Assembly (NCBI GenBank): GCA_017470165.1
Contig: JAFUEX010000011.1
Coordinates: forward strand, 1-64,000
From: Alphaproteobacteria bacterium
GTDB taxonomy: Bacteria > Pseudomonadota > Alphaproteobacteria > RF32 > CAG-239
Length of the DNA: 64,000 nucleotides
Reading direction: 5' to 3'
This document shows, in pieces, positions 1-64,000 of the stretch (its first letter is position 1; every line of letters starts with the position of its first letter). Both the position numbers and the translations under genes were made by a program. A model generated the notes under the pieces. The model searched no databases, was not told where the DNA came from, and saw only the letters and a list, made by a program, of their open reading frames with translations.

Positions 1-1
1 A

Positions 2-325
2 ATCCCGTTTGAAGAGCGGGTGGCATTGATGAAAGCGATAAAAGGGCCGGATATCGTGATACCGCAAAAATCGCTGGACCATAGCGACAAAGTGAAAAAA
101 CTCAACTTTGATATATTTGTGGTGGGCGACGATTGGGCCGGTAAATACGACTATCTCAAAGAACAAGGGGTTACAGTGGTGTATTTCCCCTATGGCGACG
201 GCATCAGCTCCTCGTCATTGAAAAAACGCATCTACGAAAATTATAAAAAATTGCAAGAAAAAGTCGACAACCACTTCCCCGCCGACACCATCATCACCCC
301 AGCCAACCAAGGTAATCAGCAATGA
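2..325 (+). CDS. Glycerol-3-phosphate cytidylyltransferase-like protein, 3' part
   Basis: The gene enters from the left edge, and the frame is open from base 2. The visible 107 residues match the C-terminal half of TagD-type nucleotidyltransferases, which make CDP-glycerol or a related CDP-alcohol from CTP. The segment FVVGDDWAGKYDYL and the late ISSSSLKKRI (family ISTT-type motif) are the diagnostic parts. The N-terminal HxGH catalytic motif lies outside the window, so activity cannot be judged. The stop overlaps the start of the LicD gene in an ATGA junction, so the two are probably translationally coupled in a surface-glycan operon. Confidence 0.8.
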   Translation: MPFEERVALMKAIKGPDIVIPQKSLDHSDKVKKLNFDIFVVGDDWAGKYDYLKEQGVTVVYFPYGDGISSSSLKKRIYENYKKLQEKVDNHFPADTIITPANQGNQQ

Positions 326-1200
326 AGATTCAAGAGTGGATATTTTCTTCGCGTAAAGATGTCAAAAAATGGTTTGTTCAATACCGTATTTTCGGTTTTA
401 AGCTCAATGTATACGAGAGCAAACGTCGAATCAAGGCGCTTGAGGAGGAAGTAGCTTGCTTGCGCAATGTACTCTCCGCAGCGGTTGATTTGCACAAACT
501 CCATCCGGCCACCGGCGCTGAGCGGAAAAAACAGTTGCAGTGCTTAGATGTTTTTCAAACTGTAATTAAAGTTATTGAACGCCATCATTTGTCCTATTTT
601 ATCAGTTTCGGCAGTTTGCTGGGAGCAGTCAGACATAAAGGATTTATCCCTTGGGATGACGACATTGACATCACAATGCTGCGCGAGGATTATCTGAAAC
701 TTATCCCCTTGCTGAAAGCAGAGTTTGCCGGCAGTGATTACGTAGTCAGAGAGGCTTGGGATAATCATTATCAAATTAGAATTTGCCGCAAAACCAATGT
801 CAAAATCGGAATGGATATATTCCCGATGGATAAATATTCCCAATCGGACATCAGCAAACAAGAAAAGAAGTTGCTAAATTTGTCACTTCGTAACGGAATG
901 GATAAATTGAAGCATTATGAACACATTGGCGAGATGGATGTAATTAGGGAGCATATTAAGGACATAACTGATAATATTATCGGTACCGGCAATTCGGATA
1001 TTGACCGTCCGGCGCTTTTTTACGCTATTGATTATCCGCATAATCACGATAATTTAGTGTTTGATTATGACGATATTTTTCCTCTGCAAAATGTCGAGTT
1101 TGAAGGAATTAAAGTAAAAGCTCCGCATAATATGGACCGTTATTTGAAAACCCTTTACGGCGAGTATGATAAATTGCCGGCAAAAGCATCTTACGAATAA
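322..1200 (+). CDS. LicD family phosphotransferase
   Basis: LicD-family enzymes move a phospho-alcohol (phosphocholine, ribitol phosphate or similar) from a CDP donor to a glycan. The family core is clear around residues 95-120: FGSLLGAVRHKGFIPWDDD, where the D-D-D run is the metal-binding nucleotidyltransferase signature. The 292 residues are a usual length. The N-terminus carries a short KKWFVQYRIFGFKLN stretch resembling tails found on the neighbouring glycan enzymes. It sits directly behind a CDP-alcohol synthase-like gene, which fits a donor-then-transferase pair. The acceptor and the transferred group cannot be told from sequence. Confidence 0.85.
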   Translation: MKIQEWIFSSRKDVKKWFVQYRIFGFKLNVYESKRRIKALEEEVACLRNVLSAAVDLHKLHPATGAERKKQLQCLDVFQTVIKVIERHHLSYFISFGSLLGAVRHKGFIPWDDDIDITMLREDYLKLIPLLKAEFAGSDYVVREAWDNHYQIRICRKTNVKIGMDIFPMDKYSQSDISKQEKKLLNLSLRNGMDKLKHYEHIGEMDVIREHIKDITDNIIGTGNSDIDRPALFYAIDYPHNHDNLVFDYDDIFPLQNVEFEGIKVKAPHNMDRYLKTLYGEYDKLPAKASYE

Positions 1201-1216
1201 TTGGATGGAGGTTATA

Positions 1217-1876
1217 ATGATGTTTAATAAAGTAAAAATTTCAATAGTTCCATCTGATCAGAAATATGAAAAAGTAAAGTTAGTTCAACCCAATATAATT
1301 TATAATCGTTTTGATATAAAATATAACGGTGATTTTGAACTTCTGAGAGTTGAATATGAAAAAGCGGTTCAATATATAGCCATCCATATACATAGTGATA
1401 AGAAGTGTTATATTGGAATATATATGACAGATTTGCAACAATGTGTTTTTGATGCGATAATATCATTTATCAAACGAAAATATGGTAAAAAAATTAATAA
1501 AATCCATAATATCAGATGGGGTTCGCCATATGGGAAGTATATGGAGAATTTTGAAAAAGAGCGTAAAAACAAAGAGTTAGCTACCCCCCCCCAACGCCTA
1601 ACATTAGGATGGATAAATTTGAGCAATAAAATCAGATATTATCTGTGGCGCAAATTTTCATCCCTGCTATCAAAAATTTCAATTTTTAACGGAGAAAATT
1701 CGCAAGTCGTCACTTCTCTCAAATCCCAAAGCAACAGCTGCTATGCTGAATTGCTGAACTGTTTTGTTCTCCACAGGCCTCCGGATGAGGCAATGCGTGA
1801 GTTAAGTAGGGCGCTTATGTTGTGGCCGCATTGCCGGCAAAAGCTGTTTGGGAATAAATTGGGAGAGATGAAATGA
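1217..1876 (+). CDS. Unknown protein of the glycan cluster with a C9 tract
   Basis: I do not recognise this 219-residue protein. The ATG at 1217 is chosen because GGAGG lies just upstream (1207-1211) and it follows the licD stop closely. It has no clear signal peptide or membrane span. The first half is very AT-rich. A run of nine C at 1584-1592 lies inside the frame near codon 124. With 9 C the frame is open to 1876; loss of one C gives a stop two codons after the tract, and gain of one C gives a stop after about a dozen codons. The 3' end overlaps the next start (ATGA). It is probably a cluster-specific glycan enzyme or accessory factor, but that is only context. Confidence 0.6.
   Translation: MMFNKVKISIVPSDQKYEKVKLVQPNIIYNRFDIKYNGDFELLRVEYEKAVQYIAIHIHSDKKCYIGIYMTDLQQCVFDAIISFIKRKYGKKINKIHNIRWGSPYGKYMENFEKERKNKELATPPQRLTLGWINLSNKIRYYLWRKFSSLLSKISIFNGENSQVVTSLKSQSNSCYAELLNCFVLHRPPDEAMRELSRALMLWPHCRQKLFGNKLGEMK
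1584..1592 (+). repeat. Poly-C tract (C9) inside a coding region
   Basis: Nine consecutive C bases interrupt otherwise AT-rich coding sequence. In this length the downstream frame stays open; 8 or 10 C would truncate the protein to little more than half. Such tracts are typical slipped-strand phase-variation sites in surface-glycan genes, although sequencing error at homopolymers is the main alternative. Confidence 0.7.
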
Positions 1877-2631
1877 CAAAAATTAATGTTGGTGTGATAG
1901 GTTGCGGAGTTATCGGCGGGGCTTTAATTGATTGGATTGAGAACCATAACCGCCAAGCTTGCTGCGTTTTGCGGGTTGATCCCGCCAAGGGATATAATGA
2001 TGATATCTCCAAGGCAGATGTTATTTTTGTCAGTATTCATATCCCGACAGAAGAAGATTTGCGCCAAGATTTAACGGTTTTAGAGCAGATTATCCAAGGC
2101 TGCCCCGATGTGCCGATTTATGTTCGGACGACACTTAAACCCGGAACTTGTGATATGTTATCTGAAAAATATAACAAACAAGTCAACTTTATGCCGGAAT
2201 TTTTAACCGAGCGTACCGCTGTAGCCGATTTTAATTCGCAGCCGATGGTTTTTACCGCCAATGAAGAACTGTTGAAGGCGATTTTTGTCGGCAAAGAATA
2301 TATATGTATGACTTCTTTGGAGGCCGAGGTTACCAAATATGCGCATAATGTTTTTGGCGCGCTCAAGGTCACTTATTTTAACGGCATTTATGAATATTGT
2401 TCAAAACTTGGTATTAATTACGACAATGTGCACAAGGGATGCCTGCTCAGCGGTTATATCAATGATACCCACACTTTTGTCCCCGGTCCGGACGGCAGGT
2501 TCGGTTATGGCGGCAAGTGTTTTCCCAAGGATGTAAATGCCTTTGTCGGATGTTTGGCCGGCACCGAGCTTTATAAGTTGATGCAAAATGTTCCTCAGAT
2601 TAATGAAGTTTATCGAAACCGCAAGTCATAA
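1873..2631 (+). CDS. Short NDP-sugar dehydrogenase (UDP-glucose/GDP-mannose dehydrogenase family)
   Basis: This enzyme class oxidises the C6 hydroxyl of a nucleotide sugar to a uronic acid using NAD. The N-terminus shows a Rossmann motif (GVIGCGVIGGAL, residues 7-18). Near residue 215 is GYGGKCFPKD, which contains the catalytic cysteine of the family. The protein is only 252 residues against the usual 390-450. It stops shortly after the catalytic motif and lacks the C-terminal UDP-binding domain. It may be a short variant with a changed substrate, or inactive. The start overlaps the previous stop, and the next gene follows after 15 bases. Confidence 0.8.
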   Translation: MTKINVGVIGCGVIGGALIDWIENHNRQACCVLRVDPAKGYNDDISKADVIFVSIHIPTEEDLRQDLTVLEQIIQGCPDVPIYVRTTLKPGTCDMLSEKYNKQVNFMPEFLTERTAVADFNSQPMVFTANEELLKAIFVGKEYICMTSLEAEVTKYAHNVFGALKVTYFNGIYEYCSKLGINYDNVHKGCLLSGYINDTHTFVPGPDGRFGYGGKCFPKDVNAFVGCLAGTELYKLMQNVPQINEVYRNRKS

Positions 2632-2646
2632 GGAGTTTTTTAGAAA

Positions 2647-3885
2647 ATGTCGGCTCTCAAAGTTTCTGTCATACTTCCCATATACAATGTCGAACAATAT
2701 CTGCCAAGAGCGTTGAACAGCCTTCTGTCGCAGACATTTAAGGATATGGAAATTATCTGCGTAAACGATTGTTCACCGGATGGTTGTTTGGCAATTATTG
2801 AAAAGTTTTGCCAAACCGACCGGCGCATTCGGCTGATTAATTTGCCTGCCAATCACGGGCAGGGCTATTGCCGCAATCTTGCCATTGAACAGGCACAGGG
2901 CGATTATATTATGTTTTTGGACCCCGACGATTGGTTGGAGGATAATGCAATAGAAGTTGCCTATAATCAGATTTGGCACAATCAAAACGACTTTGTGATG
3001 TTTGGGTTCAATAGTTGTTATGAAGACACCGGCGAGGTGGTTGAGCAAACCTATTGGTTGCAACCCTTTGCTCAATGCTTAAATGAGCCGAACATCAAGT
3101 TGTCATCACTTAAGACCAACTATATGCAAAATGCCTATTCGGTTTGCCGTATATATTCGCGCAGTTTCCTAAATCGCTATAATATTCGTTATTCGGATGA
3201 CCGTATTGACCAAGACAATATTTTTGTGGTCAATGCATTTATATCTGCCGACAATATTTCGCTCATACCGCAGGCATTGTATAATTATCGTATTCACAAG
3301 CGGTCAACCTCGTTTAATACCAAACTGTGGCAAGGTATGATTGATGCGCGCCGCAAGTCGTATTGTCTGCTGCAATACCGGCAGGTAAATGCATCATATA
3401 TGCGGATGTTTTTGCAGTATTTAATTCCCGCCTTGTGCTATTGGATGAAAAGATTTTCTGCTGCCGATGCTGCGATTGCTGAAGATTTGTATAATTATGT
3501 GCGCCGGTTTTTCCAACAAATAGCCGTTGAGCAGCCGAAACATTATTTGCGGAATGTCGAGAATTATGCCGAGTTTTGTCACATAATAAGATATCCTTAC
3601 GGCTGGATAAAAATGCAAGCAAAATTGCTGGCAGTACTGCGGTGGTTGTTTGAGGTGCGCAACATCAAAAGCGGCAATGTAAAACATAAACTTATTACAA
3701 TATTAGGTTTCAGGTTTGAGATTAATCATATAAGCCTGTCTAAGAATCCCACTGGGGGGGGGTACTGGAGAGAAAACACAACTAATTGGTGTATTAAACT
3801 CACCCTTTGGTCTGCCCGATTGCTCTTTGGTTATCGTAGATTATTGATAGGGGAATACTGCAATGTCAAAAGTATTCCCGATTGA
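2647..3885 (+). CDS. Family 2 (GT-A) glycosyltransferase with a G9 tract near the 3' end
   Basis: The N-terminal 110 residues are a GT2 domain: VSVILPIYNVEQYLPRALNS at the start and FLDPDDW (residues 90-96) as the DxD metal and nucleotide-sugar site. The rest is a helical C-terminal extension. A tail motif KLITILGFRFEI resembles the end of the next protein. After it comes a run of nine G (3754-3762), followed by about 40 residues of low-quality tail. With 9 G the frame runs to 3885 and overlaps the start of the Stealth gene (3863). With 8 or 10 G it stops before that start. All states keep the catalytic domain, so the tract would change only the tail and coupling to the next gene. Confidence 0.85.
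   Translation: MSALKVSVILPIYNVEQYLPRALNSLLSQTFKDMEIICVNDCSPDGCLAIIEKFCQTDRRIRLINLPANHGQGYCRNLAIEQAQGDYIMFLDPDDWLEDNAIEVAYNQIWHNQNDFVMFGFNSCYEDTGEVVEQTYWLQPFAQCLNEPNIKLSSLKTNYMQNAYSVCRIYSRSFLNRYNIRYSDDRIDQDNIFVVNAFISADNISLIPQALYNYRIHKRSTSFNTKLWQGMIDARRKSYCLLQYRQVNASYMRMFLQYLIPALCYWMKRFSAADAAIAEDLYNYVRRFFQQIAVEQPKHYLRNVENYAEFCHIIRYPYGWIKMQAKLLAVLRWLFEVRNIKSGNVKHKLITILGFRFEINHISLSKNPTGGGYWRENTTNWCIKLTLWSARLLFGYRRLLIGEYCNVKSIPD
3754..3762 (+). repeat. Poly-G tract (G9) near the 3' end of a glycosyltransferase gene
   Basis: Nine consecutive G bases lie in frame in the glycosyltransferase gene. Gain of one G leads to a stop near 3783; loss of one leads to a stop near 3847. It is the second 9-base C/G run in the same cluster, which supports a phase-variable locus. 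Confidence 0.7.
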
Positions 3886-4999
3886 TATTGTTTATATGTG
3901 GGTGGACGGCGCCGACCCCAAGTTTGCCGAACAGAAGGCACTTTGGCAAAAAAAGCTGGGAGTGATGCCCAATAATGATAATCACATCAGCCGCTATATC
4001 GACAATCAGGAGTTGAGATATTCCTTGCGGTCTGTTGCAACTTATGCGCCGTGGATAAACAAAATTTATATTGTTACCAATGGGCAGGTGCCAAGTTGGC
4101 TTGATACGACACATCCCAAAATCCGCATTGTTACGCACGCCAAGATTATGCCCGCCGATAGTTTGCCGACTTTCAACTCGAGAGCCATAGAATCTTGTAT
4201 TGCCGATATTCCGGAATTATCCGAGCATTTTTTGCTGGCTAATGATGATTGTTTTATCTCAACACCGGTGGAGCCGAAATTTTTCTTTGACCGCAAGGGC
4301 AGGGCGATAGTGCGTTTTTTAAAGGCCAAATTCACTGCGGAAAAATTATCCCGCAGCTTGTATCAGCGCTCTATTGCTTACACCCTCAATCTTATATCGC
4401 AGCGCTACCAAAAAGTCGGCGATTGGCAGCCTCATCACAATATTGATGCCTATCGTAAAAGTTGTTATTTGGATTGTATCAATGATTTTAAGGACGAGTT
4501 TGCCGCTTTGCGCCGTCAAAAATTTCGCAGTCTGTCGGTACAACGAATTATATTTGCCTTGTATGCCTATGTCAAAAATAAAGCGATTATGCGCATAGTT
4601 AATCATTCTTCTTACAGTTTGTTTCACGCAGATTCGCTTTATATTGACATTTCGTCAATTGCAGTAATGGCCCAGCAGATTTTTGCCAAAACGCCGCATT
4701 TGTTATGCATTAATGACGAACCTTATGTCAAGGATGCCCAACGTGATGATTATAAAACACTTTTAGGTGTTATGTTTCCCAATGCTCAGCCTTGGGAAAA
4801 GTTGCCTCCCACACCGGTGGATGATGAGCAGCTCCGCAAAATTGTAACAGAATTGCAAAAAACACGTCAAGCAGTACGCAAGGCCAAAATATATCGCTTC
4901 ATTCATTGGTTTTTTTCGGTTAAAAATTATCGCCACAATCGCAAAAAACACAAAGTGCTGACTATATTGGGCATCAGATTGTCACGCCGGATTGAATGA
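3863..4999 (+). CDS. Stealth family capsular polysaccharide phosphotransferase
   Basis: Stealth proteins are GlcNAc-1-phosphate-transferase-like enzymes that build phosphodiester-linked surface polymers. Conserved regions appear in order: CR1 IDIVYMWVDGADPKF (residues 7-21), and CR2 from about 44 with DNQELRYSLRSV, KIYIVTNGQVPSW, LPTFNSRAIE and HFLLANDDCFIS. CR3 is a weaker HHNIDAYRKS, and a late NDEPY segment follows. The 378 residues are normal for the family. The C-terminus ends in KVLTILGIRL, like the tail of the upstream glycosyltransferase. With TagD-like and LicD genes upstream, the cluster probably makes a glycan decorated or linked through phosphate. Confidence 0.88.
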   Translation: MSKVFPIDIVYMWVDGADPKFAEQKALWQKKLGVMPNNDNHISRYIDNQELRYSLRSVATYAPWINKIYIVTNGQVPSWLDTTHPKIRIVTHAKIMPADSLPTFNSRAIESCIADIPELSEHFLLANDDCFISTPVEPKFFFDRKGRAIVRFLKAKFTAEKLSRSLYQRSIAYTLNLISQRYQKVGDWQPHHNIDAYRKSCYLDCINDFKDEFAALRRQKFRSLSVQRIIFALYAYVKNKAIMRIVNHSSYSLFHADSLYIDISSIAVMAQQIFAKTPHLLCINDEPYVKDAQRDDYKTLLGVMFPNAQPWEKLPPTPVDDEQLRKIVTELQKTRQAVRKAKIYRFIHWFFSVKNYRHNRKKHKVLTILGIRLSRRIE

Positions 5000-5061
5000 A
5001 TTATTCTCGCTTTCGCTCTTTCTTTCCGCTCATCTTACCCGCGTCTGTTCTTAAAGCGGGG

Positions 5062-5985
5062 TTACATCAGGTTTTTGGGGCGGGTGAAGCTCGGCATTTG
5101 CACTTCTCCGTCCTTGGCCTCGCTTTGCGCCGGCGCCGAGATAGATATATTGCCCACTTTAATTCCTTGTTTTTGCGCGCCGATGGCCACATAAGCCCCC
5201 GAGTTGTCATTTGGGCGATAGTAATATTTCTCCACCGCCGGCACCACCTCATCAATCCCCAAATACAGATATCCGCCCTGCGGCTGAATTTGACTGATGC
5301 GCTGCAATATCATATCTTGATGTTCGGGGGCAAAATAGCGCAGCACATTGCGGCAAAACACCACCTCAAACTTGGATGACACAATCGCCTCATCCAGCAT
5401 ATTATAGCGGCGGAAGTCGATTTTTTTGCGCAAATCTTCGCGCGCCACCCATTGCTCGTCGCGGTTTTCAAAATATTGCAAAATATCGCGGGCGTTCAGT
5501 CCGGTTTGTATCTCAAAATTGCTATAGCTCCCGCGCTGCGCCTTGTTCAGTGCCACTGCCGACATATCCGAAGCCATAATGTTTATCTGCCAGTTGGCAA
5601 ATTCTTTTTTCAGCTTATCAAACACCATCGCGATGGAATAAGCCTCTTGGCCGGTTGAGCAGCCCATACTCCACACATCAAGCTGCTTGCGGGCACGGCA
5701 CTTATCCTTCAGTTTGGGTAGAGCAATGCGGGCAAATCCGTCAAACACTGCGGCATCGCGGAAAAAACTGGTGTCCGAAAAAGCCAAAGCCTCCACCACT
5801 TGCTCAATCAACTGCCGCTTGCCGATTTTGAGCTCTGCCACCAAATCTTCCACCGAATTGTAATTTTTGCCGCGCATAAAATTAGAGATTTTTTTCTCAA
5901 TGATAAAATATTGCTCTTCATTGAATTGCCAACCGGCGTTTTGTCGCAGTAGTTCCAGCAAAAAGTTAAAGTCTTTCTTAAGCAT
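5062..5985 (-). CDS. cheR: CheR-type chemoreceptor glutamate methyltransferase
   Basis: CheR uses S-adenosylmethionine to methylate glutamates of chemoreceptors, or of other targets in CheR-like systems. The N-terminal helical CheR_N part is followed by the SAM-binding motif WSMGCSTGQEAYS (about residues 105-117) and the late FCRNVLRYF motif. SDTSFFRD is the conserved TxFFR-type segment. The ATG at 5985 is preferred over an upstream TTG because an AGGAAG site lies before it. The start overlaps the end of the receiver gene by 8 bases. No receptor or other che gene is in the window, so its target may not be classical chemotaxis. Confidence 0.88.
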   Translation of the reverse strand: MLKKDFNFLLELLRQNAGWQFNEEQYFIIEKKISNFMRGKNYNSVEDLVAELKIGKRQLIEQVVEALAFSDTSFFRDAAVFDGFARIALPKLKDKCRARKQLDVWSMGCSTGQEAYSIAMVFDKLKKEFANWQINIMASDMSAVALNKAQRGSYSNFEIQTGLNARDILQYFENRDEQWVAREDLRKKIDFRRYNMLDEAIVSSKFEVVFCRNVLRYFAPEHQDMILQRISQIQPQGGYLYLGIDEVVPAVEKYYYRPNDNSGAYVAIGAQKQGIKVGNISISAPAQSEAKDGEVQMPSFTRPKNLM

Positions 5986-6361
5986 TTTCAACTTCCTTTC
6001 GGCGCAGCATTGCCAGTTTCAGCTTCGATTCGATAATATCCTCATCAAACGGCCGCATAATAAAGTCATCAGCCTTGGCCTCCAGCGCTTGCTCAATAAT
6101 AGCGGTATCTTTGGTATAAGCACAAAACATAAAAATCGGCTGTTTGATTTTCTTGTCGGCTCTTATTTTATAAAGAATATCCACTCCGTCATACAGCGGC
6201 AGCTCCCAGTCGCTGATAATCAAATCCGGCTGAATACTCATATATTGCTGCAGCAGTTCGTCGCCGTTTTCGGCCTCAATAGCCCGATAGCCCAAATTCT
6301 CCACAATCTTGGACAGCAGCATCCGCATAATTTTGGAATCATCAGCAATAATACAATCCAT
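5978..6361 (-). CDS. CheY-like single-domain response regulator with altered conserved residues
   Basis: This 127-residue protein is a lone receiver domain. The acidic pair is D7/D8 and the phospho-acceptor is D51 in LIISDWELPLYDG. Two normally conserved switch residues differ. The Thr/Ser position holds C80 (FMFCAYT), and the Lys of the KPF motif is R103 (FIMRPFDED). The Lys normally contacts the phosphoryl group, so phosphorylation or output may be altered. It sits between chpT and cheR in a compact operon, so ChpT is its likely phosphodonor by context. An AGGAAAG site precedes the ATG. Confidence 0.88.
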   Translation of the reverse strand: MDCIIADDSKIMRMLLSKIVENLGYRAIEAENGDELLQQYMSIQPDLIISDWELPLYDGVDILYKIRADKKIKQPIFMFCAYTKDTAIIEQALEAKADDFIMRPFDEDIIESKLKLAMLRRKEVENA

Positions 6362-6368
6362 TTCTTTC

Positions 6369-6965
6369 CTACCTTGCCATCAGCCTGTATGAGGTTGCGT
6401 CTTCATCCATCCGCACATTGTCGGCGCCCTTGAGTTCCAGCAAAAATTTCAGCGGCGCCAAATTAGCCTCTTCGCCGGCATCCCGTCCCTCAAGCACCGC
6501 CAGCAGTTTGTTAAACTTGTCGGCAGATATCTTGGCGCTCTTGTCGGTTTCGGCCGCCAAAATTCCGCCTTGGCTCAGCAGTCTGATTTTTCCGCCCCGC
6601 ACCAGCACATCAGCCATAATCATCGCCATAATCATCGCGCTGCGTACATCATCACCGGTTTGCCAGCCAAACTCCGCCACAATGGGAAAATCTTTGTTGC
6701 CAAGGCTCAAAAGATAGTCGCGCGTGCATTTTTCGGCCATATTTAAGTCTTGCAGATTGCTGTTGTCCAGTCCGAATGCCATCCGAAAGAACTTCATCCT
6801 TGCTGCCAAAGCGCTTGAGCTGGTCTTCAATATCGCTTTGATATCATCCATAAAATCCATATCGCCTTCTTCCAGCAGCTCCGAGGCATTGCAGGCTGCA
6901 CCGATGCTGCCCATAATATCGTGGCTGATACGCGTGCAAATCAATTCGGCAGTAATATTTCTCAT
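6369..6965 (-). CDS. chpT: ChpT-type histidine phosphotransferase
   Basis: ChpT passes phosphate from hybrid kinases to CtrA and CpdR in alphaproteobacteria; it is a HisKA-like dimerisation helix plus a degenerate ATPase fold. The phospho-accepting histidine is in TRISHDIMGSIGA (H15), followed by ASELLEEGD as in the family. The 198-residue length fits. The ATG at 6965 is chosen; the upstream TTG adds one codon only. It is the first of a chpT - receiver - cheR run with 7-base spacing to the receiver gene. This is one of the better lineage markers in the window. Confidence 0.8.
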   Translation of the reverse strand: MRNITAELICTRISHDIMGSIGAACNASELLEEGDMDFMDDIKAILKTSSSALAARMKFFRMAFGLDNSNLQDLNMAEKCTRDYLLSLGNKDFPIVAEFGWQTGDDVRSAMIMAMIMADVLVRGGKIRLLSQGGILAAETDKSAKISADKFNKLLAVLEGRDAGEEANLAPLKFLLELKGADNVRMDEDATSYRLMAR

Positions 6966-6988
6966 CAATCTTCAACCTCTTGTGTGTC

Positions 6989-8251
6989 TTAAAAATTGTA
7001 AAAATCGCTTTGGATAAATTTCTGATCCTCGCGCGACATCTTGGTGTAATCCATCTCCAAAAACATTGCGTCTTTCAGCTTCAGATAACCGGTGGAAGCC
7101 TGCATAAAAGGTTTGCTGCTGCCCAGTCCCCAAGTTACCATCTCTTTGTTGTCGGGCGGGCCGTATTTGCGGTTAATCCGCCGCCAAAAGTCATAAATTT
7201 TCAGGTTGCGGATATAAGTTGCCTTGGGTGAATTTCCGGTAATGCCGGCAATCGTCGAGCGATATTCAATCATATATACCCGATTGTCGGTAAAATTACT
7301 GGTAAAATAAACCTCCATCTGCTCTTTGGTGTCAAATTTGGCATATTTCAGATATTGGATGTACTCAAAACCCTCTTTTTTGGCTTTTTGCACCACACAG
7401 GCCTGATTACGCTCATAGCCGACAATTCCGGTTGCTCGACAACTCTCCTCGTTGCGCCATTTGATAAAATTGGGTATCTGAAAGCGGGCATTAATCCGCT
7501 TAAACCCGCGGTTGCGCATCACATCTTCCACCTGCTGCACACTCATCTTCAGCATAACTCCGGCAATGTCAAATACCGCAGCATTCGAGCGGCCGTTTTT
7601 CGACTTTTTGCGATAAGAGCTCATCATCTTTTCTAAACTGACATTGCTCCCCTCGTCATAATCGCCGTCATCGGCCGCGTCTTCATCTTCGTCAATATCG
7701 TCATCATCGCCGTCTTTTGGCTCGTCGTCTCCTTTGCCCATTAGTTTGGCCGGTGACAACTCGGTCAATTTTTCAATCCACGTTCCCTCAATAATGCTGC
7801 CTTTCTTTTCCAGATTGCTTTTTTTGAGCTTTTCGGTCAGTGTCTCGGACGAAGCAGGCCGCGGCTGAGCCGAAGTATCGGGCTGAATTTTCGCTTGCGG
7901 CGCCCCTTCGGGCAGCGTCATCTTAATTTCCGGCCGCATCGGAATAAAGATTTTTTCTTGTGGCTCATTATCTGCCTGAGGTGTTGCCTTCGGTTCAGAT
8001 ACCGGAGAGGTTTTTGTATCTGCTTGATTAGCAGTGGTATCATCTGAGCTTGAGCTGTCGTTTGGGATATTGGGCATATCGTCAAAATCTTGTGCGCCGT
8101 CAAAGCTGAACCCCAATGCTTCAGCATCGGCCGTCTCAGCCTCGTCGGCCACATCCCACAAAGCATCGTCCGTCTCGCCATCTTCGCTGGCATAAGCCGG
8201 AACCCCCAAGGCCAACAGCAATATAATCAACCACTTCAGCACGTTACGCAA
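6989..8251 (-). CDS. Exported protein of unknown function with acidic low-complexity linker
   Basis: The N-terminus is a signal peptide (WLIILLLALGVPAYA, cleavage near residue 21). A long acidic and proline-rich region follows to about residue 215, including a run very rich in Asp and Glu near 175-205. The C-terminal 200 residues look folded, starting AAVFDIAGVMLKMSVQQVEDVM. That helix pattern recalls small periplasmic lipoprotein domains that use a repeated 'mxxxxv' unit, but I cannot name the family. The start shown is a TTG; a GTG at 8242 would give an equally good signal peptide. It is about 24 bases upstream of chpT and reads the same way. Confidence 0.7.
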   Translation of the reverse strand: MRNVLKWLIILLLALGVPAYASEDGETDDALWDVADEAETADAEALGFSFDGAQDFDDMPNIPNDSSSSDDTTANQADTKTSPVSEPKATPQADNEPQEKIFIPMRPEIKMTLPEGAPQAKIQPDTSAQPRPASSETLTEKLKKSNLEKKGSIIEGTWIEKLTELSPAKLMGKGDDEPKDGDDDDIDEDEDAADDGDYDEGSNVSLEKMMSSYRKKSKNGRSNAAVFDIAGVMLKMSVQQVEDVMRNRGFKRINARFQIPNFIKWRNEESCRATGIVGYERNQACVVQKAKKEGFEYIQYLKYAKFDTKEQMEVYFTSNFTDNRVYMIEYRSTIAGITGNSPKATYIRNLKIYDFWRRINRKYGPPDNKEMVTWGLGSSKPFMQASTGYLKLKDAMFLEMDYTKMSREDQKFIQSDFYNF

Positions 8252-8348
8252 TCTTATCTAATCTCAAAAGTTATAACTTCAGGCGGTATTCTACAAATTT
8301 TTATTCGGCTTGGCAAACATAATAGCAGACTTATGAACGAAGTTTTTG

Positions 8349-8376
8349 TTTACATTTTAAATAAAACTGCTATAAC
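8349..8376 (+). promoter_or_regulatory. Predicted sigma-70 promoter for trmFO
   Basis: TTTACA (8349-8354) and TATAAC (8371-8376) are separated by 16 bases, about 40 bases before the trmFO ATG. Confidence 0.5.
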
Positions 8377-8412
8377 ACCCCTCAAAAGCGGCAATAATAT
8401 TGAAAGTTGATA

Positions 8413-9765
8413 ATGGAAGAACAAAAGGTTTATGTTATCGGCGCCGGATTGGCCGGCGGGGAGGCAGCTTGGACTTTGGCTTCTCGCGGTATTCGGGTGG
8501 TTATTTGCGAGATGCGCCCGTCAAAATTGACACCGGCGCACAAAACCGGCTTATCAGCCGAGCTGGTGTGCTCCAATTCTTTGCGTTCAGATGACAATAC
8601 CAATTCGGCGATAGGGCTGCTGCATCAGGAAATGCGGCAGTGCTCGTCGTTGATAATGGAGGCGGCCGATAGTTGCCGCGTTCCGGCCGGCGGGGCTTTG
8701 GCGGTTGATAGAGAGCGTTTTGCCGCCTATGTCGATGCCAAACTCCACTCTCATCCGTTGATTGAATTTGAATATGGTGAAATAACCGGATTGCCCGCCC
8801 TTGAGCATCCAACGATTATTGCCACCGGCCCTTTAACTTCTCCAGCCTTAATTGCTGCGATTTTAGCCGAAATCGGCGACCAAAGCCTCAATTTTTTTGA
8901 TGCCATCGCTCCGGTGGTTTACAAAGACAGTATTGATATGTCGGTTTGTTGGTATCAGTCGCGTTATGACAAAGGCGACAAGTTTGATTATATCAACTGC
9001 CCTTTAAGCAAAGAGCAGTATTATGCTTTTGTCGATGCATTGCTGTCCGCCGAAAAGGTAGAATTTCACGATTTTGAAAAGGCAAGCTATTTTGACGGCT
9101 GTCTGCCCATCGAAGTTATGGCCGAGCGTGGCGTCGACACGCTGCTCTATGGTCCAATGAAGCCGGTAGGGCTTACCAATCCGCATACCCCGCAGAGCAA
9201 ACCTTATGCAGTGGTGCAGTTGCGGCAGGACAACCGCGAGGACACTTTGCGCAACATTGTCGGCTTCCAAACCAAGATGAAATACGGCGAGCAGGAGCGG
9301 GTATTCCGCACCATCCCCGGATTGGAAAAGGCCGAATTTGCTCGTTTGGGCTGTATTCACAAAAATACTTTTATCAAATCGCCGCAGGTGTTGGACGATT
9401 ATCTGCGGCTCAAAACCAAGCCGCATTTGTCATTTGCCGGTCAAATTACCGGCTGTGAGGGCTATTGTGAGAGTGCGGCAGTCGGCCTGCTGGCAGGTTG
9501 GTTTACCGCCTGCCGTCTTGCCGGAAACTCCGCTGCACTGCCGCCCGCCACCACGGCGTTGGGTGCGGTTTATGCCCACTTGCGCGATACCACCAATGCT
9601 GATTATCAACCGATGAATGTCAATTTCGGTTCGTTTGCGCCACTTGAGGATGCCGTTTCGCCGCACGGCAAAAGGATTCATCTCAAAGGCACCTTGCGCA
9701 AACAGGCTTATTGCCACCGCGCTGCCGAAGACATTAAACCATGGTTGGAGCTGTTCAGGCGATAA
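8413..9765 (+). CDS. trmFO: Methylenetetrahydrofolate-dependent tRNA (uracil-54-C5)-methyltransferase TrmFO
   Basis: TrmFO makes ribothymidine at position 54 of tRNA using FAD and methylene-THF. The FAD Rossmann motif [19 protein letters not shown] is at residues 7-25. [13 protein letters not shown] and [10 protein letters not shown] follow, both highly characteristic of the family. The late segment [18 protein letters not shown] is also diagnostic. The 450 residues are a full length. I chose the ATG at 8413 with GAAAG upstream over a TTG two codons earlier. Confidence 0.95.
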
Positions 9766-9845
9766 AAATATTGGCAAAATTATATTTTCCTTAACCTTTT
9801 GCCGCTAAAATAAACCATAATGCTGCAATTTTATAACGGAACCCG

Positions 9846-10682
9846 ATGAGCAAGATAGTAAAAAAACTGGTCAAAAATTCGAATCACGCGCTGTTTGTGG
9901 GGCTGCATTTGCTCTCTGCCCGTAAGCGTCACGCCATGTATTCAATATATGCTTACGGCAAGCATCTGGACGACATTGCCTCATCTTCGGCGTCGCTGCC
10001 CCAAAAACTGGAGCTGTTTGATGAGTGGCGCACGGAAATCGGCAATATTTTTGACCGCGCCCGTCCTACATCTGACGTCGGCAGCACTATGTGGAAAAAT
10101 TTGCGGGATTTTCATCTCAATCGCGACGATTTTTTGTTGGCCTTGGATAGCAAAAAAAGTGAGCTGCTGCGGCATATTGTTGCGCCGAAGTGGGCGGAAT
10201 ATTATGCCTTTTGCGATGCTCAATGTGCTTCGTTTTTGCGCTCGGCTTTGCGGATTTTGGGGTGCAGCGACCCTCAGATTGCCGCCGATTTAGCTCGTTC
10301 GTTGGGGATTGCTTTGCAAACCACCATTGTCCTGCGCGACCTCAAAGATGCGGCTATGGAAGGCAGTTTGTATATTCCTGCCGATTGCCTGCAGCAGGCC
10401 GGAGTGAGCTTAACCTCGCCGCTTGAGGCTTTGAGTGACAATAATTTGGCCGTTGCGCGCGGACAGTTGGCCAAAGTTGCCGCCGAAAATTATGACCATG
10501 CTTTAGCGATTATTGCCGGCCTGCCGCGCAAATTGGCCGCGCGTCTCAAGAGTTTTGTTTATATTTATCAATATTGCTTCAAGGTGATGGAAAATCGCGG
10601 TTGGGAGGTAATAACTCCAAAGCCCTGCGCTGATGGTTTTACTAAACTGCGGCTGGCTTGCAAGGCTTATTTGGGGAAATAG
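9846..10682 (+). CDS. Squalene/phytoene synthase family protein (HpnD-like) with degenerate Asp motifs
   Basis: The fold matches trans-isoprenyl diphosphate synthases of the HpnC/HpnD group, which condense two farnesyl diphosphates toward squalene. The aligned signatures are YAYGKHLDDIASS (about residue 36) and TIVLRDLKDAAMEGSLYIP (about residue 160). In the usual enzymes these read DxxxD twice. Here the fifth position is Ser in the first motif and Ala in the second, and the R of the usual GRxYLP is lost. Metal binding may therefore be impaired or changed. The next gene, HpnE-like, begins 4 bases downstream. No HpnC or squalene-hopene cyclase is in the window. Confidence 0.8.
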   Translation: MSKIVKKLVKNSNHALFVGLHLLSARKRHAMYSIYAYGKHLDDIASSSASLPQKLELFDEWRTEIGNIFDRARPTSDVGSTMWKNLRDFHLNRDDFLLALDSKKSELLRHIVAPKWAEYYAFCDAQCASFLRSALRILGCSDPQIAADLARSLGIALQTTIVLRDLKDAAMEGSLYIPADCLQQAGVSLTSPLEALSDNNLAVARGQLAKVAAENYDHALAIIAGLPRKLAARLKSFVYIYQYCFKVMENRGWEVITPKPCADGFTKLRLACKAYLGK

Positions 10683-10686
10683 TCCG

Positions 10687-11778
10687 ATGTCGGAAGTCAA
10701 TTCCACTTGTCATATCATCGGAGCTGGTCTTTCCGGTTTGATGTGTGCTTTTTTTCTGCGCCGTCAAGGAAATACCCACCATATCGTGCTTTATGATGAC
10801 AGCTCGTCTTGCGGTGGGCAGGTTGCCACTTTTTATCATCAGCCTTGGGGAATCCGCATAGACAACGCCCCGCACATAATTGTCTCTTCCAACGAGATTA
10901 TGCGGGAGTTTGTCCACGATGATGAGTGGGAAAAGAATGTCTTGTTTGTCGATTCGCTCAATCAAAGCCTCAGTACCCGAATTGACGAGCATCAGGTCTG
11001 CCTGTTGCGCAAAATTTGCAATTCCGATCTTAGCGAGGTTTCTGAGGCGTTGCGGCGCAAGCTCACCGATTTTGTGTTCCCGAGCCGGCGTTATCAGCCT
11101 AAATTTTATACTAGCTCGCAAAATCTCGACACCCGCATTATCAATATGTTGCGTTGCTACGGTGATGTAATTAATCACAATTGCCGCCTTACGTCTGTCG
11201 ATGAGATTGACGGGCGCGTCTCCAAGCTCAATTTCGGCCGCCGCAGTGTCAAATTGGCGGCAAATGATATGGTTATTTTGGCTTTGGATAATGCTCAAAC
11301 TGCCAAAATTTTGCGCCGCACTCCGCTGGAAAAAACTTCGTTTATCACCGTGTCTTATTATACTTCACAGCGGATTTTCGTGCCGCATAACACATCTTTT
11401 GTCGGTATTGAGGATGGTGCGGCCGATTGGCTGGTTATCACCCCTAATGTGGTGACGGCGTTTGTCTTCGGTAAGGCAAAAAGTTTTTCCACCTCCGACA
11501 AATTGGCCTTGCACATCTGGGATGAAATATGCCGCATCCGCGGGGTAAACAGCGCATTTGTGCCGGCTTATAAGGTTGACAAACACACTGGTATTGAACT
11601 CAGCGATGTCAACAACGAGCGTCGCCCGAAAGATGCCCGCACTCAATACCAAAACCTGTTTATCTGCGGCGACTGGACTATGCGGGATTATCCCTGTTGT
11701 ATGGAAGCGGCTGCCTTGTCGGCAGTGCGCGCCGTCGAAACCTTGCTCAAATCAACCAAACAAAGGAAAATCAAATGA
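10687..11778 (+). CDS. HpnE-like FAD-dependent amine oxidase/desaturase family protein
   Basis: HpnE reduces hydroxysqualene to squalene in the HpnCDE route. The N-terminus has the dinucleotide motif HIIGAGLSGLMCAFFLRRQG (about residues 9-28). The C-terminus has the matching FICGDWTMRDYPCCMEAAALS, where the second FAD contact lies. The 363 residues are slightly short for the family. The ATG at 10687 is chosen because it sits 4 bases after the upstream stop. Its stop overlaps the peptidase start (ATGA). Assignment to HpnE rather than a related desaturase rests partly on the HpnD-like neighbour. Confidence 0.75.
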   Translation: MSEVNSTCHIIGAGLSGLMCAFFLRRQGNTHHIVLYDDSSSCGGQVATFYHQPWGIRIDNAPHIIVSSNEIMREFVHDDEWEKNVLFVDSLNQSLSTRIDEHQVCLLRKICNSDLSEVSEALRRKLTDFVFPSRRYQPKFYTSSQNLDTRIINMLRCYGDVINHNCRLTSVDEIDGRVSKLNFGRRSVKLAANDMVILALDNAQTAKILRRTPLEKTSFITVSYYTSQRIFVPHNTSFVGIEDGAADWLVITPNVVTAFVFGKAKSFSTSDKLALHIWDEICRIRGVNSAFVPAYKVDKHTGIELSDVNNERRPKDARTQYQNLFICGDWTMRDYPCCMEAAALSAVRAVETLLKSTKQRKIK

Positions 11779-13034
11779 ATACGCAAATTTCAACTCTTGC
11801 CAACGGTCTTACCGTCATTACTCAAGAGCGTCCTCAGTTGGAAACCGTGTCGCTGGGGATATGGGTAAAAACCGGCTCGGCTTGTGAGACCAAAAGCAAT
11901 AACGGTATCTCGCATTTTTTGGAGCATATGTCGTTCAAGGGTACTAAGGCGCGCACTGCCCTGCAAATAACCGAAGAAATTGAGGATGTCGGCGGTCAGT
12001 CCAATGCCTATACCTCGCGCGAGTGCACGGCCTATTATGCCAAAATGATGAAAGAAGATGCCGAATTGGCCGCTGATGTGCTTATCGATTCGGTCAAAAA
12101 TTCGGTTTTTCCGCAAGAGGAGCTGGTCAAAGAGCGAGACGTTGTGGTGCAGGAGATAAAACAAACCATCGACACGCCGGACGATATTGTGTTTGACTAT
12201 TTTCAGGAGCAGGCTTTTCCTAATCAGGCATTGGGGCGCTCGATTTTAGGCCCCATCGAGCAGGTAAAATCTTTCGGCCGCGAGGATTTGTTCAACTATA
12301 TCAATACCAACTACGCCGCCGAAAATATGGTGCTGTGTGCGGTCGGCAATATCAAGCACGACGATTTTGTCAATATTACGGCGCCGCGTATTTCCGATTA
12401 TAAATCCAAGGTCTCGTTTCAGGCCGATGCCCAAAGTTATCAAGGCGGTTTTTTTGCTCAAAAGCGCGATATCGAGCAAACTCACGTGATTGTCGGTTTC
12501 AACAGCTGTTCTTATCAGGACAAAATGCATTGTGCCGTGGTTATGTTGTCCACCATTTTGGGCGGCGGGATGTCCTCGCGTCTGTTTCAGGAGATTCGCG
12601 AAAAGCGCGGTTTGGTTTACACGGTTTACAGTTTCAACTCGATGTTCAGTCAAACCGGCCTGTTTGGCATTTATGCCGGCACCGAGGCCAAAGATTTGCC
12701 GCAGCTTTTGCCGGTGGTGGTCGACGAGATTAAAAAAATCTGCAATGATTTAGTCTCTCAAAAAGAGTTTGAACGCGCCAAAACGCAAATTAAAGCCGGA
12801 TTGAAAATGGGGTTGGAGAGCTCGTCTTCCACCGCTGAGGTTTTGGCTCGCCAATATTTAATGTACGGTCGCACTTATACCATTCCTGAGCTGATTGCCA
12901 AATATGATGCGCTCACTTTAGAGGATGTGCGCCAAGCCGCGCAAAAGATTTTTGCCTCATCGCCGACCTATACCTTGCTCGGAGCCTATGACAAATATAT
13001 GGAGTACGACCAATTGCAAAAAGCGCTGGCATAA
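11775..13034 (+). CDS. M16 family zinc metallopeptidase (processing peptidase-like)
   Basis: The family cleaves peptides with an inverted zinc motif. HxxEH is present as H47-F-L-E50-H51 (SHFLEHMSFKGT), and the third ligand glutamate is in the downstream RDVVVQEIKQT helix region. Two M16 halves are seen across the 419 residues, the second with a glycine-rich LGGGMSSRLFQEIREKRGL loop typical of the inactive C-terminal half. It is close to bacterial homologues of mitochondrial processing peptidase beta. There is no signal peptide. The start overlaps the upstream stop. Confidence 0.92.
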   Translation: MNTQISTLANGLTVITQERPQLETVSLGIWVKTGSACETKSNNGISHFLEHMSFKGTKARTALQITEEIEDVGGQSNAYTSRECTAYYAKMMKEDAELAADVLIDSVKNSVFPQEELVKERDVVVQEIKQTIDTPDDIVFDYFQEQAFPNQALGRSILGPIEQVKSFGREDLFNYINTNYAAENMVLCAVGNIKHDDFVNITAPRISDYKSKVSFQADAQSYQGGFFAQKRDIEQTHVIVGFNSCSYQDKMHCAVVMLSTILGGGMSSRLFQEIREKRGLVYTVYSFNSMFSQTGLFGIYAGTEAKDLPQLLPVVVDEIKKICNDLVSQKEFERAKTQIKAGLKMGLESSSSTAEVLARQYLMYGRTYTIPELIAKYDALTLEDVRQAAQKIFASSPTYTLLGAYDKYMEYDQLQKALA

Positions 13035-13060
13035 ACCAAAAATTAAAGATTTTGCCGTTA

Positions 13061-13097
13061 AAATAACAGCAATTGCAAGATTGTTGTTATTTTTTTA
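13061..13097 (+). terminator. Rho-independent terminator after the M16 gene
   Basis: AAAATAACA-G-CAAT (13061-13074) pairs with ATTG-T-TGTTATTTT (13081-13094), followed by a T run to 13097. Confidence 0.65.
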
Positions 13098-13113
13098 ATC
13101 AAAGGACTGCCAA

Positions 13114-14181
13114 ATGTCGCGAGCGGAAGATATTTTTCAAAAACTGGTGTATTTCGGTGAGGATGCTTTGGACGAGTTTATTCTCAACCGCCAGAGCGAA
13201 GAGCTGTTTATCGATTTTAAACAGGCAGCCTCTGACGGCAAAAATTATAATACCTTGCACAAAGACGACCGCCGCAATTTGGCTAAAGCCATCTCCGGAT
13301 TCGGTAATTCCGAAGGAGGAGTGGTTATTTGGGGTGTTGAGTGTTCGCGTGATTGTGAGATAGGCGATGTTGCCAAGGCCAAGGTTAAAGTGAAAAATGT
13401 GCATCGCTTTTTAAGCTGGTTGGAAAATTCCATTTCCGGCTGCACCATTCCCAGCCACAACAAAGTGCGCAACCACATAATCAGCGTGGACGAAAACGGC
13501 GATGGTTTTTGCGCCACCTATATCCCCAAATGCGATGTTGCCCCTTTGATGACCGCCTCCAATTCGGCGATTTATATCCGTTCGGGCTCCAACAATGTGC
13601 CGGCTCCTTATGCGGTTATCTCAGGGATGTTCGGCCGCACGCCGCAGCCCAATATCGAACTGAAGGTCGCCGACAAAAAAATCTCTGCACTCACCAATCA
13701 GGATGAGGATATCCTTTATCCCAACAGCATTGACAATCCGCCCGAGCAATATGTTAAGGTCAGCTTTGAGCTGCAGGGCGAAAATTATTCTAATGTGATA
13801 GCCCGCGAGCTGTTTTTATCGGCCAACATTATTTCTGACGGCGGCGAATATAACAAAGTTCGGTTTGCCAACTATAATCAAATGGAGGCCATTTCCGGCA
13901 TCGAAGGACAGCTCAATATTATCACCCGTCCGGAGCTCAGGTTGCCGCCGCGCGGCACGATTCGTTTTTGCTCGTGCGAGATTATCCTTTCTCCCTATGT
14001 CGAAAGCGATTTTCAGCTCGAGGGCGTGGTTGGCGCCAACTCGGCTATGCCGAAAAATTTTCGCATTTATATTCCCAAAAACCGTTTGCGCTCGTTTGTG
14101 GCCAAAGTTATCCGCGGTGACGAGGATTATAATCTGATTTGCAGTGAATTTTTTAACGACTTTTTCCGAGGAGAGTTTTAG
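13114..14181 (+). CDS. AlbA_2 (Schlafen-type) domain protein
   Basis: Residues 25-140 show the AlbA_2 signature: EELFIDFKQAAS, then NLAKAISGFGNSEGGVVIWGVE, the glycine-rich 'N..GG.I..G' core of this putative nucleic-acid-binding domain. The remaining 200 residues look like a beta-rich domain with a YIRSGSNNVPAPY segment, also usual after AlbA_2. The role is unknown; many relatives are regulators or defence-associated. Its stop is followed immediately by rnhA, so the two are probably cotranscribed after the terminator at 13061-13097. Confidence 0.8.
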   Translation: MSRAEDIFQKLVYFGEDALDEFILNRQSEELFIDFKQAASDGKNYNTLHKDDRRNLAKAISGFGNSEGGVVIWGVECSRDCEIGDVAKAKVKVKNVHRFLSWLENSISGCTIPSHNKVRNHIISVDENGDGFCATYIPKCDVAPLMTASNSAIYIRSGSNNVPAPYAVISGMFGRTPQPNIELKVADKKISALTNQDEDILYPNSIDNPPEQYVKVSFELQGENYSNVIARELFLSANIISDGGEYNKVRFANYNQMEAISGIEGQLNIITRPELRLPPRGTIRFCSCEIILSPYVESDFQLEGVVGANSAMPKNFRIYIPKNRLRSFVAKVIRGDEDYNLICSEFFNDFFRGEF

Positions 14182-14628
14182 ATGCCGGAAGTTGAAATGT
14201 TTACCGACGGAGCTTGTTTGGGCAACCCAGGCCCCGGCGGGTGGGGAGTAGTGCTGCGTTGCAAGGGGATAGAAAAAGAGCTTTCCGGCGCCAATTCGCT
14301 CACCACCAACAATCGGATGGAGCTGACTGCGGTGATTGAGGGCCTAAAGGCGCTCAAATCTCCCTGTCAGGTAACCATCTGCACCGACAGCCGCTATTGC
14401 CTCGACGGGGTTACCAAATGGCTGCCCAATTGGCAAAAAAACAATTGGCGCACCGCCAACAAAAAAACTCCCGTCAAAAATATCGACCTCTGGCAGCAGC
14501 TCGAGTCGCTGTTGCGAATCCATAAAATCAGTTGGGTTTGGGTCAAAGGGCATAATGGACATCCCGAAAACGAGCGTGTCGACGAGTTGGCGCGAAACCA
14601 AGCAAAATCAATACTTAGCGGTAAATAA
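14182..14628 (+). CDS. rnhA: Ribonuclease HI
   Basis: It degrades RNA in RNA-DNA hybrids. The catalytic carboxylates are present: D8 in [12 protein letters not shown]47 in NNRMELTA, D69 in [10 protein letters not shown], and the last Asp in NERVDELA. The basic handle region [12 protein letters not shown] is present. The 148 residues are a full length. It begins one base after the stop of the AlbA_2 gene. Confidence 0.97.
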
Positions 14629-14639
14629 CAAAATTTTAC

Positions 14640-14668
14640 TTGATTTAGACAAAAAAATATGTTATGGT
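14640..14668 (+). promoter_or_regulatory. Predicted promoter for the 14700 gene
   Basis: TTGATT (14640-14645) and TATGGT (14663-14668) are 17 bases apart. The -10 lies over a possible earlier ATG at 14664, which argues that translation starts later, at 14700. Confidence 0.4.
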
Positions 14669-14699
14669 TCACCTAGTTTCAACAACTTGTGTGATTCTA

Positions 14700-15386
14700 A
14701 TGGTAAAACAACGAATACCCGCATTTTCGGGAACAGGTCAAATCCTTCAAACTGATTTGTCTCATAATAACGACAGTATTTTTGAGACTAAGGAGGAGTT
14801 TATTGCTCATTTAATCCGCAGCGGCGAAATTGCTAAAGATACCCATCATTATCAAAATGATGGGTTTATTTATCTCCAAGGAAGTCTCAAGATTGATAAA
14901 CGGGTTAAAGCAGGTCTCAATTGGAATGATGTGATAGTAACCTCATCGGTGGTAGAAAACGGGCAGATTAGCCGTTATCAATATTTGCCGCTCACTCGCA
15001 AAGGGGTCAAAACCGAACTTAAGCCAGCCACCTTAGAGGAATATATGAACCACAATAATTATGGCGCCGCAACCGCCAACGGCGGCTGGAGTGTCAAAAT
15101 TCTGCGTATTCCCGAGGCGGCAGTGCATATTGATTTTTCCAAAGTCAGGGCGCAAACTACCCTGTTTTATGGCCAAAGCATTGCTCTGTCCAAGCTGCCC
15201 TATTCGCAAAATACTTTAGGCCTCAATCCCTATAGTTTGGGTATCGATTGCCCCAATCCTTATGAAGTAGCCAAGGAAAAAGGCTGCGGCAAAGAGATTT
15301 TGGATGTGCTCAAGCCCAAGAAAAATATTTTCTCCTTTTTTCCGCTCAGCGGATTTATCGGTTTCGGCTCCAAGCGCGATGGATAA
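14700..15386 (+). CDS. Unknown soluble protein
   Basis: I do not recognise this 228-residue protein. The sequence is well-mixed and looks folded, with no signal peptide or membrane span. Repeated aromatic and glycine turns (YGAATANGGWSVKILRIP) suggest a mixed alpha/beta or beta fold. The ATG at 14700 is preferred because a plausible promoter covers the upstream ATG at 14664. The ribosome site is weak. It stands alone between rnhA and a small membrane-protein gene. Confidence 0.6.
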   Translation: MVKQRIPAFSGTGQILQTDLSHNNDSIFETKEEFIAHLIRSGEIAKDTHHYQNDGFIYLQGSLKIDKRVKAGLNWNDVIVTSSVVENGQISRYQYLPLTRKGVKTELKPATLEEYMNHNNYGAATANGGWSVKILRIPEAAVHIDFSKVRAQTTLFYGQSIALSKLPYSQNTLGLNPYSLGIDCPNPYEVAKEKGCGKEILDVLKPKKNIFSFFPLSGFIGFGSKRDG

Positions 15387-15401
15387 ATAAAAAAATAGTG
15401 C

Positions 15402-15430
15402 TTGCTTTTGGACAAAAAAAGGAGTATAAC
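15402..15430 (+). promoter_or_regulatory. Predicted sigma-70 promoter for a small membrane protein
   Basis: TTGCTT (15402-15407) and TATAAC (15425-15430) are 17 bases apart, 45 bases before the ATG at 15476. Confidence 0.6.
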
Positions 15431-15475
15431 AGAGACATAAATTTATTATTGCCAAATTATAAAAACACAAAAGAT

Positions 15476-15682
15476 ATGGAAACAACACGGAAAAACACAA
15501 ACCAAAATCAATATTATTTTGGTTTGGCTAAAGAATTAAAAGGCTCAGTTTTATTGATAGCCTTGTTGGTTTTATTTGTGCTGGGGTGTCACTTTTTCGT
15601 GCCGCCAGCATGGGGATTTGTACCGCTAATCATAGCACTTCTTGCAAGCAGTGCGTGGGTGGTTTATAAATTCTTTCTTTAA
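15476..15682 (+). CDS. Small protein with two predicted membrane helices
   Basis: The 68-residue product has a polar, Asn/Gln-rich N-terminus. Two hydrophobic segments follow, VLLIALLVLFVLGCHFFV and FVPLIIALLASSAWVVYKF, separated by a Pro-Pro turn. The ATG at 15476 is chosen because the promoter at 15402-15430 leaves the upstream in-frame ATG before the transcript start. A strong terminator follows at once, so it is a one-gene unit. The function is unknown. Confidence 0.6.
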   Translation: METTRKNTNQNQYYFGLAKELKGSVLLIALLVLFVLGCHFFVPPAWGFVPLIIALLASSAWVVYKFFL

Positions 15683-15698
15683 TTAATTTCTTGTTGTC

Positions 15699-15735
15699 AC
15701 CTCCGTCATTTAAGACGGAGGTTTTCCTTTTTTTT
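15699..15735 (+). terminator. Rho-independent terminator
   Basis: ACCTCCGTC (15699-15707) pairs perfectly with GACGGAGGT (15714-15722), with a six-base loop and a T-rich tail to 15735. Confidence 0.9.
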
Positions 15736-15771
15736 GGGGGGAATTAGCTGACAATAGAGCAGGGCAGGGGC

Positions 15772-15807
15772 AAAAAAACTCCGCGGTTGCAAGTGCAGTC
15801 GCGGAGT
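15772..15807 (-). terminator. Rho-independent terminator of the HU gene
   Basis: On the minus strand ACTCCGCG and CGCGGAGT (15778-15785 and 15800-15807) form the stem, followed by seven T (15772-15778 read as A on the plus strand). Confidence 0.85.
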
Positions 15808-15836
15808 AATCGTAAATGTAAGAACCTAACCGGAAA

Positions 15837-16109
15837 TTACTTTACAGCCTTTTTCAACAAAGCACCGGCTCTGAACTTAGGAGCTTTCGAAGCGGCGATT
15901 TTGATGGTCTTGCCGGTAGCAGGATTGCGGCCGTTGCGAGCAGCGCGCTTAGCAACCGAGTAAGAACCAAAACCGGTAATTTGAACGGTCTCGCCCTTTT
16001 TCAGAGCTTTGGTAATGGTAGCAATCTCAGCAGTCAAAACTTTAGCAACTTCAGCTTTGGAAACGCCGGCAGCTTTAGCAACTGCATCAACATATTCGGT
16101 TTTGTTCAT
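15837..16109 (-). CDS. hup: HU family DNA-binding protein
   Basis: This is the histone-like dimeric protein that bends DNA. The 90 residues hold the family signature GRNPATGKTIKIAASKAPKF with the DNA-intercalating arm proline. VQITGFGSYSVAKRAARNGR precedes it, and the ending FRAGALLKKAVK is typical. The ribosome site AAAGGAAA precedes the ATG. It is a single-gene unit with its own terminator at 15772-15807. Confidence 0.96.
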   Translation of the reverse strand: MNKTEYVDAVAKAAGVSKAEVAKVLTAEIATITKALKKGETVQITGFGSYSVAKRAARNGRNPATGKTIKIAASKAPKFRAGALLKKAVK

Positions 16110-16410
16110 TTCAATTTTCCTTTCATGGTTATTTTAAGTAAGGTCTCTTAAGTTTAACCTCAAGCCCAATTTTCAATAATTAAAACGCAAAAGTCAAATA
16201 AAATATGGAGAAACACACATTTTTATGCACAGGTTTCCTTGAATTTGCTGCTTTTTAGGGGCGGCAGACTGCCAATTTGCCGTAAAATCGGGTGATTCCT
16301 TGCGAGTCTTGGTCATCCGATTCTCTATTTTCGCACCATTCTGCACTTTAAATTTGCCCGAGTCTTATTATATGGTGCTCATCAACATTTTTTATTGAAA
16401 GGATAAACCG
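16110..16410. other. Intergenic region between HU and a small membrane-protein gene
   Basis: These 300 bases hold the divergent leaders of HU (minus) and the 16411 gene (plus). On the minus strand a TTGACT lies near 16196, but no good -10 is spaced from it. I see no RNA gene or repeat here. Confidence 0.5.
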
Positions 16411-16539
16411 ATGTGGACATTTCTCAAATATCTGTTTTATTTAATCATTTTGCTGGCTCTGTTTTATATCGGCAAGTCGTTTTATGACAGCTATGCCGCG
16501 CCTGCGGTCAGCGAAACAGTGGTCATCGGCGCCGAATAA
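16411..16539 (+). CDS. Very small single-span membrane protein (42 aa)
   Basis: A GAAAGGA ribosome site at 16397-16403 precedes an ATG whose 42-codon frame begins MWTFLKYLFYLIILLALFYI, a clear membrane helix. A short polar tail follows, ending SETVVIGAE. The length is below the usual gene-calling cut-off. It is plausible because of the good ribosome site and a clean hydrophobic profile. It recalls the small inner-membrane proteins often encoded alone in this lineage. The function is unknown. Confidence 0.6.
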   Translation: MWTFLKYLFYLIILLALFYIGKSFYDSYAAPAVSETVVIGAE

Positions 16540-16563
16540 TCCGCCGACCTTAAAAAAACTAAG

Positions 16564-16971
16564 CTATACCAACTCATCAATATCGGTAATCGGCTCGTTT
16601 TTTTCGTAAAAATGCTTCAGATAACTGCGCCCGATGCGCTCAACATCCTCGTCACGCACTATGGTTTGATTGTTGTTGTAAACGTCGATTTTTTGATTGC
16701 TGGGCGCGGTTATATCATCTTGGCTTTCGATAATGCCGGACATCGTCAGTGCATCAAAGCTGGTCGCCAGACCGCCCTCGCTCATAAAACGTCCGCGTGA
16801 TTGCTGTTTGCTGTTGGCGCTGCCGTCTTCCCCGCCTCCACCGGCGGTATCATCGCGCACCAAAACATTGTTGTTGGTGTCCACATTTTCCACCAACTGC
16901 GATCTCGAATTGCGGGGCTGCACACTGCCTGCGGCAACGCTCCCCACCTTGCGTGTAAAACTGACAACCAT
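16564..16971 (-). CDS. Unknown protein
   Basis: The 135-residue product starts at the ATG at 16971, with AGGAGAG directly upstream. It has no signal peptide or membrane segment. The middle is rich in Gly, Asn, Gln and Ser (disordered). The C-terminus is a predicted helix ending in an acidic stretch (RIGRSYLKHFYEKNEPITDIDELV). I do not recognise the family. It follows the nagZ run on the same strand but with a gap of 145 bases. Confidence 0.6.
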   Translation of the reverse strand: MVVSFTRKVGSVAAGSVQPRNSRSQLVENVDTNNNVLVRDDTAGGGGEDGSANSKQQSRGRFMSEGGLATSFDALTMSGIIESQDDITAPSNQKIDVYNNNQTIVRDEDVERIGRSYLKHFYEKNEPITDIDELV

Positions 16972-17116
16972 ATAAGCTCTCCTGAAAATGGTTTCCTCTT
17001 TTCGATTATACTCTCGAAAAGCCTTCAACTATATTATAGCACGACCCAAAACAAAAAGCCATAGCTTTTTTCACCATTGGGAAATTTCAATACATAATAA
17101 TTAATTGCAGCCTTTA

Positions 17117-17338
17117 TCAGTCTTGCTGCGAATCCTTTTTACCGGTTTGCTCGGTCTTATCGGCCTTAGCTTCTTTTTTCGGCTCTGAGGCAGATGCAGC
17201 TTGGCTTTTTTCTTGCAGGCGTTTCAAATTTTCTTGCAGGAAGTCTGCGGCCTTAGTGCCCCAATTTTGCAGCATCTCAACCTTGATAACGCCGAAAATC
17301 ATCAGCAAAACAAAAATAATCACAAGCCATATCAACAT
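17117..17338 (-). CDS. Small membrane-anchored protein, TatA-like topology
   Basis: The 73-residue protein has an N-terminal membrane helix (LIWLVIIFVLLMIFG), a short hinge, and then an amphipathic helix (NWGTKAADFLQENLKRLQEK). A charged Lys/Glu/Ala-rich tail follows. That layout, including the FG at the end of the membrane helix, is that of TatA. In many alphaproteobacteria nagZ is followed by scpA, scpB and tatABC. The usual KxPEL motif after FG is absent and no tatB or tatC follows here, so the TatA link is tentative. The start overlaps the nagZ stop by 7 bases. Confidence 0.55.
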   Translation of the reverse strand: MLIWLVIIFVLLMIFGVIKVEMLQNWGTKAADFLQENLKRLQEKSQAASASEPKKEAKADKTEQTGKKDSQQD

Positions 17339-18399
17339 TTTTTTATCCTCTGTAGTTGGTGTAAAACCTCAGTTGCATCATATTTTTCGCAATAGACTGC
17401 CGTATCAGAAATTAATTTAGCATATCTCTCAGCGTCATCAACAACCGTTTCAGCCTCATTATGCAATATTTGTTTGGCTTTGTCCAGTCGTTCTCGCGCC
17501 GCATCGGATAACTTTGGACAACTCATCGCCATCTCGCGCATTTCCTCAATATCCGCCATACAATAGCACACGCAATCACACCCAGCCTTAAGCGCGGCTT
17601 GCGCCTTTTGAAGCGCACTTCCTTTCAGCGCGTGCATATCTATGGCATCCGAAATCAAAAATCCCGTAAATCCGATGTCTTGACGAATAATTTGTTCGAT
17701 TCCTTTGGCACTCAGGGTTAGCGGACATTCAGGGTCGATAGCGGTCAACACAATATGTGCGGTCATTCCCATCGGTGCGTTGCGGCAGCGTCTAAAAGGG
17801 AGAAACTCGGGTTCCAGCTCAGCCCTTGGCGCCTCAATCACCGGTAGCCCCAAATGCGGGTCGCATTGAGCCAGTCCATGCCCCGGAAGGTGTTTGATAC
17901 AAGGAATGACCCCTGTTTTTTTATATTCCTCAATGCTCAGTTTGCCCAAAGTTGCCACTGTCGCGGGGGTAGCACTGAAACATCGGCCTTTTAAGGCATC
18001 GGTGGTGTTTGCGTGCTCCACATCCAAAACCGGTGCAAAATTGACCGTAATTCCCAAATCCCGCAAATCGCGACCTATCAGTCCGGCGTGCAATTTGGCC
18101 GCTTCTTTCGCTTCCTTTGGGGGAAGGGAGCCTATTTGCTTTTGTGCGGCATAAGCCCTTGTCAGCGGCTCTTTTAGCCGTCTTACGCGCCCGCCTTCCT
18201 GATCAACCGCAATCAAGGTATCATCGCCTGATGTGTTTTTAATCTCGGCTATCAGATGTTTTACTTGCTCGCGGCTTTCGATGTTGCGGGCAAACAAAGT
18301 TATCCCTGCTGGTCGGGTTTGATTAAAAAGCCGCTTTTCTTCATCGCTGAGACTATACCCCCGACAAGATAAAAAAGCTGCCGTTTGTATGCTCTCCAT
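17332..18399 (-). CDS. nagZ: Beta-N-acetylhexosaminidase NagZ (GH3)
   Basis: NagZ removes N-acetylglucosamine from anhydromuropeptides in the cytoplasm during peptidoglycan recycling. GH3 motifs appear in order: AVDQEGGRVRRL (about residue 64), KHLPGHG (about 164, the catalytic His loop) and LISDAIDMHAL (about 245), with the nucleophile Asp in the SDA position. The 355 residues are normal. There is no signal peptide, as expected. It follows the M50 gene by 19 bases on the same strand, in the dgt - SPOR - M50 - nagZ run. Confidence 0.93.
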   Translation of the reverse strand: MESIQTAAFLSCRGYSLSDEEKRLFNQTRPAGITLFARNIESREQVKHLIAEIKNTSGDDTLIAVDQEGGRVRRLKEPLTRAYAAQKQIGSLPPKEAKEAAKLHAGLIGRDLRDLGITVNFAPVLDVEHANTTDALKGRCFSATPATVATLGKLSIEEYKKTGVIPCIKHLPGHGLAQCDPHLGLPVIEAPRAELEPEFLPFRRCRNAPMGMTAHIVLTAIDPECPLTLSAKGIEQIIRQDIGFTGFLISDAIDMHALKGSALQKAQAALKAGCDCVCYCMADIEEMREMAMSCPKLSDAARERLDKAKQILHNEAETVVDDAERYAKLISDTAVYCEKYDATEVLHQLQRIKKC

Positions 18400-18418
18400 A
18401 AGCTCTCCTTATCGATTT

Positions 18419-19072
18419 TTATATAATACAGCTTGCCACATAGGCTGCAATTGTTTTCAATCCGTCGGCCAGCGGATTAAAATGTATGCCGCAGGCCTGC
18501 ATAAATGCCGGAATAATAAACACTATGGACACCACAGCAATCAACCCGTATTTTTCCCATTGCAAATAGCGGCGAATATAAGGATTTTTATCCCACAACA
18601 GCAAAACTTTTGCCCCGTCCAACGGCGGAACCGGCAGCAGATTGAATAGCGCCAATATCAAATTAACAAACACCATATACAGCAAAAATTTACCCAAAAT
18701 CCCCATCACCAAATTATGCGGCACCCACTGCCAGAGCTGCAACAATAACGCCGCGGCTATCGCCAGGATTACATTTGCCGCACTGCCAGCCAAAGCGGTC
18801 AGGATAATGTTGCGCCGTGACTTCAATTTAGCATAATTCACCGGCACCGGCTCTGCCCAGCCGAATACAAAACCGGTCTTGGCCAAAAACAATACCAGCG
18901 GCAGCACCAATGTGCCGAACCAATTTATGTGCCGCCATGGTTTGATCGTCAGCCGACCGGCTTTTTTGGCGGTGTCATCACCCAATTTGCAGGCGACAAA
19001 ACCATGCGCCACCTCGTGAGCAACAATCGAGATTACAATTGCAACAACAGAGATTAGCGCATTTATTATCAT
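18419..19072 (-). CDS. M50 family (site-2-type) membrane metalloprotease
   Basis: The 217-residue protein has about six hydrophobic segments. The zinc motif HEVAH is in the first membrane helix (about residues 18-22), and the second metal motif is NLLPVPPLDGAK (about residue 150). This is the short YwhC/M50B type without PDZ domains. The ATG at 19072 overlaps the stop of the SPOR gene (ATGA), showing translational coupling. The substrate is unknown. Confidence 0.9.
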   Translation of the reverse strand: MIINALISVVAIVISIVAHEVAHGFVACKLGDDTAKKAGRLTIKPWRHINWFGTLVLPLVLFLAKTGFVFGWAEPVPVNYAKLKSRRNIILTALAGSAANVILAIAAALLLQLWQWVPHNLVMGILGKFLLYMVFVNLILALFNLLPVPPLDGAKVLLLWDKNPYIRRYLQWEKYGLIAVVSIVFIIPAFMQACGIHFNPLADGLKTIAAYVASCII

Positions 19073-20010
19073 TTTTTCTTCACCAAGCAAGTTCCACCGG
19101 CATTTTTAATGCTGTTGCACAGCTTATCGGCCTCGCCGCGGTCAACAAATGCACCGGCCTTCAGGCGATAGAAAACCCCTTTGGCTCCCAAGTCGGCCGC
19201 CTCAGTCTCATAAGGCAATTTGGTAAGTGCTGGATATTTAGCCTTCATTCCCGCCCAACCCTTGGCAATGGCTGCCTCGTTGGGGGTTGACATCAGTTGC
19301 AACTGCCAAACTCCGTTCGGAATATTCTCGGCTGTTTTAGTTGCTTGAGGAGCAGTCGGCAGAGGTTTGCTCTCACTGACCGCCTCAGCCTTTTTAACCT
19401 CAATTATTTCTTTGACGGGTTTTTCTTCCGCAATTTGAATTTCTTCTTTTAAGACCGGTTTTTTAATCTCATCAGCCGGAGGCAGTAAGACTGCCGCATC
19501 TTCCTTCAAGGCCTCGGTCTGCGCGGCAACTTCTTCTTGGGCTGCGATAATTTTTTGCGCCTCTTGCGCCACATCTTCGCCGGCTTGCGCTTGCTCTTCA
19601 AGCACCAAGGCTTCCGGCTCCTCCGGCGGCGGCAACAGGCTCTCTACCTTTTGCTTGTCTTCGGCTTTTTCGACAATATCATACACGGTTTTATCCTGAT
19701 TCAGAATTTCCATTCCGCCGGGGTCGGCCGGTTGCATCTTAACCGCAGTTTGCGCCCGCCGCACTACCGGAATTTCCACATTGGGATTTTGATTATAATC
19801 CGCAGAAAAAATAAACCAGCTCACCGCGCCGGCCAAGCCGATTCCCAAAATCGTGCTGATGAAAATCTGCTGCGAGCGATTAATCTGGTTGCGGCGCTCG
19901 TCAATATTATCCAGCGGTTGCGAGTTCAGCCTTTGGCGGAACTCATCCAAAAACTCACCCGAGTTGTTCAAATCATCATCTTGGAAATCATCTAACATAT
20001 TTTCTGTCAC
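19069..20010 (-). CDS. SPOR domain membrane protein
   Basis: SPOR domains bind denuded glycan strands at the division septum. The protein has an acidic cytoplasmic N-terminus, one membrane helix at about residues 51-67 (FISTILGIGLAGAVSWFIF), a long Glu/Ala/Pro-rich periplasmic linker, and a C-terminal SPOR domain. That domain starts at GVWQLQLMSTPNEAAIAKGW and ends FYRLKAGAFVDRGEADKLC. The position before M50 and nagZ and after dgt matches the conserved alphaproteobacterial dgt - (argS) - SPOR - nagZ neighbourhood, except that argS is missing. Confidence 0.9.
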   Translation of the reverse strand: MTENMLDDFQDDDLNNSGEFLDEFRQRLNSQPLDNIDERRNQINRSQQIFISTILGIGLAGAVSWFIFSADYNQNPNVEIPVVRRAQTAVKMQPADPGGMEILNQDKTVYDIVEKAEDKQKVESLLPPPEEPEALVLEEQAQAGEDVAQEAQKIIAAQEEVAAQTEALKEDAAVLLPPADEIKKPVLKEEIQIAEEKPVKEIIEVKKAEAVSESKPLPTAPQATKTAENIPNGVWQLQLMSTPNEAAIAKGWAGMKAKYPALTKLPYETEAADLGAKGVFYRLKAGAFVDRGEADKLCNSIKNAGGTCLVKKK

Positions 20011-20080
20011 TCCTTAAGTGCTGATTTATGCAATATGCTCAATTTATACAACAAAAAACTTTATAATCCCTTAACAAAAC

Positions 20081-21235
20081 TCAAAAACGATAGCTTACAT
20101 TGAACAACTTTTGGTGCTCTTCGCAGGCAAAAGCATCGGTCATATCGGCAATATAGCTGCAAATTATATCGGCTTTTGCTTTGTCGCTCATATTTTTATC
20201 CATCATCCGTCGCTGTTTGTCGGGCAATAGTCGCTCATCGTTCATAAAGGCTGCAAACAACTCCTCAACAATGCATTGTGATTTTCGGTCCATCCGCGCG
20301 ATATTGCTGTGATTATAAAAATGCTCGCACAAAAATTCGTGCAATTTTTTGATGTGCCGGTGCATCAACGGCGAAAAATCTGCCACAAAACATTTTGCCT
20401 GGCGCACATCATCCAAACTGTTAATGTTGAGTTTGTGCAGATTTTTCTTGGTTTCATCCAAAATATCATACACCATCTCACCGATAAGCGAACGGGTGAT
20501 GGCATAAATGCGCAGCTCGTCTGAGGCATAAGGATTTTCATAGTCAAATTTGGCAATAATATCGTCAACAAAATCCAGTTCGCGCAGTTGATTTATGCTG
20601 AAAAATCCGGCACGGAAACCATCGTCAATATCGTGGTTATTATAAGCAATATCATCGCTCAAAGAGGCAATTTGCGCTTCCATTGACGGAAGTTTTTTTA
20701 AATCCAGCGGAAATTTTTTGTTAAACGCCTTCAGCCATTCATCGGCTATTTTTTTAATCGCTCCGTTGTGTTTGATGGTGCCCTCCAAGGTCTCCCATGT
20801 GAGGTTCAGCCCCTTAAAATTCGGGTAATGCGTCTCGGTTTCACACATAATCTTCAACGAGTGGATGTTGTGGTCAAATCCGCCGAAGTTTTTCATTGCT
20901 TTGTTGAGCCCGCGCTCACCGGCATGGCCGAAAGGTGCGTGTCCGATATCGTGCGCCAAAGCCAGCGCCTCGGACAGCTCTTCATTAAGTTTCAGGCTTT
21001 TGCATATTGTGCGGGCAATCTGCGCCACCTCAATTGAGTGGGTTAGTCTGGTGCGATAACTTTTTCCCTCGTGGTAAGCAAAAACCTGTGTTTTTCCCTC
21101 CAATCGGCGAAAAGCTCCAGAGTGGATTATGCGGTCGCGGTCACGCTGAAATTCCGACCGATTGACATTGTCATAATCTTTGAACATCCGACCGCGGGAA
21201 TTTTCTGCCGTTACGGCATATTTTGCAAGGCTCAT
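20081..21235 (-). CDS. dgt: dGTPase-like deoxynucleotide triphosphohydrolase
   Basis: HD-domain enzymes of this group hydrolyse dNTPs to nucleosides and triphosphate. Motifs: RRLEGKTQVF and YRTRLTHSIEVAQIAR (first His), then ALAHDIGHAPFGHAGE (the HD pair), typical of the type 2 dGTPase-like group. The 384 residues are the usual length for this group. It is the first gene of the minus-strand run leading to nagZ, and divergent from xthA. Confidence 0.93.
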   Translation of the reverse strand: MSLAKYAVTAENSRGRMFKDYDNVNRSEFQRDRDRIIHSGAFRRLEGKTQVFAYHEGKSYRTRLTHSIEVAQIARTICKSLKLNEELSEALALAHDIGHAPFGHAGERGLNKAMKNFGGFDHNIHSLKIMCETETHYPNFKGLNLTWETLEGTIKHNGAIKKIADEWLKAFNKKFPLDLKKLPSMEAQIASLSDDIAYNNHDIDDGFRAGFFSINQLRELDFVDDIIAKFDYENPYASDELRIYAITRSLIGEMVYDILDETKKNLHKLNINSLDDVRQAKCFVADFSPLMHRHIKKLHEFLCEHFYNHSNIARMDRKSQCIVEELFAAFMNDERLLPDKQRRMMDKNMSDKAKADIICSYIADMTDAFACEEHQKLFNVSYRF

Positions 21236-21317
21236 TTTTTTCTCTTTTCATCTCGGAAAAAATACTATATTAATACATCTATCACGTGCAACCTTAAAAT
21301 AGAGTTAATGAGCTGTT

Positions 21318-22115
21318 ATGAAAATATCCACTTACAATGTCAATTCCGTCAACGCCCGTTTGGATAATCTCAGCGGCTATCTGCGCACTGAAAATCCTGA
21401 TATTATGCTGTTGCAGGAGATAAAAACCGAGTTTAATTCTTTTCCGTTTTTTGAGCTGCAGTCTTTGGGGTATGATGTCAAAATTTTGGGGCAAAAAAGC
21501 TATAATGGGGTGGCAATTTTATCGCGGGCCAAAATCCGCATCACACAAGAAAATCTGCCCGATTTTGCCGATGATGCCGCACGCTATTTGGAAGGCGATA
21601 TTACCATCGGCTCGCAAGATTGGCGGGTAGCCTCGGTTTATCTGCCCAACGGTAACCCTCCTTATAATGCACCGGATGATGATAGCCGTTTTGCCTATAA
21701 ACTGCGCTGGATGGAGGCCTTTTACCGCCGCGCCGCCACGCTTTTGGAGTTGCAAAAACCGGTGATTTTGGGAGGTGATTTCAACATTATTTTTACCGAC
21801 AACGATGTTTACGCCCCTCAGTTGTTCAAAGATAATGCCTTGTGCCGCACTCCGGCTCGTCAAAGGTTGCGCGCCTTTTTGCACAGCGGCTGGTTCGATG
21901 CTTTTCGCTGTCTTCATCCGCAAGATGCCGGCTACACTTTTTGGGATTATTCCGGCGCCGCGCTGCAAAATGATTTGGGTATGCGTATCGATTATTTGAT
22001 GTGCAACGCTTATGCTTTTGATCTCATCAGGCAAATAGATGTTAACCCAGCGCCGCGTCACGCCGACAAACCCTCCGACCACACGGTTTTGCAAATGACG
22101 CTGGCTGATAAATAA
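21318..22115 (+). CDS. xthA: Exodeoxyribonuclease III
   Basis: This is an AP endonuclease and 3'-exonuclease of base-excision repair. Motifs: STYNVNSVNARL, LLQEIKT (metal Glu), VYLPNGNP, GGDFNIIFTDND (catalytic Asp/Asn) and the last KPSDHTVLQM (catalytic His). The 265 residues are full length. The intergenic region to dgt (82 bases) must hold both divergent promoters. A short gap leads to the S41 gene. Confidence 0.95.
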   Translation: MKISTYNVNSVNARLDNLSGYLRTENPDIMLLQEIKTEFNSFPFFELQSLGYDVKILGQKSYNGVAILSRAKIRITQENLPDFADDAARYLEGDITIGSQDWRVASVYLPNGNPPYNAPDDDSRFAYKLRWMEAFYRRAATLLELQKPVILGGDFNIIFTDNDVYAPQLFKDNALCRTPARQRLRAFLHSGWFDAFRCLHPQDAGYTFWDYSGAALQNDLGMRIDYLMCNAYAFDLIRQIDVNPAPRHADKPSDHTVLQMTLADK

Positions 22116-22133
22116 CCGCAAGGAACAGCAAAA

Positions 22134-23123
22134 ATGAAATGGATTGTCGCATTGTGCTTGTTGATTTTCCCTTGTTCGGCCTATGCCTCTGCCGCCGGAG
22201 ACTGGACGGAAGTTTATCGTGCTTTGCGTGATTCTTACATCAGCGAGGTTAAGGTTTCGGCTTTGAGTGTGGCTGCGCTTCGTGGAATATCTCAGGTTGA
22301 CCCTTATTTGCGTCTTGGTGATGATGACACCCGATTGTCTTTGTATTATCGCGGCAAGGTGGTCAAGGTCAAAAACAAGCCCAAAGAGTTGGAATCTCCC
22401 GAGCAATGGGGCGAGATAACCGCGCAAATTCTTGAGGCCGCGCGTCAGGCCTCGGCCACAGCGGATGAAAAAGATTTTTTGCTGGATGAGGCTTTGGCCC
22501 GTTCTATGACAAAATTGCTGGACAAAGACTCAAAGTATTATGCCGGTTATGATGAGGCAGAGGGGCTGGAGCATCGCAATCATCGCACTTTTGCGGCGCG
22601 GATGCGAAGAGATGATTTGTATGTTCGCATTATAGCCTTTAACAAACAGACCTATCATAATTTGACTGAGGCCTTGAAGGAATATGCCGCCGCTCGCAAA
22701 TTGATTCTTGATTTGCGAGGTTGTGCCGGCGGACAAGCCTCATCGGCCATTCAGACGGCAGATTTGTTCTTAAATGAGGGAATTATTGCCTCTTCCGTCG
22801 GTCGCGAGCATTGGAAACAAACTTATTATACGGCCGATGCCGCCGAGGTTTGGACCGGTAAAGATATCGAAATTTGGGTAGATGGTCAAACTGCCTCAGC
22901 CGCCGAAATTTTGACCGCCGCCCTCAAAGAGCAGGGCAGGGCCGTCGTTAAAGGCGAAAAGACATTTGGCAAGGGCACCTTGCAAAAACTCATTCCCTTG
23001 CCTTCCGGCGGAGTGTTGGCCCTCACTTCCGGTGTGGTGCAAACTCCCTCCGGCGGGGTGTTCAACGCTCAAGGTATTACACCGGATTTTCCCCTTGATG
23101 AAGAAGACTTGGCCGAGGATTAA
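22134..23123 (+). CDS. Exported S41 family serine peptidase without PDZ domain
   Basis: A signal peptide (IVALCLLIFPCSAYA) is followed by a helical N-terminal region and a C-terminal S41 core. The core shows LILDLRGCAGG, the catalytic Ser in DGQTASAAEIL, and the catalytic Lys in TFGKGTLQ. Carboxy-terminal processing peptidases normally have a PDZ domain between the helices and the core; none is evident in these 329 residues. It acts in the periplasm. It is the last host gene before the island. Confidence 0.9.
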   Translation: MKWIVALCLLIFPCSAYASAAGDWTEVYRALRDSYISEVKVSALSVAALRGISQVDPYLRLGDDDTRLSLYYRGKVVKVKNKPKELESPEQWGEITAQILEAARQASATADEKDFLLDEALARSMTKLLDKDSKYYAGYDEAEGLEHRNHRTFAARMRRDDLYVRIIAFNKQTYHNLTEALKEYAAARKLILDLRGCAGGQASSAIQTADLFLNEGIIASSVGREHWKQTYYTADAAEVWTGKDIEIWVDGQTASAAEILTAALKEQGRAVVKGEKTFGKGTLQKLIPLPSGGVLALTSGVVQTPSGGVFNAQGITPDFPLDEEDLAED

Positions 23124-23220
23124 GCGCTTGGCTTGCTGTTTTCCACCAAAAAAGCCATAGAATTAGTATTTCGTAACCTGTGTTGGCAAACATACCGCAA
23201 AATCCGGACGTTCGAGGCTC

Positions 23221-23254
23221 AAAAAAATACCCGCCGTTTAAGGTAGGTATTTTT
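23221..23254. terminator. Bidirectional terminator, original terminator of tRNA-Pro
   Basis: AAAAATACC (23223-23231) pairs with GGTATTTTT (23246-23254); both strands end in T runs. On the minus strand it would lie 3 bases after the CCA end of tRNA-Pro if the island were removed. On the plus strand it also serves the S41 gene. Confidence 0.75.
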
Positions 23255-23257
23255 CAT

Positions 23258-23263
23258 TGGTCG
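23258..23263. other. attL core (TGGTCG)
   Basis: This 6-mer equals the complement of the CGACCA end of tRNA-Pro. It lies between the host terminator (23221-23254) and the detached recombinase tail (23264-23356). Serine recombinases need only a very short shared core, so a long duplication is not expected. Confidence 0.7.
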
Positions 23264-23356
23264 TCTTCACTCGACATTATTAGAATGTTTTCAGACGATG
23301 ATATAATAGCTATAGAAGAAGTTAAGCAGACATTTAATATTAAAAAAGAACTGTAA
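23264..23356 (+). pseudogene. Detached 3' end of the serine recombinase gene (30 codons plus stop)
   Basis: Reading on from the core in the frame TGG-TCG gives SSLDIIRMFSDDDII and continues for 30 codons to the TAA at 23354-23356. It has no start of its own that makes sense. The recombinase at 38607 enters its copy of the core in exactly the same frame (TGG at 40098). In the circular form the two would join to a recombinase of about 529 residues. It is therefore best read as the native C-terminal end cut off by integration. Confidence 0.75.
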
Positions 23357-23402
23357 AAATTTATATATAAAATTTAGGTATTAATTTTTAGGATATTGTT
23401 TT

Positions 23403-24002
23403 TTAACTCAATTCTACAATTTTTCGTTGAGCTTCGGTGTCGTAAGCAATATAGCATTGAGTCGTTGATAAAGATGAATGACCGGCAAGAAGTCTAACGT
23501 CGTTAAGTGTACCGCCGACAAGGCTTATATGCTTTGCTGCATTTGTAATAAAAGTCCGCCGACCGCTATGTGAAGAACAGCCGTTAAAACCAATTGTTTT
23601 ATAAAGATTATAGAAAAAATTGACAATAACCTGCGGTGTCGTATGTTCGCCTCGTTCGGTCGTAATAATCGGCTTATCTAGGCTGAAATATTCGCTTTTT
23701 TGTTGTTTTGCTAATAACTCCGATAACAACAACTTTAAGTCTTTATGTAATGGTATAATACGCCCCGAATATTTGCCTTTGCTCGCGTTGTTGCTTAAAT
23801 TAATGACATTAGCAATTTTGCCGTCTGAATTGCAGACCATAGACCAAACTAGCTTTGAAATCTCTTTAGCCCTTAGTCCGGCTTTAAAACTTAAAAGAAA
23901 TATAATTTTATTGCGTAACGGGTAGCGTGTCGTTTCTAAATGCGCCAGAGTTAAATTTTGCTGTTTGTCGCTTAAGATTTTTGCTTGCTTACCTATCGAC
24001 AT
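23403..24002 (-). CDS. Tyrosine recombinase, catalytic domain only
   Basis: The 199 residues cover just the phage-integrase catalytic domain. R is in FKAGLRAKEISKL, HxxR in SSHSGRRTF, the second His in LAGHSSLSTT, and the Tyr nucleophile in TTQCYIAYD. The N-terminal core-binding (SAM-like) domain of most integrases is missing. The ATG at 24002 follows a GGAGG site with good spacing; an upstream TTG adds four codons. It reads toward the left end of the island. It may act as a resolvase or invertase rather than the integrase, because the end structure points to the serine recombinase. Confidence 0.88.
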   Translation of the reverse strand: MSIGKQAKILSDKQQNLTLAHLETTRYPLRNKIIFLLSFKAGLRAKEISKLVWSMVCNSDGKIANVINLSNNASKGKYSGRIIPLHKDLKLLLSELLAKQQKSEYFSLDKPIITTERGEHTTPQVIVNFFYNLYKTIGFNGCSSHSGRRTFITNAAKHISLVGGTLNDVRLLAGHSSLSTTQCYIAYDTEAQRKIVELS

Positions 24003-24122
24003 TTTGACCTCCAAACTTATTATAAATATCTGATTTTACAAATAAATTATAATGAGTTCGTACACAAGATCAAGAACAGAATTTCTCAAGCCATTGAAAA
24101 ATAAGAACTTATTATAAAATAT

Positions 24123-24167
24123 AAGTTCTATAATGAGTCGATTCTGTCATAAAAAATTATAGAACTT
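24123..24167. promoter_or_regulatory. Inverted repeat upstream of the RhuM-Fic gene
   Basis: AAGTTCTATAAT (24123-24134) and ATTATAGAACTT (24156-24167) are a perfect 12-bp inverted repeat with a 21-base spacer. It lies in the 234-base gap between the divergent tyrosine recombinase and rhuM-fic genes. A regulator site or recombination arm site is likely. Confidence 0.55.
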
Positions 24168-24236
24168 TATAAAGATTCATTATATTTTAAATTTAATCGT
24201 TTATTATTTGCAAAACATTTTTAAGGGAATCGCACA

Positions 24237-25223
24237 ATGACAGAGTCTAATATTGTTATATACCAAGCCCCTAGCGGAAAAACACAAATAGACGTGCAAC
24301 TGCAAAATGATACAATTTGGCTTTCGCAAAGAGCAATGGCTGATTTATTTGAATGTACGGCAGACAATATTTCTTTGCACCTTAGAAATATCTATAAAGA
24401 CCAAGAATTAGATAAAGATTCAACTACCGAGGATTTCTCGGTAGTTCAAATTGAGGGTACGCGAGAGGTTAAAAGAAAGCAGACTCTTTATAATTTAGAT
24501 GCCATTATTGCTGTCGGCTATCGTATTAATTCTAAGAAAGCAACCCAATTTCGTATCTGGGCGACAGGGATATTAAAGCAATATTTGGTTGAGGGTTTTG
24601 CCGTTAATGAAAAACGCTTAAACGAGAAACAGGCGCAAATTAATAAATTGCAAAATGCGATTAACTTATTGTCGCGCAGTATTAAAAATTATGCTAAAAA
24701 TGTTAATGAAGCCGAGGTTTTAACTAATATTATGGCAGATTTTGCACAAGGACTTAATCTGCTTGACGATTATGATAATAAAACGCTTGATACAAAAGGA
24801 AGAACAAATAAATCAGCCGTTATTATCGGCAGAGAAGAATTTTTAAGCGTTATTGATAAAATGAAACCCGAATTTGGCTCTGATGTTTTTGCTAACCCAA
24901 AAGACGATAGTTTTGATAGCTCCATAAATCAGATTTATCAGACTTTCGGCGGTGCTGATTGTTACCCGACAATTGAGGAAAAAGCGGCAATGTTGCTTTA
25001 TTTCTTAGTCAAAAATCATAGTTTTACCGACGGCAATAAGCGTATTGGTGCGGCTTGTTTCTTATATTTCTTGAATAAAAACGGTATTTTATATCAAGAT
25101 GGCGCGCAAATTATAGATAATGCGGCTTTATTTGCCCTAACGGTTTTAATTGCTGAAAGCAAGCCGGAAGAAAAAGACACGATGAAACAAGTCATTATTA
25201 GTGTCTTAAACAAAGGTCAGTAA
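24237..25223 (+). CDS. RhuM family protein with C-terminal Fic/Doc domain
   Basis: The N-terminal 110 residues are the RhuM/ORF6N-like domain (IWLSQRAMADLFECTADNIS, then LDAIIAVGYRINSKKATQFR). A coiled region leads to a C-terminal Fic domain with the motif HSFTDGNKRIG at about residues 262-272. That is the HPFxxGNxR active loop with Ser in place of Pro and Lys before Arg. Fic enzymes transfer AMP or other groups to proteins; the RhuM part probably binds DNA or a partner. Such proteins are common cargo on genomic islands. Its own promoter region contains a 12-bp inverted repeat. Confidence 0.88.
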   Translation: MTESNIVIYQAPSGKTQIDVQLQNDTIWLSQRAMADLFECTADNISLHLRNIYKDQELDKDSTTEDFSVVQIEGTREVKRKQTLYNLDAIIAVGYRINSKKATQFRIWATGILKQYLVEGFAVNEKRLNEKQAQINKLQNAINLLSRSIKNYAKNVNEAEVLTNIMADFAQGLNLLDDYDNKTLDTKGRTNKSAVIIGREEFLSVIDKMKPEFGSDVFANPKDDSFDSSINQIYQTFGGADCYPTIEEKAAMLLYFLVKNHSFTDGNKRIGAACFLYFLNKNGILYQDGAQIIDNAALFALTVLIAESKPEEKDTMKQVIISVLNKGQ

Positions 25224-25262
25224 TTTAATCAATTTTTTGTTTAGTTTATATCTAACCTCTTA

Positions 25263-25289
25263 AATTTTCTAAAATAGTTATAGAAAATT
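25263..25289 (+). terminator. AT-rich inverted repeat after rhuM-fic
   Basis: AATTTTCTA (25263-25271) and TAGAAAATT (25281-25289) form a perfect 9-bp arm pair with a 9-base loop. It could end rhuM-fic transcription or be an operator for the RNA-like region that follows. Confidence 0.4.
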
Positions 25290-25304
25290 AAGGATTGCTG
25301 TTGT

Positions 25305-25516
25305 ATGCTCATTTCAGCTCCAAAAGAGCGGGGACTTTACAATCCCTCACAACACGGTCTGGTAATTTTAGAGAAGACAGACCGAAAACAAAAACACTTC
25401 TCCCAGTGCTATGACTGGGAGATGATGTCATGTCCAAGCGTAAGCTAAAAGCATTATGCTGTTGTTGTGCAGTTGTAAACTCCCAGTCGCCCTTTTGTGG
25501 CGACTGTAATTTTTTT
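25305..25516 (+). ncRNA. Candidate structured RNA with terminal terminator hairpin
   Basis: The 371-base gap between rhuM-fic and the zinc-ribbon gene holds a chain of hairpins on the plus strand. They are GCTC/GAGC (25317-25329), GGGA/TCCC (25331-25346), CGGTCTG/CAGACCG (25355-25384), CTCCCAG/CTGGGAG (25400-25421) and AGC/GCT (25450-25460). Last is CAGTCGCC/GGCGACTG (25484-25506) with a T run to 25516. The last is a good intrinsic terminator. A 47-codon frame at 25305-25448 with a weak AAGGA site overlaps it, so a short coding gene is the alternative. I cannot match it to a known RNA family. Confidence 0.45.
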
Positions 25517-25531
25517 ATAAATAACAACTCC

Positions 25532-25544
25532 GACAGATTCTGTC
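25532..25544. promoter_or_regulatory. Palindromic operator candidate GACAGA-T-TCTGTC
   Basis: GACAGATTCTGTC is a near-perfect palindrome upstream of the zinc-ribbon gene. A similar GACAAAATCTGTC is at 35292-35304, and a half site GATTCTGTCA-like is near 24140. It may be a binding site for an island regulator. Confidence 0.4.
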
Positions 25545-25594
25545 AGTGATGTATTTTATAAGAAAAAATGTTAATAACTTTTTGGAGATTTATA

Positions 25595-25852
25595 ATGGCA
25601 ACAAAATGTAGATACTGCGGTAGTGCAAATTATGGAAAGAGCTGTGTTAAAAGCCCAACAAAAACTCACGAACATATAGAAGACGAGAAAAGATGTGAAT
25701 TTTGTGGCGCTACTAATTATGGTAAAAGTTGTGTACATAGCCCGACAAAAGCTCACCGACACGGCCACGGAGGCAATAAATGTATATGGTGCGGCTCAAC
25801 AGCTACGGGAAAATCATGTCACTACAGCCCAACCGGCTATCACGAGAAATAA
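25595..25852 (+). CDS. Triple zinc-ribbon-like repeat protein
   Basis: The 85 residues consist of three tandem copies of one unit of about 28-30 residues. The pattern is C-x2-CG-[S/A]-x2-[Y/T]-GKSC-x2-SPT-x2-H. The first two copies share NYGKSC and SPTK; the third reads TATGKSC and SPTG. Four Cys/His ligands per unit suggest three small zinc-binding knuckles. A TTTGGAG ribosome site precedes the ATG. It begins about 80 bases after the terminator of the RNA-like region. It is likely nucleic-acid or protein binding; no family name is recognised. Confidence 0.75.
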   Translation: MATKCRYCGSANYGKSCVKSPTKTHEHIEDEKRCEFCGATNYGKSCVHSPTKAHRHGHGGNKCIWCGSTATGKSCHYSPTGYHEK

Positions 25853-25875
25853 TATATTTAACAAGGAGAAATGCA

Positions 25876-26733
25876 ATGCTTACAAATAAAGATTTTTACA
25901 AATATACCAAAGAATATGCCTTAAAGAAATTAACGGCAGGGTATCAGGCAGAAAAAGGTTTAACACCGAGTACGGCACGCGAACAAGCAGAGAAACGCTT
26001 GGCTCTGTTGATAAAGCCTGTTGAAAGTTGCGATGTCAATAGTCCGAAAGCAACCATATCGGCAATTTATCGCCGTTTACTGGTTAGCTGTCAAAACCGT
26101 ACAATGATGCCTAATGTTATCAAATTTGATGCCAATCGCACTGTTTTTGAAAAATTGTTAGAAAATTTTGAGCCAACAAAAGTTTTAGCAAAATATAAAA
26201 ATGCTGATGAGGTATATAAAGTTTTTGAAAGCACATTTAATATTAACAAAGACCGTAATAGCTTATGGGTATTGTTTTCTAAGTCGGTAATTGACGGTGC
26301 TAAATTTATGAGTAAATATAAAGATGTTAAAGCATTTAGGCAAGAAATAGACAATATCGCTCAGCATTCCCCTAGTGTTTTAGCTGTTCCTCGTTTTGTT
26401 TGTGAAGAAATTAGAGGCTTAGGCGAAATTTTAGCTTGCGATTTTATTAAAGAGATCGGCTATATTGAGTATGCCAAACCCGATGTTCACATTGAATATA
26501 TTATCAAAAAACTTTGCAAAAATGAAGATATGGCTGCCAAAGAAATTTTGAACAAAGTCCAAGAAATTGCTCAAGATTCAGGTGTCAGCACATTTGAGGT
26601 TGATAAAATCTTATGGTTAATTGCTTCGGGTAAGTATTATGACATTTATCAAGTTGAGCCGACAATAGTGGTTAAAAGCGAACACGCAGGGCAAAATTTG
26701 CGTGATGAGTTTTTAGCTAGCTTACCAAAATAG
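25876..26733 (+). CDS. HhH-GPD-like protein (possible DNA glycosylase relative)
   Basis: The ATG at 25876 follows an AAGGAG site. The first 170 residues are helical and unrecognised. Residues near 180-210 read IRGLGEILACDFIKEIGY, then AKPDVHI. These match the helix-hairpin-helix and the GPD-like 'kPDvHi' segment of the HhH-GPD DNA repair fold. The later VDKILWLIASGKYYDIYQV also resembles the end of such domains. A lyase Lys is not evident. It may be a DNA-binding relative on the island rather than an active glycosylase. Confidence 0.55.
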   Translation: MLTNKDFYKYTKEYALKKLTAGYQAEKGLTPSTAREQAEKRLALLIKPVESCDVNSPKATISAIYRRLLVSCQNRTMMPNVIKFDANRTVFEKLLENFEPTKVLAKYKNADEVYKVFESTFNINKDRNSLWVLFSKSVIDGAKFMSKYKDVKAFRQEIDNIAQHSPSVLAVPRFVCEEIRGLGEILACDFIKEIGYIEYAKPDVHIEYIIKKLCKNEDMAAKEILNKVQEIAQDSGVSTFEVDKILWLIASGKYYDIYQVEPTIVVKSEHAGQNLRDEFLASLPK

Positions 26734-26751
26734 ATTTGAGGAAACTATATT

Positions 26752-26874
26752 ATGCAAAATAAAACAATTGAACAATTATGTAACGAAATTTATAATCAAT
26801 ATAAACAAGCTATGGAGCTTATCAAAGAATGCAAACAACAGCTTGAAAAGAAAGAAACGGAAAAGAATAAATAA
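26752..26874 (+). CDS. Small helical protein (40 aa)
   Basis: A GAGG site precedes an ATG 18 bases after the HhH-GPD-like gene. The 40-residue product is one long charged helix (YNQYKQAMELIKECKQQLEK) with a lysine-rich end. It is probably cotranscribed with the preceding gene. The function is unknown. Confidence 0.5.
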   Translation: MQNKTIEQLCNEIYNQYKQAMELIKECKQQLEKKETEKNK

Positions 26875-26895
26875 TTTATTTGTATCCGTCATATT

Positions 26896-26925
26896 TTGAC
26901 ATAGTTAGGTATTAGATATTATTAT
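26896..26925 (+). promoter_or_regulatory. Predicted promoter for the WYL regulator
   Basis: TTGACA (26896-26901) and TATTAT (26920-26925) are 18 bases apart. The spacer contains ATAGTTAGGTATT, a 13-mer that recurs inverted at 35338-35350 before the seven-gene operon. Confidence 0.55.
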
Positions 26926-26928
26926 AAA

Positions 26929-26992
26929 GGAGCTGATGTATTTTCTCCTACCTCTGTTAATTGAGGTTACCTTACAAATATATATCAGCTCC
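26929..26992 (+). promoter_or_regulatory. Nested inverted repeats in the WYL gene leader
   Basis: GGAGCTGAT (26929-26937) pairs with ATCAGCTCC (26984-26992). Inside it ACCTC (26950-26954) pairs with GAGGT (26963-26967). It lies between promoter and start codon, so either an operator or an RNA structure in the leader is possible. Confidence 0.45.
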
Positions 26993-27022
26993 GCCTCTAA
27001 ATCAATTTTGAAAGGTTTAAAA

Positions 27023-27970
27023 ATGGAAGTTTACGGCAAAATGCTTGATTTATTTGACTTAGTAATGGAATTGCAAGTTCATGGCGAGGGCATTTCTTTA
27101 CAAGAGATACAAGACAAATATAATATTTCACGCCGAACTGCCGAACGTATGATGAGAGCCTTAAAATCTTATTTTCCACATATTGAAGAAGTTGATACAG
27201 GCGAAAAAACCAAGCGTTGGCACTTGCCACAACACAGCCTTAAAGGATTAATCTCTTTTGCTCCCGAAGAATTGGCGGTATTTAAAAATGCCATAGATTT
27301 GTTAAAACAATACAGCACGGCTGATAATGTTAAAACAATGGAATCTGTAGAGCTTAAAATCCGCAATTTACTTAAACCGGAATATCGCAATCGTATAACC
27401 GTTGACGCCGAAGAACTAATGTTAACCGAGGGATTGGTTTGTTACCCAGGTCCGAAAATAGCCATTGCTCCAGAAATTTTAAGCACAATCAGAAAAGCTA
27501 TTTTAAGCTGTCATCAAATAAAAATGAAATATCGCTATAAAAATAAAACAGATATTTCAGAAACAACGCTAATTCCGTATGGCTTTTTATATGGACAGCG
27601 CGACCATTTTTTAGTGGCTCGTCATACCGATAAACACGATGACGGCAAACCACGGACTTATTCTCTGCCTAATATTTTAGGTGTAGAGATTTTGCCAGCC
27701 ACTTTTAATATAGATGGCTTTTCATTAAGCGAATATGCCGCCGAATCTTTTGGTTCATGGCACGAAAAACCTGTTGATGTAGAGTGGCTATTTAGCAAAA
27801 ATGTTGCTGATGAAGTCAAATATTTTGTTTTTCACCCCAAGCAAGAAATGATTGAAAATGCTGACGGCAGTATAACGGTTAAATTTCGTGCCGGTGGTAT
27901 AAAAGAAATGGACTGGTTTCTTTATACTTGGGGCAATGAAGTCAAGGTTATTAAACCGAATAAAGAATAA
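27023..27970 (+). CDS. WYL domain transcriptional regulator
   Basis: An N-terminal helix-turn-helix (ISLQEIQDKYNISRRTAERMM, residues 21-41) is followed by a WYL domain and a C-terminal WCX extension. The WYL domain is centred on IPYGFLYGQRDHFLVARH. WYL regulators sense ligands, often nucleic-acid fragments, and frequently control mobile or defence genes. The ATG at 27023 follows an AAAGG site; 315 residues is normal. It probably controls the island, and perhaps itself through the repeats at 26929-26992. Confidence 0.9.
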   Translation: MEVYGKMLDLFDLVMELQVHGEGISLQEIQDKYNISRRTAERMMRALKSYFPHIEEVDTGEKTKRWHLPQHSLKGLISFAPEELAVFKNAIDLLKQYSTADNVKTMESVELKIRNLLKPEYRNRITVDAEELMLTEGLVCYPGPKIAIAPEILSTIRKAILSCHQIKMKYRYKNKTDISETTLIPYGFLYGQRDHFLVARHTDKHDDGKPRTYSLPNILGVEILPATFNIDGFSLSEYAAESFGSWHEKPVDVEWLFSKNVADEVKYFVFHPKQEMIENADGSITVKFRAGGIKEMDWFLYTWGNEVKVIKPNKE

Positions 27971-27989
27971 ATATTTTATAAGGATAAAA

Positions 27990-29510
27990 ATGCTATATAC
28001 TGGATTTAGAGAAATAGACGATAATTTAGGCGGTATCGAAAACGGCGAGTTGGTGGTTATTGCCACTGATTTGTTGGGAGAATATGTGCAGAATTACATT
28101 TTATATAACTTGGCAAATCAGATAGATGGACACAATCGTCAAAACATTAAAAATTATGATAAAAAAATAAACGCGTTTATAGATTATAAAGATGTTGAGT
28201 TTGAACATCCGATTGAAAAAATTGTCGTTTTAGGGATAAATGATTTAGAGTTTAACGCTTTGTCCGGCTTTCCATGTGGTACATTTCAGCCGGAACGATT
28301 TAACTTGTTTCAGAAAAAAATGATATTATTTAAGAATTTACCGATTGAACAAAATATTTACTATCTTTATCAGCGGTCGGCTAAATCTTTAATCGAAGAT
28401 ATAACATCTATTTATGAAGATATAAAAACACAAATATCTGCTATATGCGTTTTCGGGTGGCGTCAAAAACTCCCAATGCTAAAAGAAGTGGCGCAAAAAC
28501 TGAATATTCCTGTATTTGTGCTGACATATATCGGGCTTAGTAAAGGTATTGAATCTAAAATACGAAAATATAAAGAGCAGTCAGCATATATTGATAAGTG
28601 GGTTATTGTAGAGAATAATTGTTGGCATGAAAATAGTGCGGATTTGCCTCATGCTACGACAACTTTTCTTTTGGCAGATGTTAAATCAGATTCTGTTACA
28701 TCGGTAATTTCCGATTATTATCCATATTTGTTTAAAATATCTATACCTGATTATAAGCCCAAGTACCATCTCAAACCTAAAGAATATAACAATCAGTTTT
28801 TGATTACATTAAAAATAGATGAAAATAAAGCAACCGACTGGGAAAAATTCAAAGAGATTCTTAAGCCGTGGACAGATAAATATCAAAATATTGATGAGCC
28901 ATTTATGCACGATGAACAAAATGAAGAGTTCCGACAAGAAAAAAATAAGGCATTAAACAAAGGAATATTAAATTTATTTATAAAAATTAATGAATTAAAT
29001 AAGTTAAGAAATGTCTATTGTTATTCTCCGAACTTATTACTTGAATATCCCTTGCTTTCTTGTGTGTTTGGTTTTACAGATGATTATAAACCAAAGCTAT
29101 TTAATAAAAAAGTAGCCAAAAATTTATCGATAAACGATATAATTATCTTTACGGACATGGAATCAAAAGAGGTAAAAAATTTATTTGCTGATGGCACAAT
29201 TTCCAAAGTTCACGAGTTAAAGAGCCGAGAAAATCTGATTTTAGCAGAAATGGCACGTTATGAGCTTAACATAAATAAATATAATTTTTCAAAATATATG
29301 CACCTGCCTCGTAAGAAAATGGAGAGATTTTGGGCTTACATAGAAGTTTTTCAGCGCATAGAATTAGAAGATTTATACGAATTAATTGCGGAATATAAAA
29401 ATGGCAAAGCCGATAAGCAGGAGCTAATGCTTGCTGCGGTTATCTTGCGTAAATTATTAGTTGGCAACCAAGAACAAATAACCATTACCGAAAAATCTAA
29501 CGAAGAATAG
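27990..29510 (+). CDS. DnaB/RecA-fold protein lacking Walker motifs (long paralogue)
   Basis: The N-terminus TGFREIDDNLGGIENGELVVIA copies the start of the DnaB C-terminal ATPase (TGFxxLDxxxGGLxxGxLxxIA). The next segment, ATDLLGEYVQNYIL, has no GxxxxGK[S/T] Walker A. The strand ISAICVFGWRQKLP aligns with DnaB LIVIDYLQL, with the Walker B Asp replaced by Gly. LKEVAQKLNIPVFVLT and KEQSAYIDKWVIV match later DnaB strands. So the fold is likely kept but ATP hydrolysis lost. A central insert of about 170 residues is absent from the paralogue at 30118-31191. It follows the WYL gene by 19 bases. The ATG at 27990 follows an AAGGA site. Confidence 0.65.
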   Translation: MLYTGFREIDDNLGGIENGELVVIATDLLGEYVQNYILYNLANQIDGHNRQNIKNYDKKINAFIDYKDVEFEHPIEKIVVLGINDLEFNALSGFPCGTFQPERFNLFQKKMILFKNLPIEQNIYYLYQRSAKSLIEDITSIYEDIKTQISAICVFGWRQKLPMLKEVAQKLNIPVFVLTYIGLSKGIESKIRKYKEQSAYIDKWVIVENNCWHENSADLPHATTTFLLADVKSDSVTSVISDYYPYLFKISIPDYKPKYHLKPKEYNNQFLITLKIDENKATDWEKFKEILKPWTDKYQNIDEPFMHDEQNEEFRQEKNKALNKGILNLFIKINELNKLRNVYCYSPNLLLEYPLLSCVFGFTDDYKPKLFNKKVAKNLSINDIIIFTDMESKEVKNLFADGTISKVHELKSRENLILAEMARYELNINKYNFSKYMHLPRKKMERFWAYIEVFQRIELEDLYELIAEYKNGKADKQELMLAAVILRKLLVGNQEQITITEKSNEE

Positions 29511-29562
29511 ACTTTTTTTTAACTTTAGTCATTATAAAATTATACAGAAAGGAGCTTTAATT

Positions 29563-30144
29563 ATGCCGACAGCTTTAGAAGAAAAATTTGCCTCAATAAA
29601 AAAATATATACCTAAAGAATTATTAAACGTGGCGCAAAATAAGAATTTAGAAGATTATAAATACATTCTGCCGCGTATAAATGTCGGTAACTTGCCGTTT
29701 AGATTTAAGCTCAATACACGCGGTGGGTGGGTAACCCCAGACGGGTCGTGGTATTTAGAATCAACTTCTGCCGATGTAGATTGTGTTTTAAGACCACGCT
29801 TAAAAGATTCGTTTAAATTTAATAACAATCTGCGCTTACAGGCTTTTCAAGAGGGGTGGATACGAATTGACTGGAAACAACCCTCATTTGGATTACAATT
29901 TGATGTTAGTGAAAGTTCTTCAAGGCGGTTAATTATAACAGTTGACGGCTCGCAAAAAATCTCGCATAAGCTCTTTCTTGCTATACAAACAATCGCTATG
30001 CTTTATACGGTTATTCAAGCGAATAAAATTGTTTATGAACTGCGGCTTGTTACTAAATATGATAAAAACAATATTATTCATAAAGCCGAAGATTGCCGCG
30101 GTTTTGAATTTTTTAACCTAAAATTGAATAAAATCAGACGATGA
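29563..30144 (+). CDS. Unknown soluble protein
   Basis: I do not recognise this 193-residue protein. It has a good AGAAAGGAG ribosome site, no signal peptide and no membrane span. A beta-rich centre (GGWVTPDGSWYLESTSADVDCVLRP) is followed by an amphipathic helix. It lies between the two DnaB-like paralogues, same strand as the long one, and its last 27 bases overlap the 3' end of the short one on the opposite strand. Confidence 0.6.
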   Translation: MPTALEEKFASIKKYIPKELLNVAQNKNLEDYKYILPRINVGNLPFRFKLNTRGGWVTPDGSWYLESTSADVDCVLRPRLKDSFKFNNNLRLQAFQEGWIRIDWKQPSFGLQFDVSESSSRRLIITVDGSQKISHKLFLAIQTIAMLYTVIQANKIVYELRLVTKYDKNNIIHKAEDCRGFEFFNLKLNKIRR

Positions 30145-31191
30145 ATCCGTTTCTATTTCAGTATTTCTAATAAGTAATTTATTTAGTATTTCTGCGGCTA
30201 ACATTAGCTCCCGTCTGCTAACATCTTTTTTATATTTCTTTAAAAGTTCGTATAAATCATTAGCTTCTATGCGTTGAAAGACTTCTATGTAAGCCCAAAA
30301 CCGCTCATTTTCTTCAGCTGATAAATGTAAATATAAGTCAAAGTTGTTTTTATTAATATACTCATCATTTTGTATCATTGCATCAAAAATGCCTGCTCTA
30401 TTTGATGGCAGGAAACATTCTCCCCAATCGCCTTCATAAATTTCAAAAAACAAAGATGGTTGATAATTAGAAATGATTGTATCTGATTGTTTGGTTTTGA
30501 AATTTTCTAAATAAAAGGTTGAAGTATTTCTATTAGAGGTATCTTTATATTTTTCATCCCAGCAGTTGTTCTTAACAATAACCAACTTATCAATATATGC
30601 TGACTGCTCTTTATATTTTTGTATTTTAGATTCAATACCTTTACTAAGCCCGATATATGTCAGCACTAATACAGGAATATTCATTTTTTGCGCCACTTCT
30701 TTTAGCATTGGGATTTTTTGACGCCAACCAAAAACGCATATAGCCGATATTTGCGTTTTAATATCTTTATAAGTATGTGTAATATCTTTGATTAAAGATT
30801 TAGCTGAACGCTGATACAGATAGGAAATACTTTGTTCTATAGGCAACTCTTTAAACAGTAGCCTTTTTTTGGCAAATGAATCAAATTTGTTCGTTTCATA
30901 TTCACCACGCGGAAAACCATCTAAAACGTTAAATTCTAAATTGTGCCACCCCAAAACAACAATTTTTTCAACCGATTTTTCGAAATCAACTTCTTCATAA
31001 TTCAAGATACTCTCTATTTTTCTGTCATAATCTTTGATGGCTTGACGATTTTTCTCATCTATCTGCTGTGCTAAGTTATATAATATGTAGTCGTGCAGTC
31101 CTGCCGTAAAATCACTGGCAATAACCACTAACTCGCCGTTTTCAATACCGCCTAATTTATCGTCTATTTCTCTAAATCCTGTATATAACAT
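30118..31191 (-). CDS. DnaB/RecA-fold protein lacking Walker motifs (short paralogue)
   Basis: The first 215 residues are very similar to the protein at 27990-29510 (both begin MLYTGFREIDD and share ICVFGWRQK). The same changes are seen: no Walker A after VVIAS, and Gly in place of the Walker B Asp. The C-terminal ERFWAYIEVFQRIE and LYELL helices are also shared, but the 170-residue insert is missing. The pair is arranged in opposite directions, so the DNA forms a diverged inverted repeat. It is the last gene of a seven-gene minus-strand operon, and its start codon abuts the previous stop by one base. Confidence 0.65.
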   Translation of the reverse strand: MLYTGFREIDDKLGGIENGELVVIASDFTAGLHDYILYNLAQQIDEKNRQAIKDYDRKIESILNYEEVDFEKSVEKIVVLGWHNLEFNVLDGFPRGEYETNKFDSFAKKRLLFKELPIEQSISYLYQRSAKSLIKDITHTYKDIKTQISAICVFGWRQKIPMLKEVAQKMNIPVLVLTYIGLSKGIESKIQKYKEQSAYIDKLVIVKNNCWDEKYKDTSNRNTSTFYLENFKTKQSDTIISNYQPSLFFEIYEGDWGECFLPSNRAGIFDAMIQNDEYINKNNFDLYLHLSAEENERFWAYIEVFQRIEANDLYELLKKYKKDVSRRELMLAAEILNKLLIRNTEIETDSSSDFIQF

Positions 31192-32264
31192 TATTTTTGC
31201 TCCTCATAAACATTGTTCTGTCTTAATTTTTTTGATTTTATATAGCACATATGTGTAAAAATAGCATAAAGAAGTGTGTAAATATAACTGCAACGTAAGT
31301 TTTTATGTTTCATCGTTTTCAGTTTTTTTGCCACTTTATAATATTCTGGGTTAGTAATTTGCTGCTCGTACTCTTTCCACAAACGCTGACTTTTATCTAT
31401 ACTGGAAGTATGATAATTTCTCCACATTTTATAACCACTTTGAAAAGAACAATTAAAAATATGAGCATACAAATCAGTAAATTGCTCTAAATATAAATAT
31501 TTACCACCTGTATTATCAAAAATATATTTCAAACTGTCCGGCACGTCTTTAAAACTATTTACATCATCATACGGAAAAATAATAAGTATTTCTTGCAAAC
31601 TATTACATAAAGCCCAAACATCATTTTCATTTTGTTTCAAAGTGGATTCGGCTAATTTTTTAAGATTAAATCTTTCTGTACTTTGAAAATCACTAGGAAT
31701 TAATGCTTCTCTTATAATGTTAAATATTTTTTCAATATGAATTAATCGACATTTTTTTGAACAGAAAACATAAATAGATGATAATGTGGAAAGATTGTTT
31801 TCGTAGCGTACATAAATTGATTTTATTTGTTTGCAAGTTTTGAGAAAGTTTAGGTCTTGATCTTGTGTTGCAATTTGAATACCATCTAGAACAGCATTTT
31901 TAATACGCTCACGAATCTGGCTAGAAAAGTTATATTTTGATGGGTCAATTCTTGAAATATCCAAACAATAGGTAAGAAATGGAAATTCAAGTACGGCATA
32001 TGCTGTTTCAAAAGCAATATTATTCTGTTTTAATTGCCGCAGAAATAAAAATAATCCGGCAATTTTACGTTGTTTAATACTTTGTAGCTCATTATCAATA
32101 CTATCTTTATAGCGTTTATATCTGGTTAAATGGACACATATTTTCTGCAATTGCACAAAATTACTATCGTTTTCATCTTCTTTGCACTTAATTTCCGAAA
32201 CATACAAATCGTCTGTTTTCTGCCCAATGTAATTTATGGTGATTCCGTTTCCTTCTGTTATCAT
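31191..32264 (-). CDS. Unknown helical protein
   Basis: I do not recognise this 357-residue, helix-rich protein. It has no signal peptide. A C-terminal hydrophobic stretch (SYIYTLLYAIFTHMCYI) could be a membrane helix or buried core. It overlaps both neighbours by 1-4 bases, so it belongs to one polycistronic unit with strict coupling. No catalytic motif is evident. Confidence 0.6.
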   Translation of the reverse strand: MITEGNGITINYIGQKTDDLYVSEIKCKEDENDSNFVQLQKICVHLTRYKRYKDSIDNELQSIKQRKIAGLFLFLRQLKQNNIAFETAYAVLEFPFLTYCLDISRIDPSKYNFSSQIRERIKNAVLDGIQIATQDQDLNFLKTCKQIKSIYVRYENNLSTLSSIYVFCSKKCRLIHIEKIFNIIREALIPSDFQSTERFNLKKLAESTLKQNENDVWALCNSLQEILIIFPYDDVNSFKDVPDSLKYIFDNTGGKYLYLEQFTDLYAHIFNCSFQSGYKMWRNYHTSSIDKSQRLWKEYEQQITNPEYYKVAKKLKTMKHKNLRCSYIYTLLYAIFTHMCYIKSKKLRQNNVYEEQK

Positions 32265-32962
32265 TTTGCTTGCCCCTTTTTATCTTTTAATATTGCCTCT
32301 AACCCTTTAGGATTATATTCTTCAATCAGTTTATATGGAAAATTTCGACCATTCGGACCGAGACGATAAAACATTTCAAATTCTTTATCGCCCATAAGTA
32401 AATACCGACAAGCATAAAGCCAAAAGTCCGTATCCGCTCCGACATTATATTTTCTGCTAACAACATCGTAAAACAACTTCTTAAACTGTAAAAAATTATG
32501 CAGCATATATTTAGGCAAAATATATCTTGTTGTATCCGGCTCTTTGTTCGGATTGAAATAATCTATATCCTCATCTATGGTTATAATCAGATTATCTTCT
32601 TTAGATGTAATTTCCCAACGATACCATTCAATCCAATGTTCAACTTCATCTTCATAATCAATGCCGCCAAACAGGTCGTGTACTGATTCTTCTAAATTTT
32701 TTGAGTAAACATCTTGAAACAGACGTATTATTCCAGTGATTCTATGGTAATCAATACCAAACCACCGCACAAATTTTTTATGAATCATCATATAAAGTAA
32801 ACCATATAAAAAATCATACGCAATATAGTCATAAAATTTTTGTGCTGCCCATTGTCTGACTTTTATACGCTTTTCTCGGCGTTTAAGCCACGGTTTAATA
32901 TTTCTGTACCAATTTTGCCGTTTTGTCTTGGCTTTAAGCTGTTTATTACTGATTTTATTCAT
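32261..32962 (-). CDS. Unknown basic/aromatic protein
   Basis: The 233-residue product has a strongly basic N-terminus (KAKTKRQNWYRNIKPWLKRREKRIKVRQW), which may bind nucleic acid. A Tyr/Trp-rich body follows (YDYIAYDFLYGLLYMMIHKKFVRWFGI), then an acidic middle (EDEVEHWIEWYRWEI). The ATG at 32962 is chosen since GGAG lies 9 bases before it; ATGs at 32968 and 32977 are alternatives. It overlaps the upstream gene by 8 bases and the downstream gene by 4. The family is unknown. Confidence 0.55.
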   Translation of the reverse strand: MNKISNKQLKAKTKRQNWYRNIKPWLKRREKRIKVRQWAAQKFYDYIAYDFLYGLLYMMIHKKFVRWFGIDYHRITGIIRLFQDVYSKNLEESVHDLFGGIDYEDEVEHWIEWYRWEITSKEDNLIITIDEDIDYFNPNKEPDTTRYILPKYMLHNFLQFKKLFYDVVSRKYNVGADTDFWLYACRYLLMGDKEFEMFYRLGPNGRNFPYKLIEEYNPKGLEAILKDKKGQAK

Positions 32963-33755
32963 TTTCATTGTCTCCATTGCTAAGCTGATAACTTGCCCAT
33001 AAATCAAGTTTCCATCGGTTTAATAGCCGGACAATTTCTTTTTTATCTTTGTCCGACATATTGAGATAGCAGTCTTTTTCAACTTCGTCCTCAATAATTA
33101 AATTGTCTGGTGTATATGGCTCTGCCGTTTCATAATCAATCAGCCGCACGCTAAAAATAGACTTAAACCTATCCGCCCAATTAATATCTCTTAAAGGAGT
33201 ACCTCTGTATTGCTGATTATTTAAATGTACACAAACGTGCGCGTGTGGTTGTCTGTCCAGCATTTCATTATCTTCGGTAAACAAAAGAAATTTGCCGATA
33301 TTCCAGTTAAACTTCTCATCTCTTGTTCCGTGAGGTGCCGCCATAGATGTAATTTTCAACTCCCGACAGCGATAAATAAAATCTTCTGCCGGACTTAATT
33401 CTTGAAACAGCGGTAAACCATCGTGCGAATCATATTCCCTGATATGTTTCGCATACCAACAATCGGGAAACCACCGTCTTACAAATTTTCGCATAACCGA
33501 ATAATTAACCCTTATCGTATGAATTAATCGCCCCAGTTCGTCAATCATATAGCAGGTATAATCTTTTGTTAGTTTTGGGAACAATGCCCGAACCTGTATT
33601 TCATCAGCATTAATATCGTCCATATCTAAAATATTTGACTTCCATGCATAAACTACATTACCATTCGTTAAAACCTTAATAAATTTTTTGGTCTTAATAA
33701 ACTGCACCAGTTCCTTGCGTTTCGTAATACGCTTAATGTCATTAATATTTAACAT
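32955..33755 (-). CDS. Paralogue B of a two-domain protein with a PHxH module
   Basis: This 266-residue protein is clearly paralogous to the one at 34229-35065 along most of its length (FIKVLTNGNVVYAW, KFVRRWFP, then the PHAHVCVHLNN motif and FKSIFSVRL). The stretch EDN-x6-PHxH-x-x-V followed by a late helix ending DLWxxY resembles DUF4160 (DHNPPHFHV, then EW and LxxNW). DUF4160 is a small domain often found in toxin-antitoxin-like pairs. That link is inference from pattern only. It overlaps both neighbours by 7-8 bases. Confidence 0.5.
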   Translation of the reverse strand: MLNINDIKRITKRKELVQFIKTKKFIKVLTNGNVVYAWKSNILDMDDINADEIQVRALFPKLTKDYTCYMIDELGRLIHTIRVNYSVMRKFVRRWFPDCWYAKHIREYDSHDGLPLFQELSPAEDFIYRCRELKITSMAAPHGTRDEKFNWNIGKFLLFTEDNEMLDRQPHAHVCVHLNNQQYRGTPLRDINWADRFKSIFSVRLIDYETAEPYTPDNLIIEDEVEKDCYLNMSDKDKKEIVRLLNRWKLDLWASYQLSNGDNENE

Positions 33756-34213
33756 TTTGTTTTATAACCTCTTCGTCTGACGTTTTCTTGTTCTATTTTT
33801 ATAAAATTATTATATTTATCTATATCTTTGACTATATCATTAGAAGTTAAATAATCGCATAGAGCTTCTAAATAGTTAGGGAATTTTGTAATTCCGCCGT
33901 CATTAGCCAATAGCCAATCAACAATTAACTGTTTGTTTTCAGGAGTTAGAACTCTAGGGGATACTTCTCCAACAAATTCTAAATTATCAACCGTATAGTT
34001 GCTATCTGCTCTAAAATTTAGAACTGCTACTGACTTATATTCCGGATAATATGAGAATTGAATTTCGTTTACGCATTTTCTGTATTTTTTGTTACTAGTC
34101 CTGACCCCAATTCTTAAATGAGGTAAAATGTCTTTACCCCCGTCTTCGCAAATAAAAAAAGCTAATTCCCCTCTTTCCCCGCTTTTATCTGAAATACAAT
34201 TTGTTTGTTTCAT
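33749..34213 (-). CDS. Short relative carrying only the PH module
   Basis: The 154 residues align with the C-terminal part of its two neighbours. LAFFICEDGGKDILPHLRIG matches FxxEDN-PHxHxxV, and SNKKYR and YKSVAVLNF match TNRKYK and YKSIFSIQL. The second His of PHxH is Arg here. It lacks the N-terminal domain shared by the other two. The stop overlaps the next start by 7 bases. It lies between the two longer paralogues, which suggests tandem duplication and trimming. Confidence 0.5.
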   Translation of the reverse strand: MKQTNCISDKSGERGELAFFICEDGGKDILPHLRIGVRTSNKKYRKCVNEIQFSYYPEYKSVAVLNFRADSNYTVDNLEFVGEVSPRVLTPENKQLIVDWLLANDGGITKFPNYLEALCDYLTSNDIVKDIDKYNNFIKIEQENVRRRGYKTKC

Positions 34214-34228
34214 TATTTTATTGCTCCT

Positions 34229-35065
34229 TTAAGGTATAAATTTTTTACGCCAATCTAAGTTTTTCTCTTTTTGCCAAAACTTTTGTTCATTTTGCTCATG
34301 TTCTTGATTTGCCGCATATTTGCGCCAAAGGTCGTATTTATAAGTGTTTAGCATTGTGCAAATGCTGTCTTTATCAACATCAGGCATACTGCTGAAATTT
34401 TCGTATATATCTTCTGCAAACACTAAATATCCGGCACGATAAAATTCATTTTCATCTTTCTCTACATTATCGTATGTCAAAAAACGGCTAGGGTCTTTAA
34501 GTTGAATGCTGAAGATGGACTTATATTTTTGCGCCCAATATACATCTCGTAACGGCTGACCTTTATATTTACGATTCGTCAACTCCACGCATATATGAAC
34601 ATGGGGTTCAAGATGTGGCAATTCGTTATCTTCAATAAATAAGCTGATTTTACCATCTGTCGCGATTTTATCGGCAATCGCTGTTAAGTGATATTGGCGG
34701 TAAAGCTCTATTTTATTTAATAACGGCTCGGTATTTAGAAATAAATCTAATCCGTCAAGTTTATCATATTCGGTAATATAGTCTTTATAATAACAACTAG
34801 GAAACCAACGGCTGATAAATTTTTGCATAACGGCATAATCAATTTTAACCGAATGAATAAGCCGCCCTTTATCTATCCGATAAGCGGCAAATTTGTCGGT
34901 AATCTCACTAAAGGCGTTTCTGACTTCATCGTGGCTAGCAATATCATAATCCCAAGCATAAACATCTTCGCCATTCGTTAAAATGCGGATTAACGGATAT
35001 TTTTTTATCAGTTCGATAAACCTTTCTTTATCTGCTATTTTGTAAATTTGGCTGGTATCTATCAT
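34229..35065 (-). CDS. Paralogue A of a two-domain protein with a PHxH module
   Basis: The 278 residues share the N-terminal domain (LIRILTNGEDVYAWDYD, LIHSVKIDYAVMQKFISRWFP) and the C-terminal PH module (EDNELPHLEPHVHICVELTN, then YKSIFSIQL) with the gene at 32955-33755. The late helix DKDSICTMLNTYKYDLWRKY is where DUF4160 proteins have their closing helix. No catalytic residues are evident beyond the His pair. The start overlaps the small membrane gene's stop (ATGA). Confidence 0.5.
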   Translation of the reverse strand: MIDTSQIYKIADKERFIELIKKYPLIRILTNGEDVYAWDYDIASHDEVRNAFSEITDKFAAYRIDKGRLIHSVKIDYAVMQKFISRWFPSCYYKDYITEYDKLDGLDLFLNTEPLLNKIELYRQYHLTAIADKIATDGKISLFIEDNELPHLEPHVHICVELTNRKYKGQPLRDVYWAQKYKSIFSIQLKDPSRFLTYDNVEKDENEFYRAGYLVFAEDIYENFSSMPDVDKDSICTMLNTYKYDLWRKYAANQEHEQNEQKFWQKEKNLDWRKKFIP

Positions 35066-35241
35066 GGCATTGTTACCGTAAAATAGTTAAATATACCGAT
35101 TGAAACCATTGCGGCAGTAATGCCAACAACGATACCTGCTAACTCGCTTTTGTTCTTTTGTTGCTTTTTAAGCCAATAGCCAAAAGCAACCATTACCAGT
35201 AACGCGACACAAACAAGCGAAAATAAAACGACTTTAACCAT
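35062..35241 (-). CDS. Small two-span membrane protein, first gene of the minus-strand operon
   Basis: The 59-residue product has two hydrophobic helices (VVLFSLVCVALLVMVAFGYW and AGIVVGITAAMVSIGIF) joined by a basic loop KKQQKNKSE. An AGGAGC site precedes the ATG. Its stop overlaps the next ATG (ATGA). With the basic loop, both ends should face outward. Its first position in the operon suggests a membrane part for the otherwise soluble set. Confidence 0.65.
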   Translation of the reverse strand: MVKVVLFSLVCVALLVMVAFGYWLKKQQKNKSELAGIVVGITAAMVSIGIFNYFTVTMP

Positions 35242-35291
35242 ATTTAAGCTCCTAAAATTTAACTCTATAATAACTTATAACAGCGAAAGCC

Positions 35292-35304
35292 GACAAAATC
35301 TGTC
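35292..35304. promoter_or_regulatory. Operator-like palindrome GACAAAATCTGTC
   Basis: This is a second near-copy of the site at 25532-25544, located 51 bases before the ATG of the seven-gene operon. The intergenic stretch also contains the 13-mer shared with the WYL promoter (35338-35350) and a 15-mer AAATTCTGTTCTTGA (35374-35388) found inverted at 24070-24084. Confidence 0.4.
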
Positions 35305-35434
35305 ATACTTAATTTTAAAGTCTTTGAAAAAATAGTTCAATACCTAACTATCTGAAAAATATAAATTTTATTTAAATTCTGTTCTTGAACTTGAGCCGAT
35401 TCGCAAATAAAATATAAAAAAATGAGGTACAAAA

Positions 35435-35758
35435 ATGACAGTAGAAAAAACAAGACAGCTTAATGATAAGTTTCGGCAGACTTTTAACGGCGGTAAAGTC
35501 GTTTTTACAAGAGGTGTGGCAGATTTGCCGTTAAACGAGCAATTAGCCATTATCGGCAAAGTGCAAAATTTTAATTCATTTACCAAGAACAACGACCCTT
35601 ACGGCGAACACGATTTTGGTGCATTTGATTTTGGCGGCACAACCTATTTTTGGAAAATTGATTATTACGATATTGATTACCACTGCCTAAGCCAAGACCC
35701 AAGTGACCCAACCATAACAAACCGCGTCTTAACCATTATGAGAGCTGATGAATACTAA
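35435..35758 (+). CDS. DUF3768 protein
   Basis: DUF3768 proteins are small proteins frequent on alphaproteobacterial plasmids and integrative elements. The family segments are clear: LNDKFRQTFNGGKVVFTRGV, then YGEHDFGAFDFGGTTYFWKI, then RVLTIMRADEY. The 107 residues are a full length. The function is not known. It is a useful marker that the island descends from plasmid or ICE material. It is divergent from the seven-gene operon. Confidence 0.9.
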   Translation: MTVEKTRQLNDKFRQTFNGGKVVFTRGVADLPLNEQLAIIGKVQNFNSFTKNNDPYGEHDFGAFDFGGTTYFWKIDYYDIDYHCLSQDPSDPTITNRVLTIMRADEY

Positions 35759-35859
35759 ATATCAAAAGATACTATTTCTTTTTTATAATTTTACCTTGAT
35801 TTATATTAGAAAATTTTTTAATTAAAAGTAGATTATACTTAAAACTTAAGGAATATGTG

Positions 35860-36867
35860 ATGTTAATAAATTTTAGACAAGCATTAGAATATATGGTCAA
35901 AGGACTAGAGCCTGTTTCAGAAAAAGCAGAAAAAGAACGTGCCAAAGAAGATGTTCTGACAGAAGAATATAGAACAGCTCGTGAACAACTTAGAACTATG
36001 CTAGAAAATAATTACATTCCTCTTAAAGGGATAAAAGGCAACATAAAAATTTTCGATACTTTTCCTCAAACAATTTCTAGTGAAGACTTTTATAAAAGCA
36101 GTCTTTTCTTTTTACAAATGGATGCTGTTAGAAGTACTGGAATGGTCGATTTAGCATACCAAAGTCAAGATTTATCTTATAACAAATTAACTAATCAAAA
36201 TTTTATAATGGTTGATTCGGAAACTGATAACCACAATCTATACAGTGATGTTTATAAAGACTGTAATATAAATGGCAAATTATTCCGAGCCGACTATCCT
36301 AAACAAGAATTAATCTCAACAAAAGCTATGTTTTGGTGCTTAGAAAAAGATAAAGATGGCAAATCACGATATATCAAACAAGAAGAAATCGTTGAAAGAG
36401 AAGATGTTGACACCGAATTTATAAAAAATTCGGACATAGACTGGATTCGAAGTATTGTAGCTGACAATATAGATAACCCATTATTTGAGAGATTTGAACC
36501 ATTTAATACACGGGGATATGCTTTTATTGTAATGGATTTTAATGATCTTAAAAAAGCTATTAAAAAATATGATATGGTTTCTAGGCAAACCTTTAAAATA
36601 GATAAAAAAGCTTTTTTTGGAGATTTAATGGATGAATTGCTGAAAAATAACGTGAATCATTGCTACTATCCCGATGCAATGCGAGCTTTTTATAATAAAT
36701 GTGGTGTCGAAAAAACATCAAAGGGTAATTCGGAATCGTCTTTACGCGATGCAATGAAAATTGTTGGAGAAGACTTCTATTGCGAAGTTCCTGATAAACA
36801 AAGAGCAACAAGAACCCCTCAAAATCTAAGCAAGTATAGTGCCAATATAGAAGTGAAATACATATAG
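35860..36867 (+). CDS. Unknown soluble protein
   Basis: I do not recognise this 335-residue protein. The ATG at 35860 follows an AAGGAA site. It has an N-terminal coiled helix (KAEKERAKEDVLTEEYRTA). No membrane segment is seen. A cysteine/aromatic C-terminal part includes CYYPDAMRAFYNKCG. It is AT-rich like the rest of the island and is probably its own unit. Confidence 0.55.
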   Translation: MLINFRQALEYMVKGLEPVSEKAEKERAKEDVLTEEYRTAREQLRTMLENNYIPLKGIKGNIKIFDTFPQTISSEDFYKSSLFFLQMDAVRSTGMVDLAYQSQDLSYNKLTNQNFIMVDSETDNHNLYSDVYKDCNINGKLFRADYPKQELISTKAMFWCLEKDKDGKSRYIKQEEIVEREDVDTEFIKNSDIDWIRSIVADNIDNPLFERFEPFNTRGYAFIVMDFNDLKKAIKKYDMVSRQTFKIDKKAFFGDLMDELLKNNVNHCYYPDAMRAFYNKCGVEKTSKGNSESSLRDAMKIVGEDFYCEVPDKQRATRTPQNLSKYSANIEVKYI

Positions 36868-37115
36868 TGAAAAAACACTAAAATTTAATCCATTATATTA
36901 CCACGGTATTTTCATGGTATAAAGGCTTTCTAATAAATAACGAAAAATCAAATCGTTATGGGCATAATCTATCTAAAATATAATTTTTCGGAGTATACCG
37001 CGGAAATTCGCGGATTTGTTCATTTTGAATGAATTTTCATTCTTTATTTACATGCTAGGATGAGGACATGTTAAGCGCTTAACATTTTGACTAACCCTAA
37101 GAAAAGGAAAACAAG
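36868..37115. promoter_or_regulatory. Inverted-repeat-rich region before the replication gene
   Basis: The 248-base gap holds TACCA/TGGTA (36899-36919), CCGCG/CGCGG (36998-37013) and a perfect 18-bp palindrome ATGTTAAGC/GCTTAACAT (37068-37085). Such a set before a Rep gene suits a copy-control operator or a nick-site region. Confidence 0.5.
37068..37085. promoter_or_regulatory. Perfect 18-bp palindrome
   Basis: ATGTTAAGCGCTTAACAT is self-complementary and lies 30 bases before the start of the 37116 gene, where a dimeric repressor would block transcription. Confidence 0.6.
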
Positions 37116-37361
37116 ATGTTAAATATAAACAAAGAAATATGTCCTCTTGAAATAGCCAAATCAGCACTAAATACTTGTGCGTTGGTCGATGAATTGGAGG
37201 TACAAAACGCACCGCGTGAGCAAATTGATGAGGCTGAACTTGCTGTTAAACATATTAGCGATTTAATCTCTCAATTTTACCGTATGCATGCCGATATTAT
37301 GCTTAAAGCTGCTAATGATAACTTATTGTCTATGGGAGGCGATGATGATAATACAATCTAA
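37116..37361 (+). CDS. Small acidic helical protein upstream of rep
   Basis: The 81-residue product is helical and acidic (LVDELEVQNAPREQIDEAELAVKHISDLI). An AAAAGGAAAA site precedes it. Its 3' end overlaps the start of the replication gene by 17 bases, so the two are coupled. It may be a Rep accessory or regulator; no family is recognised. Confidence 0.6.
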   Translation: MLNINKEICPLEIAKSALNTCALVDELEVQNAPREQIDEAELAVKHISDLISQFYRMHADIMLKAANDNLLSMGGDDDNTI

Positions 37362-38514
37362 CCTCACTAGACCAGAAGAAATCACAGAACATAAAGCAAT
37401 CTGCGATACAATCAGGCTTCAATTTAACTTTGAAGATTTTGAAATTTTTGAAGATAAATTCGATACTGCAGTAGATACAGTTCTAAACTTTCATGGTTAT
37501 GGTACAGCGCAAAGTTTTCAAAATATGACTACAGAAGACAAGCGAAACCACTATTATAAACCAAGGTTAGCATTAAAAAGCGAGCCGAGACCAACTGGTC
37601 GGAAAATATCATTGTATCTTGATGCATCTCTGCCCAAATTACTTTATGGTAATAATTTGCAAGAAGTTTGTGACCAAGATTTTAGGCAAATTGTCTTAAG
37701 AATGCGAGATACAATGCTCGACATGGGAGTAAAAATTAGTCCCAAAACCATAGCTACCGCACATGTTTGTCGTTATCATTGTTGTAAAAATATCATTTTG
37801 CCAGACGAAATAACGACGCAATTTATAATTAACGAATGTGCCAAAATAGACCTTGGAAACCGCTTGGGCAATGGCTATACAACTTATGCTAATGGCGGTC
37901 ATTGTGCCAGATTTCACGCCAACACATTTGAAGTTGCCACCTATGACAAAATAGCCGACATTAAACAAAAGGGGATTTCACCTAAAAGATGTGTTGATGA
38001 GGAATCGCACAGAGAATTTCAAGAAATTGACATAAAAAAGCTCGGAAACCTACAAGTCTTTAGGTTAGAGGTGCGGTTAAACAATGCTAAAACTATTAGG
38101 CGGAAATTTGCTGAAGCAAATATCTGTTTTGACAAAGGACAAGACATTACCTTTCGCGACGTCTTTAAAAGTTCTGTGGCACGGCAAATGAACTTATATT
38201 CGTGGAAAAAAATATGTGAAGCCGGATACCCCATTTTTTGCCTACAGGATAACAGCAAAATAATGCTTGATAGGTTGCCTAGCAGTATCAAGTTCATAAA
38301 AAAACTTGAAATACTCGGATTAACAAAGGTAATTGATGACTACGGTGTTCCCTATGTCAAAAAATTAGTTGGCAGAAACACGACATTGTCAAAATTGTTC
38401 AAATTTTTGCAAAGTTATAAGCCTGATAATCAGAAAACACTAAAAGCATTTAAATTTATTGAACAAAAAATTTCTGAGAATGATGTGATTGTTTTGCCAA
38501 TAAAGGCAGAGTAG
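37345..38514 (+). CDS. Phage/plasmid-type replication protein (Phage_X/gene II-like)
   Basis: The 389-residue protein resembles rolling-circle replication proteins of the filamentous-phage gene II/X group. The LYLDASLPKLLYGNNLQE segment matches their 'S.PK...GNN..E' signature, and QVFRLEVRLNN matches the later 'lR.EvrL' strand. A catalytic Tyr cannot be fixed by eye. The ATG at 37345 is chosen because GGGAGG lies 5 bases before it; ATG at 37342 is too close. It suggests that the element can replicate after excision. Confidence 0.6.
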   Translation: MIIQSNLTRPEEITEHKAICDTIRLQFNFEDFEIFEDKFDTAVDTVLNFHGYGTAQSFQNMTTEDKRNHYYKPRLALKSEPRPTGRKISLYLDASLPKLLYGNNLQEVCDQDFRQIVLRMRDTMLDMGVKISPKTIATAHVCRYHCCKNIILPDEITTQFIINECAKIDLGNRLGNGYTTYANGGHCARFHANTFEVATYDKIADIKQKGISPKRCVDEESHREFQEIDIKKLGNLQVFRLEVRLNNAKTIRRKFAEANICFDKGQDITFRDVFKSSVARQMNLYSWKKICEAGYPIFCLQDNSKIMLDRLPSSIKFIKKLEILGLTKVIDDYGVPYVKKLVGRNTTLSKLFKFLQSYKPDNQKTLKAFKFIEQKISENDVIVLPIKAE

Positions 38515-38518
38515 CCGA

Positions 38519-38564
38519 AATTTGGGCAATGCTCTGAAATTTAAAGACTTTGCCCTAATTTTTC
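38519..38564 (+). terminator. Probable terminator after rep
   Basis: GGGCAA (38524-38529) pairs with TTGCCC (38550-38555) with A/T flanks that extend the stem, followed by TAATTTTT. Confidence 0.5.
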
Positions 38565-38606
38565 TTGAGAAAATGTAAACTGAAATTAAAATAAGGATTT
38601 GAAACA

Positions 38607-40127
38607 ATGTTAAATTATATTGAAAGTAAAAAAATGACACAAAACCTAAAAGCCGTGGTGTTCGCACGGGTATCAACCAGAGAACAAAAAGAAGGCTATT
38701 CAATCGATGGACAATTACACCGTATAGAGAAGTATTGTGAAAGTAAACAGATTCCGATTATTGCCACATATACGCCGGCAGAGAGTTCTACCAGAGGAGC
38801 GCGCAAAAAGTTTTTTGAAATGTTAGACTTTGTCAAAAAACAAAAAATGCCTATTGCCATCGTTTGTGATAAGGTTGACCGCTTACAAAGAAGCTTTAAG
38901 GAATACCACTTTATAATGGATTTGGTGGACAATCATAAGACACAGCTCCACTTTGTAACAGAAAATGAGGTGTTAACAAAAGATTCTAACAGCAATGAGT
39001 TTATGATGTACCACATGAGTATTGTTATAGCTGAGGGATATGTCAAATGCTTGTCGGACAATGTTAAACGTGGAATGCGAGAAATGCCGGACAAAGGCGA
39101 GTATTTTCATACTGCCCCTGTTGGATACCTAAATCAACGAACTAGTCGTCATCAAACAACGATTATTGTTGACCCGATTATGGGACCGATAGTAAGAAAG
39201 CTTTTTCGCGAATATGCTACTGGACTTTATTCGTTGGCTGATATCACTCGCATGGCAAATAACTTAGGATTTAAAACTATTCGTAACGGCATAGCCCACA
39301 AACAGACAATTATTAATATGTTAAATAACCATTTTTATTATGGCTATATGCGTTGCTATGGCAAATTATACCCTCATAATTACGAAAAATTGATAAGTAA
39401 AGAGCTTTTTGATACTTGTCAGGATCTCCTTCATGGGAGGTCTTGGCATAAAAAACGCAAGATAAATGATTTATATAGAGGGCTAATTTATTGTGAAAAC
39501 TGTGGAAGATTAATTACACCTGACGTTAAACAAAAAACAAATGGTAGAGTACACCGTTATCTATTTTGCCCGCATTGTAAAGGCGCTCGCATTAATGAGA
39601 ATATAGTTGACGCTAAAATTAAAGATGACTTGTGTAGGCTTAAAAAAATGCCGATAACGTGGCTTGAAAAAGTTCTGATTGTGATTCAAAAAGAAGTTAA
39701 AGAAAAGCATAAAATAGAAATAGAAGAGCAACGTTCTTTAAAAAGTCAAAAAACACAACTAGAAAGCCGTAAGGAAGTTTTGCTTGATAGACTTCTTGAT
39801 AATAGTATAACAAGGGAATTATATCATAAAAAATTAAATGATATAAACATTGAATTAGAAAAAATAGATAGTCTATTAAATCACGATAATAAAACCAGTA
39901 ATAAGACCATAAACAGCTTAGAAGACTTGATTTTATTGGTATCTAAGATACCTGAGATTTATGAAAGTTCGAACTCTGATGAAAAAAGGAAAGTTCTAAA
40001 ATTGCTCTATTCGAACTTTTTGCTGGAAGGAAAAAATCCTTTATTTTCAATAAGAAAGCCTCTAGAGAATATCCTCTCTGGAGGCTTTCGTCAAATGTGG
40101 TCGGGACAGCTGGATTCGAACCAGTGA
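38607..40127 (+). CDS. Large serine recombinase (integrase) whose last codons lie in tRNA-Pro
   Basis: The N-terminal resolvase domain carries the catalytic Ser in FARVSTREQ (S23), with RLQRSF and YHMSIVIAEGY later. The Recombinase domain spans about residues 175-290. A zinc ribbon (YCENCGR to CPHCKG) lies near 300-335, followed by a coiled coil. The gene crosses the attR core and ends 24 bases beyond it in the host tRNA gene (tail GQLDSNQ). Without the host DNA the frame would continue into the 30-codon tail at 23264-23356. So the integrated form has a shortened, foreign C-terminus. This is the likely integrase of the element. Confidence 0.92.
   Translation: MLNYIESKKMTQNLKAVVFARVSTREQKEGYSIDGQLHRIEKYCESKQIPIIATYTPAESSTRGARKKFFEMLDFVKKQKMPIAIVCDKVDRLQRSFKEYHFIMDLVDNHKTQLHFVTENEVLTKDSNSNEFMMYHMSIVIAEGYVKCLSDNVKRGMREMPDKGEYFHTAPVGYLNQRTSRHQTTIIVDPIMGPIVRKLFREYATGLYSLADITRMANNLGFKTIRNGIAHKQTIINMLNNHFYYGYMRCYGKLYPHNYEKLISKELFDTCQDLLHGRSWHKKRKINDLYRGLIYCENCGRLITPDVKQKTNGRVHRYLFCPHCKGARINENIVDAKIKDDLCRLKKMPITWLEKVLIVIQKEVKEKHKIEIEEQRSLKSQKTQLESRKEVLLDRLLDNSITRELYHKKLNDINIELEKIDSLLNHDNKTSNKTINSLEDLILLVSKIPEIYESSNSDEKRKVLKLLYSNFLLEGKNPLFSIRKPLENILSGGFRQMWSGQLDSNQ
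40054..40089. terminator. Element-borne hairpin behind tRNA-Pro
   Basis: GAAAGCCTC (40054-40062) pairs with GAGGCTTTC (40081-40089). On the minus strand it lies just after the tRNA 3' end and could replace the displaced host terminator, though the T run is weak. Confidence 0.5.
40098..40103. other. attR core (TGGTCG)
   Basis: The 6-mer is the complement of the CGACCA 3' end of tRNA-Pro and matches attL at 23258-23263. It is read as TGG-TCG (Trp-Ser) in the recombinase frame at both ends. Confidence 0.7.
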
Positions 40128-40174
40128 CATCTTGCTCCCAAAGCAAGCGCTCTACCAGACTGAGCTATGTCCCG
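40098..40174 (-). tRNA. tRNA-Pro (UGG anticodon)
   Basis: On the minus strand a complete 77-base cloverleaf begins CGGGACATAGCTCAG and ends with encoded CCA. The acceptor stem CGGGACA pairs with TGTCCCG. The anticodon stem CTTGC/GCAAG encloses TTTGGGA, giving UGG. The T loop is GGTTCGAATCC. It is intact in spite of the insertion at its 3' end. Confidence 0.97.
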
Positions 40175-40244
40175 AAAACGGCAATTTACACTGCCTCGCA
40201 AATATAACCAAACTACGCCTGTTAGAGAATAAAATCAACATACA

Positions 40245-40805
40245 CTATCTGTCTAATCCGGAATTGCGCATAAAGCAAGCATTATTTTTGTTTTTTGCCG
40301 AATGTGTTTTTAACGATGCCGCCGACGCATTGCAAGCCGGTTCGTTTTGGGGCTCATCAACAATATCCTCGCTTTTGGCAACTTGAAAATTATCATCATA
40401 AAAATAACGCCGTCTGACAAATTTTCCACTTAATATTTCCGGCAAAAAATCTCTATCCGCGGCTCGCATTTGTTCAAACGGGATATTGTCTTTGTCCAGC
40501 CAAAAGGCTTCAACTTCTCCGTCCTTGGCTTGCAAATTGCCCGAAAATTCATTCGTATAGAACACGTGCACATAAAACTCCTTGTTGGGAAATTCAATAT
40601 ACCCGACCGGTTGCGGATTTTTGATATCAAGTCCGGTTTCTTCTTTGGTCTCGCGAATAACGCATTGCCGCATATCTTCGTTGGGCTCTTTTTTGCCGCC
40701 GGGAAAGTTAATGCACCCCTCATTTATACCGCGCAAATTGCGCACAAACAAAAACTTTTTTGCGGCCACATCTTCAACTATCGACAAAGAGGCTTCTTTT
40801 TTCAT
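40245..40805 (-). CDS. NUDIX hydrolase
   Basis: The NUDIX box is GGKKEPNEDMRQCVIRETKE followed by ETGLD, matching Gx5Ex7REUxEExGU at about residues 36-58. Such enzymes clean up oxidised or non-canonical nucleotides (MutT-type), or other NDP-X compounds. The C-terminal 55 residues, rich in Asn and Ala, extend beyond the usual domain. The ATG at 40805 is preferred over a GTG four codons earlier. It is the first host gene after the island and converges on the tRNA. Confidence 0.88.
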   Translation of the reverse strand: MKKEASLSIVEDVAAKKFLFVRNLRGINEGCINFPGGKKEPNEDMRQCVIRETKEETGLDIKNPQPVGYIEFPNKEFYVHVFYTNEFSGNLQAKDGEVEAFWLDKDNIPFEQMRAADRDFLPEILSGKFVRRRYFYDDNFQVAKSEDIVDEPQNEPACNASAASLKTHSAKNKNNACFMRNSGLDR

Positions 40806-40953
40806 TGTATCACCCACCCTTAAAGATTAAATCGAATTATCGTCACTCTATCAGATAATAAGATTTTTGCAAGTTTATTTTTAGCTTGACTTTTTGCACT
40901 TATTGTGTTGCTTTGACAAGCGGAAAATGAACTATAGTTTTGAGATTCGTTAA

Positions 40954-41184
40954 ATGACTACGATAAAGATATGTTTGGGTAGTTCGTGCTTTGCCCGCGG
41001 CAATGCCGAAGTACTGTCTTTCTTGAAAAATTATATATCCGCCGAAAATAAGCATGCCAAGCTGGAGTTGGTGGGGTGCCGTTGCGGCCATTTGTGCGGC
41101 GACGGACCGAATGTATTTATCGACGGGCAAAAATATACCAAAGTAACCCCGCAGAGTTTGCAAGCAATTTTGGAGAAACTGTAA
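40954..41184 (+). CDS. Thioredoxin-like [2Fe-2S] ferredoxin (first of the hydrogenase locus)
   Basis: The 76 residues match the C-terminal [2Fe-2S] domain of NuoE/HndA. The cysteines are in ICLGSSCFARGN (C7, C12) and VGCRCGHLCGDGPNVFIDG (the second pair). It would pass electrons to or from the sensory hydrogenase encoded one base downstream. A second such protein is at 44070. A TTGACA at 40913 lies upstream but is spaced only 14 bases from TATAGT, so the promoter is uncertain. Confidence 0.85.
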   Translation: MTTIKICLGSSCFARGNAEVLSFLKNYISAENKHAKLELVGCRCGHLCGDGPNVFIDGQKYTKVTPQSLQAILEKL

Positions 41185-41185
41185 T

Positions 41186-42898
41186 ATGGATAAGCTCAGT
41201 CCGGTATATACGCTGGACAACGAGTGTCAGGATTGCTACAAATGCATCCGTCGTTGTCCGGTCAAGGCAATTAAAATTCAAGACGGGCGGGCTCGTGTGT
41301 TGCCCAATCGCTGCATAGCTTGCGGCAAATGCGTTGCACCTTGTCCGAGCTCGGCCAAAAGGGTTCGCAGCGATATTGCCGCCGTCAAAGACCTGTTGAG
41401 CCAAAACCGCAAGGTCTACATATCTTTGGCGCCAAGTTGGCGGGCGGCATTTTCTTGCGCTTTGCCTTCACTGATTGCCGCGTTGAAAAAACTGGGCTTT
41501 GCCGGCGTTAGCGAAACCGCGCTCGGGGCGCAGGAAGTCTCAATCAAAACAGCCGAACTGCTCAATCAGGCATCGGCTGGCTTGTTTATTTCTTCTGCCT
41601 GTCCGGTGATTGTGGACTATATCCATCTTTACCGACCGGAAATGAGCCGTTATATTGTACCATTAGCATCTCCGGCGCAAACTCACGCCAAATTGCTCAA
41701 GCAAACTTATGGCGAAGATATCAAAGTCGTCTTTATCGGTCCTTGTATCGCCAAAAAGGCCGAGGCCGACCACAACCCCGAGTTGCTCAGCGCCGCTTTG
41801 ACTTTTGATGAAATCGATTTTTGGCTCAAAGAAGCCGAAATTGACATTACCGACGAGCAAAACGAGGCGGTTGTGCCGACCCCCGCCAATGAGGGAGCTC
41901 TCTATCCGTTGGATGGCGGGATGAACGAGACTTTGAAACTGGTCGGGCTCAAAGATGATGTGCAGCTGACACAAGTCTCATCATTGCATTTGTTTTTTGC
42001 CACTTTGGACAGTGTGGAGGCCGAAAAACTTACCTCACCGTTGTTTATCGAGGCGCTGGCTTGTGCCGGAGGCTGTATCAACGGGCCGTGTATGTCAGGC
42101 AAAAATGCCTTGTTTAATGATGTGGCCGATATTATGAAAAATGTGTCTTATCGTCAGAATATCCCGCATAAGCCGCAAGTGGTGGCGCCCTTGGTGTTTA
42201 AGCGTCCGGCGGTAGCCAAGCCGACATATACCGTAGCCGAAATCAGCGAGGCTCTAAAGCGCATCGGTAAATATACCCCCGAGGATGAGATTAACTGCGC
42301 CGGTTGCGGTTATCAAACCTGCCGTGGTTTGGCGCGCGCACTGCTTTCGGGAGATGCCGAGCCTTCAATGTGTGTGTCCTATATGCGGGCATTGGCCAAC
42401 AAAAAAGTATCTGCCATGCTGAAAAGTATGCCGGCCTCGATGTTTATGTTGGACAAGGATTTACGTATTTTGGAAGCCAACGAGGCTTTTATCAAAGAAT
42501 TTACCGGTGATATGTGCGATGACTTTTTGCGCGATGCCTCGTTGCTGAGCTCGCACCCTATTTCGCATTTTCTCCCGTGGGGCAATATGTTTGGCAAGGT
42601 GCTCACTTCCGGAGTTGAGGTGCACAAAGATAGTTACAAATTTGCCGGAAAATATTATGACGTACATATTTTCCCCATTGAAAAAGGGGAGAGTGTGGGA
42701 GCCATCATCAGCGATTTGAGTATTGCCCGCGGCAACCACGAGTTTGTTGCCAAGCAGGCCAAAGAGGTCATCAATAAAAATATTGCCACCGTGCAAAAGA
42801 TAGCCATGTTGTTGGGCGAGCATATGGTGGAGACCGAGTCGATTTTGAGTGCAATTGCCGATGATTACGGTGCGCCTGAGGAAGAGGAAGGCAAATAA
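41186..42898 (+). CDS. Sensory-type [FeFe]-hydrogenase-like protein with PAS domain
   Basis: Two [4Fe-4S] ferredoxin motifs open the protein (C14, C17, C20, C24 and C43, C46, C49, C53). The H-cluster domain follows, with SSACP (C139), GPCIAKKAE (C187) and CAGGCINGPC. In catalytic enzymes the first motif is TSCCP; here Ala138 replaces the proton-shuttle Cys, as reported for sensory HydS-type proteins. A CAGCGYQTC Fe-S motif near 373 and a PAS domain (about 405-515) follow. The 570 residues fit a hydrogen sensor. The next gene is a phosphatase, and the stop overlaps its ATG. Confidence 0.88.
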   Translation: MDKLSPVYTLDNECQDCYKCIRRCPVKAIKIQDGRARVLPNRCIACGKCVAPCPSSAKRVRSDIAAVKDLLSQNRKVYISLAPSWRAAFSCALPSLIAALKKLGFAGVSETALGAQEVSIKTAELLNQASAGLFISSACPVIVDYIHLYRPEMSRYIVPLASPAQTHAKLLKQTYGEDIKVVFIGPCIAKKAEADHNPELLSAALTFDEIDFWLKEAEIDITDEQNEAVVPTPANEGALYPLDGGMNETLKLVGLKDDVQLTQVSSLHLFFATLDSVEAEKLTSPLFIEALACAGGCINGPCMSGKNALFNDVADIMKNVSYRQNIPHKPQVVAPLVFKRPAVAKPTYTVAEISEALKRIGKYTPEDEINCAGCGYQTCRGLARALLSGDAEPSMCVSYMRALANKKVSAMLKSMPASMFMLDKDLRILEANEAFIKEFTGDMCDDFLRDASLLSSHPISHFLPWGNMFGKVLTSGVEVHKDSYKFAGKYYDVHIFPIEKGESVGAIISDLSIARGNHEFVAKQAKEVINKNIATVQKIAMLLGEHMVETESILSAIADDYGAPEEEEGK

Positions 42899-44055
42899 TG
42901 TTTATCGATGTCGGCTGCTATCAACTAAAAAAGGCCAAGCAGAACGCTTATGGAGACTATTTTCTCTCCAAGCGCGATGCTCACGGCCGCACCATTGCCG
43001 TATTGTCGGATGGTTTGGGCAGCGGAATCAAGGCCAATATTCTCTCTTGTATGACCGCCACTATGCTGGTGCGTTTTTTGGAAAAAGAAGTGCCGATAAA
43101 AGAAGCTGCGGAAATTATTATGAACTCGCTGCCGGTTTGTCAGGTGCGGCAAATCAGCTATGCCACTTTTTCAGCGGTGGAGGCCGATGAACAGGGTAAT
43201 ATCCGCATTGTGGAAGAGGGCAACCCTTCTTTTGTGTGGATGCACGGTGATACTCCGCAAAAGGCTGATTATACCGAGATAGTTTCCCGCTCGTTTCCCA
43301 ATCGTCGGATGAAAGTTTATCAATTTCAGGTTGAACAAGGCGACCGGTTGATATTTTGCTCTGACGGCGTAACTCAGGCCGGTATGGGTGAGAAGGACTA
43401 CCCGTTGGGTTTTGAGCGCGAGGGGCTTCTTAGTTTTTTGCAGTCGACTATTGCTGCCGAGCGGGATATTTCAAGCTCGCAGTTGGCACGTTTGGTGGTT
43501 GACAAGGCGCTGTTTTGCGAATATCAGCATAAATCACAAGATGATATCTCATCGGCGGTGCTGACTTTTCGTCAACCGCGCAAGGCATTGGTGTTTACCG
43601 GTCCGCCTTATGAAAAACACAAAGACCGCGAATATGCTTGGCAGTTGGTAACTTTTGCCGGCAAGCGGGCAATCTGCGGGGGCACCACGGCCAATATTGT
43701 CTCGCGTGAGCTCAAGCGCGAGATAACCACTCCGGTAACCACGGCAATGGGAGCGCTGCCGCCGTTGTCGTATATGGAAGATGTCGATTTGATAACCGAG
43801 GGGATTCTTACCCTGACCAAAGCGCAGGAATATCTGGAAGAAGGGCGCCTGAACGAGGCAGATGCCGCCGGAAGTTTGGTTGAGTTTTTGCTCTCGTCGG
43901 ATATTATCGAGTTTATGGTGGGAGCGATGATTAATCAGGCGCATTATGACCCCGCTCTACCTATAGAGATAGAGATCCGCCGCACGGTTATCAAGAATAT
44001 CAAGCGCGTTTTGGAAGAGAAATATTTTAAACAAGTCAATATTCATTATGTATAG
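42898..44055 (+). CDS. SpoIIE-type PP2C phosphatase
   Basis: The SpoIIE phosphatase core is seen as AVLSDGLGSGIKA (metal Asp, residues 34-46), then ATFSAVEAD and LIFCSDGVTQAG, and the last Asp in SQDDISSAV. The last 140 residues are an extra domain rich in Glu helices. Such phosphatases dephosphorylate Ser/Thr on regulators such as anti-sigma antagonists. Placed immediately after the PAS-hydrogenase (overlap of one base), it is probably the output of the sensor. No kinase or anti-sigma partner is in the window. Confidence 0.88.
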   Translation: MFIDVGCYQLKKAKQNAYGDYFLSKRDAHGRTIAVLSDGLGSGIKANILSCMTATMLVRFLEKEVPIKEAAEIIMNSLPVCQVRQISYATFSAVEADEQGNIRIVEEGNPSFVWMHGDTPQKADYTEIVSRSFPNRRMKVYQFQVEQGDRLIFCSDGVTQAGMGEKDYPLGFEREGLLSFLQSTIAAERDISSSQLARLVVDKALFCEYQHKSQDDISSAVLTFRQPRKALVFTGPPYEKHKDREYAWQLVTFAGKRAICGGTTANIVSRELKREITTPVTTAMGALPPLSYMEDVDLITEGILTLTKAQEYLEEGRLNEADAAGSLVEFLLSSDIIEFMVGAMINQAHYDPALPIEIEIRRTVIKNIKRVLEEKYFKQVNIHYV

Positions 44056-44069
44056 GAGAACTTATAAGA

Positions 44070-44327
44070 ATGAAGCCGATTAAAATCGAGATATGTTTGG
44101 GTACGACCTGCTTTGTTATGGGCGGGGAGACACTGCAGAATATGGGAGATATGCTCAAGAAAAAATACGGAGCCAAGATAGAGGTCGAGGCCGTGCGTTG
44201 TTTGGAGGTTTGCTCGTCGGACAATTTTTCCAAGGCGCCCTACGCCAGAGTGGATGGTGAGGTTATCGGCGAGGCCTCTTTAGAGAAAGTTCAAGCAGTT
44301 ATAGAGAAGAAGTTAAACCATGAGTGA
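44070..44327 (+). CDS. Thioredoxin-like [2Fe-2S] ferredoxin (second)
   Basis: The 85-residue protein resembles the one at 40954. Cysteines lie in ICLGTTCFVMGG (C9, C14) and AVRCLEVCSSDN. It overlaps the catalytic hydrogenase gene by 8 bases and so is likely its electron partner. The end VQAVIEKKL matches the closing helix of the first. Confidence 0.85.
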   Translation: MKPIKIEICLGTTCFVMGGETLQNMGDMLKKKYGAKIEVEAVRCLEVCSSDNFSKAPYARVDGEVIGEASLEKVQAVIEKKLNHE

Positions 44328-45777
44328 TGATGTTATTGCAACCAAAAAACTCAAGCGCGAGATATTGGTGCGCTTGATAAGGGCTTTTATGTCGGATAAT
44401 TTTGCCGAAAATGTACGGCTCATACCTTATGCTATGCGTCCCAAAGGCAGCGAAGTGCCTTTTCGTTGCTGTATATATAAAGAGCGCGCCATCTTGCGCT
44501 CGCGGACAATTGCCGGTTTGGGTTTTGCGATGGAAGATGACGACGAGGCAACTTTGCTGTCGGATTTTGCCATCAAAGCCTTGGAGCGGAAAACTCCTGA
44601 GCCCGAGCCTCTGACCGTGCTGCAAAATGCTTGTCAGGGTTGTCCTTCATCACGGGTGTTTGTCACCGAATTGTGTCAAAACTGCGTGGCCAAACCTTGT
44701 ATGAATGCTTGTCGGTTTGAGGCGATTTCGCAGGTCAAAGGGCGCTCGATGATTGATGCTGACAAATGCAAAAAATGCGGGTTGTGTATGGCGGCTTGTC
44801 CTTATCACGCCATTGTCAAAACCATTGTCCCCTGCGAGGAGGCTTGTCCGGTCGGAGCCATTGCCAAGGGTGAGGATGGTGCAGCCTATATTGATAAAGA
44901 CAAATGCATATCTTGCGGCAAATGCGTGTCGGCTTGTCCGTTTGGGGCGCCGCACGCCAAGAGTCAGGTGATTGATGTTTTGGCGCAAATAAAAAGCGGC
45001 AAAAAAGTTATCGCGATGTTTGCTCCGGCATTGATAGGCCATCTGCCTTGTACGGCGGCACAAATGCGCGATGCTTTCAAAAAAATCGGCTTTTATGACG
45101 CCTATGAGGTGGCACAAGGAGCTGATGTCACCGCCACCACCGAGGCCAAAGATTTTGCCGAGCGCCTCAATGAGGGGGCTGAGTTTATGACCACTTCGTG
45201 CTGCGCGGCGTATAATGAGTTTGTCAAAAAACACTTGCCCGAGATTAAGCCTTATGTTTCCGATGCCAAAACTCCGTTGTATTATACTGCGGAGATTGTC
45301 AAGAAAGAGCATCCCGATGCGGTTAGCGTGTTTATAAGCCCGTGTTTTGCCAAGCGCAAAGAGGTGTTGGACAATCAAAATGTTAACTATGTGCTCAATT
45401 TTGAGGAGCTGGGGGCGATTTTGATTGCCTTGGGGATAGAGGTTGACACTTGCCAAGAGCAAGACTTTGTCTATCACTCGTCGAAAGAGGCGCGCGAGTT
45501 TCCGCTCTCCGGTGGAGTGGCGCGGTCGGTGCAGGCGGCTTGGCGCGGCAGTCCAGATGCTATACGCCCCTGTGTTATCAACGGGCTGAACAAAGCAACC
45601 GTCAAAGAGCTCAAGTCTTATGCCAAGACCGGCAAATGCGCCGGCGGCAATTTGGTCGAGGTAATGTGCTGCGAAGGCGGATGCATCGCAGGCAATGCCG
45701 GTCTGAACACCATCAAAATGGCCTTGAAAAAGGTGAGTGATTATGCCGCAAACGGCGACTCGCTCAAAGACCGTTAG
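44320..45777 (+). CDS. Catalytic-type [FeFe]-hydrogenase (group B-like)
   Basis: The N-terminal region has several Fe-S motifs: CQNCVAKPCMNAC, CKKCGLCMAACP and CISCGKCVSACP (about residues 125-210). The H-cluster domain follows with TTSCCAAYNEF, SPCFAKRKE and VMCCEGGCIAG. The Cys-Cys of TSCC is kept, so this one should be active, unlike the sensory protein upstream. The 485 residues and motif layout suit group B enzymes. It makes or uses H2 with a ferredoxin-type donor. No hydEFG maturase gene is in the window, so these must be elsewhere. A terminator closes the operon. Confidence 0.9.
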   Translation: MSDDVIATKKLKREILVRLIRAFMSDNFAENVRLIPYAMRPKGSEVPFRCCIYKERAILRSRTIAGLGFAMEDDDEATLLSDFAIKALERKTPEPEPLTVLQNACQGCPSSRVFVTELCQNCVAKPCMNACRFEAISQVKGRSMIDADKCKKCGLCMAACPYHAIVKTIVPCEEACPVGAIAKGEDGAAYIDKDKCISCGKCVSACPFGAPHAKSQVIDVLAQIKSGKKVIAMFAPALIGHLPCTAAQMRDAFKKIGFYDAYEVAQGADVTATTEAKDFAERLNEGAEFMTTSCCAAYNEFVKKHLPEIKPYVSDAKTPLYYTAEIVKKEHPDAVSVFISPCFAKRKEVLDNQNVNYVLNFEELGAILIALGIEVDTCQEQDFVYHSSKEAREFPLSGGVARSVQAAWRGSPDAIRPCVINGLNKATVKELKSYAKTGKCAGGNLVEVMCCEGGCIAGNAGLNTIKMALKKVSDYAANGDSLKDR

Positions 45778-45815
45778 ACTAAAAAAAGTCAATCAAGGCC
45801 AAAATAACGCCTTGC

Positions 45816-45846
45816 AGAGCGGCTTACACCGGCCGCTCTTTTTTTT
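45816..45846 (+). terminator. Rho-independent terminator of the hydrogenase operon
   Basis: AGAGCGGC (45816-45823) pairs with GCCGCTCT (45832-45839), followed by a run of T to 45846. Confidence 0.9.
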
Positions 45847-45867
45847 GACCTGCGTGAAAAAATCTGC

Positions 45868-45896
45868 TTGACTGAATCGACAAAATCTGCTATACC
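45868..45896 (+). promoter_or_regulatory. Predicted sigma-70 promoter
   Basis: TTGACT (45868-45873) and TATACC (45891-45896) are 17 bases apart, 55 bases before the small membrane-protein gene. Confidence 0.65.
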
Positions 45897-45950
45897 CACC
45901 GCATAAACTTAGCAATTCACAAATTATTAACTGAAAAATTTTAATTCATT

Positions 45951-46217
45951 ATGATGGTAGTACAAATAGTAATTTTGGCGCTGGTTTTGGTGTGCGCCAT
46001 ATCGCAAATCAAACTTATGAGATTTGCGGAGGATTATAATGTTGCGGGATTTGAAGCTCGCAACATGAGTGATGAACAACTTGAAAGAGAAATCGCAAGG
46101 TTGCGCAATGCGCCCTATACATCCGAGAGCGGAATCAAGTTGGAAAGAATGATCGCCGAAAAAATGACGCGCGAGAGTTTGCGTGAGTACGGCGATAGAA
46201 AAGTTATAACTATCTAA
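45951..46217 (+). CDS. Small membrane-anchored protein
   Basis: The 88-residue protein has an N-terminal membrane helix (VVQIVILALVLVCAISQI) and a charged cytoplasmic helix (MSDEQLEREIARLRNAP). ATG codons at 45951 and 45954 are equivalent choices. It has its own promoter and terminator and is a one-gene unit. The function is unknown. Confidence 0.7.
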   Translation: MMVVQIVILALVLVCAISQIKLMRFAEDYNVAGFEARNMSDEQLEREIARLRNAPYTSESGIKLERMIAEKMTRESLREYGDRKVITI

Positions 46218-46222
46218 CCATA

Positions 46223-46265
46223 AAGCCCCGTTATGTTACATAAAAGCATAACAGGGCTTTTTTGT
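46223..46265 (+). terminator. Rho-independent terminator
   Basis: AAAGCCC-c-GTTATG pairs with CATAAC-a-GGGCTTT (46223-46261), followed by T. Confidence 0.88.
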
Positions 46266-46321
46266 TGAGGTGATAAGCCTAATTTGTGTATTAAATAAAA
46301 TATTAATTGTTTATTCATATT

Positions 46322-46350
46322 TTGTGATGTATGCTCTCCATTGTTATAGC
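46322..46350 (+). promoter_or_regulatory. Predicted promoter with overlapping inverted repeat
   Basis: TTGTGA (46322-46327) and TATAGC (46345-46350) are 17 bases apart. TATAGC and GCTATA (46359-46364) form an inverted repeat at the -10, a possible operator for the outer-membrane protein gene. Confidence 0.5.
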
Positions 46351-46405
46351 AAGTGTATGCTATAAGGTAAAATGTTACAATTTTTACAAATAAGGAGACT
46401 TTTTT

Positions 46406-47191
46406 ATGAAATTTAGAACTTTGTTGTTGGCCTCGGCTGCCGTTTTGGTTGCTGCTCCGGCTTTCGCTGCTGAAGATATCACAGCCGCTTTCTTTACACC
46501 TGCTAAAGGACATATTTTGTCGGATACCACTTTGGTTGGCGGTCGTTTCAAAACTGATAACGGCGAGAACGAGGGTGTTGACAAAAACCTGCGTGCTATG
46601 GAAGAGGTAACTTTCGGCGTAACCGACAACTTCGCAGTTTTCGGCGGAATTGCCAACTACTTTGATGTTGACGGCGAGTACAACAACGACCACAACTTCG
46701 CCTATGAGTTGGGTGCCAAATACAATATGACCTATGGCAAGGTTTTGGGTCAGGTAGCTGTTGCTTATCAGACTTGGGATCCGCGTTCGTTCTTCGGTAA
46801 ATCCGGCGAAGGTATTGACTATGAGACCAATCGTTGGCAGAAGGCGGTTGAGGGCACCGTTAAATTGGGTTATGTTTTGGACTGCGGTTTGACTCCTTAC
46901 ACCACTTTCTCGGCTTTGGGTTCGTTTGACCACGACCATGATCAAGGTTATTCATGGTTTGCCGGTGCTCACAAGATGTTAGACAAAGTTGCCTTGGATG
47001 GCGGCTTCCGTTATGACTTCGGCAACGGTGAGTACAATGGCGAGGCTTGGTATGTTCAAGCTGAAGCTGACTACTTCGTAAAAGACAATATGACAGTTGG
47101 CGTATTCGGCGACTACTATCTGGGCGGCGCTGGTCGCAAGGATGTTGAATATGGCTATACTCTTGGCTTGAATGCTAAAGTATTGTTCTAA
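46406..47191 (+). CDS. Outer-membrane beta-barrel protein
   Basis: A clear signal peptide (LLLASAAVLVAAPAFAA) leads to about 240 residues of alternating hydrophobic/aromatic strands and short Asp/Asn/Gly turns, ending in Phe, as outer-membrane barrels do. It resembles porin-like OMP_b-brl proteins. An AAGGAG site precedes the ATG. It is monocistronic with a strong terminator at 47227. Codon use is biased to a few favoured codons, suggesting high expression. Confidence 0.75.
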   Translation: MKFRTLLLASAAVLVAAPAFAAEDITAAFFTPAKGHILSDTTLVGGRFKTDNGENEGVDKNLRAMEEVTFGVTDNFAVFGGIANYFDVDGEYNNDHNFAYELGAKYNMTYGKVLGQVAVAYQTWDPRSFFGKSGEGIDYETNRWQKAVEGTVKLGYVLDCGLTPYTTFSALGSFDHDHDQGYSWFAGAHKMLDKVALDGGFRYDFGNGEYNGEAWYVQAEADYFVKDNMTVGVFGDYYLGGAGRKDVEYGYTLGLNAKVLF

Positions 47192-47226
47192 TATTCTGTC
47201 GGCTTAAAATTTAGGCCGGTTAAAGG

Positions 47227-47262
47227 AAAGCGCTTGAGGTTATCGCCTTGAGCGCTTTTTTT
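47227..47262 (+). terminator. Rho-independent terminator
   Basis: AAAGCGCT-t-GAGG pairs with CCTT-g-AGCGCTTT (47227-47258), followed by T to 47262. Confidence 0.88.
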
Positions 47263-47327
47263 AAGGCCTTTTTTTTAGATGACAAAAAATGCGGTAATAT
47301 CTCTTGTGCAAAAAACTAAAGCCTTGC

Positions 47328-47356
47328 TTGTGATTATGTTTGAGGCGTTATACAAT
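47328..47356 (+). promoter_or_regulatory. Predicted promoter for the two barrel genes
   Basis: TTGTGA (47328-47333) and TACAAT (47351-47356) are 17 bases apart, 56 bases before the ATG. Confidence 0.5.
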
Positions 47357-47411
47357 CCGGCTATAGTTTACAATTGTATCCTGATGATTAAGAGGAGAGA
47401 TGGGGCACTAA

Positions 47412-48302
47412 ATGAAAAAGATGTTGGCTGAGTTTCTGCTGGTTTTGGCAGCTTGGACAGCGTGGAGCAATGCGGCACACGCTTCCGAGTATGGCGACTT
47501 GTACAACGTCAAATGGTGTCCTTGCAACCCTGACGAGCAGTATAATTCTCAAGGTTCGGTGGTTTTGGGGCGTACAATTATGTGCCCGTGCGATTCTATG
47601 TATGATGGTTACGGCCGCTCGTTTGAAAAAGATATGCGTTCGGCGCAAGAAAAAGTGGAGCGTGCAGTGGACAAGGCGCGGGCATACAAATATTATGTAG
47701 GTGTCGAGTACAACAAGTCGCAGGTTGAGACCAACAAGAAAACCATTAATTTCAACGATCCGGTGTTCTCGCCGGTTAACGGTATTAATGTTCCCTCCAG
47801 CCAAATGGTTGACCATCAGGACAATATCGGTGTGGTTTTGGGTTTCCGCCCGCACAAAAATTTTGGATTTGAGGCTTTTTACAACCGCTCTTATTCCAAA
47901 AACGAGGTCACTCAGTATGACAATGTTTCTATCAGCGCCACCGATTATCACCTGATTAACACTTATATCACCAAGTATCAGGCATTCGGTGTCGATTTGG
48001 TGGGCTATCTGCCGGTGACGCAGTTTTTTGATTTTGTCGCGATGGTGGGAATAGGCAAATACAAATTTGACAATCAGGCGCGGTTTGAAGCTCGCTATTT
48101 GGAAGGCGGCACCAACTCGGCGGTTTACAACACGCATTATTCGTTTGATGAGGATGAGTGGGGCTATCGCGTGGGCGGCGGCGTACAGTTTAATATTATG
48201 AATGGCGTAGCCTTGCGGCTGATGTATAAATATATCAATATCGACTCGAATACTATTCACTATTTGCAAGAGTATTCGGCCAGTTTGCGGTTCTTGTTCT
48301 AG
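47412..48302 (+). CDS. Outer-membrane beta-barrel-like protein with N-terminal Cys motifs
   Basis: The signal peptide is MLAEFLLVLAAWTAWSNAAHA. The mature protein starts with two CPC motifs (VKWCPCNPDEQ and IMCPCDSMYD) and a helix, then barrel strands ending RFLF. The barrel part (FGFEAFYNRSYSKNE, AFGVDLVGYLPVTQFFDFVAMVGIGKY, YRVGGGVQFNIMNGVALRL) is shared with the next gene. The paired CPC motifs are unusual for a barrel. It lies 20 bases upstream of its paralogue. Confidence 0.7.
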   Translation: MKKMLAEFLLVLAAWTAWSNAAHASEYGDLYNVKWCPCNPDEQYNSQGSVVLGRTIMCPCDSMYDGYGRSFEKDMRSAQEKVERAVDKARAYKYYVGVEYNKSQVETNKKTINFNDPVFSPVNGINVPSSQMVDHQDNIGVVLGFRPHKNFGFEAFYNRSYSKNEVTQYDNVSISATDYHLINTYITKYQAFGVDLVGYLPVTQFFDFVAMVGIGKYKFDNQARFEARYLEGGTNSAVYNTHYSFDEDEWGYRVGGGVQFNIMNGVALRLMYKYINIDSNTIHYLQEYSASLRFLF

Positions 48303-48322
48303 GGGGAGGATAGTACGGCGCG

Positions 48323-49225
48323 ATGAATAAAAAAGTTTGGTTGAGCGGCTTGTTGGTTGGTGCGTGGAGCTTTGCAGCTCAGGCGCAGAACTATTACTAT
48401 GCTCAGCCGGCTCCCGCCTCCACGGGCAGACCGTATTATCAGGATAATGCTCCGCAGGTATCAACCTCTCAGCCATCCGGAGCATATTATAACCCGTCGT
48501 CGGCCGCGCAGTGGAATGCTCAGTACACCACCCCGCGTGCCGGATATGTGCCGCCGCAGTATTCGACCTCCAACTACAAATACAACCAGCCCAACCAAAC
48601 GGTGCAGAAGTCGATTTTTGACAATCGCATTACGGTCGGTGTTGATTATGTAGCAGGTTTTGCCTCGTATGAAGATACGCGTTTCAGTGTGGCATCGCCT
48701 TTGACCGGCGGTGATGATTATGTGGCCGGCACCCGCGATTTTGACCGTATGACCAACGGATTGTCGGTAAATATGGGCTGGCGGGTGTTCAAAAACTTTG
48801 GCATTGAGGCTTTTTATACCAAATCGCTGGACCAGAAAAAAGTATCGCGCACCGAGAGCTACAGCCACTATCCGGAATTTGCCCGCGCGGAATATACCAT
48901 TTATTATAAGGGCTACGGACTGGATTTGCTAGGCTATTATCCGGTTAATGATTTTATAGAAGTGTTGGCTTCTATCGGTGTGGGCAAATATGATGCCGAG
49001 GCCAAGGTGAAGGTGGTGGCATATGAAGACAGCTCGCACAACAGTTTGCGCGATAACTCCCGCACTTTCTCCGACTCGGTGATGGCCTATCGGGTGGGCG
49101 GCGGATTGCAAATGTGGCTGTCGCGGCATATCGCTTTGCGGCTGATGGGGCGCTGGACTTCGATGAGCGGTGATTTTATGCGTTATATCACGGAGATAAA
49201 CGCCGGTATTCGCTATCATTTTTAA
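48323..49225 (+). CDS. Outer-membrane beta-barrel-like protein, paralogue
   Basis: The signal peptide ends WSFAAQA. An N-terminal low-complexity region rich in Tyr, Pro, Gln, Ser and Asn spans about residues 21-95 and replaces the Cys motifs of the upstream protein. The barrel part aligns with it (FGIEAFYTKS, YGLDLLGYYPVNDFIEVLASIGVGKY, YRVGGGLQMWLSRHIALRL) and ends in Phe. It was probably made by tandem duplication. The DNA methyltransferase gene starts 19 bases later. Confidence 0.72.
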   Translation: MNKKVWLSGLLVGAWSFAAQAQNYYYAQPAPASTGRPYYQDNAPQVSTSQPSGAYYNPSSAAQWNAQYTTPRAGYVPPQYSTSNYKYNQPNQTVQKSIFDNRITVGVDYVAGFASYEDTRFSVASPLTGGDDYVAGTRDFDRMTNGLSVNMGWRVFKNFGIEAFYTKSLDQKKVSRTESYSHYPEFARAEYTIYYKGYGLDLLGYYPVNDFIEVLASIGVGKYDAEAKVKVVAYEDSSHNSLRDNSRTFSDSVMAYRVGGGLQMWLSRHIALRLMGRWTSMSGDFMRYITEINAGIRYHF

Positions 49226-49244
49226 GGTGTAGGGGCAGGGGATT

Positions 49245-50021
49245 ATGAAGCCGGATTACACCCTTTATAACGAAGATACTTTTGCGGTGATGGGCCGCCT
49301 GCCGGATGAGAGTTTTGATATGATTTTTGCCGACCCGCCGTATATGATATCTTCGGTGGGCACCAGTTGTCAAAACGGCAAGTTGGTGGCGATTAACAAA
49401 GGGAAATGGGACAATCATCAAAGTGTGGAGGCAAATTTTGAGTTTCATAAGCGCTGGCTCAAAGAGTGTCAGCGGTTGCTCAAAAAAGACGGAAGTTTGT
49501 GGGTTTCCGGAACTTATCACAGTATTCACCCCTGCGGTTATGCCATGCAGCAATTGGGGATTCATATCCTCAATGAGATAGTTTGGTTCAAGCCCAATGC
49601 CAGTCCCAATTTGAGTTGCAAATATTTTACCGCCAGCCACGAGAGCCTGATATGGGCGCGCAAATCAGCCAAGGCAAAGCACTATTTTGACTACGAGGCG
49701 ATGAAGAACGGCGATTTTCCCAAAGACACCCTCAAAAAGCCGCATCATCAAATGCGCACGGTGTGGGTTATTCCCTCGGTGCCGATGAACGAAAAACGCT
49801 TTGGGCGGCATCCTACGCAAAAACCTCTGGCTTTGTTGGAAAGGATTATTTTGGCCTCCACTCCCAAAGGTGCGGTGGTTTTTGACCCGTTTATGGGCTC
49901 CGGCACGACCGGCGTGGCGGCGCTGAGACTGGGCCGGAGGTTTGTCGGGGTGGACAGCGAGAAACAATATTGCGAGCTGGCTCGTCGCCGATTGAATGAG
50001 GTGGATAATATTTTGCTCTAG
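49245..50021 (+). CDS. Site-specific DNA methyltransferase (beta-type order, DPPY)
   Basis: The 258-residue enzyme has motif IV FADPPYMISS (about residues 29-38) before the SAM motif DPFMGSGTTGVAA (about 222-234). That is the beta order of N6-adenine/N4-cytosine methylases. The DPPYxIS form and size resemble DpnA-like enzymes. HPTQKPLALLERI is the usual motif X region. It is much shorter than CcrM and lacks a C-terminal RAMA-like domain. No restriction enzyme gene is adjacent, so it is probably an orphan methylase. The target site cannot be read from sequence. Confidence 0.9.
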   Translation: MKPDYTLYNEDTFAVMGRLPDESFDMIFADPPYMISSVGTSCQNGKLVAINKGKWDNHQSVEANFEFHKRWLKECQRLLKKDGSLWVSGTYHSIHPCGYAMQQLGIHILNEIVWFKPNASPNLSCKYFTASHESLIWARKSAKAKHYFDYEAMKNGDFPKDTLKKPHHQMRTVWVIPSVPMNEKRFGRHPTQKPLALLERIILASTPKGAVVFDPFMGSGTTGVAALRLGRRFVGVDSEKQYCELARRRLNEVDNILL

Positions 50022-50051
50022 CCTCAAACGCACAAGTGCACCGTCGTCCCG

Positions 50052-50069
50052 CCCCCCCCCTTTTTTTTT
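50052..50069. repeat. C9T9 homopolymer run, intergenic
   Basis: Nine C (50052-50060) followed by nine T (50061-50069), 30 bases after the methyltransferase stop. It is outside coding sequence, so length change would not shift a frame. Confidence 0.6.
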
Positions 50070-50277
50070 CTTCCCTTACTGTCACCACTTTTTCACCTTT
50101 TATGTCACCCCTTTTTCTGTGACGGAAGTCACAGGAAAATCAGGGGTCTCATGACCACAAGGACACTACGACCAAAAGACCGCTTATTCGCCGTTTTATA
50201 AACGGCTCAGCGATGACACAAAAAAAGGATAAGCGACCTTTTTTACCAAAAAAACGCTTCCATATGCAAAATTATTG

Positions 50278-50305
50278 TTGACATAGTGCAAAAAAAATGT
50301 ATACT
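50278..50305 (+). promoter_or_regulatory. Predicted strong sigma-70 promoter for rpmG
   Basis: TTGACA (50278-50283) and TATACT (50300-50305) are 16 bases apart, 47 bases before the rpmG ATG. Confidence 0.75.
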
Positions 50306-50352
50306 CCCCCTCAATATTTGGAATTATAACCCTAATTTGTAGAGTATGAAAA

Positions 50353-50520
50353 ATGGCTAAAGCAGTTAAAGTTAAAGTTAAATTGGAAAGCACGGCCGGT
50401 ACCGGTACGTTTTATTTAGCAGAAAAAAATCCGAGAACTCATCCGGAAAAGTTGACTTTGAAGAAGTATGACAAAAAGTCGAAGAAGCATGAAGAGTTCG
50501 TCGAGAAGAAATTGAAGTAA
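50353..50520 (+). CDS. rpmG: Ribosomal protein L33
   Basis: This is a 55-residue large-subunit ribosomal protein. The family sequence is plain: VKLESTAGTGTFYLAEKNPR, then KLTLKKYDKKSKKHEEF. The form without zinc-binding Cys pairs is present. It has its own promoter at 50278 and terminator at 50553. The gene is short and easily missed. Confidence 0.95.
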   Translation: MAKAVKVKVKLESTAGTGTFYLAEKNPRTHPEKLTLKKYDKKSKKHEEFVEKKLK

Positions 50521-50552
50521 TTTTTGCTCAGTTTTCTTCAGAAATGTTAGAT

Positions 50553-50587
50553 AAAAACCGGCTGTTGTTTTCAGGCCGGTTTTTTTT
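50553..50587 (+). terminator. Rho-independent terminator of rpmG
   Basis: AAAAACCGGC (50553-50562) pairs with GCCGGTTTTT (50575-50584), followed by T to 50587. Confidence 0.9.
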
Positions 50588-50779
50588 AATTCCGATATAA
50601 GCGTCGATTCATATCAGGCTGTATCCGCGGAAATCTCATCGAAGTTTTGTAAACACAAGAGGCGGATAAACGCTGGTGTTCGGCGCTTTTTTTGTATCTG
50701 CAATGCTCACCCGCCCAACCAAATTTCATATTTTGATAAAGCTCAACACCGGTATTTATTTTGCATTTTACCCGTTATG

Positions 50780-51754
50780 TTACACGTCATTATCAGCGGA
50801 TTTAACCGCACTTTCCGCAGGTTCTTTCAAGAGTTCGGCCTTGGCATATTCATTTTTCAGATGGCCGATTTCCACTTCGGTATAACGCTGGGTGGTAGAC
50901 AGTGACGAGTGCCCGAGCAGCTCTTGAATTGCCCGCAAATCAACTCCGTCCGCCAGCAGATGGGTCGCAAAAGAATGGCGCATCGCGTGCGGGGTTAGGG
51001 TATCGGGCAGGCCGGTGGCGGTGCGTATGGCCTCCAGTCTGCGTTGCACGATTCGCGCCAGCAGCCGCATCCCGCGTGAGCCCACAAACAGCGCCTCACC
51101 GTTTTTTTGCTTAAACGGGCAGGCCTCCTCATATTTGGCGATTTTTTCTTTGACAATATCCATCACTGGAACAATCCTTTCTTTGCCACCCTTGCCGCGG
51201 ATAACGATAAAATTATTATCGGTGATATCTCCTTTGTTCAGCCCCAAAGCCTCGGATATCCGCAGCCCGCAGCCATACAGCAGTGTTATTACCGCCTCAT
51301 CGCGCAGGTCTATCCAGTCTTTTTTGCTGCCCTTAATATTTTCCAAAACTTTGCCGGCGTCATCTTGACTCAAGGCTTTGGGAAGGATTTTATCCCTTTT
51401 GGGAGAGGATATAATCAAAATTACTGTATTGTTAATCAGTTCTTTTTTAACCAGATATTTGAAAAAACTCCGCAAGGCCGACATCTCGCGAGCCATTGAG
51501 CTTTTGCATAATTTTTCCAGACTGCGCTGCCGCAAAAAAGCGCGAAAAGTCATAATTTTGATGTTTTGCAAATCGCTCATCTCAATGTCGCGCTTGAGTT
51601 TGGCGCTCCAATGGTGAAGAAATATCTGCAAATCTCGGGCATAAGCCAGCTGTGTATGTTCGGAAAAATTTTTTACCTTTCCGATTAACACCAGCCAGTC
51701 ATCAATCTGCGCTCTCACCTCGGCGCTTGCTCTAAAATCAAATTGCTCTTCCAT
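50780..51754 (-). CDS. xerC: Tyrosine recombinase XerC/XerD
   Basis: XerC/D resolves chromosome dimers at dif. The 324 residues hold the core-binding domain (about 15-115) and the catalytic domain. R is in YGCGLRISEALGL, Lys in IRGKGGKERIVP, HxxR in TPHAMRHSFATHLL, His in LGHSSLSTTQ and Tyr in QRYTEVE. The full set and length mark a host Xer protein, in contrast to the short island recombinase. It is convergent with rpmG and near priA, as in other alphaproteobacteria. XerC is chosen over XerD by position only. Confidence 0.88.
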   Translation of the reverse strand: MEEQFDFRASAEVRAQIDDWLVLIGKVKNFSEHTQLAYARDLQIFLHHWSAKLKRDIEMSDLQNIKIMTFRAFLRQRSLEKLCKSSMAREMSALRSFFKYLVKKELINNTVILIISSPKRDKILPKALSQDDAGKVLENIKGSKKDWIDLRDEAVITLLYGCGLRISEALGLNKGDITDNNFIVIRGKGGKERIVPVMDIVKEKIAKYEEACPFKQKNGEALFVGSRGMRLLARIVQRRLEAIRTATGLPDTLTPHAMRHSFATHLLADGVDLRAIQELLGHSSLSTTQRYTEVEIGHLKNEYAKAELLKEPAESAVKSADNDV

Positions 51755-51861
51755 AGCCGTAGATTATAGCCGCAAATATTTAACAAAATATTGATAAAAA
51801 ACAATTTTTGATTACAATCGGCTCATAAAACCAGATTATCAACTCTTAAAATTATTAGCTT

Positions 51862-52891
51862 ATGAAACAAGAAATCTTGCAACATCTGACAATTATGCAA
51901 AACATTAAACGGGAGGTGTGCAATCAGCTTTCATTTTAGGTTCGCGATCAACGAGCTTGCAATGCGATGAGCGAGTTTGACCATTCGCTTGTTGACCCCG
52001 CAGTGGAATACAATGTCGGCCATATGGAGTTTTCTCCCGAACTTATGGTGCCGCTGATTAAACGCAATAGTGATTTGGAGTTTGCTTACCTGTTGTATTG
52101 CTGTGATGTTGCGCTGAGAAATATGGATGCGCTATTACTGGACATGGAAATCGAGAGCATCAAACTCTCACCAACAGCTTTTCCGGTTCCATTGCAAAAA
52201 GCCCTGCTGACCAGAGGCAAGCAAGAGGAGATTAAACAATACATCACCCATTTTGTCTTCTCAATCGAAACCGAGGCAGAGTTTTGGTTTGCTTGGCCCG
52301 AGCTGCAAACTTTGTATATCAACTTGCATCAATTGTACGACAGTCGTTGCCTTTATGATTTGTGCAACACTATGGAGACTTGTGATTGGATGTATTATGT
52401 CGACTAACACGGTCTGACCCCCGAAATGTTCTGCCAGATATTGGAGCTGCACGGGATCGACGGCAAGGTCAAGCGCTATCTTGCGGAGCATCTTTTGCCG
52501 GATGGGACACTCACTTATTGGTTGGGTCAAAAAGTGCCGAGCTTGACAGACACTTATAAGCTGCTTGATGCTTGCAGGTTGCAGCTGTCGGCTCAAGATG
52601 AGGCTACCATCATTGAAGTGTGTCAAGATGCCGTATTCCGACAGGCTGAAAGCTCCGCTGCACAGCTGAGCCCAAATTGCATTGGTAAGACGTTTATTTG
52701 CTTCAGGCAGATGTAACATCGTAAGATATGGCGTTGATGTCGGTGTTTTCGACACCGAATCATTGGAATATATGCTAAGTCCAGAGTTTTTGCACCACCC
52801 CGAAGGTAAAGAGGTGCTGGAGATTTGTATGAAGTATCTTCGCCGTCCATTGCCAAAGGAGTTGATGCTTAGCCTCCAAGAGGTATTATAA
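51862..52891 (+). pseudogene. Decayed gene with two in-frame stops and a frameshift
   Basis: One frame can be followed from the ATG at 51862 through a TAG at 51937 and a TAA at 52405, with plausible protein on both sides of each (for example YYVD, stop, HGLTPEMFCQILELHG). Near 52680 the frame must shift by one base to continue as ALVRRLFASGRCNIVRYGVD and end at 52891. The pieces are 146, about 95 and about 70 residues. I do not recognise the family. Several independent lesions argue for decay rather than sequencing error. It could alternatively be two short genes. Confidence 0.65.
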
Positions 52892-52923
52892 AGCAATAAT
52901 TGAGATTGTTTGTTCCATTTTCT

Positions 52924-52959
52924 GCTCTCTGTCGTGTAAAACGGCAGGGGGCTTTTTTT
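52924..52959 (+). terminator. Rho-independent terminator
   Basis: GCTCTCTGTCGT (52924-52935) pairs, with several G-T pairs, with ACGGCAGGGGGC (52941-52952), followed by seven T. Confidence 0.7.
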
Positions 52960-52980
52960 GTGCGTAAATCATAAAGATAT

Positions 52981-53009
52981 TTGAGAAAAGCGCAACCGTT
53001 TGTTATGTT
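52981..53009 (+). promoter_or_regulatory. Predicted promoter for priA
   Basis: TTGAGA (52981-52986) and TATGTT (53004-53009) are 17 bases apart, 27 bases before the priA ATG. Confidence 0.55.
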
Positions 53010-53035
53010 GAAACATCACAACCAAGGAGAACTTA

Positions 53036-55207
53036 ATGATTGTCAAGGTGCTGTTGCCGCTGCCGTTTAACGAGCCGTTTGATTATCAAACCGCCGAGCC
53101 GGTTGTGCGCGGAGCAATTGTCAAAGTGCCTTTCGGCCGCGAGATTTACGGCGGTTGCGTTTGGGAGGTTGGAGCAACCACCTCTTTGCCGCCGGCCAAA
53201 CTGAAAAACATTATTGAGGTGATGCCTTATCCGCCGCTTAAGGCCTCAATGCTGAAGTTTATCCGATTTGTTGCTGATTATAATATGGCGCCTTTGGGGT
53301 TGGTGCTCAAAATGGTGTTGAGCGTTAAGCAGGTTTTCGGTGATGCCAAAATGCTCCGGCTTTATGAGCTTTCCGGCCGCAGTCTGAGTGAGGCAGGACT
53401 GAAAAATTCGGCAGCCCGCTGGCGGGTGCTGGAGTTTTTGCGCCAAGGAGCTTTTGCCCGCACTGAGATTGCTTTGGGAGCCGGTGTGTCGGATTCGGTG
53501 ATTAAAACTATGATTGAAAGCGGCGTTTTGCGCGAGGTTTTATTGGAGCCGCAGAAGCATTTTTCCGCTCCCAAATGCGGGTTTCATAAAGTGCAGCTCA
53601 ACCATGAGCAACAGCAGGCTGCCGATTTTTTGTGTGCCAAAACCGGCAGCGGATTTTCGGTAACATTGCTCAACGGGGTCACCGGTTCCGGCAAAACCGA
53701 AGTTTATTTCGAGGCAGTGGAAAAAGCCTTTGCGGCAGGTCATCAGGTGTTGATTTTGGTGCCGGAAATAGGCCTGACTTCTCAGTGGTTGGGACGGTTT
53801 GAGCGGCGTTTCGGGATAAGGCCTTGCGAGTGGCATTCCGCACTCACCCCCAAAGAGCGAGCGGATAATTGGAAAGCGGTTATAAATAACGAGACCCAAA
53901 TTATTATCGGTGCGCGCTCGGCATTGTTTTTGCCCTTTGCCGATTTGGGGCTGATTGTGGTGGATGAAAGCCACGATTCGTCTTTCAAACAAGAGGATGT
54001 TGTTAATTATCAGGGGCGCGATATGGCAGTGGTGCGCGCCAAGTTTGAACAGCTGCACATTATCTTGTCGACGGCAACTCCTGATTTGGAAACCGTCTGC
54101 AATGTCGCATCGGGCAAATATGACGAGGTCAAGCTGCGCTCACGTTATGCCGCGGCACAATTGCCGGAGATTAAAATCATTGACTTAAAAAAAGACAAGC
54201 CTGTCAAGGGTAGTTGGGGGATATCGTGGTTGTCGCCCACTATTTGTAACAAATTGCAGGCCAATCTTAATTCCGGCGGAGAGAGTGTTTTGTTTCTGAA
54301 CCGGCGCGGCTATGCTCCTTTGATGATATGCCGCGACTGCGGGTTCAAAATCTCGTGTCCCAACTGCAGCGCTTGGCTTACCGAGCACCTGAAAGCGCAA
54401 AAATTGGTCTGCCATCACTGCGGCTATACGACAGCAATCCCCGATTGTTGCCCTGATTGCCGCTCTCCTGACGGACTGACTGCCTGCGGTCCCGGAGTTG
54501 AGCGTATTGCCGAAGAGGTGAAATATCGTTTTCCGCTTGCACGGGTGCGGTTGTTGTCTTCCGATTTTGTCACCAATTTCAATGAGGTGCGTTCGGTGAT
54601 TAAAGAAATGGAAGAAGGAAAAATCGACATCCTTATCGGTACTCAGATTTTGGCCAAAGGGCATCATTTTCCCGCTCTGACTTTCGTGGGGATTGTTGAT
54701 GCGGACTTAGGTTTGATGGGCAGCGATTTACGTGCTTCGGAGCGCACTTATCAGTTGTTGTCGCAAGTAGCCGGCAGGGCAGGGCGTGGCGCTCTCAAAG
54801 GTGAGGTGTGTGTCCAAACCCTTCATCCGGAATCCGCGGTGCTGCAAGCACTGGTCAGCGGCAATAGCGAAGAGTTTTATGAGCTGGAAAAGAAAATGCG
54901 CGAGATAACCAAAATGCCGCCTTTCGGACGGTTGGCCGCGGTGATTGTGTCATCCTCCCGACAAGATGATGCGCAAAAATGCGCTTTTGCTTTGGGTAAG
55001 GTGGCATTCAACACGGCTGAGATAACCACTTTGGGACCGGCGCCGGCACCGATTTTTATGCTGCGCGGCAAATATCGCTATCGCTTGTTGCTCAAAACCG
55101 CCAAAAATATCAAAATCCAAGATGTAGCGCGGCGCTGGCTGCAGCGGGTTGAGTTGCCGCCTTCGGTGCGTTTGGAGGTAGATATCGACCCTTATTCATT
55201 TTATTGA
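53036..55207 (+). CDS. priA: Primosomal protein N' (replication restart helicase PriA)
   Basis: PriA reloads the replisome at stalled forks. The N-terminal DNA-binding domain (VKVLLPLPFNEPFDYQ) is followed by a superfamily 2 helicase: Walker A GVTGSGKTEVYFEAV (about 220), DEAH-type box VVDESHD (about 308), then zinc-binding cysteines (CRDCGFKISCPNC, CHHCGY, CCPDCRS) and motif VI SQVAGRAGRG. The 723 residues are full length. An AAGGAGA site precedes the ATG. The order priA then atpHAGDC is a known alphaproteobacterial arrangement. Confidence 0.96.
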   Translation: MIVKVLLPLPFNEPFDYQTAEPVVRGAIVKVPFGREIYGGCVWEVGATTSLPPAKLKNIIEVMPYPPLKASMLKFIRFVADYNMAPLGLVLKMVLSVKQVFGDAKMLRLYELSGRSLSEAGLKNSAARWRVLEFLRQGAFARTEIALGAGVSDSVIKTMIESGVLREVLLEPQKHFSAPKCGFHKVQLNHEQQQAADFLCAKTGSGFSVTLLNGVTGSGKTEVYFEAVEKAFAAGHQVLILVPEIGLTSQWLGRFERRFGIRPCEWHSALTPKERADNWKAVINNETQIIIGARSALFLPFADLGLIVVDESHDSSFKQEDVVNYQGRDMAVVRAKFEQLHIILSTATPDLETVCNVASGKYDEVKLRSRYAAAQLPEIKIIDLKKDKPVKGSWGISWLSPTICNKLQANLNSGGESVLFLNRRGYAPLMICRDCGFKISCPNCSAWLTEHLKAQKLVCHHCGYTTAIPDCCPDCRSPDGLTACGPGVERIAEEVKYRFPLARVRLLSSDFVTNFNEVRSVIKEMEEGKIDILIGTQILAKGHHFPALTFVGIVDADLGLMGSDLRASERTYQLLSQVAGRAGRGALKGEVCVQTLHPESAVLQALVSGNSEEFYELEKKMREITKMPPFGRLAAVIVSSSRQDDAQKCAFALGKVAFNTAEITTLGPAPAPIFMLRGKYRYRLLLKTAKNIKIQDVARRWLQRVELPPSVRLEVDIDPYSFY

Positions 55208-55306
55208 TGAAGTTTTTAAATCTTGTTAATAAAAAATAAACTGGTTGTTATGTAAATTATCTTGCGTTATCTAATATAATGTCGTTGTTTTTTTAGAGTT
55301 GGAACA

Positions 55307-55858
55307 TTGAAAAAAAATTCAAAAGAAAAGATTGCCCGCGTTTATTCTTCGGCGCTGTATGCCGTAGCCAAAGACGCGAAAGTCGTTGAAAAGGTGCGCA
55401 AAGATTTAAGTGCTTTGCAGGAAGTTTTGTCGGCAGATGAGAGTTTGCCTGCACAAATGTCATCTCCGTTGTTGACCGCAGCTGAGATAAACACGTTGTT
55501 AGGTGAACTGGAGACGAGGCTGGGTCTTTGCAAGGAGACTGTCAATTTTTTGCAGGTGCTGGTCTCAAGCAGTAAACTGCGCAATTTGGGCATGGTGGCG
55601 GACGATTTTTCTCGTTTATATTATCAGGACAATAACATTGCCGAGGTAGTGGTGGAAACTGTAAAAGCGCTTTCGCCGGCGCAGGATAAAAAACTGCGCT
55701 CCGCTTTGGTTAAGCGGTTTGGTCGGCAGGTGGAGCTTGATTATCAAATTACCCCGTCGATTTTGGGAGGTATGCGGATCCTCTGCGGGTCCGAGCTGTT
55801 GGATGCCAGTCTTAACAGCAAGTTGAACAATTTGGAAAATCTAATGAAAGGTAAGTAA
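55307..55858 (+). CDS. atpH: ATP synthase F1 subunit delta
   Basis: The delta subunit links F1 to the peripheral stalk. The 183 residues show the family pattern ([16 protein letters not shown] at the start, then [23 protein letters not shown] near the end). The start is a TTG at 55307; no ATG occurs until about residue 50, so TTG is the likely initiator. A TATAAT at 55275-55280 is the probable -10, without a clear -35. It opens the atpHAGDC operon and is separated from atpA by one base. Confidence 0.92.
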
Positions 55859-55859
55859 T

Positions 55860-57413
55860 ATGTCTGTGTCTGCAGTTGAGATATCCTCGATTATTAAGGA
55901 CAAAATTGCCGGTTTTGAGACCAAGATGGACGTCGCACAGGTCGGTAAAGTGCTCTCGGTCGGCGACGGTGTGGCTCGGGTCTACGGATTGGATGAAGTT
56001 CAGGCCGGTGAGTTGGTCGAGTTTTCAAGTGGTGTCAAAGGTATGGCAATGAACTTGGAAGAAGACAATGTCGGCGTGGTTATCTTTGGTGAGGATAAAG
56101 CGATTAAAGAGGGCGATTTGGTTAAGCGCACCAATTCCATCGTGAGTGTTCCGGTTGGCAAAGAGCTGCTGGGCAGAGTGGTCGATGCTTTGGGGTCGCC
56201 GATTGACGGCTTGGGTCCCATCAAGGCTAAAGAAACTGGTCGTTCCGATATTAAAGCCCCTGGCATTATTGCTCGTAAATCGGTGCATGAGCCGGTGCAG
56301 ACCGGAATTAAAATTGTCGATTCGTTGATTCCTATCGGCCGCGGTCAACGTGAGCTGATTATCGGCGACCGTCAAACCGGCAAGACCGCGATTATTGTTG
56401 ATACCATTATTAATCAAAAGAAGATTAATGATGCTGCCAAGTCGGACAAAGATAAGCTGTTTTGTGTTTATGTCGCGGTAGGTCAAAAGCGCTCGACAGT
56501 GGCACAGGTGGTCAAAACCTTAAAAGACTACGGCGCTTTGGACTATACCATCGTGGTGGCGGCTACGGCCTCGGATTCGGCGCCGATGCAGTATATCGCC
56601 CCTTATTCCGGTTGTACGATGGGAGAATATTTCCGTGACAACGGTATGCACGCGGTAATTTTTTATGATGATTTATCCAAGCAGGCTACGGCCTATCGCC
56701 AGATGAGCCTGCTGATTCGCCGTCCGCCCGGACGTGAAGCCTATCCCGGCGATGTGTTCTATCTGCACTCACGTTTGCTGGAACGTGCTGCCAAGATGAG
56801 TGATGAGCTTGGCGCCGGTTCTCTGACGGCACTTCCGGTTATCGAAACTCAGGCCGGTGATGTTTCGGCTTATATTCCGACTAATGTTATTTCGATTACC
56901 GATGGGCAGATTTTCTTGGAAACTTCGTTATTTTATCAGGGCGTGCGGCCGGCGGTCAATGTAGGTATTTCGGTCTCCCGTGTGGGATCGGCAGCTCAAA
57001 TTAAGGCAATGAAACAGGTTTCCGGTTCGATGAAACTTGATTTGGCGCAATATCGCGAGATGGCAGCCTTTGCTCAGTTTGCCTCCGATTTGGATCAGTC
57101 TACCAAAAACTTGTTGGAGCGTGGCGCTCGCCTGACCGAGATGCTGAAACAGCCGCAGTACAAACCGATGGCGGTTGAAGACGAGGTGTTGGCTATTTTT
57201 GCCGGTGTTAAAGGTTTCTTAGATAAACTTCCGTTGAACAAGGTGCACGAGTTTGAAGAGCGGGCCCTGCAATCGGTTCACTCCTCGCATCCGGAGTTTA
57301 TCAAAGAGATTGCTCAAGAGAAAAAGATTTCTCCCGAGTTGGAAGCCAAGTTGCTCAAATTCTACGAGAAATTCAGTGCGGATTTTCTCAAATCAACAGC
57401 AAAGGCGGCATAA
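55860..57413 (+). CDS. atpA: ATP synthase F1 subunit alpha
   Basis: This is the regulatory nucleotide-binding subunit of the F1 hexamer. The Walker A is [14 protein letters not shown] (about residue 170), and the signature [17 protein letters not shown] lies near 363-379. The 517 residues are typical. It follows atpH by one base and precedes atpG by three. Confidence 0.98.
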
Positions 57414-57416
57414 AAT

Positions 57417-58328
57417 ATGGCAGGTTTGAAAGAACTCAGAACGCGGATATCCTCGATTGCCTCCACCCAAAAAATCACTTCGGCGATGAAAATGGTGGCG
57501 GCGGCGCGGTTGAAACGCTCCACTGATATACTTAATCGCTCGCGGGCTTACAGTGCCGATTTGCACACTATTATCGGCCGTATCATCAAGGATATGCAGG
57601 CCGAGGAAAAAGAAAAGCACATTGCTTATGCTTGGCCGCAGGTGATGCAAAAGCCTTTGCGCGATGAGGTTTATCAGTTGGTGATTTTCTCTTCGGATAA
57701 GGGGTTGTGCGGCAGCTATAATGCCAATGTCTTAAAAGAGAGCTTGCGGCGGATTAATGAGTTGCTTTCCTTGGGTAAAAAGGTCAAAGTGCTTAGTTTG
57801 GGACGCAAGGCCGGAGAGGCGCTGCGTCGCCGTTGCGAATGCGTGGAAATCGAGGTTGTGGATGGTTTTGCCGCCAAAGGCCCCGATTATGACGAAACCT
57901 CGCGTTTGGTGGAGCGCCTGTTGGCCGGTCTGGGGCAGGATTTTGATATCTGTGAGGTGGTTTATACCGACTTTCGCTCGGCTATTAATCGGGTGGTGAG
58001 CGTGGAGCGCTTTTTGCCGCTGGAAATCAATTTAGCAGACGATGATGAGCGGTTTACTCCTTTGGCTGGTAAAGCCTTTTATGCCTACGAGGGAGGCAAG
58101 CTGGCGGTTTTGCAGAATATTATGCCGCTGTTTATCCAAAGCACAATGTTCCAAAAGTTGGTCAATTCTCAGACCTCCGAGCATGGTGCGCGGATGACTT
58201 CGATGGACAATGCCACCCGCAACGCCAAGGATATGATAGCAAAACTGACATTGAAATACAATCGTTTGCGGCAAGGCGCCATTACTACCGAGCTGATTGA
58301 AATCATCTCCGGCGCGGAAGCCTTGTGA
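57417..58328 (+). CDS. atpG: ATP synthase F1 subunit gamma
   Basis: The rotor shaft of F1. Both terminal helices are conserved: KELRTRISSIASTQKITSAM at the start, and MTSMDNATRNAKDMIAKL near the end. FSSDKGLCGSYNANV is the family centre. The 303 residues are normal. Confidence 0.97.
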   Translation: MAGLKELRTRISSIASTQKITSAMKMVAAARLKRSTDILNRSRAYSADLHTIIGRIIKDMQAEEKEKHIAYAWPQVMQKPLRDEVYQLVIFSSDKGLCGSYNANVLKESLRRINELLSLGKKVKVLSLGRKAGEALRRRCECVEIEVVDGFAAKGPDYDETSRLVERLLAGLGQDFDICEVVYTDFRSAINRVVSVERFLPLEINLADDDERFTPLAGKAFYAYEGGKLAVLQNIMPLFIQSTMFQKLVNSQTSEHGARMTSMDNATRNAKDMIAKLTLKYNRLRQGAITTELIEIISGAEAL

Positions 58329-58347
58329 TAAGAAAAAAGAGAATTAA

Positions 58348-59811
<1,464 letters not shown>

Positions 59812-59839
59812 GTATCGTAAATAAGGAGATATTTGATTT

Positions 59840-60205
59840 ATGTCAAACAAAATTAAGTTGCAGCTTGAGCTTATGAGTGAAGGCGTTACGGAGCTGGAGG
59901 CCGATGGAGTGGTTATTCCGGCAGTGGCCGGTGATATCACCATCCTTTCTGAGCGTGCTCCCAGTGTATTTGCCACCGATTTTGGGGTGGTCAAACTGCT
60001 GGATAGCAATATGCAAGTCAAAGACAGTTGGTATGTTTCCGCCGGTGTTGCTGATGCTGCACAAGGTGTAGTCAAATTGCTGGTCGGCCGCGCTGTCAAA
60101 ACCTCGGATATTACCAAAGACGAGGCCGCAAAGCTAGCAGCAAGCGATGTTTTCTATCGGATGATAGAAGATAAGCTGGCCGGCAAGACCGAAAGCTATA
60201 TCTAA
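59840..60205 (+). CDS. atpC: ATP synthase F1 subunit epsilon
   Basis: The epsilon subunit of the rotor. The 121 residues show the N-terminal beta-sandwich (LELMSEGVTELEADGVVIPA, then GDITILSERAP). The C-terminal helical part is short. It lies 28 bases after atpD with an AAGGAG site. A terminator at 60243 closes the operon. No F0 genes follow, as usual in alphaproteobacteria. Confidence 0.93.
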   Translation: MSNKIKLQLELMSEGVTELEADGVVIPAVAGDITILSERAPSVFATDFGVVKLLDSNMQVKDSWYVSAGVADAAQGVVKLLVGRAVKTSDITKDEAAKLAASDVFYRMIEDKLAGKTESYI

Positions 60206-60242
60206 AGTTTTGTTGGCTCAAAAAAAAGGACTGTTTTCTAAG

Positions 60243-60274
60243 CGCGAGTGTTTTTTTCAAACTCGCGTTTTTTT
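60243..60274 (+). terminator. Rho-independent terminator of the atp operon
   Basis: CGCGAGT (60243-60249) pairs with ACTCGCG (60261-60267), followed by T to 60274. Confidence 0.9.
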
Positions 60275-60339
60275 GTGTAAATTATGATGTTGCCGGATGA
60301 TAAATATCACTGTTGCCGGTGTCAAGAGTTTTAGCCTTG

Positions 60340-60624
60340 TTATGCTTTGGTATATAAGTCGGGGTAAAGAACATCCCAGTCGATGTCTGATTTAACCACT
60401 TTAGCCGGATTACCGGCAATAATACATCTTTCTTGCGCAACACTCTTGGTCACTACCGAGCCGGCGCCGACAATGCAGCCTTTGGCCAAGCTCACTCCCT
60501 TGAGAATGATGCTGTTTACTCGCCATACATTGAGGCGAGCTATGCTTTTGAAATCATAATCAGGGTTTTCGAAGCCCTGCAGCCTCCAAAATAATTTGTT
60601 TGCACCATATCTTTGTCGGCTCAC
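60340..60624 (-). pseudogene. Remnant of a left-handed beta-helix acyltransferase
   Basis: The C-terminal 60 residues (NSIILKGVSLAKGCIVGAGS, then CIIAGNPAKVVK) are the end of a hexapeptide-repeat acetyltransferase. Only one or two repeats are left, out of five or more in a working enzyme. The N-terminal 30 residues do not fit, and the start would be a GTG. It is most likely a 5'-deleted leftover of an O-acetyltransferase. Confidence 0.65.
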
Positions 60625-60740
60625 TTAAAAAATTATAATACATTTATTCATAAGTCAATTAACTTTTTCACTTGTATAAAACCACAAAATCATTATCTTT
60701 AAGATTAAACGACAACATTTTTCATCAAGGAGAAAAACTT

Positions 60741-61256
60741 ATGTATTTGGAAGCCGGATTGCTCACCCGCCGCTCGGTTCGGAAATTTGTCAAAAATCAT
60801 GTCATTAGTGATGATAATATCCGCGATTTGCTCAAAATCGCCATGTATGCTCCCTCGGGGTGCAACAAACAGCCTTGGGAGTTTATCGTGGTAAACGACC
60901 GCTCCTTGTGCGATAAAATTTCTGACATTCATCCCTATGCCAAGTTTTTGCGCGATGCCTCGCTGGCAGTGGTAGTGTGCGGCAACGAACAACAAGAATG
61001 CGCCAAAGGCCATTGGATTACCGATACTTCTGCCGCAATTGAAAATTTGCTGCTGGCTTGTCATGGCTTGGGGCTCGGCGCTTGTTGGTGCGGAATTTAT
61101 CCCGATGCGGCGCTGATGAAAACTTTTTCTTCCATGCTCAATCTGCCCGATTATATCAAGCCCAATGCTTTGGTGGTTATCGGCTATCCCTTGCAAATGC
61201 CATCCTCGGTGCAAGACCGTTTCCGCGAAGACAAAATCCACTATAATCAGTGGTAG
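60741..61256 (+). CDS. Nitroreductase family protein
   Basis: FMN-dependent oxidoreductases of this family reduce nitro compounds, quinones or flavins. The 171 residues start with LLTRRSVRKF (phosphate contact of FMN) and MYAPSGCNKQPWEFIVV, and later have GLGACWCGIYP and ALVVIGYP. Those are the family's order of motifs. The ATG at 60741 follows an AAGGAG site. It is a single-gene unit with a terminator. Confidence 0.92.
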   Translation: MYLEAGLLTRRSVRKFVKNHVISDDNIRDLLKIAMYAPSGCNKQPWEFIVVNDRSLCDKISDIHPYAKFLRDASLAVVVCGNEQQECAKGHWITDTSAAIENLLLACHGLGLGACWCGIYPDAALMKTFSSMLNLPDYIKPNALVVIGYPLQMPSSVQDRFREDKIHYNQW

Positions 61257-61276
61257 GTTCAAAAACAAAATTGCAG

Positions 61277-61308
61277 CGGCGGTTGTGATTTTTTCCGCCG
61301 TTTTTTTT
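61277..61308 (+). terminator. Rho-independent terminator
   Basis: CGGCGG (61277-61282) pairs with CCGCCG (61295-61300), followed by eight T. Confidence 0.8.
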
Positions 61309-61386
61309 ATAAAATAACTTGCATTTGCCGTATTTTTTACCTATGTAAAAGATAAGTTTAATTTTTTTTAGTGTATGGTGAAACTA

Positions 61387-61917
61387 ATGACCACAATTCT
61401 CTGCATCCGTAAGGACAATGCGGTTGTTATGGCCGGCGACGGACAGGCAACCTTGGGCGAGGCTGTTATTTTTAAGTCGCATTCCTTAAAAGTGCGGCGT
61501 ATCGGCAATGGTAACATTATTGCCGGATTTGCCGGTGCGGCCGCCGATGGTATTACTTTAATCGAGCGTTTGGAAGCCAAATTGGAAAAACATTCCAACC
61601 AACTGAAACGCGCCGCAGTAGAGCTGGCCAAAGACTGGCGGATGGACAAATATCTGCGTCAGCTGCAGGCATTTATGATTGTGGCAGACAAAGATGCTTC
61701 TTTGGTGATTTCCGGCACCGGCGAGGTGATGGAGCCCGACGACGGCATAATCGGTATCGGTTCGGGCGGCAATTATGCCATGGCCGCCGCCAAAGCACTT
61801 TATGATATCAGCGGGCTCTCTTTGGAAGATATCGCCGCCAAAGCAATGAAAATCGCCGGTGATATCGATGTTTATACCAATCACAACGTAATTATTGAAA
61901 GCATTAAAAATGACTAA
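61387..61917 (+). CDS. hslV: HslV, ATP-dependent protease subunit
   Basis: HslV is the peptidase ring of the HslUV protease. The ATG at 61387 is chosen since it leaves Thr as the first mature residue (M-TTILCIRK), the catalytic N-terminal threonine; an upstream ATG at 61375 would bury it. [12 protein letters not shown] and [16 protein letters not shown] are family motifs. The 176 residues are normal. It overlaps hslU by 8 bases. Confidence 0.97.
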
Positions 61918-63217
61918 TTTTTCTCCGCGGGAAATTGTTTCCGAATTAGATAAGTACATCATCGGTCAAGACAAAGCCAAAAAAGCTGTGGCGGTAGCGC
62001 TGCGCAACCGTTGGCGCAGGATGCAATTGCCCGACAAACTCAAAGAAGAAATCGTGCCGAAAAACATTTTGATGATAGGCCCCACCGGTGTCGGCAAGAC
62101 CGAAATATCCCGCCGCTTGGCCAAACTGGCCAAAGCTCCCTTTATCAAGGTGGAGGCTACCAAATTTACCGAGATAGGCTATGTCGGCCGCGATGTCGAA
62201 AGCATCATCCGCGATTTGACCGAAATTGCCGTGCACCAAAGCCGTAAGACCATGCGCAAAAGTGTCTGCGCCAAAGCCGAAAGCGCAGCCGATAAACGCA
62301 TTATCGAGGCATTGGTCGGCGACAAATCCGGTGATGATACCAAGGCCAAGTTTTTGGAAATGTTGCGGGCTCATCAGTTAGACGAGCGCGAGGTCGAAAT
62401 CTCATTGCTGGATAATTCCCCAAATCAAATGTCATCCATCGACATCCCCGGTATGCCCGGAGCCTCTATGGGAATGATAAGTTTGGGCGATTTGCTCGGT
62501 TCCTCGCAGCAAAAATACAAAATCCGCAAACTCAAGGTCGCTGAGGCCTATAAGTTGCTGGTGGATGAAGAATGCGATAAATTGCTGGATGATGAGGCGG
62601 TAATTGATACCGCGATTAAGTCGGTGGAAAACGACGGCATAGTATTTATTGATGAGATTGACAAGATTACCGGCAAGTCGGAAGGGCATCGCGGCGATAT
62701 CTCGCGGGAAGGAGTGCAGCGTGACTTATTGCCTTTGATTGAGGGTACTACGGTCACCACCAAATACGGTTCGGTCAAAACCGATCATATTTTATTTATT
62801 TGCTCAGGTGCTTTTCATCTTTCCAAACCGTCGGATATGTTGCCCGAACTGCAAGGCCGGCTGCCTATCCGTGTTGAGCTCAACGCTCTTAATCACAACG
62901 ATTTTGTCAGAATATTGACCGAGCCTGAAGCTAACCTTATTGAGCAATATACCGCCCTGTTGGGAACGGAGAATTTTACACTGAAATTTGAGCCAGCTGC
63001 GATTGAAAAAATTGCCGATATTGCGGTGGCAATCAACGAAAATGTCGAAAATATCGGCGCGCGCCGTCTGCACACCGTGCTGGAAATTTTGTTGGAGGAT
63101 GTCAGTTTTTATGCCTCTGACAAAAGCGGTGAGAGTTTAACGGTTACGGCGGCTATGGTCGATGAAAAATTGAGTAAATTCACCGCTTCGGCCGACTTGT
63201 CGAAATTTATTCTCTAG
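61910..63217 (+). CDS. hslU: HslU, ATPase subunit of HslUV
   Basis: An AAA+ unfoldase that feeds substrates to HslV. Walker [18 protein letters not shown] (about residue 59), the pore motif GYVG in [11 protein letters not shown], Walker [10 protein letters not shown] (about 246), and sensor GARRLHT near the end are present. The 435 residues include the I domain. The ATG at 61910 overlaps the end of hslV, so the two are coupled. Confidence 0.97.
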
Positions 63218-63226
63218 TTTGGCGTG

Positions 63227-64000
63227 ATGATTGACGAGCTGGGGGTTTATTTTCATTGGCCTTACTGCCGAAGCAAATGCCCTTATTGTGATTTTTTCTC
63301 GCGGGTGGCCGAAAATGTCAACCAAGACGAAATCATTGCCGGCTATTTGCAGCAATTGACCCGTGCGGCGCAGACTTTGGGCAGACGGTGTATCAAGTCG
63401 GTGTTTTTCGGCGGCGGCACGCCATCGCTCATTTCTCCGGATAATATCAAACGCCTGCTGGATAAAATCAACGATTTGTGGTCAATTCAAGATGATGTGG
63501 AAATCACGCTCGAAGCCAATCCCAACAGCTATTATCCGCAGATGTTTGCCAATCTTGCGGCCGCCGGAATTAATCGTTTGTCTCTGGGGGTGCAGTCGTT
63601 GGATGATGCCGAGCTTAGGTTTTTGGGGCGCACTCATAGTGCCGCTCAGGCTTTGGCTGCAATAGCCGAGATAAAAGATTGTTTTGCCAATCATTCCATC
63701 GACCTGATTTATGCACTGCCTAAGCAAAATATCGCCACTTGGTCTGAGATGTTGGAGCAAATTATCGCCTTAGGGCTTCGCCACATCTCGCTTTATCAAC
63801 TTACAATAGAAGAGGGGACGGTCTTTGCGGCCAAAAAAATCCGCCCGTTGGCTGAAGAAAAAGCTGTTGCTTTGTATCGCCGAACCGAGCGCTTGTTGTC
63901 CGCTGCCGGCTATGCCAAATACGAGGTGTCAAATTATGCATCGGCCGGCTATGCTTGTGTGCACAATCAAATTTATTGGCAAGGCGGCGATTATTTGGGA
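63227..64000 (+). CDS. hemW: HemW-like radical SAM protein, 5' part
   Basis: The frame is open from the ATG at 63227 to the right edge (258 codons). The radical SAM cluster motif CxxxCxxC is in YCRSKCPYCDF (about residues 14-24), preceded by GVYFHWPYC. FFGGGTPSLI and LEANPN then follow, all typical of HemW (coproporphyrinogen oxidase-like, a heme chaperone). It starts 9 bases after hslU. The C-terminal part is outside the window. Confidence 0.92.
   Translation, partial: MIDELGVYFHWPYCRSKCPYCDFFSRVAENVNQDEIIAGYLQQLTRAAQTLGRRCIKSVFFGGGTPSLISPDNIKRLLDKINDLWSIQDDVEITLEANPNSYYPQMFANLAAAGINRLSLGVQSLDDAELRFLGRTHSAAQALAAIAEIKDCFANHSIDLIYALPKQNIATWSEMLEQIIALGLRHISLYQLTIEEGTVFAAKKIRPLAEEKAVALYRRTERLLSAAGYAKYEVSNYASAGYACVHNQIYWQGGDYLG

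Follow-up and report, generated by a model that had tools for sequence, protein, structure and literature searches.

The window analysed here, the whole 64-kb stretch of DNA, contains a tRNA-Pro gene and, beside it, a gene for a large serine recombinase (LSR) whose reading frame runs into the 3' end of the tRNA gene. The features considered in this work are as follows:

23221..23255, minus strand: hairpin with a T run, leaving 2 bp to the left core (60-nt RNA fold, -13.5 kcal/mol)
23258..23263: left core TGGTCG (sequence)
23258..23356, plus strand: predicted native 3' terminus of the recombinase gene (32 codons plus TAA), putatively detached by integration (sequence; W-x7-R pattern)
23264..40103: putative integrated element, 16840 bp (core-to-core distance)
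23280..23286: TTAGAAT, put forward as the attP-side zinc-ribbon motif, +5 bp relative to the tRNA T-loop (5/8 positions match at +5)
23403..24014, minus strand: tyrosine recombinase domain protein, 203 aa, adjoining the left end (PF00589)
37288..38514, plus strand: replication-initiator-like protein encoded by the element (PF05144, 22.0 bits; cut-off 21.7)
38607..40127, plus strand: LSR, integrated form, 506 aa (ORF; PF00239, PF07508)
40054..40089, minus strand: hairpin within the 3' coding end of the recombinase, adjoining the tRNA when integrated (60-nt RNA fold, -22.7 kcal/mol)
40098..40103: right core TGGTCG, complement of the tRNA 3' end CGACCA
40098..40174, minus strand: tRNA-Pro(TGG), target gene, intact (ARAGORN)
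40115..40121: TTCGAAC, the T-loop motif of the tRNA half, put forward as the attB-side zinc-ribbon motif (sequence; offset test)

The recombinase and the ends of the element

The recombinase carries a Resolvase domain (PF00239, 4.3e-22) followed by a Recombinase domain (PF07508, 3.9e-13), which places it among the LSRs; in the LSR alignment, the zinc-ribbon cysteine C296 is invariant and C299 and C321 are nearly so. Its reading frame continues into tRNA-Pro, entering the antisense strand at the 3' end of the tRNA gene, where TGG is Trp498 and TCG is Ser499, followed by GQLDSNQ and a stop inside the tRNA gene, the 8 codons past Trp498 and the stop all being encoded by antisense tRNA-Pro. At the other end, the frame from 23258, continuing that of the LSR, gives WSSSLDIIRMFSDDDIIAIEEVKQTFNIKKEL, 32 residues, before a TAA, so that a joined recombinase would have 529 residues. 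The first-pass annotation had described the two copies of TGGTCG read as TGG-TCG, the integrated protein of 506 residues with its tRNA-derived tail, the open left-end frame and the length of the joined form, and these claims are confirmed by the positions and frame in the sequence, by the ORF and by ARAGORN.

Our preferred explanation is that the window very probably holds a 16.8-kb element which its own LSR inserted at the tRNA-Pro 3' end, with attP inside the LSR gene and the tail of the recombinase swapped. The attP would overlap the last codons of the element's recombinase gene, the core would consist of TGG (at once the complement of CCA and the codon for a Trp whose position in the protein is fixed) plus a few bases of the acceptor stem, and the outer arm of attP would repeat the T-loop motif, displaced outwards by about 5 bp relative to the tRNA. 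The tRNA would survive recombination intact; a short antisense-tRNA peptide would take the place of the 31 residues past the Trp, and the native tail would be left stranded at the far end of the element.

We infer the exact left junction in the window. TGGTCG occurs 27 times on both strands of the 64-kb window against 18.7 expected (27 being reached in 3/100 shuffles), with 7 copies on the plus strand upstream of the last 1.4 kb of the LSR gene; the 6-mer alone is not significant, and its meaning hence rests on related loci. This abundance would suit a left end situated elsewhere, with the TGGTCG at 23258 and its open frame being a coincidence, as would the lack of a homologue of the window tail in the genus (other matches have E 0.17 or worse and lie in long ORFs) and the searches for the junctions of the element, in which the circle junction was not found in viral contigs or its own genome, nor the empty-site junction in its own genome. 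We consider such a coincidence very improbable, since the 280 bp separating the conserved S41 gene from the first gene of the element contain no TGGTCG other than that at 23258, the hairpin finishes 2 bp from the left core, the 32 open codons have Arg at position 8 (as in 5% of other TGGNNN sites), and a T-loop-like motif lies at +5 past this core. In the empty site, tRNA-Pro would be followed directly by the hairpin, which is two-sided, with a T run on the plus strand too, and may therefore equally serve the S41 gene. The left neighbours of the element are kept in relatives. A search for an empty site of the element among 36 genomes of the genus (its own included) found none: the 30 S41 loci had no tRNA within and the 30 tRNA-Pro loci were without S41, and no tRNA was found within 1.5 kb of S41 in 29 loci of relatives. 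Neither the window LSR nor that of L187, as single queries, matched any viral contig.

The tyrosine recombinase at 23403-24014 adjoins the left end, and tyrosine integrases are described as often targeting tRNA genes (PMC4383910). It might accordingly be proposed that this enzyme integrated the element and that the LSR merely ends near the tRNA, and tyrosine recombinases do occur near the LSR on a Legionella plasmid (annotated) and in L192 (an end fragment, identified by eye). This is highly improbable: the protein is just 203 aa long, the two ends share a core of 6 bp at the CCA end, and a search of the window with the last 25 bases of tRNA-Pro (up to 3 mismatches) gave a single match, with no copy at the far end of the kind that marks tyrosine-integrase islands in tRNA genes, which repeat a long 3' fragment there. 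Moreover, the overlap of recombinase and tRNA is present in many LSR loci.

Overlap of recombinase and tRNA genes in related loci

Our analyses of the genus found a tRNA in 17 of 28 further LSR loci, and the recombinase frame crosses the tRNA 3' end in 17/20 tRNA-bearing loci (the exceptions being L003, L018 and L024; in L022 and L023 the crossing frame is only about 100 codons). In public contigs, the antisense tRNA 3' end is overlapped in 59 of 93 related LSR loci, in 47 of which TGG, the complement of CCA, is an in-frame Trp codon; this junction Trp aligns gap-free with native LSRs (19 LSRs aligned). Over all loci seen, 14 tRNA isotypes are used, one of them beside a decayed gene. The attP-in-gene layout of LSRs is widespread and extends to distant bacteria. 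An annotated Legionella LSR gene ends inside tRNA-Asn. The tRNA-Glu group uses a different frame and keeps a terminator-like stretch between gene and tRNA; the far end was not found for the elements of this group, and no convincing one for the tRNA-His (G008) and tRNA-Leu (G024) elements or for L209. Two human-faecal "phage" records considered as free forms were rejected, as they are integrated copies (in tRNA-Leu and tRNA-Glu). Six LSRs from Bacteroidota have a native tail and no tRNA at the gene end.

The claim that attP lies inside the LSR gene and that integration replaces the C-terminus is supported by relatives, in which we see the overlap, both native and tail-swapped forms, tails at far ends and probable empty sites; for the window element we infer this layout from them. 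The evidence consists of attP-like, attL and attR forms of one phage/prophage family, of probable empty tRNA-Gln sites (G003 and G004), and of far-end tails that are similar among elements inserted in different tRNAs. In this family, the LSR of the viral contig L228, with a native tail, and that of L181, which runs into tRNA-Gln, are 90% identical over 547 aa, up to the junction; the L181 genome holds the stranded tail alone on another contig (87% over 38 aa), preceded by a hairpin and TGGCTG. In L228 as against L181 and L254, the frame crosses the core and the ends differ between native and integrated forms. A second comparison is provided by L192 (native) and the Legionella LSR running into tRNA-Asn, which are 61% identical. 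The first-pass annotation had named related free recombinases with GQLDSNQ-type tails as evidence that would count against it. Among 13 viral loci, three (L227, L228 and L231) have a native and not a DSNQ-type tail, L232 overlaps a tRNA, L224 and L226 have a tRNA-type end and stop where the contig does, 4 are cut off by the contig edge, and 3 are distant LSRs with other ends.

The exchanged tail and the T-loop motif

The pattern W-x7-R seen in the window tail is common to far-end tails and to some native tails. At the elements' own core 6-mer, W-x7-R[TK] occurs at 10/137 upstream sites, which derive from only 7/43 elements, compared with 54/7180 other TGGNNN sites (p = 2e-7); the window tail has the R with no adjacent T or K and hence is not among these 10. 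W-x7-R alone gives a weaker excess (15/140 against 372/7477, p = 0.005, duplicates included). A 5-bp offset of the zinc-ribbon motif between attP and attB is established for LSRs (PMC3783163), and a T-loop octamer at +5 gave 40/64 matches in 8 pairs, the maximum over 20000 shuffles being 31; a stricter variant, with offsets 24-26 excluded and +5 compared with the best of all shifts, was not significant (1095/3000). The CGAAC motif and the Arg are both absent in five native LSRs of the genus (L011, L013, L014, L015 and L032). These five and the six native-tail LSRs of Bacteroidota count against our preferred explanation, as do the stricter offset result, the few elements behind the W-x7-R[TK] sites, the two-sided hairpin, the S41 loci of relatives with no tRNA nearby, and the searches in which neither an empty site, a circle nor a tail homologue of the window element was found.

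Whether the swap has any effect is a separate matter; the first-pass annotation suggested that it could turn excision off or favour one direction. We give almost even chances to an arrangement in which attP lies in the gene and the tail is swapped with no regulatory consequence, the overlap being compact, the tail-less enzyme equally active, and the TGG and T-loop copy kept for reasons of DNA. Consistent with this, the DNA core and T-loop copy fall on the W and R-T of the tail motif; among the 9 in-frame native sequences with Arg at position 8, 7 encode it as CGA and 2 as AGA, with L228 keeping CGAAC at the identical DNA place in another frame; and the LSR bodies of integrated copies remain open in many lineages. 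Against this, several tails end alike, by eye, beyond the DNA motif (VKQHLAA, VRQKVAA, IKQELLAA), and 10 of the 15 codon changes in two tail pairs are synonymous and 5 are not (one of the four tails being a stranded copy), and hence the native tail seems to matter as protein.

If it does, the tail-less enzyme may excise poorly, and a single copy would then be locked until a newcomer helps, either with its intact enzyme or, by tandem integration, with a new tail behind the resident gene. We propose this mechanism tentatively and consider it rather unlikely, because in none of the three tandem cases searched is the second tail preceded by an intact recombinase. For the same reason we regard as still more doubtful the broader proposal that a widespread LSR group reads the T-loop as its zinc-ribbon motif and the complement of CCA as its core, and that attP within the gene is a self-locking switch. 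Such a switch would strip the enzyme, upon integration, of a conserved tail that normal recombination requires; a second element at the same tRNA would then provide a tail, either in trans or, placed behind the resident gene, in cis, and could release the resident.

Comparison with known systems and significance

The first-pass annotation had drawn a parallel to phage Mx8, whose integrase, to our knowledge, is not a large serine recombinase. The parallel is apt, as in this Myxococcus phage attP is described inside int and integration gives int a new 3' end, with activity reportedly modified, not abolished, whereas its integrase differs from that of the window element (PMC6070905). Another close precedent is DsiB of the Dehalococcoides ssrA islands, a serine recombinase whose gene overlaps, at its 3' end, an attachment site within a stable RNA gene and has its stop codon in ssrA or in the next tandem island (McMurdie 2011, PMC3146451); the authors suggest that full function may be confined to the circle or to copies adjoining an island that supplies the 3' fragment (PMC3146451). 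It differs in having a single target, tmRNA, with insertion in the T-loop, and in being CcrB-like with a small serine recombinase partner, DsiA; the available text of that paper does not describe a tRNA-wide group, a Trp/CCA core or a 5-bp T-loop rule (PMC3146451). In the window, the target is tRNA-Pro and the gene upstream of the LSR encodes the replication-initiator-like protein.

The archaeal suicidal (SSV-type) integrases also have the attachment site in the gene, and release is thought to need the intact enzyme of another element; these are described as tyrosine recombinases with the gene split in two, whereas the LSRs here exchange a short tail only (PMC8371274). In phiRSM and phiRs551 of Ralstonia, a serine recombinase acts at the end of tRNA-Ser with the core TGGCGGAGAGGGT, which has the same initial TGG, while the recombinase is small (196 aa in phiRs551) and attP is reported between two genes (PMC4471427, PMC5608472). 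The Listeria LI/A118 serine integrases resemble our proposal in that the zinc-ribbon motif of attB is 5 bp nearer the centre than that of attP; attP inside a gene is not described in the available text of that work (PMC3783163).

Serine integrases at tRNA genes have been stated, in the portions available of earlier accounts, to be not known or rare (PMC4383910, PMC3218068), and the tRNA-wide LSR group, the T-loop rule and the Trp/CCA coincidence look new. The broad LSR group considered here does target tRNA genes, through the most conserved parts of every tRNA. A recombinase read from an integrated copy, such as the Legionella gene, would then not be the enzyme that did the integrating, and this is relevant to the cloning of LSRs as genome-writing tools. 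With native and swapped forms occurring as natural pairs, the part that the tail plays in directionality can be tested directly.

The element of the window and its attachment site

It is very likely that attP of the window element lies within the gene for its large serine recombinase (LSR), so that integration exchanges the C-terminus of the protein; this arrangement, proposed in the first-pass annotation, is shown in relatives of the element. The coordinates and reading frames of that annotation were all right when rechecked on the sequence.

23258-23263, left core TGGTCG
23403-24014 (-), 203-aa tyrosine recombinase adjoining the left end of the element
27936-29510 (+) and 30118-31191 (-), element genes similar by eye (MLYTGFREIDD...), in opposite orientation
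38607-40127 (+), LSR of 506 aa (PF00239 and PF07508 domain matches)
40098-40103, right core TGGTCG
40098-40174, tRNA-Pro, antisense to the LSR

The tRNA-Pro has the 3' end CGACCA, whose complement is TGGTCG. This 6-mer occurs 27 times in the window (18.7 expected) and is by itself without meaning; a single copy lies between the stop (23123) of S41, a conserved gene left of the element, and the first gene of the element. The chromosome left of 23258 is conserved, with exoIII and dgt both beside S41 in 15 of the 29 S41 loci of relatives. The left core is 2 bp away from the end of a hairpin that has T runs on both sides and may act for tRNA-Pro, for S41 or for both, and in the integrated state the 3' coding end of the recombinase folds into a hairpin adjoining the tRNA. 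A search of the genus with the predicted stranded tail, suggested in the first-pass annotation, found no homologues. The circle junction was absent from viral contigs and the element's own genome, and no empty site was found among the S41 and tRNA-Pro loci of the genus genomes, its own included.

Native and tail-swapped recombinases and their distribution

Three LSRs from viral contigs (L227, L228 and L231) carry a native tail and are followed by further genes in the position that the tRNA takes in integrated copies. L227 has an endolysin there (phrog_7 match), L228 has phage-like ORFs (by eye), and L231 has a reverse transcriptase along with endolysin-like and tail-fibre-like ORFs (by eye). 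Only in L227 do genes lie on both sides within the contig, and the free state of all three is inferred, because a tandem prophage could look identical. The L228 protein shares 90% identity over 547 residues with that of L181, which runs into tRNA-Gln; the missing tail is found on another contig of the L181 genome (38 residues, 87% identical), where a hairpin is followed by TGGCTG and then the tail. Therefore, one family is represented by sequences that resemble attP (L228), attR (L181) and attL (the stranded tail). A Rickettsiales LSR (L192), 61% identical to a Legionella LSR, also has a native tail and is flanked on either side by other element-like genes.

Several side observations concern these loci. 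The reverse transcriptase of L231, a viral contig with a native-tail LSR, adjoins the long tail-fibre-like gene (3740-7648, -; by eye), as in a diversity-generating retroelement. A tyrosine recombinase is annotated next to the LSR of the Legionella plasmid (L141), and an end fragment of one lies near that of L192 (by eye). Six Bacteroidota LSRs (L169, L170, L187, L190, L193 and L195) keep a native tail and a gene 3' end without a tRNA, the nearest tRNA being about 2 kb off in L169 and L170 and absent from the other four loci; an attP-like TGG..CGAAC is present in five of the six (AGAAC in L170).

LSR relatives are present in 21 of the 36 genomes of the genus, and the window's own genome has two more, at tRNA-Asp (intact) and tRNA-Gln (decayed). 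Of 28 further genus loci fetched, 17 contain a tRNA; the frame crosses the tRNA 3' end in 17 of 20 tRNA-bearing loci (exceptions L003, L018 and L024), although in L022 and L023 this frame is merely about 100 codons long. Among 93 loci from public data (the best 80 of 132 on genome contigs and the strongest 13 of 29 on viral contigs), the LSR overlaps an antisense tRNA 3' end in 59, of which 58 are from genome contigs and 1 is viral; the TGG is a Trp codon in 47 of these, is in another frame in 11 and is missing in 1. The records name Alphaproteobacteria, Rickettsiales, several candidate-phyla bacteria, Melainabacteria and others, and single assignments may be wrong because nearly all are metagenome bins. 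The same layout is found on a Legionella plasmid (tRNA-Asn) and, decayed, on a Neochlamydia plasmid (tRNA-Tyr). When 19 LSRs are aligned, the Trp keeps its position across tRNAs, except in the tRNA-Glu group; the five native LSRs without a tRNA have Trp in four (L011, L014, L015 and one of two in L013) and Leu in one. In the tRNA-Glu group (L009, L010, L026 and L148-L152) the tRNA is read in another frame (IGDPN...), and the crossover may fall in the terminator, because several members retain a terminator-like stretch between gene and tRNA.

A shared motif and the far ends of the elements

In the tRNA half of attB, the T-loop TTCGAAC lies 17 bases from the T of TGG, and a similar motif lies at 22 bases in the attP arm (+5). 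Octamer matches at +5 reached 74 of 112 over 14 pairs (largest shuffled maximum 49), some of which share a locus and five of which were found via the protein motif. In 8 pairs for which the protein motif was not the criterion, with tails visible during choice, the score was 40 of 64 (largest of 20000 shuffles 31), which no shuffle maximum over all shifts reached; without offsets 24-26 it was 23, against a largest shuffle of 21 at that shift, and was not significant against the best of all shifts (1095/3000). The target tRNA-Thr of genome G023 has an unusual ATCGGAC, which recurs in its attP, and in the window tail position 8 is Arg and TTAGAAT lies at +5. A zinc-ribbon motif shifted 5 bp inward in attB is a published LSR rule (PMC3783163). 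Given this rule and the octamer match, the W...RT motif of the protein reflects, at least in part, a DNA site seen through the code. The DNA motif is absent from L011, L013, L014, L015 and L032, five native LSRs in the genus, which counts against generality.

As a control, upstream sites with the elements' own core 6-mer were compared with other TGGNNN sites: the pattern W-x7-R[TK] is encoded at 10 of 137 of the former and 54 of 7180 of the latter (p = 2e-7). This comparison covers 43 elements, three duplicates removed, and the 10 sites come from 7 elements. W-x7-R alone, the pattern of the window tail, gives 15/140 vs 372/7477 (p = 0.005, duplicates included). The far-end tails of G025 (tRNA-Trp) and G029 (tRNA-Gln) are alike by eye (WQRKLYDLRKKY... 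and WLTKVYDLRKKY..., respectively). The terminator region behind tRNA-Gln in G003 and G004 aligns with the left flank of the G029 element, as far as the core, at 73% identity over 103 bp, and the right flank has no alignment past the tRNA; from sequence comparison this tRNA-Gln is a probable empty site. In G035 both flanks of this element are recognisable (right flank 88% over 875 bp), with an LSR-end remnant between them. In G001, the sequence up to TGGCTG matches the left flank of the second G029 junction (90% identity over 147 bp), and a different tail starts there. More than one junction is found in G029, G023, L174 and Legionella. In the three of these searched for further LSR copies (Legionella, G029 and L174) the second tails have no intact LSR in front, that of Legionella being preceded by only a 36-residue LSR end.

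In L174, where only one LSR was found, three tails of the native type cluster within 2.2 kb, at about 8.3-10.5 kb upstream of the tRNA; they appear to be left over from repeated integration at a single tRNA-Arg. In G025 (C10:19317-20120) and G029 (C2:38696-39478; L031), the LSR is directly preceded by another serine recombinase frame, a short one of 281-288 aa, in an arrangement resembling DsiA/DsiB or CcrA/CcrB pairs.

Relation to known systems and the tail as protein

The 3' end of DsiB serine recombinases always overlaps the ssrA attachment site, and a circle or tandem neighbour was proposed as a possible source of the right 3' end (McMurdie 2011, PMC3146451). The layout is also related to those of phage Mx8 (PMC6070905), of archaeal suicidal integrases (PMC8371274) and of phiRSM (PMC4471427, PMC5608472). 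Published examples of serine recombinases at tRNA genes come from Mycobacterium elements (tRNA-Leu, PMC3218068) and a Paracoccus phage (tRNA-Met, PMC6536676). The word tRNA is absent from the main text of a large LSR survey (PMC10083194), and the accessible literature, which covered a minority of subscription papers, yielded no description of a tRNA-wide group of LSRs whose genes contain attP.

In two tail pairs the codon differences are 10 synonymous and 5 non-synonymous, small numbers that include a stranded fragment among the four tails. L227/L231 gives 2:0 over 44 codons, of which the final four lie at or past the stop, and L228/L254 gives 8:5 over 38 codons. The C-terminal ends of several tails are also similar by eye. 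This likeness and the synonymous excess suggest that selection acts on the native tail.
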